Shown here one piece after another: positions 1 to 64,000 of a DNA stretch of 64,000 bases. The notes below the pieces were generated by a model. The model was not told the DNA's origin. It saw only the letters and a program-made list of their open reading frames with translations, and searched no databases. Source of the DNA: Cladocopium goreaui (taxonomy: Eukaryota; Sar; Dinophyceae; Suessiales; Symbiodiniaceae). The position numbers were made by a program, and so were the translations under genes. The stretch covers positions 1 through 64,000 of the forward strand of contig CAMXCT020001858.1 of the NCBI GenBank assembly GCA_947184155.2. The letters run 5' to 3'. Numbering within the stretch: the stretch's first letter is position 1; the number at the start of each line of letters is the position of its first letter.

Positions 1-288
1 TTTCAATAGCTACGTTAAATTACCAGAGGGTAAATCCCATGGATTTAATGGATATACCCTCTGGTAAACTAACATAACTATGGAAAATCACCATTTTTAA
101 TGGGAAAACCCACGAACTAAATGGTCATTTTCAATAGCTACGTTAAATTACCAGAGGGTAAATCCCATGGATTTAATGGATATACCCTCTGGTAAACTAA
201 CATAACTATGGAAAATCACCATTTTAAATGGGAAAATCCACGAACTAAATGGTCATTTTCAATAGCTACGTTAAATTACCAGAGGGTA
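1..288. mobile_element. Tandem copies of fold-back element, family 1 (CCCTCTGGTAA ends)
   Basis: Two complete elements lie at 55-160 and 183-288, and the 3' end of a third at 1-32. They repeat with an exact 128-base period that includes a 22-base spacer. Each begins TACCCTCTGGTAAAC and ends with the inverse, TTACCAGAGGGTA. The interior is also partly palindromic (GGAAAATCACCATT type). TA at both ends fits a TA target-site duplication, as in Tc1/mariner-derived MITEs. No coding capacity is seen. The tandem arrangement is unusual for this family, because the other copies in the window are single. Confidence 0.75.
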
Positions 289-754
289 AATCCCATGGAT
301 TTAATGGATGTTGGGAAGTGCAGAGGTAAAGCTGGTATCCTACCTGCTTCGAAGTGATTGAAAAATATCGATCTCCAGAAATCGGGGCACCCTGACCGTG
401 GGCACCTCTGCAATGAGGATGCGCCTGCCCAGAATCACTACCTATGAATCTGAATTTGAGCTGGCACGTGAACTTCGCACCCATGGATTGGAACTACTAT
501 ATCTTATATGCTCCCTGTCAGACCCATGGATTGACTGCTGATTGGGATCTGTCGTACCATAGAATCTTGGGATTTGGAGAAAAAATCGGGGGGTTGGCCA
601 AAAAATTGGTGTTTACCCATAACATATGGCCAGTTTATCATGAGGACATGATCCATGTATCGCCCCACGGCACCATGGACGACCCGCCTGAACGCATTCA
701 CCAAGGGAGGGTCAATGCCAAGCATGTCAAACCTCGGATCCAGATCGCCAAGCC

Positions 755-905
755 AGGACTTCCAGGTCCCCCGGAGAACGCCACAGACGCCACAGCTCCT
801 GGGGCTCCTGGGGCTCCTGGGGCTCCTGACACCACTTGCTCATCACTGAGTTCTTTGATGTCAATTTTGAAGCCTTTCTTAAAGGCTTTCAAGTCCTGCA
901 GAGTG
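755..905 (-). CDS. Candidate exon with short collagen-like Gly-Ala-Pro run
   Basis: Read on the minus strand, an open stretch gives a basic, Lys-rich helix-like segment (motif KAFKKGFKIDIKELSDEQ). It is followed by three Gly-Ala-Pro triplets encoded by a perfect 9-base repeat at about 799-827. Composition suggests coding sequence, but the borders are not resolved and no domain is recognised. It may be a downstream exon of the unidentified gene at 3.4-5.5 kb, or part of a gene that leaves the window on the left. A second weak candidate lies at about 640-715 on the same strand. The Gly-Ala-Pro run alone does not show a collagen. Confidence 0.3.
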
Positions 906-1082
906 CAGCGCCCACCAAACACCAGGGGTCAACTGGAAACGATGGGAAATGCGAACGGCACCCAGTTTGGCTCCGCCAACTAAAGAAAACAAAACAGCTG
1001 CCAAGTCTGCCCCAACAAACCAGAGGATTTGGACCATTCGATATTCTTGGTTATCCCATAAACTATCCCATTATACATAGAT

Positions 1083-1200
1083 ATACGTATACGTATACCT
1101 ATGCATATACATATACATATACATATACATATTTATACATATACATATACTATGTATATACATGTGTATATATATATGTATATTTATATACCAATTATAT
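1083..1200. repeat. TA/CA-rich microsatellite
   Basis: Alternating TATAC/ATACATA units with no coding sense on either strand. Bases 906-1082 and 1201-1435 beside it show nothing I can identify. Confidence 0.8.
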
Positions 1201-1435
1201 ACCTATAGTGTTAACCCCTCCAGCATTTCTCCAGTGAACGGTCCCAGGAGTTGTCCAAGCCCAGGGCTGCAAAGGCACCACAGAAGTCCTGTCGTTTGAA
1301 AATGGGTGTGAAATAGTTTTAGGATTTTTTTTTGAGCAGGTTTGGGAATTTGTTTTGGATTTCTTGGCTGGTACCATTTGCCTAGTGTTTGCAACGGTTT
1401 GGAACTTGAATTTGTCATTTTGCATGGTATTTGCC

Positions 1436-1660
1436 ACATTTGGGCATGTTCACCTTCCATTTTGCATGGGATTTACTACGTGTGGGCATGTTCACCTTCC
1501 ATTTTGTATGGTATTTGCCACATTTTGGCATGTTCACCTTCCATTTTGCATGGGATTTCCTACATGTGGGCATGTTCACCTTCCATTTTGTATGGTATTT
1601 GCCAAATTTTGGCATGTTCACCTTCCATTTTGCATGGGATGTTCTACATGTGAGCATGTT
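1436..1660. repeat. Minisatellite, about 43-base unit, five copies
   Basis: The core CATGTTCACCTTCCATTTTG recurs five times at a spacing of 42-44 bases. The intervening part alternates between two variants (tactacgtgtgggcatg-like and ttgccacattttggcatg-like), so the array has a higher-order two-unit pattern. All six frames are open in places only because the repeat lacks stops. I do not regard it as coding. Confidence 0.8.
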
Positions 1661-1734
1661 CACCCAAATATTTACAGATGCGGAAGCTTGGGATTAGATA
1701 AAAAGCGGGTGGGGGGGATTGAGGGAGGGCGCTA

Positions 1735-2462
1735 GCTATCTATCCAGCTAGCTAGCTATCTAGCTATCTAGCTAGCCATCTATCTAGCAAGCTAGCTATC
1801 TATCTAGCAAGCTATCTATCCATCTAGCTATCTATCTACCTACCTAGCTAGCTATCTTGCTAGCTATCTATCTACCTATCTAGCTTTCTAGCTAACTATC
1901 TAGCTAGCTATCTAGCTATCTAGCTTTCTATCTATCTAGCTATCTATCTATCTAGCCATCCAGCTGTCTATCCAGCTATCTAGCTATCTATCTATCTAGC
2001 CATCCAGCTGTCTATCCAGCTATCTAGCTATCGAGCTATCTAGCTAACTATCTATCTAGCTATCTAGATATCTAGCTGTCTATCCAGCTTTCTAGCTATC
2101 GAGCTATCTATCTAGCTATCTATCTATCTAGCTAACTATCTACCTATCTATTTAGCTATCTATCTATCTATCTATCTAGCTATCTATCTAGCTACCTCTT
2201 TATCTATCTAGCTAGCTATCTATCTAGCTATCTATCTAGCCATCTATCTCTCTAGCTATCTATCTAGCCATCTATCTATCGAGGTATCTAGCTATCTATC
2301 TCTCTAGCTATCTATCTATCTATCTAGCTGGCTATCTATCTATCTAGCTATCTATCTACCAAGCTATCTATCAGCTATCTATCTATCTATCTATCTATTT
2401 ATCTATCTGTCTATCTATCTATCTATCTATCTGTCTATCTATCTATCTATCTATCTATCTAT
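1735..2462. repeat. Imperfect CTAT/GCTA tetranucleotide array
   Basis: About 730 bases of CTAT mixed with GCTA and CCAT tetramers. The right end (about 2350-2462) is the purest, nearly uniform CTAT/CTGT. This looks like a decayed microsatellite that is still expanding at one end. Confidence 0.9.
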
Positions 2463-2715
2463 CACATGTAAACCTGTCAGCTTTCCAGAGAAGGTTAGTT
2501 CGCAAAAACCAACTAATGTAACTTGGGTTTAAGTTTAAATAAAAAAAAACGGGAGGGGGGGATTGGGGGGAGGGCGCAGCGCCTCCCCCCAAAGCAGAAT
2601 GCAAGCACCTCTTCTCACATGTTACGTTGCTAGTTTTCAAGAGAATGTTGGTCATGTGATACTCAGGGATGTAAATACTGTGCAAAATGCATCTTACATG
2701 AAAATCAAGTATTTA

Positions 2716-3080
2716 AAGCAGGCAAAGCAAAAAAAAAAGCAGAGAAGCAAAGAAACAGGAAACGCACAAAAGCAAAACAGCAGAAAGGCAAAGAAGCAGG
2801 AAAAGCAGAAAAGCAGAGAAGCAGGAAAAGCAAGAAAAGCAGAGAAGCAAAGAAACAGGAAAAACAGAAAAGCAAAAAAGCAGAAAAGCAGAGAAGCAGG
2901 AGAAGCAGAAAAGCAAAAAAGCAGAAAAGGCGAGAAGCAGGAGAAGCAGAAAAGCAAAAAAGCAGAAAAGCAGAGAAGCAGGAAAAGCAGGAAAAGCAGC
3001 AAAAGCAGGAGCAGCAGGAAAGCATGAAAAAGCATAAAGCAGAAGAAGCAGGAAAAGCAGGAAAAGCAGAGAAGCAGGAA
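2716..3080. repeat. Purine-only GCA/GAA-rich tract
   Basis: About 365 bases in which the plus strand is almost only A and G with regular C in AGCAGAAAAGCA-type units of about 10 bases. Long open frames on both strands come from the absence of stops and encode only Lys/Glu/Gln/Ser or Phe/Leu/Cys runs. I treat it as low-complexity DNA, not a gene. A TA microsatellite follows at 3180-3305. Confidence 0.85.
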
Positions 3081-3411
3081 TCCAAAAATAATTCCTAAAC
3101 CTGATCAAAAAAAAAAACCTAAAATAATTAGCCCTCCTTTGAAAATGTGAAACCAGGATGTGGCCCTACAAATAACTACTAATATAGATATAGATATAGG
3201 TATAGGTATTTGTCTGTATATATATATGTATATATATGTATATATATATATATGTCTATGTATATATGTATATGTATATGCACCTATACATATATATATA
3301 TAAATACTAAGGGAAGCTATATGGTAGATCATGTTTCCTCCAGAACTTTCAGCTTTCCAACTTGGTTTCGATCACAACTTTCTGGAGAGGTGGCTGCTGT
3401 TGGCGGCACGC

Positions 3412-5537
3412 CTTGCTGTCGACGTTGCTGGGACCCTCTGTGGTGAGACGCAAGACGTTCTGCTGCTCATGGGCGCGTCTGGCGGCCCGGTGGAACGGGT
3501 TCTTGAGGGGTACTGCTACCTTAGGAAAATGGAGGTTTTAATGGGAAAACCTGAGGAAAACCATAGGAAAATGGAGGTTTACCCTCTGGTAAACTAACAG
3601 TTTGCTATTGAAAATGGCCATTTATGGTTGATATACCCACAAAAGTTGGTGGTTTTCCATGGTTTTTGGTATGTTTACCAGAGGGTACACTAAACACATA
3701 GGCTTACCATGCAGGCTGAGGATGGAAAGGATACTGGCACAGTTGGCACATGGGATTTTTCTCCACATCTTACGGCAGTCATCGGGAGGTAACCACTGCA
3801 CGGAGGCTCGAAGCAGCAACCTTTCAGCGAAACCTGGTTTCTCATGGTCCAAGAGAATCTCATGCTTTCAAGTCAACTTTCACCACACCACATGACAATG
3901 TGAAAAATGGTGTCTGCTGGTTCGAGGCTGTTGTAGATTGCCAATCTTGGGGCACCATGTGAAGTTCCAGGCCGACCAAGCCTCGCGGATGCGCTAAGAG
4001 CCTTGCGAAGCGCCAGGACAACGAGAGCGAAATCACCCCCAAGACACCAACACACCACGTGGGTCTGGTACGCTATTTTCAGACGCCAAATGAACCAAGC
4101 GATGAAACAATTTCTCCATTGATCACCTGATGTGACCTGCATCACCTGGAGCTCAACTGGCCTTTGGCTCCGCCTTTGGCTGCGTCTTTGGCTGCGCCTT
4201 TGGCTCCGCATAGCCGACCTCTTTGCGGCTTTTTTTCATCGCGCCTGGCTGTGACCCCCAGAGATTCCCTGTAGGGGAAACTGTGCCAATGGGGTTTACA
4301 GCAATCCAATGGATGATATGATATGCTTCCATTCATGGCTACGAATTGATCCACCATTCACCAAGCTTTCCCCATCTCTAGACCTGCTCATCTCCCGCAT
4401 GACCTCAAGCTGCTCAAGCTCCCATCACGACCCACGCTGGCCGGGTCTCTGTGTCATTCCCTCTGTTGAAAGGGAGCTGACGGTTTTTTTGGGGCCTTTC
4501 CGGGGAAACGCTTGAGGTCCACATGTGGGATCTGCTCAATTCAACACATCAAAGCACTGAACCCGAAAGATCAAAACAAAAATCATCAACGACATTTATC
4601 AGTGCAAGTCTTCCTCGGGATTCCCGGATTCCAAATCTGTTGCTCAGAAAATCAAAAAGAACTGGATGATTGCCGTTTGAAAATGCGTCGAGGATTGCCT
4701 TCATAAGGTGACACGTCTGGTGAAAATGCTATGCTCAGAATCTGAACAGCTGCAGAGAAAGTGCGTCCGTACCAAAACGATTCGTTTTAATCGCGGCCAT
4801 TTCTTGGCGCAGGAGGGCGACTCCAACGTGTTTACGGCCGAGGATCATCTTCCAGGGCTCCAAATGGTGGAATCCAAAAAGATCCATGTCCACGCCTGGC
4901 CCTAGCATTTCCCACTATGACAAACCTCACAGTCAGGGGAAACAGAGAGCATTTGACCAGGGGAAACCACCAAGGCATTGAAAAAATTCTCCTTTCTGTT
5001 GCAATCACCCCAAGAGAATTCTTTTGTTCAAACACCCCGACCAGTGGATTTCTGCTTTATGCTTACACACTTTGTGGTAATGAACTTTGGATCCTCTGCT
5101 TTATGATCATTCATTATTGCTGATGATGAAAATGATCTATCTTAGGATAATGAACCACAACCACACTTGGCGCACAATGGTGGGTTTCAGCCTAAAAAAG
5201 CACGCCATCTTTTCACCCGGGCGCGGCAGCAGAGTCGACCGTCGGACGAATTCGAGAGCTACCGACTACTTCATCGGCGCCCTGGGACAACATCAGTCAA
5301 CAACGATGGAGATTGGCTGAGAAAAACATCCAGGAAACAAAACAAAAAACAGCAAAACTATGCAAAACTGGACTTCAACAATGACTTGAGCCAAATGAGA
5401 TGATGTGACCCTCTTTGACCCAAAAAAAAACTTGGGAAAAGGCCCACGTTTGGCCAAGTTTTGATTCCACGGCACGAACGTTACCCCGTTACCGGCCTGG
5501 CATACTGAGATTGCTGGTAGTCTGCAGCGCTGTAGTA
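3412..5537 (-). CDS. Unidentified multi-exon gene (partial), five mutually compatible exons
   Basis: Minus-strand exons that read as coding: 5493-5537 (15 residues, YYSAADYQQSQYARP, with a GT donor), 5217-5281 (motif GADEVVGSSRIRPTV), 4836-4895 (motif HGSFWIPPFGALEDD), 3708-3833 (motif WLPPDDCRKMWRKIPCANC) and 3412-3515 (motif NPFHRAARRAHEQQNVLR). The first three join in phase (0, 2, then 2 out). The last two join each other in phase 1. At least one linking exon between 4836 and 3833 is unresolved; an Ala/Lys/Gly repeat at about 4150-4215 is a candidate. The second exon starts with AG followed by G, as elsewhere in the window. I recognise no family. The gene may continue left through the candidate exon near 0.8 kb. 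Confidence 0.45.
3580..3687. mobile_element. Fold-back element, family 1
   Basis: Starts TACCCTCTGGTAAACTAACA and ends TTTACCAGAGGGTA, with a diverged interior. It lies between two candidate exons (3412-3515 and 3708-3833), so it would be inside an intron only about 190 bases long and would make up most of it. The right end is 21 bases from the donor side of the exon at 3708. Confidence 0.8.
4150..4215. repeat. Short 12-base tandem repeat, GC-rich
   Basis: GGCTGCGCCTTT/GGCTCCGCCTTT units repeat five times. On the minus strand one frame reads Ala-Lys-Gly/Ala-Lys-Asp repeats, which could be part of the neighbouring unidentified gene. The exon borders are not resolved. Confidence 0.55.
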
Positions 5538-5598
5538 CTGGCAAGGGGCTGCCTCGACAGGGTTTTTTTCGGGGGGATCATCCTCCCAAGGAGGGAAA

Positions 5599-5702
5599 TA
5601 CCCTCTGGTAATTTAACATAGCTATTGAAAATGGCCATTTATAGTGGATTTTCCCATTAAAAATTGTGATTTTCCATAGCTATGTTAAATTACCAGAGGG
5701 TA
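5599..5702. mobile_element. Fold-back element, family 1
   Basis: A 104-base copy with TACCCTCTGGTAATTTAACA and TGTTAAATTACCAGAGGGTA ends and a self-complementary interior. It stands just upstream (minus-strand sense) of the first resolved exon of the unidentified gene at 3.4-5.5 kb. Confidence 0.85.
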
Positions 5703-6492
5703 ACAAATATGTCAAAGCACCAGAGATCATCTGATGATCCAAGCACCCGAGGTGTCATGTTTGATGGGAAAGTTGCAATGGTTTTTGCAATGTTTTTTAT
5801 GAAAAATCATGAGATCTGATGGTTTTAACTGATGGAAAAAAAATAGAGCTGCTATGCTGCTGAAACCAGTGTGGCAAATCCTGAGAAAAGGGTATGTTCC
5901 TAATTGTTGTGGAACTCAAAAGTAAGGAAGGAACAAAGGAGGCAACTGACCATATATAAACCCTCCATCTGCCACTCATCACCAGGATGTTAAGGGCTCA
6001 AGTAGCGGTTCCTCCATCACATTCGGCCCTACACATTTCCAGATCTCACTCAGATAGCACGACATAAGCAAAATCCATCATTTCTAGTGGATAGATGTGG
6101 ATAGTGATCCTACTGGTGCAGGTACGTGCCCGGCCCTGCAAACAAGATCATGCAGCAAATTGATAATGATTCACTTGTACTGCGTGGCCTTTAGGGATTC
6201 CCAGTTCAAGGATTGATCTAAGCTCCTCATCAAGACTGGCAATATAGGCCTAAGTAATTTCTGGGTCAATACGCCCCGTGTTTCTCAGATACACTAACAT
6301 TTTTTCTGACCAAAAAATATGTTTGTTTCATTTTGTTTCACTGTCAAGCAACATCTATTTCAACTTCTTTTTTTCCCCCCTTCAATTTACATAACAGAGA
6401 TTCTTTATGCTCTTGTGAGGCCTTCCTCCTTCCTCTTTGCTTCCGCGAGAGTTGAGGCAAGTAAGTTTCAAACAGAGGGGGAAGGTCTACAA
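5703..6492. other. No recognisable feature
   Basis: About 790 bases of ordinary composition. Short open frames occur but none shows splice context or family motifs. I see nothing I can support here. Confidence 0.5.
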
Positions 6493-6601
6493 GGAGGTTT
6501 CCTGAAATGGGGGTACCCCCAGTTCTCATCCATACGAAAAAAGGATGTGTCATTCTAAACCATCCAGCAAGCTTGGGGTACCCCCATTTTAGGAAACCTC
6601 C
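6493..6601. mobile_element. Fold-back element, family 2 (GGAGGTTTCCT ends)
   Basis: Left end GGAGGTTTCCTGAAATGGGG followed by GTACCCCC; right end is the inverse, CCCCCATTTTAGGAAACCTCC. The arms are about 30 bases and the whole element is 109 bases. Three related copies occur at 27.9, 38.2 and 39.0 kb. It has no coding capacity and is interpreted as a MITE or other non-autonomous inverted-repeat element. Confidence 0.75.
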
Positions 6602-7142
6602 ATAGTTATATTATATCTACTATAAAGGCCAGTTGTTGTCAGATATAAACCCACTACGGACCACCACCTCGTAGCTACGAAGCGGGCCTGATGGTGAGGT
6701 GCCCCTGCTGGTCGAGGGGCCCTCGGTTCAGTCCATCATTGCTTCAGTTTCTCTTGCGAATCTTTTCACATCCTTGTTGGTAAATTATATCACCATCCAT
6801 CTTCATGAAAACTCTTCGATTTTCTCGGAGGATTTACTATGATTTCGAGTTGCTTCAACACGAATTTGGAGATCATCCCAGTCCCAGGGATAGAATGCTC
6901 AAAATTCCCGGGTTTAACGGAGGTTTTCCATGGTTTTCCATGACCTTGGCACGTTTTGTCTGGAGGTCTCACCACGACGTTTCCGCTGACTAAGAACGGC
7001 GCCCCGAATGGGAGGTACGCTGGGCCTCAGGGAAGTCGACGAAGCAGGTGAAACGGTGAAAAAAAATCACTGAATTTAGACATATCCCGCACATGAATAT
7101 TAGACCATTAGATAGAATCATATATATATATATCATATATAT
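6602..7142. other. Unassigned sequence left of the satellite arrays
   Basis: Open frames at about 6790-6990 overlap on both strands and show no motif. Bases 7080-7142 end in a TA microsatellite that abuts the GC-rich boundary repeat. I see no gene that I can support. Confidence 0.4.
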
Positions 7143-7264
7143 ATCCGCCGACCCCGGCTGCGCAAGGGGGAGCGCGTTAGGGAATAAGACAGCAGCACCC
7201 AGCCAGTAGCCAGCAGTCAATATCCGCCGACCCCGGCAGACGCAAGGGGGAGCGTGCCAGGGAA
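7143..7264. repeat. Left direct repeat bounding satellite array A
   Basis: Contains the motif TCCGCCGACCCCGGC...GCAAGGGGGAGCG twice, 74 bases apart, separated by a segment rich in CAGCAGCAC and CCAGCCAGTAG. Almost the same 120 bases recur at 11803-11925, on the other side of the array and in the same orientation. The composition (GC-rich, CCGCCGACC core) differs sharply from the AT-rich surroundings. Confidence 0.8.
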
Positions 7265-10200
7265 TAATACTTTTGACTCTTGTTTCGGACGACTACTACT
7301 ACTACTACTACTACTACTGCCATGGTGTTTTCCCATCCGGCAGGTGCCTTTTGAACAGAAGGAGTCACAGGAGCAGGAGCAGCAACAGGAGGGTTGTATG
7401 TCTCATTGTACAAACAGTGGTATAAAAATTGGTCGAAAACCATAAAACCTTGTTCAAAACTATTGTCTTTCTAGGGTTTCAGAAGGGACGTTAGGGACTT
7501 TTTGGGCTCGATTTTGGCGCTGTTCCGTCCTTCAGGGCCACTGTGTTTCCCTGTCCGGGAGGGTGCATTTTCAGCCTCGGGAGGAAGAGCAGCAGCAGCA
7601 ACAGGAGCAACAGGAGGGTTGTATGTCTCATTGTACAAACAGTGGTATAAAAATTGGTCGAAAACCATAAAACCTTGTCCAAAACGATTGTTTTTCTAGG
7701 GTTTCAGAAGGGAACAATGACCCTTTGCCGGGGGACCCTGTTGGGTCCCCCTCCCACCGGTCACGTACGTCGATTCATTGACTCCGGGGTTTTTGTTTTA
7801 CCGGTGGGGGGTTCTTCCCGGAGTCTCCTCGAGGTACGTGGGGCTCCTTGGGTTGCCCTTCCCGCCCTGATCTGTTCGTTCGAGGCCGCATCCTCGAGGT
7901 TCAAGTTCGATGGTAACTTTGTGCGAGATCTCGAACACCTTCAGGCGATAGAATCTCTCGAAAAATTGTGTTTTTCTAGGATTTCAGAAGGGACGTTAGG
8001 GACTTTTTGGGCTTGATTTTGGCGCTGTTCCGTCCTTCAGGGCCACTGTGTTTCCCTGTCCGGGAGGGTGCGTTTTCATCCTCGGGAGGAAGAGCAGCGG
8101 CACCAACAGGAGCAACAGGAGGGTTGTATGTCTCATTGTACAAACCGTGGTATAAAAATATTGTTTTTCTAGGGTTTCAGAAGGGACGTTAGGGACTTTT
8201 TGGGCTCGATTTTGGCGCTGTTCCGTCCTTCAGGGCCACTGTGTTTCCCTGTCCGGGAGGGTGCGTTTTCAGCCTCGGGAGGAAGAGCAGCAGCAGCAAC
8301 AGGAGCAACAGGAGGGTCAGAAGGGACGTTAGGGACTTTTTGGGCTCGATTTTGGCGCTGTTGCGTCCTTCAGGGCCACTGTGTTTCCCTGTCCGGGAGG
8401 GTGCGTTTTCAGCCTCGGGAGGAAGAGCAGCAGCAGCAACAGGAGCAACAGGAGGGTTCTATGTCTCATTGTACAAACAGTGGTATAAAAATTTGTCGAA
8501 AACCATAAAACCTTGTCCAAAACTATTGTTTTTCTAGGGTTTCCGAAGGGACGTTAGGGACTTTTTGGGTTCGATTTTGGCGCTGTTCCGTCCTTCAGGG
8601 CCACTGTGTTTCCCTGTCCGGGAGGGTGCGTTTTCAGCCTCGGGAGGAAGAGCAGCGGCAGCAACAGGAGCAACAGGAGGGTTCTATGTCTCATTGTACA
8701 AACAGTGGTATAAAAATTGGTCGAAACAGTGGTATAATAAAAATAGGTCGAAAACCATAAAACCTTGTCCAAAACTATTGTTTTTCTAGGGTTTCAGAAG
8801 GGACGTTAGGGACTTTTTGGGCTCGATTTTGGCGCTGTTCCGTCCTTCAGGGCCACTGTGTTTCCCTGTCCGGGAAGGTGCGTTTTCAGCCTCGGGAGGA
8901 AGAGGGTTGTATGTCTCATTGTACAAACAGTGGTATTAAAAAAAAAAAAATGGTCGAAAACCATACAACCTTGTCCAAAACTATTGTTTTTCTAGGGTTT
9001 CAGAAGGGACGTTAGGGACTTTTTGGGCTCGATTTTGGTGCTGTTCCGTCCTTCAGGGCCACTGTGTTTCCCTGTCCGGGAGGGTGCGTTTTCAGCCTCG
9101 GGAGGAAGAGCAGCAGCAGCAACAGGAGCAACAGGAGGGTTCTATGTCTCATTGTACAAACAGTGGTATAAAAATTTGTCGAAAACCATAAAACCTTGTC
9201 CAAAACTATTGTTTTTCTAGGGTTTCAGAAGGGACGTTAGGGACTTTTTAGGCTCGATTTTGGCGCTGTTCCGTCCTTCAGGGCCAGTGTGTTTGCCTGT
9301 CCGGGAGGGGGAGGAAGAGCAGCAGCAGCAACAGGAGCAACAGGAGCGTTGTATGTCTCATTGTACAAACAGTGGTATTAAAAAAAAAAAAAATTGGTCG
9401 AAAACCATACAACCTTGTCCAAAACTATTGTTTTTCTAAGGTTTCAGAAGGGACGTTAAGGACTTTTTGGGCTCGATTTTGGCGCTGTTCCGTCCTTCAG
9501 GGCCACTGTGTTTCCCTGTCCGGGAGGATGCGTTTTCAGCCTCGGGAGGAAGAGCAGCAGCAGCAACAGGAGCAGCAGGAGGGTTGTATGTCTCATTGTA
9601 CAAACAGTGATATAAAAATAAAAATTGGTCGAAAACCATAAAACCTTGTCCAAAACTATTGTTTTTCTAGGGTTTCAGAAGGGACGTTAGGGACTTTTTG
9701 GGCTCGATTTTGGCACTGTTCCGTCCTTCAGGGCCACTGTGTTTCCCTGTCCGGGAGGGTGCGTTTTCAGCGTCGGGAGGAAGAGCAGCAGCAGCAACAG
9801 GAGCAACGGGACGTTTGTATGTCTCATTGTACAAACAGTGGTATTTAAAAAAAATAAAAAAAAAATGGTCGAAAACCATACAACCTTGTCCAAAACAGGA
9901 GGGTTGTATGTCTCATTGTACAAACAGTGGTATAAAAATTTGTCGAAAACCATTAAACCTTGTCCAAAACTACTATTGTTTTTCTAGGGTTTCAGAAGGG
10001 ACGTTAGGGACTTTTTGGGCTCGATTTTGGCGCTGTTCCGTCCTTCAGGGCCACTGTGTTTCCCTGTCCGGGAGGATGCGTTTTCAGCCTCGGGAGGAAG
10101 AGCAGCAGCAGCAACAGGAGCAAAAGGAGGGTTGTATGTCTCATTGTACAAACAGTGGTATAAAAATTGGTCGAAAACCATAAAACCTTGTCCAAAACTA

Positions 10201-11802
10201 TTGTTTTTCTAGGGTTTCAGAAAGCAAATTAGGGACTTTTTGGGCTCGATTTTGGCGCTGTTCCGTCCTTCAGGGCCACTGTGTTTCCCTGTCCGGGAGG
10301 CTACGTTTTCAGCCTCTTTCCCTGTCCGGGAGGGTGCATTTTCAGCCTCGGGAGGAAGAGCAGCAGCAGCAACAGGAGCAACAGGAGGGTTGTATGTCTC
10401 ATTGTACAAACAGTGGTATAAAAATTGGCCGAAAACCATAAAACCTTGTCCAAAACTATTGTTTTTCTAGGGTTTCAGAAGGGACGTTAGGGACTTTTTG
10501 GGCTCGATTTTGGCGCTGTTCCGTCCTTTAGGGCCACTGTGTTTCCCTGTCCGGGAGGGTGCGTTTTCAGCCTCTTTCCCTGTCCGGGAGGGTGCATTTT
10601 CAGCCTCGGGAGGAAGAGCAGCAGCAGCAACAGGAGCAACAGGAGGGTTTGTATGTCTCATTGTACAAACAGTGGTATAAAAATTGGTCGAAAACCATAA
10701 AACCTTGTCCAAAACTATTGTTTTTCTAGGGTTTCAGAAGGGACGTTAAGGACTTTTTGGGCTCGATTTTGGCGCTGTTCCGTCCTTCAGGGCCACTGTG
10801 TTTCCCTGTCCGGGAGGATGCGTTTTCAGCCTCGGGAGGAAGAGCAGCAGCAGCAACAGGAGCAACAGGAGGGTTGTATATCTCATTGTACAAACAGTGG
10901 TATAAAAATTGTCGAAAACCATACAACCTTGTCCAAAACTATTGTTTTTCTAGGGTTTCAGAAGGGACGTTAGGGACTTTTTGGGCTCGATTTTGGCGCT
11001 GTTCCGTCCTTCAGGGCCACTGTGTTTCCCTGTCCGGGAGGATGCGTTTTCAGCCTCGGGAGGCAGAGCAGCAGCAGCAACAGGAGCAACAGGAGGGTTG
11101 TATGTCTCATTGTACAAACAGTGATATAAAAATTGGTCGAAAACCATAAAACCTTGTCCAAAACTATTGTTTTATTGTTTTTCTAGGGTTTCAGAAGGGA
11201 CGTTAGGGACTTTTTGGGCTCGATTTTGGCGCTGTTCTGTCCTTCAGGGCCACTGTGTTTCCCTGTCCGGGAGGGTGCGTTTTCAGCCTCGGGAGGAAGA
11301 GCAGCAGCAGCAACAGGAGCAACAGGAGGGTTGTATGTCTCATTGTACAAACAGTGGTATTTAAAAAAAATATAAAAAAAAATTGGTCGAAAACCATACA
11401 ACCTTGTCCAAAACTATTGTTTTTCTAGGGTTTCAGAAGGGACGTTAGGGACTTTTTGGGCTCGATTTTGGCGCTGTTCCGTCCTTCAGGGCCACTGTGT
11501 TTCCCTGTCCGGGAGGGTGCGTTTTCAGCCTCGGGAGGAAGAGCAGCAGCAGCAACAGGAGCAACAGGAGGGTTGTATGTCTCATTGTACAAACAGTGGT
11601 ATTTAAAAAAAATGGTCGAAAACCATACAACCTTGTCCAAAACTATTGTTTTTCTAAGGTTTCAGAAGGGACGTTAGGGACTTTTTGGGCTCGATTTTGG
11701 CGCTGTTCCGTCCTTCAGGGCCACTGTGTTTCCCTGTCCGGGAGGCTGCGTTTTCAGCCTCGGGAGGAAGAGCAGCAGCAGCAACAGGAGCAAATCTAAT
11801 TT
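7265..11802. repeat. Satellite array A, about 18 units of modal length 225 bases
   Basis: The landmark GGGACGTTAGGGACTTTTTG recurs near 7485, 7990, 8185, 8327, 8547, 8799, 9005, 9229, 9449, 9679, 9994, 10219 (variant), 10479, 10735, 10961, 11194, 11435 and 11662. Most spacings are 220-260 bases (extremes 145 and 315). Each unit has a conserved block ending near CTGTCCGGGAGGGTGCG, a variable GCAGCAGCAGCAACAGG trinucleotide run, a TATGTCTCATTGTACAAACA block, a variable A-run (5 to 13) and a TCGAAAACCAT block. Two units (10.3 and 10.6 kb) carry an internal 40-base duplication. A roughly 65-codon frame is open in most units. Recent amplification explains this as well as selection would, so I do not call it a gene. 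Confidence 0.9.
7700..7975. other. Non-repeat insert inside satellite array A with strong hairpins
   Basis: Between two array units lies about 275 bases with no match to the unit. It contains a perfect 9-bp stem (GGGGGACCC at 7730-7738 with GGGTCCCCC at 7743-7751, loop TGTT). A second stem pairs CCCACCGGT at 7753-7761 with ACCGGTGGG at 7800-7808. A third pairs GACTCCGG at 7780-7787 with CCGGAGTC at 7818-7825. Stems two and three cross, so they would be alternatives or a pseudoknot. The rest contains TCGAGG/CCTCGAGG repeats. It could be an inserted element or a structured RNA gene; neither can be decided from sequence alone. Confidence 0.55.
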
Positions 11803-11925
11803 TCCGCCGACCCCGGCTGCGCAAGGGGGAGCGCGTTAGGGAATAAGACAGCAGCACCCAGCCAGTAGCCAGCAGTCAATATCCGCCGACCCCGGCAGAC
11901 GCAAGGGGGAGCGCGTCAGGGCAGA
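11803..11925. repeat. Right direct repeat bounding satellite array A
   Basis: Repeats the 7143-7264 segment in the same orientation: two CCGCCGACCCCGGC...GCAAGGGGGAGCGCGT motifs about 76 bases apart with the same CAGCAGCACCCAGCCAGTAGCC spacer. It separates array A from array B. Together with the left copy it makes the 4.5-kb array look like a unit inserted or amplified between direct repeats. Confidence 0.8.
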
Positions 11926-11939
11926 GAGGTTGTGAACAA

Positions 11940-14620
11940 CAATTCTTGCTAGCAGCAACAGCAGCAGCAGCAGCAGCAGGTGGAGATTGAAAAAGCGGAA
12001 AAGGTGGACATTTTATCTAGGAAGTCAGAAGGGACGTTAGGCAGTTTTTCGGTGCGATTCTGTGGCTTGTTCGTCCTTCCGTGCATTTTTTCTAGGAATT
12101 CAGAAGGGACGTTAGGCAGTTTTTCCGTGCGATTCTAGGGCCTGTTCGTCCTTCCGTGCCTTGCTGTTTTGGTGCCGGGAGGTGCTCTTGCGACTCTTCT
12201 GTTAGCAGCAGCAACAGCAGCAGCAGCAGCAGGTGAGCTAGCTGATGGGAGATTCAAAAAGCGGAAAAGGTTGGAAAAAAGACATTTTTTCTAGGAATTC
12301 AGAAGGGACGTTAGGCAGTTTTTCGGTGCGATTCTAGGGCCTGTTCGTCCTTCCGTGCCTTGCTGGTTTGGTGCCGGGAGCTGCTCTTGCGACTCTTCTG
12401 TTAGCAGCAGCAACAGCAGCAGCAGCAGGTGAGCTAGCTGATGGGAGATTCAAAAAGCGGAAAAGGTTGGAAAAAAGACATTTTTTCTAGGAATTCAGAA
12501 GGGACGTTAGGCAGTTTTTCCGTGCGATTCTAGGGCCTGTTCGTCCTTCCGTGCCTTGCTGTTTTGGTGCCGGGAGCTGCTCTTGCGACTCTTCTGTTAG
12601 CAGCAGCAACAGCAGCAGTAGCAGCAGCTGAGCTAGCTGATGGGAGATTCAAAAAGCGGAAAAGGTTGGAAAAAAGACATTTTTTCTAAGAATTCACAAG
12701 GGACGTTAGGCAGTTTTTCGGTGCGATTCTAGGGCCTGTTCGTCCTTCCGTGCCTTGCTGTTTTGGTGCCGGGAGGTGCTCTTGCTACTCTTCTGTTAGC
12801 AGCAGCAGCAGCAGGTGAGCTGAGCTGATGGGAAGTTGAAAAAGCGGAAAAGGTTGGGAAAAAGACATTTTTTCTAGGAATTCAGAAGGGACGTTAGGCA
12901 GTTTTTCGGTGCGATTCTAGGGCCTGTTCGTCCTTCCGTGCCTTTCTGTTTTGGTGCCGGGAGCTGCTCTTGCGACTCTTCTGTTAGCAGCAGCAACAGC
13001 AGCAGCAGCAGCAGGTGAGCTAGCTGATGGGAGATTCAAAAAGCGGAAAAGGTTGGAAAAAAGACATTTTTTCTAGGAATTCAGAAGGGACGTTAGGCAG
13101 TTTTTCGGTGCGATTCTAGGGCCTGTTCGTCCTTCCGTGCCTTGCAGTTTTGGTGCCGGGAGGTGCTCTTGCTACTCTTCTGTTAGCAGCAGCAGCAGCA
13201 GCAGGTGAGCTGATGGGAGATTGAAAAAGCGGACAAGGTTGGGAAAAAGACATTTTTTCTAGGAATTCAGAAGGGACGTTAGGCAGTTTTTCGGTGCGAT
13301 TCTAGGGCCTGTTCGTCCTTCCGTGCCTTGCTGTTTTGGTGCCGGGAGCTGCTCTTGCGTCTCTTCTGTTAGCAGCAGCAACAGCAGCAGCAGCAGCAGG
13401 TGAGCTAGCTGATGGGAGATTCAAAAAGCGGAAAAGGTTGGAAAAAAGACATTTTTCCTAGGAATTCAGAAGGGACGTTAGGCAGTTTTTCGGTGCGATT
13501 CTAGGGCCTGTTCGTCCTTCCGTGCCTTGCAGTTTTGGTGCCAGGAGGTGCTCTTGCGACTCTTCTGTTAGCAGTAACAACAGCAGCAGCAGCAGCAGGT
13601 GGGCTGATGGGCTTCTATTGAATGTTGAACAAGCGGAAAAGGTTGGCAGCAGCAGCAGCAGGTGAGCTAGCTGATGGGAGATTCAAAAAGCGGAAAAGGT
13701 TGGAAAAAAGACATTTTTTCTAGGAATTCAGAAGGGACGTTAGGCAGTTTTTCGGTGCGATTCTAGGGCCTGTTCGTCCTTCCGTGCCTTGCTGTTTTGG
13801 TGCCGGGAGCTCTTGCGACTCTTCTGTTAGCAGCAGCAACAGCAGCAGCAGCAGCAGGTGAGCTAGCTGATGGGAGATTGAAAAAGCGGAAAAGGTTGGA
13901 AAAAAGACATTTTTTCTAGGAATTCAGAAGGGACGTTAGGCAGTTTTTGGCGCTTTTGCTAGCGGCAACAGCAGCAGCAGCAGCAGCAGCAGTGGAGATT
14001 GAAAAAGCGGAAAAGGTTGGGAAAAAGAAACAGAGACATTTTTTCTAGGAAGTTAGAAGGGACGTTAGGCAGTTTTTCGGTGCGATTCTAGGGCCTGTTC
14101 GTCCTTCCGTGCCTTGCTGTTTTGGTGCCGGGAGGTGCTCTTGCTACTCTTCTGTTAGCAGCAGCAACAGCAGCAGCAGCAGCACTGATGAGATTGAAAA
14201 AACGGAAAAGGTTGGAAAAAAAACATTTTTTCTAGGCATTCAGAAGGGACGTTAGGCATTTTTTCGGTGCGATTCTAGGGCCTGTTCGTCCTTTCGTGCC
14301 TTGCTGTTTTGGTGCCGGGAGGTGCGCTTGCGACTCTTCTGTTAGCAGCAGCAACAGCAGCAGCAGCAGCAGCAGCAGGTGAGCTAGCTGATGGGAGATT
14401 GAAAAAGCGGAAAAGGTTGGGAAAAAAACATTTTTCCAAGGCATTCACAAGGGACGTTAGGCACTTTTTCGGTGCGATTCTAGGGCCTGTTCGTCCTTCC
14501 GTGCCTTGCTGTTTTGGTGTCAGGAGGTGCTCTTGCTACTCTTCTGTTAGCAACAACAACAGCAGCAGCAGCAGGTGGGCTGATGGGCTTCTATTGAATG
14601 TTGAACAAGCGGAAAAGGTT
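11940..14620. repeat. Satellite array B, about 14 units of modal length 195 bases
   Basis: The landmark GGGACGTTAGGCAGTTTTTC recurs near 12031, 12107, 12306, 12503, 12702, 12890, 13088, 13276, 13475, 13736, 13930, 14061, 14248 and 14452. Each unit carries TCTAGGAATTCAGAAGG, the landmark, GCGATTCTAGGGCCTGTTCG, TTTTGGTGCCGGGAG, a variable CAGCAG run, TGAGCTAGCTGATGGGAGATT and AAAAAGCGGAAAAGGTTGG. The unit aligns block by block with that of array A (both share TTCAGAAGGGACGTTAGG, a TTCGTCC/TTCCGTCC block, CCGGGAGG and the CAG run), so the two arrays are diverged members of one satellite family. Confidence 0.9.
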
Positions 14621-14699
14621 GGGAAAAATGATCCTGCATGTGATGATGCATTTGCCAAAATTTCTCGTCACACAGCTTGCCTGTTTCACCAACAATCCC

Positions 14700-14880
14700 C
14701 GATTCTTTACCGGGGTCGGCGGCAGGGGCGGCAGCCCTTAAATCCGGCGATGCCGTCCGGTGGTGGTGGCTAAGCATAGCTTTAGCTACCCGGGGGCGCG
14801 CCCCTGCCGCCGACCCTCTGCCGACCCTCCCCGAAAATCCTTCAGCCTGGTGGGGTTTTCACGTTTTTCGGGGTCTGGGG
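14700..14880. repeat. GC-rich boundary segment with CCGCCGACCC motifs in both orientations
   Basis: GGGGTCGGCGGCAGGGG (14713-14729) and the opposite GCCGCCGACCCTCTGCCGACCC (near 14806-14827) flank about 80 bases, forming a loose inverted repeat at the right edge of array B. The same core appears singly at 15617-15627, 19570 and 20272. Whether these are ends of one mobile family is an inference. Confidence 0.5.
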
Positions 14881-14984
14881 TGGACAAAAAGAGGGTGAAA
14901 TTTCAAGATGCGTTTTGGAGGTCCTAAAATCGGAAAAAAAAGCCGTTTTGACACATTTTTCGGACGATTTTTCGCTTTTCGGAA

Positions 14985-15540
14985 GTCACAAAATGCTGTA
15001 AATTACAACATTTTTGCGTTTTAACGTCGTTGGCGGGAGCCATGCACAAACGCAGAAAATGCTGTAAATACTAGTACTTTTTGGACCCGAGATGCACAAA
15101 ACACTGCAAATACCAGTGTTTTTGAAAGCCAAGCAAAAAAACACTGTAAATTACAGCATTTTTGGCGGGTTGATCGCAAAAAATGTTGGTATTTACAATG
15201 TTTCTGCAATTTCAAGCAAACGTGGAAGGCACGAAACACTGTAAATAGCGGTGTTTTGGCAACTTTTGGACGCCGAAACGCTGGTATTTACGCAGTTTTT
15301 TGCTTGTGACGGGGCCACTCCCCTGTAAATTACAGCATTTTTTGCACTTTTTGAACCGATTTTATTCTTGCTGCATGCAACAAACGCTGGTATTTGCACG
15401 TTTTTCAAAAATCGTGATGTGAACGAAACTCTGTAAATAAGAATGTTTTAGCCACTTTCGGGGACTAAAACTGTTGTATTTACACGGGTTCTTGCCATCT
15501 CAAAGCGCAAAATGCTGTAAATTACAACACTTTGTGCGGA
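14985..15540. repeat. Array of about 12 short imperfect palindromes (TGCTGTAAATTACAGCA type)
   Basis: A 26-30 base motif with consensus AAATGCTGTAAATTACAGCA followed by TTTTT recurs about every 35-60 bases, for example near 14990, 15055, 15098, 15139, 15180, 15233, 15273, 15320, 15383, 15426, 15467 and 15508. Some copies are in inverted form (CTGGTATTTACGCAG). The copies are diverged but the dyad is retained. No gene is seen here. Such an array could be hairpin-forming satellite DNA or a clustered protein-binding site; nothing in the sequence decides between them. Confidence 0.65.
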
Positions 15541-15620
15541 TAGGCATAGGCCAACATAGCCTCAAGATGGGCCAACATAGCCCCAAGCTGGGCCAACATA
15601 GCCCCAAGATAGGCCGCCGA
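15541..15620. repeat. Short tandem repeat, 22-base unit
   Basis: Three near-identical copies of GGCCAACATAGCCCCAAGAT, ending in a CCGCCGACCC boundary motif. Bases 15621-15945 to the right hold no feature that I can support. Confidence 0.7.
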
Positions 15621-15945
15621 CCCTCAGCATGTCATGTTCGCAAGTTCAGATGACATCCCCCTCTCTCTTTCCCTCCCCCGACCCCTACCGGCGTCGCCGG
15701 TGTGCGAAGCTCTACAATATATCATGTGTATATTATATCCAAATCATCTCCGAATCATATCCGAATCATATCGCCCACACGCAGAGTGCGGCCATTTTCC
15801 GCTCATTTGTGCGCTGTCTCAGCTGTCGCAATTTGACTCGTGGGCTTTTTCAGATTCTTCCTGAAGGGGTCACCACATCCCAACGCCTTCCAATCTTAAA
15901 ACCCTGTTTCGGATGCTTCTGGAAGTCTTCCAATTTGAAAAATCT

Positions 15946-21891
<5,946 letters not shown>

Positions 21892-22409
21892 TTGGCCAAA
21901 TCCCCCATGGCCGAAATATGGATACGGTATCGAAACTCGAGCACCCAAGCGGCAAAAGATATGTAAAGAGAAGGATGTTGCGGTGTCCCATCACAGAATA
22001 TAGCGTGTCAGTTGCAGCTGCGGTTTGCCAAAGAATGGTGTGTGTGTGTGTGCGTGATTCCCCTCACCCATCGAACCCTCGGTTTGAAGGAAAGACCACT
22101 TGATGTTTAAAAAAAGCGGCCACCTCCATAGCCCCAATCGGGTAATCGGGTATGGCTCAGATTCAGCGCTGCAGGGAACGTGGTCATTGGGATTAACGAT
22201 CCAATTTTAGGGTACCAAACCTTGACGCAAATACCGAAAGAAATGTGGTTTCAATAGGCAAAAGTACTGGTCTAGATGCATATTTCCCTCTGATATAACA
22301 TGGTAATGGAACAGCATTACGGTTAATGGAATTATGGGATGATAATCTACAAAAATCAGCAAGTTGGCAAGTTTCCATTGCCAGCTTAAATTACTAGAGA
22401 AAAATACGC
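21892..22409. other. Unassigned sequence upstream of the MFS gene
   Basis: About 520 bases between the first ATG of the transporter and the next microsatellite. A short (GT)n run lies at about 22035-22055. A promoter or 5' exon of the transporter may be here, but I see no motif that proves one. Confidence 0.35.
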
Positions 22410-22609
22410 ATGTGTATATATATATATATGTGCAAATTAAAGTGTGTATATACATATGTATACATACATACATACATACATACATACATACATACATACA
22501 TACATACATAACAGACAGAAGAGACAGACAGAGAGAGACATACATACAGGGACACAGACAGGACAGACCAGACAGACATAGACACATAGACAGACAGACA
22601 TACAGACAT

Positions 22610-22642
<33 letters not shown>

Positions 22643-23160
22643 GACAGGACAGACAGACAGACAGGACAAGACAGACAGACGACCCAGACAGACAAGACAG
22701 ACGAAAGACACAGACAAACATACATACAGAACACATACATACAGACATACATACAGACAGACAGACAGACAGGACAGATAGACAGGACAGACAGACATAC
22801 ATCACAGGAAGACCGACATACCAGACATGACAGACAGACAGACAGGACATACAGACAGTACATTACATACAGACATACATTACTACACGACAGGACAGAC
22901 ATACATTGACCATACATACATACATACATACATACGTACACATACATACATACATACATACATACATACATACATACATACATTACATTACATTACATTA
23001 CATTACATTACATTACATACATACATACATACATACGTATACATATACATACGTATACATATACATACGTATACATATACATACGTATACATATACATAT
23101 ATACATATATACGTGTATATACATATGTGTATATACATATGTATATATTTATATATATGT
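22410..23160. repeat. Compound microsatellite: CATA, GACA, CATTA and TACGTATACA blocks
   Basis: Ordered blocks run (CATA)n, a long GACA/GACAGGACA block (22510-22900), (CATA)n again, (CATTA)n (22982-23015), then TACGTATACA/TATA. Open frames of 100-250 codons on both strands are artefacts of the repeat. Confidence 0.9.
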
Positions 23161-23299
23161 GCAGTATATCATAGCACTGGTTTGACTGTCACAAAAACCC
23201 ACACCACCGGTTGCTGGGTTTGCCGGTCCCCAGCATGAGCCATGGGCCTTAGAGACTCGGATGTGTTGGGTGCCGCTTGGGAAAGTAGAAATCTAAAGT

Positions 23300-23880
23300 T
23301 TATATAATGGGATTTAATGAGGATAGAATGGGACTTAATGGACACTTAGTGGGATTCAATGGTGATTTAATGGTGATTCAATGGGATTAAATGGGATTAA
23401 TGGGACTTAATGGAGATAGAATGGGACTTAATGGACACTTAGTGGGATTTAATGGTGATTTAATGGTGATTCAATGGGATTAAATGGGATTAATGGGACT
23501 TAATGGAGATAGAATGGGACTGAATGGACACTTAGTGGGATTTAATGGCGATTTAATGGTGATTTAATGGTGATTTAATGGGATTTAATGGGATTAATGG
23601 GATTTAATGGAGATAGAATGGGACTTAATGGACACGTGATTTAATGGGATTTAATGGGATTTAATGGGATTAATGGGATTTAATGGAGATAGAATGGGAC
23701 TTAATGGACACTTAGTGGGATTTAATGGTGATTTGATGGTGATTTAATGGTGATTTAATGGGATTTAATGGGATTAATGGTATTTAATGGAGATAGAATG
23801 GGACTTAATGGACACTTAGTGGGATTTAATGAGATTTCATGGGATTTGATGAGATTTAAAAATTGTGATTTAATGACATT
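23300..23880. repeat. Minisatellite of TTAATGGGA words
   Basis: Higher-order units of about 120 bases (for example starting AGATAGAATGGGACTTAATG near 23315, 23416, 23505, 23607, 23688 and 23791). They are built from shorter TTTAATGGGATTAATGGG words and contain the constant block GACACTTAGTGGGA. No coding sense. Confidence 0.85.
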
Positions 23881-25150
23881 TAATTTAATGGGAAAATCAT
23901 GGGATATATAACTAATGCCCTCCAGTACACTAACATAGCTACGAAAACCATGATCCATTCCGTTCGATGATTTATCTGTTTGAATGTTGATTGTCCATAG
24001 CCATGTTAGTTTGACAAGTGATAATGGTCTAATTGACCTTAATTCACTCTTGGGATATAACTAATGATTATCCCTATTAGCTGTCATATCCATTAATGAT
24101 TAAATTTAGATATAACTAACAACGGGAAAATGAATGGGCTGATTAAGCTTAACTACCATTGTATAACCAAAATCAACCATGTTTGATGGTTACCCTGCGG
24201 TGTCACAAAAAGACGTTGCTACCTGGACAATCCCCAACAAACGAAGCTTCCAATGGGAAAATCAACTATAACTGGAGGATTTTTAATTGCCATGTTTGAT
24301 TACCAGGGGCTTCTTTTGTCACCAGTTTTGTTAAGCGAGATTTCGCAAAATGGGGAGCTACATCCATGATATGCCGTACGTATGTTTCTCCATCCCAATG
24401 ATTGGCGTCAGATTGCATCAACCTGTTTTTTTGGGTGCAGCCGATACCCCCCTATAGAAGCAGCACCAAAAACATCCCCTGTAACCCACCATCTGGTTGT
24501 AAATGTCCAATACTTTTGATGAGAATCTCCACTCTTCGTGGGGGAAATCTGCAGGAAACCCCCGGAAGTCATCCATTTGGGTGGCAATCACCAGCATCCG
24601 GCACAAAAAGGCCCTCTCCAGCCGGGAGCCGTTCGATGGGCATCATGAAATTCTCCCCCATAGGATATCACTGTATGTGTGTATATATACGTATATATGT
24701 ATATACACCAAAAAAAAACATCCAAAAGTCAATCCATACTAAACCATTGATGAATTACTTTTCTATCCTTGAGGGGTTGCTACATACATATATCACCCAA
24801 ACTAATACTATTGACTATACATGTATTATACTATACATAATGTAAGTATTTAGTGATACATACATATATAGTTATCCCCAAAAAGATCGAAAAGTGAAAT
24901 TATCCTACCATGAAGAAAAATGATAGTCACTCATCACCATTCATAAATGTTAAATGGGATTTACTATAGAGCGTTTTCTAGTGATGTAACATTCACATTA
25001 ATGTCAAACAAGCTCTATATATATATATACAATGTTTGTTTATGAAATGACTTAGTGATTTATATGATTATTAAAAATTATATATATATATTAAAATGTA
25101 CATTCCCAGTGATTTTACTTATTGTAACCTATCTTTTTGGGGATCACTTC
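23881..25150. other. Mostly unassigned; one candidate exon near 24.5-24.65 kb
   Basis: Degenerate pieces of the family 1 element occur at about 23914-23945. At about 24570-24660 on the minus strand a short open stretch ends in a stop (motif PIERLPAGEGLFVPDAG). It could be a 3' exon of the kinase gene to the right, but no splice-compatible chain was established. The rest is AT-rich with TA runs (24670-24720, 25010-25035). Confidence 0.25.
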
Positions 25151-25169
25151 CATCATTGCACTCCCGGAA

Positions 25170-26640
25170 AAACTCTCAGCTCCCAACGCGCCGCCCGGGG
25201 CCACCTTTTGCATGGTTCAGTGGTGGATTTTGACCATGAAACATGGGGGACTTGACCAAGAAAACTTGGGACTTTATCCCACCGAAAGGTCGATTTTGTT
25301 GAAGTAAACCAGCAAAATGGTGGGATTTTACCAACAGATATTGGGACATAACCTTCAGAAAATTGGAACTTAACCAAGAAATTTCACGAATCAAAAACCG
25401 GGATTCGATTTGAGCAGAAATCGGCATGTAATCAGCACACAAGAACGGAGACTTACCAACACAGAGGTGCATGCGATCAGCTGCTGACTATTGACTATTG
25501 GCTGAGGAAACCACAGATACAGCAGCTGAACATCCTAAGATTCAGCAGTGCCAGGTCATACGGCAGCGCGACTGGGAGAATTTTCATGGCGCGTAGCGTC
25601 TACATTGATCTTACCACGGATTCTTCCCAATGACCTTCTGGTAAACAAACATAGCTATTGAAAATGGCCATTTATAGTTGATTTTCCCATTAAAAATGGT
25701 GATTTTCCAGTTATGTTAGTTTACCACAGGGTATCTCACTTGGATTCACTCTGGAGAATTTGGTCACATATCCCACTTGACCACTTCTCCAATCTCGGAA
25801 GTCCAAGAAATCCTTGGTTTTCAATCCTCCACCTGCTATGTCAAGTAAGCCATTCTTTCACGGTGCAATTTGGGTTTGTCTGAGAATAGTGTAACCCATT
25901 CCATCCATTGATAAAATAGCATCATCCCTATTCAAAAGGCCATAAATTGGGGGATATACATGGATGTACCCCACATTCAGACACACCCACAAAAATCATT
26001 GAAGTTGGTGAAATCCTGCAAAATATCCCACAAAATACCATGAATCATACTACCATCACTAAGCCACTATAAGTCACTAATGTTGGCATTTGGGGATAGT
26101 TTATACCCTTTTATACCCACCAAAATTTCTTCTTCTAGGGATGGTTTTTGGCCAGGCTTCACCACAACCCAACAGCTTCGCACCTGTGCACCTGCCGCCT
26201 GGTACTGCTGTGGAACCTGCGGCATCGGCGAGTGGAGGTCAACCTGTCATATGCCCATGATATTGCCATGTGCCCATGGCTCCCATGAGTTATATCTATA
26301 ACATATAACACATCAACCATATTATAGCTATGAACACATTATCCCAATATCACATATATGCATGGCATTAGTTATATCTATAACCATGATATAGTTATAT
26401 AGTTATATAGTCATATAGTTAAAACATTATCCCAATTAATAACAGGTATATCCCAAAATATAACATTATCCCAATATATCTTTAGTCCATTTGGGATATC
26501 TATCTATAGTTTTTACGCATTATCCCCATGATCATAACTAACCCCCGAGCCACTGGATCGTCCCCCTCAAGGTTCCGGGCAGTTTGACCAGCGCTGAGGT
26601 GGGTCTGCACGGTGCCCTCGGAGATGTGGGGCTGTTGGTA
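25170..26640 (-). CDS. Candidate C-terminal tail exons of the MAP kinase gene
   Basis: Three short minus-strand stretches begin after AG and read as low-complexity tail sequence: about 26570-26630 (motif EGTVQTHLSAGQTARNLEG), about 26175-26235 (motif VPQQYQAAGAQVRS) and about 25170-25220 (motif VAPGGALGAESFSGSA). ERK7/MAPK15 kinases normally carry a long disordered tail, so a longer form than the in-frame stop at 26939 is possible. The joins were not resolved. A family 1 element at 25631-25733 lies between them. Confidence 0.3.
25631..25733. mobile_element. Fold-back element, family 1
   Basis: A slightly diverged copy (ACCTTCTGGTAAAC left end, TTTACCACAGGGTA right end) with the usual AAAATGGCCATTTATAG interior. 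Confidence 0.75.
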
Positions 26641-26938
26641 AAGCCGTAAAGCCCATGATGATATAGTTATATATATATGTAATATATGTAATATATGTAA
26701 TATATGTAATATATATATATTATAGTTCTATCTAGTTCTATGCCCCAGAAAGCCTAGAGAATTCACCATGTCAGATCCATGAAGTATAGTAAAATCTAGT
26801 TATTTGTGTCAACTTAGCCATCGTAAACGGAGGCCTCAACCCACATAGACCTGATCACCCCCCGGTGGTTGAGCCACCCAATGGTTTGATTGGATGAAGC
26901 AATTCTTTACAGGTTGAAACCGCCAGCCCCTTATCCTT

Positions 26939-29900
26939 CTAACCCCAGGCCCTTGGCCCCACGGGTGCCCCAACTGCTTGTGTTTGCTGCATCTCTAAGT
27001 TTCTCCTGTGCGATCTACGCTGCTCTTTCTTCTTCTTCAGGACCTCGTTGTAGAGTCGATCGCGGTAGTCCTCTGTGGGGTGGACGTTGCGGGTAGACTT
27101 TGTTGACGATCAGACCTATTCGCCACATATGGGTTTTGTTCAAAGGAAACCAGCCCAAAACCATTGGTTTCCCGTTTTTGTTTGGATGATTTTGTGATTC
27201 AAGCCAAGAAACACCCACAGGTCCATCCCATGTTCTTATCTATTGGTGATTATGGTTATACCGTATACCGCTGTATACCCGTAGTTATATATATACATAC
27301 ATATATGGGCACACCCATCATGACATGATACTTCCAACCAGTCGCCTGCACCGTAAGTTTGGTGTTATCATCGATGGGAATTCGAATCGTACCTCAGTCG
27401 CTTCGACAAGATGAAAGGTGGATGGGAGAGCTTCGACAAGATCAACTGGAAAACACCAGTCACTTCCAACAAAAACGAAGGATTTGGGCCCAATCACCAA
27501 CAGAATTTGAGCCATTGTGGCCACCGATTGCAGAACATTTGAAAAAGTCTTCCTCTCTTGGCCGCATTGTCGACCAGCACCACAGTAAATATCGAGGTTT
27601 TGGTGACGAGCTATGACCAGCACCACTTCTATCTGGGCTTCGCACGGTCACAATCGAATTCATCATCCGGGTTATGAAACTGAACAACGTACCTCTCCAA
27701 GCACTGGTGCGGCGGCGCTTAAGCGCTTTCTGACGTCAACGGGAGCTGAAGATTTTTTAGCCTTCCGGCGGGCTGGCGAAAATACCGGGGATGTACAGAC
27801 TATTACGCTAGTGTTAGAAAATAGATTGTTTTCCCCACGAACCATTCGGAATTGACTGATTTTGTTTGGCCCTCTGAATTTGGAGAATTCATCAGCCTGA
27901 ATTGTTTAGCCATTTGGAGGTGTTCGAAAAATGCGGGTCCCCCATTTTTCATCCAAAATTAGACCATTTTAGTATTGAAACCCATGCTTTTGGGGATCCC
28001 ACATTTTAAGAAACCTCCATTTGGGGATGATTCACATTGATTCACCATCTACAGTGACGTCGCTGGCGCACGGATGGCGCAAGGCATCCTTCGCAGTGAT
28101 GCGCTTGTTAGGGTTAAACCTCAGAGTGGCAGAGAATCCACCGCAGATTGGTCTGAAAACGAGGTGCCACCATCTTTTTCCACAAAATTTCCATCGTTCA
28201 TCATTTTCCCACTTCCCTGTTGGGTCATTTTGGGGCATATGGCATACCCTATGTTTGGACCGACCCAGATTTGATTTCCAAAGACCACTGTACAACTATG
28301 TGTGTCCATTGCACTTGCAACCAGATTCTACTGACATTATAATATATATATATTATAATATATATATATATTATATATAATATTATATATAATATTATAT
28401 ATATATCATATTATATATATATAGTTGACTTCCGAAAGGTCTTTTTGTGGGGTCATTGGACTAGCAGACCACGTCTGGAATCTCGCAGTTGCTGGTGGCA
28501 AAGTTGCATTCCGTTGGCGAACACGATTCGACCGATGTGGGCCATGGATGGCCATGGTCAAGTTAGATCGGAAACGAGGTATGGTTATCCCTTTTGCTTC
28601 ACGGAAAGCAAGAATATGAAGCTCCATCTAAGAAGAACAAGGACAAACTGTTGCATCATTGAAACACCGACGTGTTTCAGCCACATTTCAGGCTTAGAGT
28701 TCAAGATGCACCCACCAACAAAAAGAGATCTTCCCCTTCTCTAGGCATCCGTTTTCCCCGCTGCGCATCTGGGCCCCCCGGCTGTAAGCAAAGTCGCAAG
28801 AGATCAAGGGCTTCCACACTTGCTGATGGGAACATCTCGCTCAATGGCCTCCAAGTGAAAACCACAAAATTTTCATGGGCTCAGCTAATCAGTTGATCAT
28901 CATGTTATAAAAATATGTCTTTTAAAAATGTTCTAAAATTGGGGAGCAGATCCCCCATTTTCAGAATCATCTTTGGATCGCACATTGAAGTCATGGTCCG
29001 CTGGATAGCTGCACAGGGATTAAATAGTCAGAGCTTTCGCGATCCACAGAAACTGGGCGACTTAAGAACTGGACTCTCAGTTCATAGGAGGAGGATGATG
29101 ACGATGATGACGATAGTGATGATCCCCAATGTATAAAGTGTGAGTTAATGACCACAAACAAACACTGGTTTAGCAGCCATTGCTCACCTATCTATTGAAG
29201 AGCGGGCTCTCCAAAAATCCAATGCGCCCAACAAGGGTTCAAAATCACCCAAGAATCCCATACGGACATCTATATATGTGCATACTGTATGTACATATGT
29301 ATGATATGTAATGTAATGTAATGTAATGTAATGTAATGTAAATGTAATGTAAATGTAATGTAAATCTAATGTAATGGTAAGGTAAGGTAATGTAATGTAA
29401 TATGTATATATATATATATGCGTGTACTTCTGGCTGAATCAAAATGATTCGGGCCATTTTGGGATAGTTACCCCAATCCATTCACCATCATTTCAATCAC
29501 AAGAACAGTGAAGTCGTTAGAATTCATCCACATACCCTAGGGTAAACTTAACAGTTCGATGTGGAAAATCGATGGTTTCCCTTGGAAAATCATCATTTCT
29601 TCCCATCACATCCCCATGAATTCCGCCCCATTCCTCGGCCGGCTCATGGGTAGAGACTCCAACATCGTGGCCTTGGTCGCAGCGGGTTGCACTCGTGGCC
29701 GTGTGTATGAATTCATATATCATGTATTATGTATGCATATATATATATATCCATCATGTATATACATGTGTATATATATAATGTGTATCATACATATGAT
29801 ATATATATATATATCATATGTAATATGTATAATATATATATATATACATTGGTAAATCATCATATTTCACTAACCTGAATATCAAGGCCATTTGGGGATG

Positions 29901-32105
29901 ATTTCCCTTATTAACCATGATTCCAGTGAGGTCGCGGTGAGGTCGTTATAATTTAACCAGATATATATGTTTTTTTATTTATATTCATATTTATATTCAT
30001 ATTTGTAGTTATATTTATATTTATATTTATATTTATATACTTTTGTTTAATATGTATAACATGTATATGATATATAATACTATATACATGTATATACATA
30101 TACCCTCTGGTAAACTAACATAACTATGGAAAATCACCATTTTCAATAGGAAAATCCACTATAAATGGTGATTTTCCATAGTTATGTCAAATTACCAGAG
30201 GGTATATATATATATACATATGTGTCTGCGTCATCATGTGTCATCTCGTTGGGATCTCCCGGCCGCAAAGGGCGACTTGATGGCGTCCACGTCTTCGCTA
30301 CTGGGACGTCCAGTCACCTGCGTCAACGCGGTGAGCGACGCGGTGAGTGGGGAAGTGGTTGGTTTTACCATGAAAAATGGTGGTTTTACCATGAAAAATG
30401 GTGATTTTACCATGAAAAATGGTGATTTTACCATGAAAAATGGTGGTTTTACCATTTTTTTAAAGGGTTAAACCAGTGAATATATTGTCATACAAGTAAT
30501 ATATGATTGATTTAATGAGGATATTATCGAATGTAATGGGATATGGCGAGCACAAAAGAACCACCAACCAGTTTATGATGATCTAATGAGAGATAGTCTA
30601 TGTATTGCATGTATATATATATATGTATACATATGAATAAGCATTTGGTGTCTGGGTTTGTGCAAAATTGTATGTTTACTCACACGTAATGGCCATTTAA
30701 TGGGAACATAATGATAACTCTACGTTCTCCTATTTTCAGACAAACCCATTTTGTCAGCAGATCCCTTTGAGATGCTCGATGTGTTCAGCTCCCCAAAATC
30801 CCAAGCTTCGGGTCCCTGTTTTGCAAGGCTTGGGCAGTTGTTCAGCAAATGCTTAACCTGACTAGGTTGTTGTTGTTCATGCTGACTCGATGCAAGTAGC
30901 CCAAAACCTCAAAACCTGTTCATTTCGGAGATTTGACAAAGATGTTTCAGACATTCCCAATGATCATTTACCCAACCATCATGATTTTCGTTGCAGTACA
31001 TCCCAGTACATCCCATCACTGTTCTTGGTGAAAAACCACCATGTTAGCTTGTGAAATGCCCAAAAAACGTGGCCTCCATGATGCGATCCAGCTGATTCAT
31101 CGTGGAGGTTCCTGGCGTCTAAGAGATGTGGGCTGTAGAGATACAGTATTTGTAGAAAAAAAAAATACTGTAGATGCAGATATTTCTACATTCTGTGTAT
31201 ATCAAATTATCTATATATCTAAATCTAAATCTAGATCTATATATCTATATCTCTATGTCTCTATCTCTCTATCTCTCTATCCCTCTATCCATCTATCCAT
31301 CCATCCATCCATCTATCTATTAATCTTATCTTATCTATCTATTAATCTAATCTTACCTTGACTTATCTTGATCTATCTAATCTATCCAATCTATCTTATC
31401 TATCTGATCTATCTGATCTATCTGATCTTTCTGCTCTATCTGATCTATCTGACCTATCTATCTATCTATCTATCTAATCTAATCTAATCTAATTGAATCT
31501 AATATATCTAATCTATCTAATCTATCTAATGTATCTAATCTATATAATCTGTCTAATCCATCTAAACTATCTAATCTATCTAATCCATCTAATCTATCTA
31601 ATCTATCTAATTTAATCTATCCAATCAAGCTAATCTATCTATCTATCTATCTATCCATCCATCCATCCATCCATCCATCCACCTATCTATCTATACAATC
31701 TAATCTGATCTGATCTGATCTAATCTGTCTACCTTATTTCTCATATCTTATCCTATCTTATCTACTCTACTCTAACCTAATCTATCTATCCATCTATCCA
31801 TCTATCCGTCAATCTGTCAATCTGTCAATCTGTCTATCCGTGTATCTGTCTATCTCTCTATCTGTCTGCCTGCCTGTCTGTCTGTCTGTCTATCTGTCTA
31901 TCTATCTATCTATCTATCGATCTATCTATCTATTCTAATCTAATCTAATCTAATCTCATCTATCTAATCTAGTCTAATCTAATCTAATCTAAGCTAAGCT
32001 AAGCTAATCTATCTATCTATCTGTCTATCTATCTATCTATCTGTCTATCTATCTAATCTAATCTAATCTAATCTAATCCAATCTAATCCAATCCTATCTA
32101 TATAT

Positions 32106-32140
<35 letters not shown>

Positions 32141-33201
32141 GTCTATCTAGTCTATCTAGTCTATCTAGTCTATCTAGTCTATCTAGTCTATCTAGTCTAT
32201 CTAGTCTATCTGTCTAATCATATACTTATATAATCATATAATTGTATAGTTATATAATTATGTAATTATAATTATATATATATCGTATATCACAAATATC
32301 ATATATATGTATGTATATACTGTCTATATATATATACATATGTTTATATGTAATTTTATGTAATTGCAGAGAAAGAGAGAGAGAGAGAGGGAGAGTGCAC
32401 AATGCCAAACAAGGCCAACACCGCTTCCGTTTCCGCCTGGAAAGATGGGTTTGCCCGAAAGGAGCTCGCCCAGGATGCATCCGACACTCCAAAGATCCAC
32501 GCCCTCGGCAAGTTGTACGGAATCCAAACACAATTGGTTACCCTCTGATAAAAACTAAGGTAGCTATTGAAAATGGCCATTTATAGTTGATTTATCCATT
32601 AAAAATGGTGATTTTCCATCATTATGTTAGTTTACCAGAGGGTAATCTAAATCCCTATGAAGATGGATTGAGGATCAATCCCCAATTTTTCAACGTTGCA
32701 CGGAATCCAAAACATGTCTGATTGGCGGTTTCAACCACCAACCAGTTATGGATGGTCAACTTTCGAATTCGGTACTTTGGATATGGCAACTTTAGGGGAA
32801 GGATCTTACCATTCACAAGCCATTCTTGTCCAATGCCAGCAATTATCTATCATTAACTATCCACCGTTACCAATGGCTCAGCGGTATATGACTTGTCCAA
32901 ACATGGCGGGGATCTTTGGAGGATACAACCAGTCTACCTTTCATCCTGATGACTTTTATCAATGGATTGGTTTAAGGAAAAATCCCAGGAACTCCCACAT
33001 TTCATGGGAAAATCCATGGTTCCTGTGGATTTTCCCTAAGCCCATAGAAATCTGGGTGTTTTTTTCAGCCATTCATATGCCCTGGAAGAAGTGCTGGGTT
33101 GGTTGGTTGAATCCCCATTTCCACCCTGGCCCATGCTCCAAAAGGTGACGGAAGCCTTCATGTAAGACGTGGAGCCCAACAAGATCTCGGGGGCTCGGTA
33201 C
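26939..33201 (-). CDS. MAP kinase, C-terminal block (exons 10-19)
   Basis: Exon 10 (33201-33156) restarts the kinase exactly after the TDY exon, with [15 protein letters not shown]. Exon 11 gives [19 protein letters not shown], exon 12 the small [12 protein letters not shown], exon 13 [18 protein letters not shown], exon 14 [12 protein letters not shown] and exon 15 [18 protein letters not shown]. Exon 16 gives [16 protein letters not shown], exon 17 [15 protein letters not shown] and exon 18 [15 protein letters not shown]. Exon 19 gives [19 protein letters not shown] and runs to a TAG at 26939-26941. The order is that of the kinase C-lobe followed by the conserved post-kinase segment of ERK7 proteins. 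Exon 19 may instead be spliced before the TAG. Confidence 0.88.
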
Positions 33202-36200
33202 CTGGCGGTTGGAAATGGAATGGCTATTGTAATTACCAGGAAAAAACATGTTATCAACTAAGAATAGCCAACCAAGCTTGCACCCAAGTATTGAGACTCG
33301 TCCACATTGAGAAGGCCAACTCGCTGAGGGCCTATTTACACCTATACATATGAGTACTACAGTAAATAGTACATCATTTTTGGAATGTCGGGGATGTGTT
33401 CCGGGCGTGTCTGCAACGTCTCCATCCGTCCTTTTCCGTCACAAACCATGCGCTGCGGCCACTCTTTGGTGACACTGCCACAGGTTCCGCCGCATAGATG
33501 TTGCAGCGCTTTTTGTTCCATGAAGAAACTGTTGTAGACCAGCAAACAAAGCGAAACAAAACAAATCAATAATACGGTGATATCTTGACTAAAATGAGGC
33601 GCCACTGCAAGATATCTTCACGATGTTTCTGAATCTACATCTTCAAAGTGAAAAGATCAGCAAAAATAGCTAAACAGTATTGTGGCTTGTTGTCCCCCAA
33701 GTTTTGAGATTTTCCCAGGATGCTGGTCCTATGGTCAAGCTCACACCGCTTTCTCTGCATGACACTCAGGGCAGAGGTTATAACCTTGGCGCTTCCAGTT
33801 GTCCCATCTCTGGCCCCGTTCTCTGTTTGGGATGCCACACTATCAGTCACTATCAATAATAGCTATGCTGGCTATGCTTCAGTAATCAAACATAGCAATG
33901 GAAACAAATCACCCATCGAGTTCGATTGATCCTCCCAGCGCACTAAACCTCCATGACTCGTTGGGAGATTGGAATGATGCTTGCGGTGCTGCTCTCGGAC
34001 ACCCGAGGGTAAAATTTGGGATGATCCTTCAAGACGCATCTCTCAATGAGTTCTAAAAACATCTTCGAACTATGACTGAACCAATGGCCATGAACCAATG
34101 GGCTGATTCTCCCATGATGGGATACCATGGTTTATCAACGCACGTATCCGATCACCAATATACATTGGGATGTCAGTCGCCCACTTTGGAACTTTCCATT
34201 GATCCACCTTCGGGGGAGCCCCAATCTGGAACAATTTCGCCTGGACTTATGATATGTATGATATTTATAAACTATATACTATGTATCTATGTATCTATGT
34301 ATCTATGTATCTATGTATCTATGTATCTATGTATCTATGTATCTATGTATCTATGTATGTATGTATGTATGTATGTCTGTATTAATGTAATGTAATGTAA
34401 TGCAATGTAATGTAATGTAATGTATGTATGTAATGTATGTATGTATGTAATGTAATGTAATGTAATGTATTGTAATGTAATGTAATGTAATGTAATGTAA
34501 ATGGTATGGTATGTATGTATGTATGTATATATACATATATATATACGTATATATATATATATATACGTATATATATATATAGAGATCTCCAAGTTGACCA
34601 TGAAAAGAAATACAAGACTACACCTCAAGTCTCCACTTCACGCCAAAGGTACCACACAGCCCACACCACCAGATGTTTTCTCCTCTCATGCGGGCTGAAG
34701 CATTGTCCAGGCCAACATAGATTAAATTGTGTCTACAAAAGGGATCGAACCTGCTCTCCAAAAATGGCAACCTAATAGGAAATTGACAATAAACCATTGG
34801 ATTTAAGGCTACCTTATTTTCAGACAAAGGCTATAAAATGGCTAGAGAACTAAACCACAACAGTGATTGTGGGATAGTTCAACCAACAACAGATTGGATA
34901 AAGCAAATAAAAATGGTAAAGCCACCCAACATGATAAAGTGGTGGAAAAAAGTGCGGACACCACGTCTGTGCAGCAGACGACGCACAGAATTGATGTCTA
35001 TAATCAAGCAAGAATGGAAATGAAACACATATAGAGTCAATTGTCGCATTGTGGATTCGCCAGATGTAAGCCACAGCTAACTTTGGATATTCGCGAAATC
35101 GTTGTTCCGCGTCCTGAGATTCGATTTCAACTAGCCATCGCGGTCACAGAAAACACATCACAACGGCGCCTGTGGAAATTTCTTTGCCACAGCGGTCACA
35201 GTCCATGTCATATGAAGCTCCTTCCGAACCTTGCCATGTCACATGGGGGTGAAATTAGTGTTGGTAGGCCAAGTCAACAGCAACCTTCGGACACTTTGCA
35301 AGGTTGTGAATGGCCGCATGGTGTTTGCAATGATTGGTTGTTCCTTATCACCTTCAATCCATAGCCCCCCCGTTACTCGGCCTAGTATCTCTACTGAGTT
35401 GATCTTAATGGGTGACATGCCACTTCAATGGGGGTAAACACATTGAATTTGCAATTGCCGATGATTTTCCCTGCCATTTTGTGGGCAAATCGTTTCCAGG
35501 GCAAGGGAAGCCAAGCGAATATTTCACCACTATCAAGTATGTAACCCAAAAAAAGATCACCATTTTGAGATCCAAAGCCTTTTGAACAGCCATCAACGAC
35601 CGATGAAAAAACATCACCCATTAGGGCCCTCTGTTTGGCCGTAGGACGTAAGGCGTGCTGTTTGGGGCAGTACACCACCACCTGGCATCACAACGGGGCT
35701 CCTTGATGCACATGATTCCACCGTATTTTTCTCCAAACATGAAGAAAATGGCAAATCCTCCCATGTTTCCACTGCTTCATCATCATTTGTCCTATAAATG
35801 GCTTTTAAAATTGGGGAGGTTCAGTCAGTTTCCTCACATTTTCAGACATTGGTCTCTCCAAATCGGCACCTCTTCAGACTCCTTCTTTTCGACGATCGGC
35901 GCAGGGGCTGGCCCTGCAAACGTGGCAGGACCATGGTGCTGAATCAGTTGACTTTGGTGTTGAAAACTGAAAATTCCCAGGATTTTAGTCATCCGATTCT
36001 CGATCAAATTGAGGCATCTCCATGAACTCAATGGCAAGTATAGAATGAGTCCCGCAAAAGATCGTTTACCATCTTACATACGCCAATTGAAGATGGTAGA
36101 AGGCGAGCAAGATGATGCTCCCTAGTATCATTGCCACCTGGCAATCTTGAATACAATACATATACATATACCATTATATCATATTTATATTATATATATA

Positions 36201-39200
36201 TATAACTACATAAATCATATCATGTATAGAAGTATCTATGATTTCTATATATATATGTATCATATATATATAGTACTGTACCTGGTCCATGCCTCAGAGG
36301 TTGAACCCTTCCCCGAGTTGTGGCCTGGCGACTCTGACCTGCCATTCCAAGATGACATTTTTTTTCGGGAAAATCATAGATATAAAACTGTAGAAATGGG
36401 AGAATCAATCGGGAATATATCATATATATATCATATATCCTATTAGGGGATCATAAAATCGGGATATCCTATTAGGGGATCATAAAATCGGGATACTATT
36501 CCCAGCATCATTCCCACGAAATGGGACAATTGACCTTAATTAACAGTATATAACTTACAACGACCAACCATGTTTGATGGTTGCCTTCTGGTAATCAGCC
36601 CGCGTGGCTGGTTGGAAAATCCCCCAACGAGTCATGGAGGTTTACAGCTCGGAAATTCATCGATAAAAAGTCGGCATTCTCCGGCTTGCCACATTTGACT
36701 CGGGAGGGCAACATGGGGATTTAATGGGATACGACTAACAATCTGATGAATATGGAATATAGGTTTGGGTTGAAAATGGAGGATTTAAATGATTTAACCC
36801 CAAGAGCTGGCAAATCAGATAGGACAAATGATGATTCACCGATTTTGGAGGACCGTATTTTTCATCTGAAGACGGACTGCCGCGGGAATGATGACTGGAT
36901 ATGACTGGGTGGTGGGTTGGAATTGAAATGATTTGGAAATTTAAGCAATTCCAATCCTTTCAAATATGATGGTGGGTTGTAACATTACCAAATACCCTCT
37001 GGTAAACAAACAGTTCATTTACCCATTAAACATGGTGATTTTTCATCGTTTTTTGTATGTTTACCAGAGGGTAATAATGTTTGATATGATTTTTCCAGGT
37101 ATAAACTGTATAAACCCCCATTTTCTGGGATTTTCCAGCCACGTTTGATGGTGGCTTGTAACATGACCAGATCATGTTGGTTGGAATTGGAGCTCACCAC
37201 ACGACTTGGTCACTTTCGGGCTGAATTTTCGGCAGCTGAAAAAAGGGCCCCGTCCCCGGCTGGTTTTCCCTGAAGAACCATGAAGTGATGGTTAATCATC
37301 CCACTAATATTCCCATTATGTATATATATAATATAATATATATATATATATGTATGTTGTTATATCCCCTAGCATATCCCCTAGATTTTTTTGGGTGATT
37401 GTTGGAGAACATCCTGACTATTCATCCCCTTCGCCTCAAAGGTTCGCTGCGCTTGTTCTTCCACCGGAAGCCACCCACTTCGCTGGTTGCCACCGGGGTA
37501 TCCAACCGCTCCTGTGCCCCAGGAAATTTCAGTGTAGCAATGAACACTGGGAGCCCAATCTTTTCAGCCATCTTGAACCTTTGTGGTGGAATCCAGCCTT
37601 GAAACAGTTCTTGCAAACTGCAACTGAAACTCCAAAAATCAAAACTTTTTTTCACAACCTGTTGCTTGATGATTTGATCGGGATTATACTATGATTATCA
37701 TTATCCACCAACTGGGAATCCTGTTCTCATCCAACCACGATTTCAAAAAAAGCTCTTTCCACTTTCGGAGCCCGTCCCAACTCCTCCTGCTCCCTTTCCC
37801 CCAGCAGAAAGCCAGGTTTTAGGCCTGGTGTCATGATTTTCATGGCTGGGAAATCTCTGCCCCAATGGAGGTTTGACTATCTGAGAGCAATGTTAGCAAT
37901 ACAATGCTCGTTGATGTGGATAGTGGAAAACCATGATTCTAAATCTATTTGGATGAGGAGAAAGAGAATTACATCCCCTATGTTTGACACTACCAGAGGG
38001 TGAAGGCAAGTTTGCTCCCTTTCGCGTTAAATCCGAAGCTAGTTCTACGTGGTTGGAACCCAGTATCTACCAATTCATATCTGAGGTTTATGGTCATGAC
38101 CCAAATGGTTTTCCAGCATCATATCCCCCGTCAATAAGGTCAAGATGTTTCAATGAACCATTCATTCCCAGTCGGTTTATTGTATTAATTTAGTGCTTTC
38201 TTATGTCATGGGGGATCCCCGGTCGTCCCTGTTTGATTGTTTCAATACTAAGTCATGGTCATCCATGACGACTGGATGATGCAAGGGGGCAGCCCCATGA
38301 CTTAGGAAACCTCCATATATTGGATATAATATAGATGATTATATATGATTGATAGGTATATAAATTATAGTATGATAAAATAACATTATCTATCTAAATA
38401 TATATATATATGTGATAATATAGAAACCTCCATAGTGATAGTATAAAAAAACACATTGGTTCACCAACAGACCCCAATGATGGCGGGGTCACCACCCCCT
38501 CGGCCTCCGGTGCCCGGCAGTTCTTCGGCTGCGACCTCGGATTCTTCGGCATCCATTCACTTTCTTGTTATTGTTCCTTCCATGAAAAGAAACAACTATA
38601 GAAACTGGCAATAAACTATATATATATACATACATGTATATATATATATATATACATATACACATATATATATATACATATATATGTATATATATATATG
38701 CATATACATATATATATATATAAACTATACATATATATATATATAAACTATACATATATATATATATATACGGTCCCGTGTCTCGTGTTCACGGCCCCCC
38801 CTCCTCCCCCCCTATTGGTATGCGGGGTTACCCCCCCCACATCCACAGGGGGGGAGGGATACATAGACATATGCACACAGCCATACATATACATACTGTG
38901 TAGATTTGCACATACACATCCTACATACGTATCCATCACCCTCTCGGCGGGCAGGGGTGACCACCAAACGCTGGATGTTCTTTAGTTTTTGGGGATCCCC
39001 AAGTCACCATGGTTGTTTGAGTACTAAAAGGGTCATCCATGACTTGGATGTTAGATGGGTACCCCCATTTTAGGAAACCTCCATACTGGAACCGGCATTT
39101 ACTAGTTAACCATACACTGTTGATGGTCACATAATTATATTTTGGAACGGATTGTTGAAGTCGTTGATTGTTGAGGTTGTTGATTAGTATTTCTTTCAGC

Positions 39201-42200
39201 ATTCGGATGAAAATCCAACAAAACAAAATCCAAGTTCAATACCTTGCTTCTGTCACAAGCATTCAGTGATATTCATATCCATATCCATGTTTGGTCATTT
39301 CAGTGGTTATTTCTGGGCATTTCAACACTTGCTTCATGGTCATTTCTATCGGAAACCGGGTGTAGCTACCTGCTACGGAGCCACACCTTGCTTTCGCCGT
39401 GGGTTCGGTGACCGATGATTTCACAGAACAGGTTTCCCAGTGGATTATGATCCATGGATAGCCTAAAGCCCGAACTATGGTGAGTCTAAATCCCAGTTTT
39501 CCGAGTGGATTATTGGTTAAAACCAATAATATAACGGTTAGTCTAAACCCCGAACTCGTCAACAGAGGTAGATCGCAGCCACTGGAGGCCCACACCACCT
39601 TGATCGCTTCCTCCTCATAGGAAAAGACCCTGGACGCCATGGCGAAACATGATGCCACGGGAGCCACAAAGTGTTTCTTGCAAGATACGTGAGGTTTTTT
39701 TTCAGTGGCTATGTGGATATTTTTCACCACTTACAAATCATTACCCTCTGGTAAACAGCCACATAGCTATTGAAAATGGCCATTTATAGTGTATTTTCCC
39801 ATTAAAAATGGTGATTTTCAATAGCTATGTTAGTTTACCAGAGGGTAACATCCAAGTTTGGAGGTGAGCCATAGACATTGAGAGATTTGTAAGTCCTAAA
39901 GCAACATGAAATCACGTGCGACACAAAGATATCTCGATCTGGGTTGGAAAAACCCAGCTGGCCAGTTGTCACATCCTCTTGTAAAAAGTGGTGTCAATAT
40001 ATTCTGAAATATCTGGAAGTCTATAATCATATACACGATACTATGTAATATGTAATATAGAACACATCATGTATAACATGATGCTTCATATATCATGTGT
40101 AATATACACATATATTCAACTATTTGCTATACTTCTATGTAGTTGTCCATTGTTTATCCCATTTTCTCGGCCGAAATGGGTCGATCGAAACCCCGCCAGT
40201 CACCGCCAGTCGCAGGGCCCCGGCTGCTGGGGTTTCAGGGCTTGCCGTGAAAATGCGCCGTGTCTCTGTGGCTTTGAAGGCCTTGCAAAAATGTCGACAT
40301 GGATCGAAATTGGGGCTCTCACATACAAATATTTACACAAAGACATCAACATTTATATATAATATATACATAGAGAGAGAGAGACGGACATATGCATATG
40401 TATATAATATATGTATATACACACATATGTGTGTATATATACATACATGTCCATACATATATATATATATACATATATTATATATATAGATATAGATACG
40501 TGTATAGAGATAAATATGATGTATCATAAAACATGTGTAAGTGTATGTGTATATATATATACATACATGCATACATTCCGGACGTGCTCTTCCTGCGTGA
40601 TAAACAAACATTGCGTACGTTTCGCTTTGGAGTTGGCCTCTCTTCTTCAGGCGGCTGATTCTCACATGCCTTGCAGCTGATGATAGTGAAGGTGTTCATG
40701 GGGGAACAAGCCAAGACATACGGCGAAGAAACGAGTAAGTAGTGGGGGAGTAAGTGTATCATGAATCCAGACAAGTGGTTTTTTGTATACCCCAGTTTCT
40801 GAGCAAAATCGTCAACCTAGGTCAATTGGAAGCGACATGCACAGCTAGAATGGATTATCCCATTATCCCATCAAATCATCTCCATCATGTCCATTCTTAT
40901 ATCATTTCCATCAATCCGAATCAATCCCCCACTATCCCATTCATATCCCATTTTGATATGTCATGAATCCCAGAAAAAAAACAGGAATACCCCATGAATC
41001 TCCCATCCATCAATTCCATCAATTCCATCAATTCCATCCAAAAATCACCAGATTTTTCCATTCTTCCCCAGCCAGCTAGTCATCACCAGTCATCCCAGTC
41101 TTCCCATGGTTTTCCTGAAAAATTCCCCATGGGTTTTCCCATGGTTTCCCATGGGTTTTCCCATCGCCTCCTCCGCCTCCTCGCGTGTCTCGCGTGTCTC
41201 GCGTTCGCGCTGCCGCAGCAAGGCCTTCAGGGTGGCCTCTGCAAAGCTGCGCAGCCCGCATCGCTGCAGGCCTTGGTTGAAGCATGGTGAAAACCATGGG
41301 AAACTCCGGGAAAAATGGTGGGTTTTACCCCAAAAAAAGGAAGAATCATCATCCGGAACATGTTCAACATGGGGAGTTATAACAGTTATAACCTCCATGA
41401 AGATGTTTTTGTTTTAGAAAAGATTGGAATGATCGTGACCGATCCGAGAAAAACACTTGTGTTTTACTCATCAACAAGAATCAAATGCTGGAAAAATGGG
41501 GATCATGGGCGACTTCGTGGATATTGGGGAAGATGAGCAATGAAGAACAGAGATAATGAGATAATCAAAACGGGGATACAACCCTCCTATCACGCAAGCT
41601 GGGAGAATTAAGCAGCCAAACTAGGGGCTTCAATTGAGTACTTCTCGAATGGCTGTTTCTATATTCAATCAAAAAATCCCTTTCTTTAGCAAACTGCACT
41701 GCATGGACTGTAATACTCGTAGGGAGTGCACATGGCTACTAGTTGTGACGTTCAACAACTTCCAAATTGTCATAATCTTCATGGAGCATCGCACTATCCA
41801 CTTTTAAGGATCATTATCTGTGCAGTCCGAGCCCTTTTTTCCATCAGGTGCTGGCTGTTTTGGCCGCTGAACAAATGTTACGCAACACGGCCTCAAATCA
41901 GTGGCTTCTCAAAGCTAAATAGCATTTCCCAGCTCATGGATTCTGAGAACCTCCTATATAAATCTATATAGTGGATAGTATAGAACCCCATATCATCAAT
42001 CAAGAGGGAGTTGTATAGCAGCCACTGATATTCACAATCATCTCGCGACAACCATAGCAACCATTGGAAGGAAGGGTTTGTCCAGCCAGAAAATCTTGGG
42101 CCTTCTAGGACCACACTGAGCCAGGCGATGGAACTATCCATGTGATAAACGTTGGAAGCTACCAGTGAGGCGCCAGAAGTGAAACGGAAACTTCTTGAGG

Positions 42201-45200
42201 TCAGATCGATCAATTCGCAGGTCGTAACCATGAAGAAAGTTCAGCAAAAACACCAACATCTCATCGCGCCCGAACTTGTATCCTCAGACATGGCGGCCAC
42301 AAATAGATGGAATCGGTGGGAGGTGCAAATGCCATTTGGCTAAGAGACTGGTGAAGCTGGGCTATGGTTGCTGGGCCATGTTTACAAACCGCCACATCTT
42401 GTGGCCACCTGATTCAATGCCAAGACTGGAGTTTCGGTGGAAGACCCATGGAATCACCACTTTAGAGGCCAGAATTTCATATCGAGCATCCAATACACAT
42501 CCGACTGCCACCTCCGAAGGCATTGAAATAGGTAGGTTCAAAGGTGCTATCCAGAAACTTCCCATCCTTCAGGTGTCGTTCGATGGAAAACTCCTTAAAG
42601 TTCTCAGCCTTGCTGTGCCGACCTGCCGGGGCAAAATAGATCGACCAACCCTTTGGAATCAGATAGCCATCAACCTCGGTGTCTTCGCTCAAGCTGCGAA
42701 CCACCACTTGCACGGGCGGCGTTGTCCTGGAAAATGGCCGAGATTTTTGGCAAATCCTCATGGGAAGGATCTCCAATCATCAATTCTATGAATGTTTGCC
42801 TGAAATACTTGAAGAACAAGAAAGAAAATTAAACGTTTACCGGCTATTTACCCCTTCTGTCGGATCCCAAATCGATGTTATATCCTGCTTCTTGGAGTCA
42901 TTACCGCTCCTGCTGATCGGTCAAAACTTGAGCAACAGATTTTTGTGACGCCATTTTCCCGCAGTAGTGGACATTGCATGTGTTAATGTGTACCCTCTGG
43001 TAATTTAACAGAAAATGGATGGAAAATCGCACGTTTAGTTCGTTGATTTATGATGAAAAAAACCTGTGAAAAAAAAAAAGGTGAATTTCCATAGCTATGT
43101 TAGTTTACCAGAGGGTAAATCCATACATATACATCATATCTCACACACTGTTTCTATACTGATATCAGAACTTAGTGCATGCCATCTTGATCTCTTGGGA
43201 GACATTGCCCAGTCACTATCACCCATATCAGCAAAATTCTGCAGTACTGACCATGTCTTAGAATAACCCGCAATTCCCGCTAGTTTCCGTCACCAATATC
43301 AATATCACCTAGCCAGTTACCACTGAAATTCACAAATTCTGTCCAGTGGTTCCCTTACTTCACCAAGATGCTCACTTCCTGTCTTCCAGTAGTTCCAATT
43401 CTCAAACTCCCTAAAGTTACCCATCACGAAGATCATTTTCGAAACGGGCTTTCCCCATGGCTTTGCAACATCTAGTTTCATCTCTTCCCCGATTCATATT
43501 AAACACCCCCAAACGAAACCATGGTTAATAGGGGATTAAAAAAACACATCTTTGGAACCAAACGGTTCTGTGTTCAATATGAAGGGGGGAGAGTACTTGG
43601 ATGTAACCATGCCCATGACATCCTGATTTTTCTCCCATGGCTTTTCCAGCCACATCAACTTTATAAGGACCTCGACTCCAGGCGTCCCGTCCTCCAGACT
43701 TCCTGAAGGAACGCCCTGGTTTGGTGCATGGACTCCAACAATGGGCGATTCACAGAGAACGCCTGGCCGTCCCAGAGATCCTTGACCTCCTTTCGGAGCC
43801 GCTGCTCCAGCGCTGGAAACGCTTTCCTGGCGTTTCCAAAAAGCCAGGCAAAAGATGGGGAAAACGTGGAAAAAAAAATGGGGAAATGGGTTTCAAACCA
43901 TGTCTATTGCATTTCTTTAAAAACTACTGGGACATCAAAGATCTAGAAAAGTCGAGAGAGATCATGAAAACTGGGCTGAAGCACCAGCCTTGTGGGATGT
44001 TCCCAACTGAAATGACCAATAAACTGGATGACAACTTGGGGCCCATTTCAAGAAACCCCTATCCCCATTGTATTTCCAATGGTCAAGTTTTCTACCCCCA
44101 CCTTTGCTGGTTGAATAGATATATCGCAGCATCTGAGTAATCCCTTATTTGCAATATGATCATATCCGCTAGAAACCCATAGAAACGCCTGGTTTAGTCT
44201 TGGATCTGTTCATTTGGGGGCCCATATGGCAGTATTTCATGAAGGGATTCCTACTACACTTACGACCCCCTACGACGGCGCTCGTTTCGGGGCGAGTTTC
44301 AACCAGTGGAGACAGCTCTGAACGCTGCACAGGGTGGTATCATGGGCTGCGAACATCATCCCGATGCAGAAGTCCAGCAGTTCTTCCTCGTCTGTGCCTT
44401 CAGTTTGCCTCAGAAAACCCCCGCGTCCCCTGAAAAATGCCCTGAGTTTTCACATCAAAATCGCTGGAAAAATGTGGATCTTCATCCAAGTTATGCTATT
44501 TGATAGGCTTTGATCCAATGAAATGCGACTGTATCACAGGGCGGGATTCAACTATTTCCAATGGAAAAATATCAGTGCTGATTTGTGACACTTCCATCAA
44601 ATCTCAGCGATTTATCCCCAGCTGTGGTATTGGTCTTAGCTGGTCCTAAAGTGGTCCAAGTGGACTTCGAATGCCATAGGACCACTTTGGTGGGATTTCA
44701 AGCTGTTTTTTCCGGTGAGGCAATTCTGGAGTCTCGTTGTTTGATGGCGTCGTTGCCAAGAATTCCAGCTCAATTGCCTGTGATTCCCATGCAGTGCCAG
44801 TTACGGAGTGGTTCTGCAGCAAATTCTGTTCAATTCCAAACAAAATGTATGTCATCCATGTTATCCGACAAAGAACAAGAAAAACAACATATCTTTCGGA
44901 AAAAGTGGAGACTAAGTAAGCTAATTACGGAAACGAACTCGCAAAATTCTCCAAAGTTGGCTTCCTTCCAAGCCCAAGCTGCAGCATCGTATCCAGCATG
45001 GTGCTGATTCTGAACATTCGAACTGGATCTTTCCTCAGGGGCCACTGCGACTAGTGGACCAGGATTCATGGTGAAGTTTTTGGGGGGTCCCAGAATCCTC
45101 TGACCCTGCACAGCACTTTCTTCAGCCAGGGTGAACACATCCTTGTGGCCGTAGAAAGGACTCGAAAAATTGAAGTCAGTGCCTTTGAAAATCGGTTCCC

Positions 45201-48200
45201 ACCCAGTGTTCTTCTTTTGAACTAGTCAAAGGCCGACTTTCATCAAAAAGCGTCCCCTTCTCACCGAATCATTTCCACAGGACCTGACACGTGAGTCATT
45301 TCCCGATCGCAGCTCCGAGCTTCAGTTTTCGACGCTTCTGTTGGATCAACTCTTTGAATCCTTCCACCAACTGACCTCGAGCCTTCATGCACTCCCGAAA
45401 GGGAAAGCCCGGCAGATCAAAGGGCAAGATGCAGCCGAGACCTGCAGCGAAACACCATTGTAATTACAATTTCAATCACAATTAAAATCACATTACATAC
45501 AGTAACCGTATACTACATGAATATATGCCTGTATGCCTGTATGCATGGATTCGTGGATGCATGGACGCATGGACGCATGGATGCATGCATGGACCATGGA
45601 CGGATGCATGCATGCATGCATCGATGTATATACACAAATATCTAGGGCAGATCCTATTGTTTTTGTTCAACTGTTAAAGCTTTTTCTGGCAGAAACTACT
45701 TGGATTGCCTTCGCAAGTTGACCCCCCTTGAGGTCCGAAAATTCCCATGGCGTCTATGGCACCCAGGGTTTGTGATTCAAACCCTCTTTCCCATGTGAAT
45801 CTGGACGCGTAAACAAGGATAACAATCATGTCGCGGAAACTCGCTTAGGAAAAAGACACTTTATTTCATGCGGTTATATATATATACATATATCATATAT
45901 ATATATGTACTATATATACACCGTGTGTCTCATATATATATGTATATATATGTCTATATATATGTATATATATATGTATATATATATATGTATATATATA
46001 TATATGTATATATATATGTATATATATATATATGTATATATATGTATATATATATACGGTGGATATATATATATATATACGGTGGATAGAATTCAGATCC
46101 CATATATAATGACCATGTTCAACCCAGCCCGGCTCCTTCGAAGGTTTTGTCGTAGAGCTTCATAAAGCGATCGCTCCTGACCTGTTCGCCGCCCAAAACC
46201 ACCGCCTCACCACACTCGAAGGCGTAGTGCTTTACCTCACGGCCCGCATTGAAAGAGAACAGCTCTGAGATTGGCCAATGATCATAGTGGTTTAATGGGG
46301 ATTTATAGGATGTTATGGATGTTTAATGGGATATCAATCACTATTGATATAAATAGGATATGGGTAAAACAATAACAAACCATAATAACCACCCATTTGG
46401 GAATGGTAAACATACCACCTATCTATGGTGATGACTGGGGAATGGTTTATTATATGTTATGGTTTTGTTTTACCCACATTAGGCTTTTTAAGTTGGGGAT
46501 AGAACATGAATATTAAAATGTATCATACAATTCTACGTTTACGGTATGCCTAAATTCTAGGTACACAATAGGCAATTCAAGATCCACAATGATGTGATAT
46601 CACCGAAGATTAGGGGAAAAAAAAATATATATATATATCAACTGGTAACTGGTGGTGTGGCCTCCATCTTCAGTTGCGGCTGATATGGGTTTTCTCAAAA
46701 TGTGGAAGCCTTGACTTCAATGGACTGGTTTGACGGAAATCTACAGGAAACCATGTGTTTTTGAACCAATTAATTACAACAACTTGTCTCATCATTCAAA
46801 TTTTGGAAAAGTCCATGGTTCATCCTTTTCCCTATCAAAATTGCCATGTGGGTGTGTGTGTGTGTGTGCACATCCATATACCCTGGTTTCACGTATCATT
46901 TCTAGCTGGGCGGTGACTCTACCCCCTTTTCTAGCACAGAGAACCCCTACTGATGCAAGAAGCAGCCATAACTAAAACATCTTGCTTGGGGAAACCCATG
47001 ATGTCATCGAAAACATGGGTCCGCCAATCCTTTGTGGAAAAAAACCTGCACAATTTTCCAACATGTACCAATTCTCCTGCCTCGAAATGCAAGTCAGAGC
47101 TGGGCTTTCCCACCCAATCCTCCAAGTACTTGGCAGACAGTTTCTGCAACTTGGGCAAATAGGAGTCCAGCTGTTTATCTGCAAAGGCTCGGCTATTCAG
47201 TGTCCGAATCTTCTTGTGAAGTGGATCATTCACCATGGCAAGTGCCTTCCTCCCTACCAGTTTCTGAAAATGTCTTGGCCATCCTAAGTTTCCAACGTTG
47301 TCATCAAACATGGCTGGGAATGTCCCTTGCCGTGTTTGATTACTGGACGGTAGGTGCCAGCCAATCAACAAAATCTGGCGGTTTTTGAGACCAACGGGGT
47401 TGCCCTTGAAAAAACTCTGCTCTTGCAGAACTCAATCCCAACTTTGCTGGATACAAATCAAAACTATTGATCAAACCTCAGCATCCCAAATCTTTCTTGG
47501 AGTGGATCAGTTTGGCATTTTCCTCTGTCACGGCTAAGATGACCGAAGGAGCTAGCAGTAGATGTGACCTGCAGGTGCCACCATGCTGGGTGAGTTTCTC
47601 CTGTCGCCAGGGATGGCAAGCCAACCACCAGGGAGTTTCATCGACCCGAGAATCAACGGAACTGGAGTTGTAACCAACTAAACCTGGAGGATTTGTAATA
47701 AACAAGACCTGTAACATCTGTAACCTGAAGACACCAAGCAATTCACCAAACAAGCAGCCGACGCTTTCACCATCTCCTCAAAGAAGCTCAAGGGATCTTT
47801 CACATAGGTCAAGCTTTCCCCCAGCACAGGTAACATCCAAAATCTCCCGGGTGGCAGCCGCTGAAGAAACCGCCAGCGGCACCAGAAAAAGTAAGCGGAC
47901 ACACCGCACGCCGCCAGCAGCGCCCAGACGCTTTTGCTGTGGGCATGTTGCAGTTCCATGCCCCACCCGTCAACTGTTGGCGCTAGATGTGTGGCTATGA
48001 GCCAGAAGACTCCACACGGACCCACGGGTTCTCAGATTTCACTTGGAACGCAGCTTCCAACCATGCGCAGATGGGAAGAGATTTTCTGTGCACATAAACC
48101 TGGGGATGTCCCCTGGTTTTGGGCGTTCCTCCCTCATCCACTGGCATCCGAAAGGGTGTCGAAACCTACTGACCTACCGATACCTACAGGTGTTTTCCAA

Positions 48201-51200
48201 ACCCGAAACGGTGGGGCCAAAGTCAAAGTCGAGAACTTGGGCATGTTGGGTTCCATGCGAAACTTGCGAGGTGTTGACGGTGCGGATCTTCAGATTGGGT
48301 GTTATATATGGTGTTTTTTCCCTTCAGAAATAGAAATTATGATCCTCCAAGGTAGAAGAAGGTTTCTCGAAATAAGATCATGCAAAAACAATTCTTAATC
48401 CAGATGAGGTCCACGCCCCGGGATTTTCAGACGCGGATCCAAAAATATGGGACTACCACGCAAAGAAGATTGGGGACAAGACCAGCCTACCATGGCTAGT
48501 CAAAAGTAATTGATCAGATAACCTCAAGCCTGTCTAAAGTCTAAAAATACTAAAAATCTTACGGGAAACACCCCAAATTTCATGTTTTACTCAGTTTACT
48601 CTACCAAAATTCAAACGTGGCTAGATCCCCCACCTTCAGCGTCAGCGTCACTTGGTTTGGTGAATTCTGTGACCCCGCAGGGCCCATCGGGGCCCTGTTT
48701 ACTTTAGGAACCTCACAAACACATTTAGGAACGTCGAATCCTACCAAAAAAAAAAGGAAAAAAAAAAGTAATACGAATTATCATGCTGCAAAATCAACCA
48801 TCACATGTTCATCGACTTATATAGGAAACACAAAAACTTGAAAAGCATTCCATTGTTCCATCAACCAAAATAGGTATCCGGAAATCAAGCCATGGCAATG
48901 GACGATTTCCGCATTTCGTTGGTGGATTTCCAGGTATTTCAACCCGAAGTGCAGGTCGTTTGAATTCCCAGCGACCACAGATGAGCTCAGCCCCCCTGCG
49001 TTGGTTCACCCCGCTTGCTTCCCCTGGGATTCCCAAGACACCCACGACAGCCGGCAACATGGCTGGAAAATCCACTATGGCTGGTTCAATGATGTTCTTA
49101 TTCAAAACTTCATCAGATTTATCATAGACATAGATACTTATAGATACTTATAGTGGATTTCCCAGCCACGTTTGATGACACCGGAGTGTCCTTTTTCGAT
49201 ATGAAAAAACTAACCCGCCTCGCAGCTCAGCTTCAACAGCCAGCAACAAGTCGTCCACCTGGCACGGAACTTGTCGGCAAAAGCGGCTTTTGAAACGTGG
49301 AGCGTTCAACAAAGGGGGGGTGGATTTCACTGAGTTAAGCAACAAAAATTTGCGCATGATGCTGGGATATAATGGGAATTAATAGGCCATGCAGAACCAT
49401 CAAAAATACATATGGGTGCGACTGAAAACTGGGTATATCCCAATTGTTGTTGGGGAAAATGATGATGAACAATGGATTTTTTCGGGGAACCTATTTTCAG
49501 AGAAACCCAGCAGTCTGCAATTTCACATCCGTTTTGATCATCGCCTCTGTTTATCAATGTGATGTGCCAAAATGACTGGTGATGTCAACTGCCAAAAACC
49601 AAGACATTCATAACCAGCCCAAACCTCGAAAAAGCGGCTTCTAAATTGGGATTGCAAATTGCAATCATCTATCGGTACATGAGTGGTGGACCAAATTCCT
49701 TTGGACATGGCCAAAGTGGGTGGTCCCACTTTGGCTTGTGAAGGTTTACCCACAAATTTCAACATCCCCAGTCCACTCCCTATTACGTTAAAGAAAGTCT
49801 TATTTAGATATGTCATTTTGTCGGTTTTTTTCACATCATGAATCGGCATCTCGCCTCCAAAATGTCGACGGACTTGAGCTTCTCCTTAGACACTTCACCC
49901 CCCAGGTTCTGGGTGACCCAAAACCTCGCCCTTTGGATGAGCATGCTATGGGCATGTCGTTGTCATGTGAAATCGATTTCCCGATTTCCACTAAATCAAA
50001 GCACAAAGGCATTCAACACCAACAACTTACCCTCTGGTAAACTAACATAGCTATTGAAAATGGCCATTTATAGTGGATTTTCCCATTAAAAATGGTGATT
50101 TTCCATAGTTATGTTAGTTTACCAGAGGGTAAACTGTGCTTGGCAAAGCCAGTCTTTGGTGAATTTCCTGCAGCACCTTGCTACCTTCGGTGTCCTGAAG
50201 GAACCTGAAAAAAGTCATTTGGTGATGGTACCTCTGTGAACCCAAAAACAGCTGGTGAAAGTGGTAAAAGGACATTCATCCCCCAAATATGGTGCTATAA
50301 ACTCCAAAATCCTTGGAAAATGGATGTTCATGATGTTCATCTACCCGAAAATGGTAGGTATCGATGGTATCGACCGGTCCTCTTCACCCTTGATCACCGT
50401 TGATCATGATGTCATCACCAAATCACTGCAGCTGCATAGACATCTCGGTCGCTCCATTTGGCTCGTGACTTCCTGCCACCCGAAATATTCACGACATTTC
50501 AACGTATTTCAACTAGACCAAAGGATTGATTTTCCTGAAGCGCATAGCATGTTTAGCATTTTGGAGGTGGTTGGAAGATGACTATCCACACCTTTTTTTC
50601 TCGAATTTGGGTTTGTGAGTCCCTTGGTTCGTCCTAATGACCTGATGACAAGCTGTTGAAGTTGGATGCGAACTTGGGGTCCCAAGTTCAGAATCACCAC
50701 TACGTCCCGATGCCATTCGATGCGTCATCGTTGTTGAAACGGTATACCCTTTATTCCCCCACCGATGGCCATGTTTCAATGGGAAAAGTTCTTGGATCTA
50801 TTGGAAGTGGGATACTCAAAGTCCCTATTTTCAGACAAAGCCATATACGAAATAGTGGTTAATAGTGGTTAATAGTGGTTAATAGTGGTTAATAGTGGTT
50901 AATAGTGGTTAATAGTGGTTAATAGTGGTTAATAGTGGTTAATATAACTCCAATTTACCTGTCAAATTCAATCATGTTATTCTTCAAGGGATATTCTACA
51001 TATTCTACTGCCTCCATGAGGCTGTTTACCACCTGTCTGAACTCATGGCGCTGGCCGATTTTCAGGACCGTCCTGAGAAGCCTCATGAGGGAAGCACTGG
51101 GCTTGGAGCTATCTGCGCCGCAGGGTCCGCAGGGCTCTGGAGATGGCTTTGGGTGGATTGGTTCAAGGGAAAATGTACAGGAAACCCCATATTTCATGGG

Positions 51201-54200
51201 AAAAACCATGAAGAAATGCCAAATGGGGGTATGAAATCAACCGTTTTACAGCGGTGGTTTCTCGGATATTTTTTGGGAATTCGCCGGTTTCATATGATAT
51301 TTAAGGGTGTCTCAAAATGGGACCGGCACAAATTGGTCAATGACTGGAGGGGGTCAGGCCACCTAGACCACAGCGTCGTTACAGGCTCAAGGTATTGGAC
51401 CGCCACTACAACTCTTCACCCAAGACATGTGGGTTTGTCTGAAAATGCTGGGAACCCCCCAAATATATATATATATATTATATTATATATATATACATGT
51501 ATTCCATCCACTGCTTAGTCAGAATTGTCCCTATCACAATTGCCATTTGGGTGGATATGCAGATATACCTGAAGCTGCTCTGCCTGCCACTCTCTTTGCC
51601 ACGGGATCTGGGACAGCTTTGTCCCCAAGCTTTCGCACATGGTCATCAGGGAGGGTACCTCAGCCCCCCAGAATTTAGATGACCAATTCCCCCTGAAAAA
51701 ACAAATGCTCGGCACTCGTGGTTAGAACCGATTTCCAAGTGAGATCAAACAGAGTTGCTTAAAATTCCCCTGACCCTAATTCGATGATATTCCAAGAACT
51801 ATGTGCGCAGTACCCGAAGAAAGATATTATAATATCATGTTGAAAAAAAAAAGAACATCAACTAGTGTCTAAAATTAGGAGAAAAAAAAATTGGGGAATC
51901 CTACTATTCTGCCACTATCTTGGTCAATACTGCTGCCCCAAGGGCTGGTGGAACTGTCGGACTTCCACTGGATGTTGAAGCTGCCATCTGCATTCCTGCC
52001 ATTCGTGGCATCCGTCGGCTGGGATCATGCTGTACGGACAGTAATTTGCCCTACACAGTCACAGTTCTGTCATAAAGTTACCTATTGGTTGTTCCATAAA
52101 GTTAGCGGGTTACTCCTCTTTGAACCAACCGGGAAAAGGACATCTATGACTCTTGAATCTTACCAATGGCTTGGCGACTAATCAGCTGAACTTCCCATAT
52201 CATTCCAAGCTGCTGCCAAGGCACACGCGAAGGAACTTTGCCGGCAGCCAACAGCCGAAGTCCGGCCAAAACGCCTTCGGAAGGGCAGCAAATTTCCAGG
52301 CGAGTTGGATGCCGAAACCCGTAATGTGAGATTCCATGGGGATTTGTTGCTTCCAAAGGTTTGGCTGGTAGGTTTATCATCTTCACATTGAACAATGTTG
52401 AAGAATGGATCAAGGGGTAACTCCCCGCCTCCACTGTGGCTCCAGATGTGGGGCAGTCCAGCCTCAAATTTAACACTTCAACTTGAATCTAGTGTGTTTG
52501 TCTAAAAATGATCATAGCAGAATAAGGATAATAAGGTTCCAAAGCATACCCGGTACGCTTTGGAAAACGATTTCCAGACAACTCAGGGACTCAGGGTCCG
52601 TGAAATTCCAGAATTCATTGAACTCACCGCCGCACCTCCAGTAGGCATCGAACTGCTTGTCGCGTCCCTTCTCACCTGCAGCGGGGAGAAAATTGGAGAA
52701 ACTACCAGGTGAGGTCTAGCGGTGTTTGTTGCTTTGTAAACCCATGAGAACTAGTTCGTTATATCATGTCATACACATCCATACACCATAGTTTGAATAT
52801 AGTCATCAACCAACGCTGCCTGACCTTGTCTGACCTAACAAGCACCGGCTGAGTCCCTGACGAGATTCGTACGGAGAGTCGCTCTCGGCTGCGACCTCTC
52901 GTAAGCGTCCCGGTGGGGGTTTCCTGTGTTGGTGTAAGGCCAGTTCATTCTGCAAATCTGCTACAAGAAATGCAAAGGAACCATCCTCAATTCACATCAC
53001 ATGTGCCATGGTCAGGTTGCATGGGATGAATGGAGGTACAGCGTCAGTACATACGGGATGAATGGTTTGTTTATGGTGTTTTTTGTGACCCCTCCCATGC
53101 GGAATCCAGGAGCCCAGGTCCTGCCTCCATTGTCACCATGGCCGCTGTGCGCAGCGCGTGTCAACTGATCGATTCGATGTTATTTTTTTTCGGCGCATCA
53201 AATCTTTAGATGATTTATCTACATTTGATTATTCTGATTCATCTTGATACCCTCTGGTAATTTAACATAGCTATTGAAAATTGCCATTTATAGTGGATTT
53301 TCCCATTAAAAATGGTGGATCTTTCCATAGTTATGTAAACGTTTACCAGAGGGTAATATTTGAAAGGATCAAGATTGGCTATGGGAAAATTTGAAGATCT
53401 TCACGATGCAATATGTTGATATGGCTACGAGTCACTTTCTCGGTTTTCAATTGGCGATAACATACGACCGTCACTGCTTCGAAGCTTTTTGGGGATGGAT
53501 TTTCTGACTTCAATTGTTGTGAGCAGTAGCCATGTGCAAAGCAATCATGACATATCTTGCTGTTGTTGCAGACGTTGATTGAGCTGGTTATCGGCTGCAG
53601 TTCAAGACATGATATCATGTTCCGCAAGGAACGAACCCTGCTCCGAATCAGCATGAATTCTTGCCGACTGCGCCCCAGATGTGCCTCCAGATTTTTTATT
53701 CTGGATGTGTTCATATTTCACAAGCAGAAAGTTCATCAACTGCCGACAGCCATGAAAAGCTGATGATATCTGAAAAAGCTGCCCTGTCTCCCGGCTCGTG
53801 CCCGGCTCCCCCAGGTGCCATCGGGTGGCAACGTAGTCAGTGAGCACTGGATTTGTAGCCTTGGTGCACAGCTGTTTCTTCATGTTTTCTTGGCACAAAA
53901 TGGAAAAAAAGGGACTGCGGTGGAGGCAGTGTGCAAAAAGAACATCTTACAAAGTTAGCAGTTCTTGGTCGACTTTTTGAACAACCATCCTACTGCACAT
54001 CAATCTGTACTATAAATCCAACAGTCATTGTAGTTCTAACCAACTTAAACCTATCTTCAACTGGGGGATCCACATCTTACGACTTCAATGCATCGGATAC
54101 CCATCGGAATCCGAGATGCATTGTCCTGTTGCTGCACAACACTTCTGGCCAGCCCAAAATCACACACCTGCCATGACATCGGGGATGCATCATTCGAGAT

Positions 54201-57200
54201 AGTGAGGCACTGAATCCCATCCCTTCAAACCCCAATGAACAAATTTCAGAAACCAGGATTTCGTTTAGGGCGATTTCATATATTTGAATTTAGGATAGGA
54301 CTAGGTAGGAGAGATCCTTCAACACTCAGAGACTTCCTCAAGATCCGTGGCACATCGTGGCACCCTCTCTGGCCTTGACTTGGCAGTCTGAATTCAGCAG
54401 AATGTTGGATGGCTTGATGTCCCGGTGGAGCATCTGGCGGCCAGTACGTCTGCCACGGTGACGTGGCAAATTATAGTAATCCCTATGTATATAAGACTAG
54501 GTAGTAACATGTGTATGGGTCAAAACCCTGGTACCCTAGGTATTCTAAAATAGCTGGTGAATAGATGGTTATTCCCCCAAATATGGTAATAATAGGTATT
54601 GACCCATACCCACATAGTATAAGCCATGTCATGATCAATTACTGACCCTGTGTCTAGCGGCGCGTCTTTGTGATACGCCTCAGGAATGGAATGGAGAGGT
54701 AGCAACACAACGAGTAGCCGCGATAGCAGCCAGGTCCCACTGGGAATCGTCGAACAGCAAGTCCCAAGTTAGCGGTCACGTAAAATTTCCGAAACATCAG
54801 AAATCTTGTGGAATGAAAACCCTTAACACATCTTAACTCTAACAAACGTTTGATTCTTATGGATCTTATGGACCATTGTTCCATGGTGTGATCCTGCAAT
54901 CGCCTCATAGCAGTTCGCAGCTCGCAGTTCTTTTTCCGTTGCTGAAGCGCCGTGGCGTTTTCGATTCCAACAGTTGTTCGGGTTGCTGTATGTCCCAGGT
55001 TTTTGGACACCCGGCCCGAAAACAGCAAACCACATTGGCGTCATGTAGGAAGATCATGGATGAGTCTGCAAGACAGTGGATGATTATATCATTGAGTTAA
55101 GAGGTTTTCTTCTGATCCATGGCCAAAAAAGGACATGACATGCCCTTTTTGTACGGGACAGTAAGCCAACCTCTTCGGTGAGATGGGCTGCACTGCTGCA
55201 CCCATCGTCTTAAGGAGCCCTGAGCATCCAAATTCGATGTCCGAAAATCGTGGGTAGGTCTAAACATATGGGGGAAGGTTGGAAAAGCGCCCAGTGATCA
55301 GCCCAAGGGCCTAAGGGCCCAAGGGGTCCCAGACCGATTCGATTTTCATCGGAAGTATGCGCATATTCGGCATGCCTAGCCATGCCCAAAATGATCCAAA
55401 TCCATCATCTGTAACACGGGTGGGTTTTTGATTGCCACGCCACCATTCCGATACTACATGGATGTTTGCCTATGGATCTACACAATCTGTTCGTGATAGC
55501 TTTGTCGACAACAGCCTGGTTCAACTTGGAAATCCTGACTTTGAGGCGCTCAGTTTGGCTCCTTTCGGCCAGCCGCCACGGAGTACCCACAGGGTCTCCG
55601 TCCGCAGCCAGGGGCCAGGTGAAACGGAAACCGTTTGCAGCGCATCGACTCACAAGTATTCATAAGTGGTCTTTTGACACAAATCTAACTGAAAATGGCT
55701 GAAATCAGGCCATTAGGGGTCTACTAGCAGGTGGTTAGGGCGAACCCCCGCCTCCAGGTCTTCGGGATGCCCCACAGTCTAATGAACACTTTTGAGATCT
55801 TTTGAGCCGTGGCACCGCCGTCCTCCGTTCAACGGCGATGCCACCGGCAGAGCTACAAATTTCCTCTCTTTACGAGGAGTAGGAACTCAGATCGATTGAA
55901 AGCTGCTCGGCAACACCTGACATTTGAGAAAAACACCAGAAATCAAAGGCTAGTCGGCTAGTCATTTTGATTCTCTTAAACCTTATCAAACCTTATCAAA
56001 CCTTAAAGCATATGGCTGTGAGTTGAAGGGTACCCAGTACCACCGAGGTCCCGGCCGATGCTCTGCACTGCTGCCTGGTGAGATACGAAGTACAGAACAT
56101 TCGCATTTAAAAAATAAACATCTTCTCAGCTTCAGTGATTATATATATATATTATATATATTATATATATTATATATTATATATATTATATATATTATAT
56201 ATATTATATATATTATATATATATTATATATATTATATATATTATATATTATATATATATATTATATTATATATATATATATTATATATTATATTATATA
56301 TATATGTTTCCACATATCTCATTCACTGGCTTCACGGTGATTTTCCATCTTCTTCCTCAAAAAATCTGAGCGATTTTGAGAACAATCCACGGCCTTGAAC
56401 TCTTCGAATGAAAGCTTTCCATCACCATCCTGGTCTGAAGAGACCTCGCTGTCCAATGGCTTTGTCGAAGGAATTCCCTACAAAATGTTGGATATATACA
56501 ATACATATATATATGTATATATACACACACATACATTTACAGGATGTGAAAATGGAGATCGATATCAAAATTCATGGGATTTCATGGGATACAAATATGA
56601 CCAAGAATTCCTGATCGCGTACCAAATTGGCTACAAGACAACTTATAGTTTCCTTTTAAAAAAAACTTTGCTGGGATTGTACCAAACAAATACTATTTGA
56701 AAGATTCGAACTGTTGGGGTATGACCATCTCAAAAATATGGGAAAGCAATCTCTTGTTTCTTGTCATCGCATATGAGACATCTGAAGCTGTAAGATATCA
56801 GATTTGGTAGTTGGACTACCAGGCAGCCGGAAAAAATAATTGTCAATCGGGTTCCATAATCAGCAAATAGAAAGTCAGGAACAACATTGTCAGCTGCCAA
56901 CCTGCCAACCCTTTCCCTGTCCTCCCTCTCCCCTGGGCTGCCCAGCCAGTTGCCGGTCCACCAGCTGTTGTAGTTGTGTCTCTCCCAAGTTGTCTCCTAC
57001 CATCATTTTCATGACCTCAAGGCCAGCCGAAATGGCGCAAATCCTTCGAAACTTACACTTCAAAGGTGGTGCCGAAAAAGGTCAGCTATGGCAGCTATAT
57101 GGCCATCAACCGAGTTTCCATGATTTTCCATGGTCTGTCAGCCTATCAGTCTATCCTTTGTTGAGTGGCCCCCCTTGTCGCTTCATGGAACCAAAACCTC

Positions 57201-60200
57201 CATGACCGAGAGACAGCAAAGAGGTCGCCGTTGGAGATGTATCCGTCCTGTTGAAATTTGGTCCAATTTTTGTCCCATAGAAAGCCACAGAGTCTCTGGG
57301 CTGGTGGTCATTTTCAACATGAATCATCCCACACACACTTTATACCTTTGGGGGTCACTAAAGAGGCTGTCCAATCCTCGGAGTTCCAAAAACAAATTCT
57401 GGATGGTTGGAACATGGGACTTCTCGGAAAGAGGTCTAGTGAAAAAAAAAATCGTTGTTGAAAAAAAGCTGGGAGCAGGAGATCAACCATAATCCACCAT
57501 CCCCATACCATTTCCATAGGTTTTTTAGCATCAATCCATATGGGTGGTTTATGGCATTGCTTCACTAACATTACAAGTTCGAAAACTTGACCTGACTGAA
57601 GGTGACAGTGTCTGCTTCAGTTACCCTCCAGCAATTAACAGTGTGCTATGGAAGCCATGGCCCATTTGCTTCAATGATTTACCTATTAAAAAGGGTGATT
57701 TTCAATCGCAAACCGGCGCAAAGCTGGAATGCCTTCAAGTTCAAGTTTTTTGGGTTTAAAGAAAAATTGGGGGGGATGACCATACCCATTTATCGGAATT
57801 CATGTTTTCACCATGGCACATCTGTTCCAGCGAAAAAACACATTGCCTTATTCACATCATAGATGGCGAAGGCAAAGCGCAGCTTGTGTTCCTGTGCAAG
57901 ATGGGCCTAATGGTGGAAGCATCTTCTGAACTACCTCGAGTTGAACCTCCACTCATTGAATCAACGTTGCTGGAATTAGGTGCATATGAGCACCGATGAA
58001 GGGTCAATTTTCTTGAAATTAGCTGCATAGTAAGCTCCATGAGGGGTTATATTTGATGAAATGAGCTTCACATTAGATCCATGAAGGGTCAAAGTTGATG
58101 AAATCAGTTTGGAGTTCGCATCCGTGAAGGGTCAAAAAGGCTCAAATTGGATGAAAAATAGGCAGCCTACTCGGATCAGCGGCAAACAGCATAATCGGGG
58201 TGAATTGGGGTGGTTGCACCGTTATTGGGTCGTGCAAACCACCTAATCGACTTTAGTATTGCCCAAAAATAACGGGCAAATATCGGCTTTACTATATAAT
58301 AGTGGGAATAGATGGGTGATATGTGTATATATATATATATACTGTATATCAATATATATATATATCAATATGTATATATACCTATATATATATATCAATA
58401 TATATCAATATATATATATATACCAATATATATGTATCATTCTATATATATATATACCAATATGTATACCAATATATATATATACCAATATACATGTATC
58501 AATATATATGTATCAATATACCAATATATATATACCAATATATATGTATCAATATATATATATATACATCAATATATATATATAGTAATATATATATATA
58601 TAATAATATATATATATATATATAATAATAATATACATATATATATATAACAATATAGTAACATATATAATAATATAATATGTATATATATATATATATG
58701 TATAATAATATATATATATAATCATATATATAATAATGTACCAATATCATAATATATCAATATCTATACATATATATATATATATACATATTACTTATTA
58801 ACCCTACCGCATACTTATTTGCCAAGCATTTCCCCCCACTTCCCCAGTTCCACTCCTCAGAGGTGCTGCCCGCCAGCTTCGCGAGGCCCAGTAGAAATTC
58901 GATGAAAGAGACCGTGCCATTGCCGTCCTGGAACCGGCCGTTGGTCACCCGGGAAGCAACGGACGTAGCTGGGATGGATGGGGAAGGCTCCTGGGGATGG
59001 GGCAATCCTGGGAGCAAGTGTCAATTTATCCATTTATGGTGCCCAGTGCTTGGTGTTACGGTGTGTAAAGGCCATGAAATCTGGCTCTGAGATCGATTCC
59101 TGACTCAGCCGCGCCTTGTCAAATACTGATATGACTCTTTGAACTAACGGATTCTCCGCCAATTCTGCTACCTCGGCTCACACGGAAATGTTCATGGCCA
59201 TGTTTGACGCAATCTCGGGGCCCTGGGAGTCCACCCATTGACCCCACCCCATCCGTCGCAGACGTCACTGGGCATCCGTACTCCTAAGATCTCGTTGGGA
59301 TCGAGCTGTCCGTCTCCATCCTACCATCGCTACCAGCGGGCGCTACACGTAAGGAATGAGGGAATTATCCATAACTATTCATAAGAAAATCAATACCCAT
59401 TCCCATCCATTCCCTGTGTTCAGTAACAGTAAGCCCTTTTCTCATGAAATTGCGGATGGTATTTCTTGGTATTTCTTGATTTTATTTGTATTTATTTGTT
59501 AGGTTTACTATCACATTACTCGCCGGAGGAGGTCAAATACGCGCCAGTGCTGGTTCTGGTGACTGCAAGTGGATGTTCACACTCAGAACAGGCACCCCAA
59601 AAGCAGGCAAACGGTAGTGGTTATTTGATCTCCGATGAAAACAAAAACAACCTTGGACCAAGTAAACGCAGCAAAGCTGGTTCCTATCTCCAAGACAAAT
59701 CTTTTCCCAATCTTGGATAAAATGACAAAATGACCCTTTTGAATCTACTTCCCTCTACCAATCCTGGTAAATTCTGAAAAGAATGAAAGCTCTCATCTGA
59801 CGCCAGGTACAAACATGCAAATTGTGTGTAAACCCAATGCAGTAAACCTACAATGACCGGGAATGGTTTATACAAAAATGGGTGATTGGAGGTTGAAGGA
59901 TCTGGCACCGCCGCCCAAAAAACACCAGTGTGCCTCGTCCAGTTTTCGAAACCGATGATATAGGCGCGTGACATCCTGGTGCTTTCACAGCACAACCATC
60001 GAAAAACCCGAAAGTCCCAAGTGTATCGTTTGGTTTGAGGAAAAAGCGTGCAAGAAACTCTGGCGACATGCGAGTGAATATGTGTATATACTATGTTTAT
60101 ACATTATATATATATATATATGTGTATATATATATATATTTATATATATATATTTATATACATATATATATATTATATACATATTATATACATATTATGT

Positions 60201-63200
60201 AGGTTTCCAGCAAATTTACCATTCATCCGATTCTGGGACAGAACTGGTAGTTCAAGGGTTTCTTTTTTGGATTGCACAGCCGTGAGTCAAATGAAAATGG
60301 GTGGATAGGGGTCCAGTAATATGAGTGTCACGTTCTATCATTATGGTGACAAATCGGTAGAACTGAACCTATCGAAATCCAAAGCTCTGGTGATGCAAAA
60401 GATAGCCAAGACACTAAGTTCTGATTTTAGATTCCCTGTCTATGTTGGTTTCAGTCACCCTTGCTGTTGAATCTCCTTGCTGATGATTTGGAGCACCAGC
60501 CAGCTCCCCAAAAAACATAAAGAAATTCACACCTTCTGGCTGAAGTTGGCAATGAAGTGGATCTCTTCTCGGCTCAAACCTCGTTTTTGAGTTCCATCTG
60601 AGTACCAGCTGAGTTCTGGCGTTACTAACGGGTAACCTGTCGCCAAAGGACCTACAACTGCCATCACCTCTGAAGGTTGCACCTTCGGCTGGATCTGAAG
60701 GAAAAAAATAGGGGGAAAACCTGATTCCAATGCCTTAGAACATCTTATCCGCATTCAAATTGGTATAAATTGGGCATAAATCCCCCACCTCACCCTTGGG
60801 GGAGGGCCAGGCGCAAGGCTCTACCGGACCGGATGCAACAGATTTAAAAAATTAAGATTAAAACTGAAAAAACATATGTAAACCCTCCAAAAAAAGTTGC
60901 AAAAAAATCTTCAATTCCAGGGCCGAACTAAAGAAGGTCCCAAAAAAACAAGAGTTTCCCAAGAATGTCCCATCAATTCCTGGGGCTCCAGACTCTCTGA
61001 GTTTCCCATCTGTTCCTTTTTCAGGGTCACCGGTGAACCAGGCCGTGGCGACCCCGAGCTGTGTGGCTTGAGCGAAATGGCCGAGGCCAGGGTGAGAAAT
61101 CGAAATGTCACCATCTTTTCACAACTGTTAAGCCTGCAGAAGTTGGGACAACTGTTAAGCCCCTTTTGAAAACATTCACCGTTACTTCAATACACCTCCG
61201 GATCTCCGGAAGCCTTCTCTGACAAAAACAGGTTCTCCCTATTGTGGGAGTGCTGACTCACTGCCCGGCTGGAAGCTATCAGAAGAATGAAGGTCCACTC
61301 CAAACTGTGATACTGACTGTACCTTTAAACCATGTCATGAGATGCGAATATCTGGTGAGCCCATAAACCTCCTGACTTTGATGTCTTGTGGGCGTCCATC
61401 TCTTGTAAATATACGTACACATTTATATATACACATGTATGTGTACAAATATATATATATATATACACACGTGTGTTAAACGTGTGTATAAACATGTATG
61501 TATATAGATATGTTTTATGTGTATCTCTAAATTGGCTTTGCCACACTAGTTGAGATCAAACACAAAGTGCAGCCAACTCGCCAGCATCCACAGCTGGCGC
61601 ATCCGCTGGCGCCTGCCCTGAGTGCATAAACTTCAAAGACTTCAACAGCTGGTAGATGATATACCTCAGCATCATCTGCTGGACAAAAATAATGATACCT
61701 TGGGAGTACCCCTCACTGGGCTCACTGAAAAAGAACACTTGGACCAGTGGATGACCCTGTTCATCTGGACCCCAGCAGTTCCAAATCCCTTCGTGCAAAT
61801 CTGCAAATGTAAACGATTGGTGAAAGCTTCGCTTCAAGATCCAAAGTGTAGAACATTTCCTGGCAAATGGTATAGATCAAACTGGGGGGAAGTCCAAAAA
61901 AAATAATGATTCAATCTTTGCAATGGTCAGTCAATCTAGAGTTGGCTTGTCTGAGGAGCCAGCTGCTTGTGAATCTCTTCCAAGATGTTGGCACGGATCA
62001 CCGCGTGCAAATCTGATTCCATGTAGTCACAGATCAAGTAGATGTCCTGCAATCGTGAGGAGCACCACTAAGTTAGTCACAGGTGTCACAGCTGTCACAG
62101 CTGTCACAGCTGTCAGTGAAGACCCTGAATTCTCCTTCGATCTCCAGGGGTCCCAAAAAATTGAGGACCCAATTCCAATGGATTAAAATGGCATAAAAAC
62201 CTCATTTCTTTGATGAAAAATTGCATAAGTTGGGGCATTAAATCAGCCACCTTTAAGGTCACCCCACCCCAGCGCCTGGTCGTTGTCTGCCTTCAGCACG
62301 TTCAAGAGCCGCACGATGTTCTCGTGTCCATTCAGCTCCTACCGAGGACGGCGTGCTTGGAACGGAGAAGCAACGAACATGGTAAATCCACGAACTAAAT
62401 GGCAATGTTCAATAGCTTTGTTAAATTACCAAAGGCTAGGATTTAATCAACAAAAAGAATGGTACAATGGGTGTATGTATATATATATAATGCAGGAATA
62501 TGAATGTGTAATATGAAAGTTGAATATCCATGAAATTGATTGATACCCGGTGTCATCAACCATGGCTGAGAAATGCCGAAGCAAACGAAGCTTTGCTGGG
62601 AAAATCATCAAACCAATTGGAAATATTAGCAAAAAATGGAGCTTTGCTCAGCAAAGAAATCAGGATGTTCTGTCGGAAACACCGGGGATAAATTTTACCA
62701 GAACAAAAATGGATTTGACCAGCAAGAAACATGGGGTTTTGATGGGTTTTGATGTTTGCGTAGCTCTTTAATGAGGATATTGACCAACAATTTTGGATAT
62801 CGCCAACTTGGACGTCCAACCCATGCTCCAAATGCTTGATCTTAGATAGACTTTAACCAAAAATGGGCATACCCTATCGTTAATCGTTTGCAGTTTGCCA
62901 TGGACAATGGCCATGAAAATCAAAACGCAAAAGAAGTCATCTACTCTCCTGGCAAATTGTCCGTGGCAAATTGCTGAAATTACCGGATGCTACAGCTGCT
63001 ACATCTAGTGTTGCAAAGAGCCAACCAGTGAAGCCAGTGAAGCCGCTCCTGTAAGAACATGATTTCTCGGAAGGTTCTCTGGGCATCAGTGGCGTTCTGA
63101 AAAGCGTCAAAGCACTTCTTCAACGCAACGACCTGCGCTGAGAGCCGATGCTGTCCTCTGGTCCTCTGGAAATCCACCAGATCCCAACATCCAGAGGTCA

Positions 63201-63680
63201 CCATCCGCCCGGTCCGCCCGCCTCTCGTGTCTTTTTGTCAATGGCCTTCCAAACGATGCCGTAGGCGCCCCGGCCTAACTTCTGCACAATCTCGTACCTG
63301 CTTTCAACGGGAACCAACGGGAAGCAACCACATCTGCATCCACATCCACCCAAGTGGTTCCCAGATCCAATTCCAGCATCTGCATTTCAGTCAGCCAAGA
63401 CTGAGAACTGAACTTAGAGCTAGATATGGTACTGATACGATACTCCATTTGAAATCTAGGACTTCCAGGCATAAGACTATCATCCTATCATGTCACACCT
63501 TTTCCTGTGATCAAAAAATGGGGAGGTCTTGAACTATTATATATATATTACTTATTTTGGGAACAGTTTTTATCATTCCCTCAGCACAAATTTTGACAAA
63601 AGAACGAAAGCTGCCAGGTCGGTCGGGTCGAGTTTCTCTGGGCACTTCCTGAGGACATGCCTGTCAATCTCCTCACTCAT
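26939..63680 (-). CDS. MAP kinase, ERK7/MAPK15-like, 19 exons over 36.7 kb, enclosing other genes
   Basis: Exons in order: 63680-63649, 63297-63222, 63132-63049, 62338-62276, 62046-61964, 61664-61613, 54433-54374, 54167-54120, 53859-53819, 33201-33156, 32503-32437, 31111-31074, 30317-30264, 29671-29634, 28848-28783, 28119-28072, 27692-27646, 27392-27346, 27070-26939. They sum to 1122 bases (373 aa plus TAG) and all 18 junctions keep phase. The product is a Ser/Thr protein kinase. It shows the P-loop GRGAYG, catalytic Lys in [22 protein letters not shown] (an ERK7 hallmark), [15 protein letters not shown], a TDY activation motif, APE and the C-lobe [18 protein letters not shown]. The N-terminus [11 protein letters not shown] is also ERK7-like. 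The C-tail is short unless further exons are used. Thirteen donors are GC, three GA and two GT; 17 of 18 acceptors are AG followed by G. Introns 6 and 9 contain other genes on the same strand. Assignment to the family is firm; the exon ends are inferred. Confidence 0.88.
27916..28018. mobile_element. Fold-back element, family 2, in a kinase intron
   Basis: GGAGGTGTTCGAAAAATGCG at the left and CACATTTTAAGAAACCTCC at the right are diverged inverted ends. It lies in the intron between kinase exons 16 and 17, only 54 bases beyond exon 16 (28072). Confidence 0.6.
28336..28425. repeat. ATATAT/TATTATATA microsatellite
   Basis: AT-only repeat in the kinase intron between exons 15 and 16. Bases 28426-28782 beside it have open frames but no supported exon. 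Confidence 0.85.
29285..29420. repeat. (AATGT)n pentanucleotide repeat
   Basis: About twenty AATGT copies, partly decayed, followed by TA repeats. It lies in the intron between kinase exons 14 and 15. A similar AATGT block is at 34385-34500, and TA repeats also occupy 29725-29850. Confidence 0.85.
30101..30204. mobile_element. Fold-back element, family 1, 59 bases from kinase exon 13
   Basis: Complete 104-base copy in the intron that follows kinase exon 13 (30317-30264). On the minus strand it starts 60 bases past the GC donor. It is flanked on both sides by TATATA sequence, consistent with insertion at TA. Confidence 0.85.
30360..30456. repeat. 21-base tandem repeat, five copies, each a palindrome
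   Basis: GGTTTTACCATGAAAAATGG repeats with a period of exactly 21 bases. ACCATTTTTCATGGT pairs with itself, so each unit can fold. It stands 43 bases upstream (minus-strand sense) of the acceptor of kinase exon 13. Confidence 0.85.
31200..32215. repeat. Compound TCTA/TCTAA/TCTG microsatellite, about 1 kb
   Basis: Blocks of (CTAT)n, (CTAAT)n, (CATC)n and finally (TCTAG)n/(CTATCTAGT)n repeats. It fills most of the intron between kinase exons 11 and 12. No coding sense. Confidence 0.9.
32539..32644. mobile_element. Fold-back element, family 1, 35 bases from kinase exon 11
   Basis: Complete copy, TACCCTCTGATAAAAAC to TTTACCAGAGGGTA. It lies just upstream (minus-strand sense) of the acceptor of exon 11, whose first base is 32503, so the polypyrimidine/branch region of this intron is next to or partly inside the element. 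Confidence 0.85.
33357..33605 (-). CDS. Candidate exon with one membrane-spanning segment
   Basis: An open minus-strand frame gives a hydrophobic stretch ([20 protein letters not shown]) followed by a Cys-containing soluble part ([17 protein letters not shown]). It lies in the large intron 9 of the kinase, about 160 bases before kinase exon 10. It is not kinase sequence, because it would interrupt the TRW-YRAPE junction. It could be the last exon of a nested gene. Family unknown. Confidence 0.35.
   Translation of the reverse strand: MAPHFSQDITVLLICFVSLCLLVYNSFFMEQKALQHLCGGTCGSVTKEWPQRMVCDGKGRMETLQTRPEHIPDIPKMMYYLL
34240..34570. repeat. ATGTATCT, AATGT and TATATACG microsatellite blocks
   Basis: Consecutive (TATCTATG)n, (TAATG)n and (ATATACGT)n blocks within kinase intron 9. 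No coding sense. Bases 34571-35850 include weak open stretches on the minus strand (near 34960-35030 and 35110-35220) that I could not connect. Confidence 0.85.
35850..35935 (-). CDS. Candidate exon in kinase intron 9
   Basis: After an AG (CTTTGCAG type in minus sense) an open frame reads [20 protein letters not shown]. This is a Pro/Ala linker followed by charged sequence typical of coding DNA. The borders and partner exons are not resolved. Confidence 0.3.
36993..37073. mobile_element. Fold-back element, family 1, short copy
   Basis: An 81-base copy with intact TACCCTCTGGTAAAC and TTTACCAGAGGGTA ends but a shortened interior, so it is an internally deleted member. Confidence 0.8.
37422..37655 (-). 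CDS. Candidate exon ending in a stop, kinase intron 9
   Basis: Open minus-strand frame with the motifs [20 protein letters not shown] and [18 protein letters not shown], ending at TGA near 37422. The composition is convincing but no family is recognised. It could be the terminal exon of a small nested gene starting near 38556 or 39640. The rest of 36.0-39.7 kb is otherwise repeats and AT-rich sequence. Confidence 0.35.
   Translation of the reverse strand: MKKSFDFWSFSCSLQELFQGWIPPQRFKMAEKIGLPVFIATLKFPGAQERLDTPVATSEVGGFRWKNKRSEPLRRRG
38192..38314. mobile_element. Fold-back element, family 2
   Basis: The right end ACTTAGGAAACCTCC and the left GGGGGATCCCC core match the 39.0-kb copy. They share CATGG/ATCCATGAC interior blocks. 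The arms are diverged. Confidence 0.6.
38480..38556 (-). CDS. Candidate N-terminal exon, kinase intron 9
   Basis: An ATG at 38556-38554 opens an acidic, Gly-rich reading frame ([20 protein letters not shown]) with a possible GT donor near 38480. The composition is that of coding DNA. The downstream exons are not established. Confidence 0.35.
38600..38775. repeat. TA/TATACATA microsatellite
   Basis: AT dinucleotide-based repeat, followed at 38780-38830 by C-rich, G-rich tracts (CCCCCCTCCTCCCCCC). No gene. Confidence 0.85.
38973..39082. mobile_element. Fold-back element, family 2
   Basis: GGATGTTCTTTAGTTTTTGG at the left and CCCCCATTTTAGGAAACCTCC at the right are imperfect inverted ends enclosing GGGGATCCCC. 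The right arm is nearly identical to the 6.5-kb copy. Confidence 0.65.
39598..39670 (-). CDS. Candidate N-terminal exon, kinase intron 9
   Basis: An ATG at 39640-39638 gives [14 protein letters not shown], followed at once by GTGGTG, a possible GT donor. A second possible exon of the same strand lies at about 39365-39425 (motif [18 protein letters not shown]). It may start a small gene nested downstream of the P450. Confidence 0.3.
39742..39847. mobile_element. Fold-back element, family 1
   Basis: Complete 106-base copy with near-perfect arms: TACCCTCTGGTAAACAGCCA against TTAGTTTACCAGAGGGTA. Confidence 0.85.
40040..41840. other. Region between candidate genes, TA repeats and unassigned frames
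   Basis: TA/TACATA repeats occupy about 40040-40110 and 40350-40575. At 41150-41280 a minus-strand frame rich in Arg/Glu ([17 protein letters not shown]) arises partly from a CGTGTCTCG repeat. It is open for about 40 codons and could be an exon, but it lies downstream of the likely P450 stop and has no resolved partner. Confidence 0.3.
41844..47959 (-). CDS. Cytochrome P450, CYP26/CYP120/CYP85-clan-like (11 exons, 482 aa), nested in a kinase intron
   Basis: Exons: 47959-47771, 47600-47486, 47283-47069, 46235-46124, 45441-45314, 44777-44722, 44408-44289, 43826-43692, 42726-42491, 42282-42163, and a short last exon 41866-41844. The total is 1449 bases, exactly 483 codons, all phases matching. 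It is a haem monooxygenase, membrane-anchored by an N-terminal hydrophobic segment ([17 protein letters not shown]) and followed by the hinge [15 protein letters not shown]. The I-helix reads FAAHDTT, and the K-helix ExxR is EVWR, formed across the exon 8-9 junction. The haem-binding loop is [10 protein letters not shown] with the Cys ligand. The FGGGxRMCIG form and PPG...GES hinge resemble CYP26/CYP120 and sterol or hormone hydroxylases; the substrate is not predictable. Donors: four GT, two GC, four GA. Exons 2-10 all begin after AG followed by G. The last exon (7 residues, AG followed by C) is the least certain. Confidence 0.85.
42991..43117. mobile_element. Fold-back element, family 1, in P450 intron 8
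   Basis: A 127-base copy with intact arms and an interior lengthened by an A-rich segment (TGAAAAAAAAAAGGTG). It lies between P450 exons 8 and 9. Confidence 0.8.
45515..45625. repeat. GCATGGAC/GCATGCAT tandem repeat in P450 intron 4
   Basis: Short 8-base words (GCATGGAC, GCATGGAT) repeat about ten times. The long Cys/His/Met frames here are artefacts. Confidence 0.75.
45868..46085. repeat. TA/TATATGTA microsatellite in P450 intron 4
   Basis: About 220 bases of ATATATGTATA repeats ending in two ATATACGGTGGATA units, 38 bases before the donor of P450 exon 4 (minus sense). Confidence 0.9.
46270..46930. other. P450 intron 3, no other feature
   Basis: Ordinary AT-rich intron sequence with a (GT)n run at about 46851-46868. 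Nothing else is recognised. Confidence 0.5.
48870..52948 (-). CDS. Unidentified multi-exon gene nested in kinase intron 9
   Basis: A start at 52948 ([20 protein letters not shown]) opens exon 52948-52873 with a GT donor in phase 1. It joins exon 52675-52557 (motifs [20 protein letters not shown] and [10 protein letters not shown]) in phase. A further open stretch begins after AG at about 52456 (motif [20 protein letters not shown]). Weaker candidates follow at about 51585-51655 ([18 protein letters not shown]), 51000-51135 ([20 protein letters not shown]), 50135-50200 ([20 protein letters not shown]), 49860-49940 ([18 protein letters not shown]), 49200-49260 and 48900-49050 ([20 protein letters not shown]). 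The first two exons are persuasive and the rest are not joined. The aromatic, charged N-terminus has no family that I recognise. The Arg/Lys-spaced helix near 51.1 kb faintly recalls a channel S4 segment, but I do not claim it. Confidence 0.45.
50028..50131. mobile_element. Fold-back element, family 1, archetypal copy
   Basis: Complete 104-base element with TACCCTCTGGTAAACTAACA and TGTTAGTTTACCAGAGGGTA. The interior pairs AAAATGGCCATTTATAGTGG with CCATTAAAAATGGTGATTTT loosely. It lies among candidate exons of the nested unidentified gene. Confidence 0.9.
50858..50945. repeat. Exact 10-base tandem repeat (GGTTAATAGT), nine copies
   Basis: Nine uninterrupted copies with no mismatch. It is non-coding, as stops occur in all frames. 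The exactness points to recent slippage. The unit is not a telomere repeat that I know. Confidence 0.95.
53248..53355. mobile_element. Fold-back element, family 1
   Basis: Complete 108-base copy, TACCCTCTGGTAATTTAACA to GTTTACCAGAGGGTA, at the 5' end of kinase intron 9, about 460 bases past exon 9. Confidence 0.85.
53819..54433 (-). CDS. MAP kinase, catalytic and activation-loop block (exons 7-9)
   Basis: Exon 7 (54433-54374) encodes [20 protein letters not shown], which includes the catalytic-loop Asp and Asn. Exon 8 (54167-54120) encodes [16 protein letters not shown] with the metal-binding DFG. Exon 9 (53859-53819) encodes [13 protein letters not shown] plus two bases of Trp. The dual-phosphorylation motif is therefore Thr-Asp-Tyr; animal ERK7 kinases have Thr-Glu-Tyr. 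All three donors are GC. Exon 9 ends TG before GCACCTGG, and the next base of the Trp codon is the first base of exon 10, 20.6 kb away. Exon 7 is the only kinase exon whose acceptor is not AG followed by G. Confidence 0.9.
56138..56305. repeat. ATATATTAT microsatellite
   Basis: About 170 bases of AT-only repeat, ending 14 bases beyond the stop codon of the calcineurin-B-like gene (minus sense), so it lies in or just past its 3' untranslated region. Confidence 0.9.
56319..60664 (-). CDS. Calcineurin-B-like EF-hand protein (7 resolved exons, about 195 aa), nested in kinase intron 6
   Basis: Exons: 60664-60533, 59320-59282, 58990-58856, 57891-57847, 57247-57215, 57015-56947, 56444-56319 (stop TGA at 56319-56321). 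The product is a small Ca2+ sensor, probably the regulatory subunit of the phosphatase calcineurin or a close relative. Diagnostic segments are [45 protein letters not shown] and [13 protein letters not shown], which follow calcineurin B in order. EF-hand 1 has [14 protein letters not shown]-hand 2 is [15 protein letters not shown], where the first loop position is Phe instead of Asp, so it is probably degenerate. Hands 3 and 4 look intact. About 25 extra residues precede the conserved SREEIHFI segment. By alignment three residues (a 9-base microexon or shifted border) are missing between exons 1 and 2. Donors are GT, GC and GA. An upstream coding exon cannot be excluded. Confidence 0.82.
58325..58790. 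repeat. TA/ATATCAATA microsatellite in an intron of the calcineurin-B-like gene
   Basis: About 465 bases of ATATATCAATATATAT-type repeats between the third and fourth resolved exons. The long Tyr/Ile frames are artefacts. Confidence 0.9.
60085..60205. repeat. TA microsatellite
   Basis: AT-dinucleotide repeat in the first intron of the calcineurin-B-like gene. Bases 59340-60084 and 60206-60530 hold no further supported exon. The 9-base piece missing from EF-hand 1 must lie somewhere here if it is a microexon. Confidence 0.85.
60900..61610. other. Start of kinase intron 6; one candidate exon and a TA/CA repeat
   Basis: A minus-strand open stretch at about 61035-61100 (motif [20 protein letters not shown]) could be a 5' exon of the nested calcineurin-B-like gene, but the join is unproven. 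A (TACACA)n/TA repeat lies at 61400-61515, just beyond kinase exon 6. Confidence 0.3.
61613..63680 (-). CDS. MAP kinase, N-terminal block (exons 1-6)
   Basis: Exon 1 (63680-63649) starts at ATG with [10 protein letters not shown]. Exon 2 (63297-63222) carries [20 protein letters not shown] with the ATP-binding glycine loop. Exon 3 (63132-63049) carries [18 protein letters not shown] and FREIMFLQ with the catalytic Lys and the helix-C Glu. Exon 4 (62338-62276) gives [20 protein letters not shown]. Exon 5 (62046-61964) gives [20 protein letters not shown] and ILEEIHK. Exon 6 (61664-61613) gives [17 protein letters not shown]. The start is chosen because the N-terminal peptide matches that of ERK7-type kinases and joins exon 2 inside an Arg codon. 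Confidence 0.9.
62395..62437. mobile_element. Half copy of fold-back element family 1
   Basis: CACGAACTAAATGGCAATGTTCAATAGC and TTAAATTACCAAAGGCTA match the right half of the copies at the left end of the window. The left arm is absent. It lies in the intron between kinase exons 3 and 4. Confidence 0.55.
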
Positions 63681-63899
63681 TGCCCGCCGCCTGGAAGAGT
63701 TTCCAGGGTGCCCCATGGGCCCCTGGATCCTTTGGGCCAAATCCATTGGAGAGTTGGCTTGGTTTTGGGGCTACTGGGCTACTCTGTTCTGAGACAAATA
63801 TGTACAAAATACAAATTGGACTAGTTGCATCATCCTCAGTATTCGCTTTGATTGCTGTCCTGGCGGAAGATGAAACACGATTTCCTAAGTTGCTACCCG

Positions 63900-63962
63900 C
63901 ATGGACCACAACGCTGTCACGCTGCAACAGCTGTGCCCTATCTTCAAAAGCCGGCCTTGGTT
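63900..63962 (-). CDS. Candidate exon of an upstream gene (partial)
   Basis: After AG, an open minus-strand stretch reads PRPAFEDRAQLLQRDSVVVH and meets a GT donor (GGTAGC). It lies about 220 bases upstream of the kinase ATG and is not kinase sequence. It may be an exon of the next co-oriented gene, or a 5' non-coding exon of the kinase that happens to be open. The window ends 38 bases further on. Confidence 0.35.
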
Positions 63963-64000
63963 CTGCATAGGATTTCAATTGTATATACATGATGTAGTTA

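What the first reader, a model, noticed from the sequence alone, without database searches (positions are those of the whole stretch)
26939..63680. One MAP kinase gene whose introns contain complete unrelated genes on the same strand
Exons 1-9 of an ERK7-like kinase (63.7-53.8 kb) end inside the Trp codon of the activation segment. Exons 10-19 (33.2-26.9 kb) resume at the following Tyr with matching phase, and the kinase has no missing or duplicated part. Between exons 6 and 7 lies a calcineurin-B-like gene. Between exons 9 and 10 lie a full P450 and at least one more gene. Same-strand nesting means that the transcript of the host must skip entire spliceable genes, or that the nested genes come from separate (perhaps trans-spliced) transcripts. 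A kinase and a Ca2+-phosphatase subunit sharing a locus is also functionally suggestive. An assembly mis-join is the main alternative, but two independent, phase-perfect interruptions make that less likely.
Basis: partly seen in the sequence, partly recalled or inferred. Interest (0 to 1): 0.88.

Follow-up and report, generated by a model that had tools for sequence, protein, structure and literature searches.

The report
Dinoflagellate kinase gene harbouring nested genes
In a dinoflagellate alga, one signalling-kinase gene is stretched over tens of thousands of bases because complete unrelated genes sit inside its introns in the same orientation, an arrangement already reported as common in a related alga.

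Summary
A MAPK15/ERK7-like kinase reads on the minus strand in 19 exons (63680-26978). A complete 12-exon calcineurin-B-like gene lies in intron 6 (7,179 bp) and a complete 10-exon P450 in intron 9 (20,617 bp), both on the kinase's strand. Mis-assembly is unlikely: high-identity ERK7 exons were found only on this contig of the 1.17-Gb own assembly; both ends of intron 9 are single-copy apart from short repeats; and an Effrenium voratum gene model fuses kinase exons 1-5 to calcineurin-B exons 2-9, showing the same linkage in another assembly. The spliced P450 matches a protein from a 1,565-base contig at 422/424 residues. Corrections: the kinase does not stop at 26939; it has a probable exon 20 and a probable tail exon near 5.5 kb, which would make an MFS transporter a third nested gene. 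A further gene in intron 9 is unconfirmed, and no functional kinase-phosphatase link was shown. The kind is known: 6.5-8.4% of predicted Polarella glacialis genes lie in introns (PMC7245778). How splicing skips a nested gene remains untested. New member of a known kind.

The parts
61613..63680 (-). Host kinase exons 1-6: 63680-63646, 63297-63222, 63132-63049, 62338-62276, 62046-61964, 61664-61613
   Evidence: 100% identical to P0001 over residues 1-130
54434..61612 (-). Host intron 6 (7,179 bp, GC-AG), holds the calcineurin-B-like gene
55870..61009 (-). Nested gene 1: calcineurin-B-like, 178 aa, 12 exons: 61009-60994, 60579-60533, 59975-59934, 59320-59282, 59171-59115, 58927-58856, 57891-57847, 57247-57215, 57015-56947, 56444-56394, 56074-56056, 55916-55870
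   Evidence: 176/178 identical to P0121; EF-hand Pfams; PDB calcineurin B 1mf8_B 1.2e-51
53819..54433 (-). Host kinase exons 7-9: 54433-54374, 54167-54120, 53859-53819
33202..53818 (-). Host intron 9 (20,617 bp, GC-AG, phase 2), holds the P450
42134..47959 (-). Nested gene 2: cytochrome P450, 465 aa, 10 exons: 47959-47777, 47600-47486, 47283-47081, 46235-46136, 45441-45324, 45033-44983, 44408-44301, 43826-43692, 42726-42491, 42282-42134
26978..33201 (-). Host kinase exons 10-19: 33201-33156, 32503-32437, 31111-31074, 30317-30264, 29671-29634, 28848-28783, 28119-28072, 27692-27646, 27392-27346, 27070-26978
   Evidence: 95.1% identical to P0001 over this part
26184..26216 (-). Probable kinase exon 20 (VPQQYQAAGAQ), between AG and GT, in phase
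   Evidence: resembles VSQQTYQASAGQ of P0001; among the two best places for only 2 of 95 relatives' tails
15946..21891 (-). Probable nested gene 3: MFS transporter, 475 aa, 4 exons: 21891-21433, 20531-20370, 16937-16304, 16118-15946; nested only if the 5.5-kb tail exon belongs to the kinase
   Evidence: (model built without a relative), Pfam MFS_1 84.7 bits v cut-off 33.4
5496..5552 (-). Probable kinase tail exon (AAPCQYYSAADYQQSQYAR; ends approximate)
   Evidence: local score 62 to the end of P0001; 200 shuffled tails: median 42, 95% 50, largest 64; best place for 3 of 95 relatives' tails and second for 1; AG before, GC after

Best explanation
A real, same-strand nested gene locus in a dinoflagellate of the order Suessiales. 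The kinase gene is the host; a complete calcineurin-B-like gene sits in its intron 6, a complete P450 in intron 9, and probably an MFS transporter between its last exons. Most likely way of working (inferred): the host's pre-mRNA is cis-spliced from exon 6 to 7 and from exon 9 to 10, discarding the nested genes as intron; the nested genes get their own mature mRNAs from separate or longer co-oriented transcripts, their 5' ends made by spliced-leader trans-splicing at an AG ahead of their first exon. Shown here: anatomy, open frames, complete nested genes, single locus, the same kinase-calcineurin-B linkage in another species, and spliced forms of each protein (or close relatives) in transcript-like contigs. 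Inferred: separate transcripts, trans-splicing, skipping.
For: Complete models with canonical dinoflagellate splice sites: 42 introns in four genes, donors GC 23, GA 10, GT 9, acceptors AG 42 of 42, next base G in 39 of 42. The models were built by hand with these rules and, except MFS, guided by relatives, so this count is not independent. GC/GA donors are described for dinoflagellates (passages of PMC11453091). Kinase 94-96% identical to the best 11 relatives. Calcineurin-B 176/178 to P0121, P450 422/424 to P0241; their longest contigs, 674 and 1,565 bases, are too short to hold the 5.1- and 5.8-kb genomic genes, so they are spliced forms. E. voratum model P0125: kinase residues 1-114 identical (114/114), then 130/134 identical to calcineurin-B residues 7-140, on a contig of up to 86,097 bases. 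Own assembly: 6 of 112 kinase matches lie on the window's contig, the rest are at most 44% identical; intron-9 ends single-copy apart from short repeats. Precedent with full-length transcripts in P. glacialis.
Against: No RNA or long DNA reads were at hand; no transcript of this very species is shown to join exon 6 to 7 or 9 to 10 (closest kinase protein is 96% identical). P0125 is a gene prediction; it shows linkage downstream of kinase exon 5, not that kinase exons 6 onward follow the calcineurin-B gene. No second species was seen for the P450 nest. The intron-6 ends were not tested for copy number. No full-length DinoSL was found in the window, which is neutral since it is added in trans.
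Confidence: 0.83

Rival explanations
1. Assembly mis-join: the kinase halves or the nested genes come from different chromosomal places.
For: Dinoflagellate genomes are repeat-rich; the window holds 26 copies of a 13-base terminal motif of a repeat and long tandem arrays, which can mislead assemblers.
Against: No N in the window; two phase-exact interruptions; no other locus with high-identity ERK7 exons; intron-9 ends single-copy apart from short repeats; the kinase-calcineurin-B linkage recurs in E. voratum.
Confidence: 0.08
2. The kinase is not made as one cis-spliced mRNA: the segments are separate transcripts joined by trans-splicing, or the locus yields only truncated or fused products (for example kinase exons 1-5 joined to calcineurin-B).
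For: An E. voratum gene model of exactly that fusion exists. In human cells nested genes can cause forced exonization and premature polyadenylation of the host (abstract of PMC3192792).
Against: Relatives have full-length kinase proteins; the fused model reads through what in the window is intron on both sides of the calcineurin-B part, as a merged prediction would; the kinase frame and motifs are intact here.
Confidence: 0.06
3. The nested genes are recent insertions of dead or duplicated copies.
For: Dinoflagellates re-insert processed transcripts (passage of PMC7245778).
Against: They have 12 and 10 exons with introns, so are not processed copies; frames are intact; 176/178 and 422/424 identity to transcript-like proteins; linkage shared with E. 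voratum for calcineurin-B.
Confidence: 0.03

Closest known systems
Intron-nested genes of Polarella glacialis (Stephens et al. 2020, PMC7245778; passages seen)
   Same: Suessiales; complete genes inside introns of multi-exon hosts, up to 18-24 per host; reported as backed by full-length transcripts
   Different: The example given there has repeated light-harvesting genes in an alanine-tRNA ligase gene; strand of nested genes is not stated in the passages seen. Their pipeline sought nested genes only in introns over 10,000 bp, so a 7.2-kb nest such as intron 6 here would have been missed
Nested protein-coding genes of animals, for example those studied by Kaer et al. 2011 (PMC3192792; abstract seen)
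   Same: Gene within an intron of a host
   Different: No spliced-leader trans-splicing; here the nested genes have 12 and 10 exons of their own
Co-oriented gene clusters of dinoflagellates (passages of PMC11453091)
   Same: Same-strand crowding of unrelated genes
   Different: There genes lie side by side; here they lie inside another gene

Membership tests
Same-strand intron-nested gene | Host exons on both sides form one gene | tested here: met
Same-strand intron-nested gene | Nested gene complete and on the host's strand | tested here: met
   calcineurin-B and P450
Same-strand intron-nested gene | Host exons follow the third nested gene (MFS) | tested here: inconclusive
   tail exon at 5.5 kb, score 62 v shuffles up to 64; 4 of 95 tails
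Same-strand intron-nested gene | Host and nested genes both transcribed and spliced in this species | tested here: inconclusive
   P450 422/424 to a protein from a short, hence spliced, contig; kinase only from a 96% relative
Same-strand intron-nested gene | Continuous DNA, not a mis-join | tested here: inconclusive
   single locus and E. voratum linkage support it; no reads
MAPK15/ERK7 kinase | MAP kinase domain with HRD, DFG and a TXY activation motif | tested here: met
   [14 protein letters not shown] in the translation; Pfam. Motif names recalled
MAPK15/ERK7 kinase | Groups with ERK7 rather than other MAP kinases in a tree | not tested
   only similarity: sources name several relatives mitogen-activated protein kinase 15; best PDB match 6v6a, 600 bits v 298 for the best ERK/MPS1-type match
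Dinoflagellate introns | GT, GC or GA donors, AG acceptors | tested here: met
   42 of 42, by construction in part
Spliced-leader trans-spliced mRNA | DinoSL at the mRNA 5' end | not testable with these tools
   needs RNA

The most novel reading that the evidence does not exclude
The kinase-calcineurin-B nest is old, shared by this species and Effrenium, and is kept because the two genes share one primary transcript: choosing between cis-splicing the host across the intron and trans-splicing the leader onto the nested gene (or fusing host exons 1-5 to it) sets the ratio of a MAP kinase to a calcineurin subunit.
Probability: 0.06. Interest if true: 0.85.

Novelty: new member of a known kind. 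Interest (0 to 1): 0.4.

Why it matters
It is a clean, complete example of multi-exon genes nested on the same strand in one dinoflagellate host gene, with a hint that one nest is conserved in another genus. It makes a question directly testable: how the spliceosome skips a whole spliceable gene, trans-splice acceptor included. It also warns annotators: the E. voratum record fuses host and nested gene into one protein, and a pipeline that looks only in introns above 10 kb would miss the 7.2-kb nest.

Tried and rejected
Rfam (gathering) and ARAGORN: no hits. DinoSL relics: no match with up to 3 mismatches; an 11-base end of it matches exactly once at 5385-5395, and 2 matches at one mismatch against 1.33 expected, so not significant. 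Looping-out by inverted repeats: no exact inverted repeat of 12 bases or more between the two flanks of the calcineurin-B gene in intron 6; in intron 9, 85 inverted against 111 direct 12-mers, many from the TACCCTCTGGTAA repeat, so no special pairing. Related loci in genome contigs: 12 pattern matches, none confirmed. Further gene in intron 9: see the observation check. Shared function of kinase and calcineurin: nothing found for it; not tested further. A blast-based tail test timed out and was replaced by a local alignment test. Copy number of the intron-6 ends and of the P450 in the own genome: unanswered.

Full report
Setting. The window is positions 1-64000 of contig C1858 (127,911 bases) of an unnamed 1.166-Gb assembly with 6202 contigs. 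Gene structure and relatives mark a dinoflagellate: GC, GA and GT donors, best protein matches among dinoflagellate data sets with Polarella and Effrenium names among the named rows. The species is not known; the window is 42.9% G+C, lower than the 50.7% reported for Effrenium voratum genomes (passage of PMC11114475), and the calcineurin-B protein differs from the E. voratum model at 4 of 134 residues, so it is probably not E. voratum. That is inference.

The host. Nineteen exons on the minus strand splice to a 362-residue open frame. It is 94-96% identical to the eleven best relatives, and the part before the first nest is 100% identical to P0001, the part after the second 95.1%. Both nest junctions fall inside ungapped alignment blocks in all 120 relatives listed, which are the best 120 of 7065. 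The kinase domain is complete. Sources name several relatives mitogen-activated protein kinase 15. No tree was made.

The host is longer than reported. Of 120 listed relatives 116 have at least 375 residues, and seven close ones have 95-141 residues beyond exon 19. A 33-base in-phase candidate exon 20 follows at 26216-26184. The end of P0001 matches the minus strand at 5.55-5.50 kb with score 62; shuffles of that tail gave a median of 42, 95% below about 50 and a largest value of 64 in 200. Of 95 relatives' tails tested, this place was best for 3 and second for 1, and the exon-20 place was among the two best for 2; tails are poorly conserved, and the middle of the tail was not found. I hold the tail exon as probable (about 0.65).

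Nested gene 1. Twelve exons between 61009 and 55870 give 178 residues, 176 identical to P0121, with EF-hands and calcineurin B as the PDB match. It lies wholly inside host intron 6.

Nested gene 2. Ten exons between 47959 and 42134 give a 465-residue P450. P0241, from a contig of at most 1,565 bases and standing for 47 sequences, is identical at 422 of 424 residues. The genomic gene spans 5.8 kb, so P0241 represents a spliced form from this or a very close species. It lies wholly inside host intron 9.

Nested gene 3, probable. A four-exon MFS transporter of 475 residues lies at 21891-15946 (Pfam MFS_1 84.7 bits). It is nested only if the tail exon is right; its model was made without a relative.

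Is it real DNA? High-identity kinase exons occur only on this contig: 6 of 112 matches are there, and the others are at most 44% identical. The 1.2-kb stretches at both ends of intron 9 match nowhere else except in short repeat parts. The intron-6 ends could not be tested. In Effrenium voratum a 272-residue predicted protein, P0125, consists of kinase residues 1-114 (114 of 114 identical), a short linker, and calcineurin-B residues 7-140 (130 of 134 identical); of 266 proteins in hand it is the only one with both parts. The simplest reading is a merged gene model of the same nest. It shows linkage, not the position of kinase exons 6 onward. No second case was found for the P450 nest.

How it works. 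The best-supported view is cis-splicing of the host across the nested genes and separate mature mRNAs for the nested genes, capped by spliced-leader trans-splicing. DinoSL trans-splicing of dinoflagellate transcripts is established (passages), although only 13.5% and 50.4% of full-length Polarella transcripts carried it. I found no structural device that would loop out a nested gene. Which transcripts exist here was not tested.

What is known. In Polarella glacialis 4898 (8.4%) and 3359 (6.5%) of predicted genes are nested in introns, with up to 18 and 24 per host, and the authors say full-length transcripts confirm it (passages of PMC7245778). Their pipeline sought them only in introns over 10 kb. 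Searches for dinoflagellate nested genes in the library gave that paper and no other dinoflagellate genome paper on the matter; 'nested' does not occur in the main text of the 2024 review PMC11453091 or of PMC11114475. An intron of 26,372 bp is known in Crypthecodinium cohnii (passage). So the finding is a well-resolved new case of a known kind, with a possible conserved nest as the added interest.

Noticed in passing
window, 26 sites such as 5599-5702, 30101-30204, 39742-39847, 53248-53355: A short repeat with inverted ends TACCCTCTGGTAA: 26 matches at up to one mismatch against 0.05 expected; one copy recurs widely in the genome (3349 first-look candidates, 40 scored). Looks like a small inverted-repeat transposon.
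   Followed up: partly
G000:C6030:109789-117623: Five EF-hand matches on one strand, four of them 1.85-1.86 kb apart, 39-43% identical to the calcineurin-B query: a tandem gene array.
   Followed up: no
G000:C1: 37 of the 112 kinase matches lie on contig C1 in long open frames up to 1546 aa, over more than 7 Mb: probably an associated bacterium, not the alga.
   Followed up: no
window 7961-14628: Long tandem arrays of roughly 200-260-bp units with CAG/AGC runs, in what would be the kinase's last introns.
   Followed up: no
P0125 (Effrenium voratum): A database protein that joins kinase exons 1-5 to calcineurin-B exons 2-9: probably a merged gene model, possibly a real fusion.
   Followed up: partly
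window 5385-5395 (-): Exact 11-base match to the 3' end of DinoSL just downstream of the probable tail exon; may be chance.
   Followed up: partly
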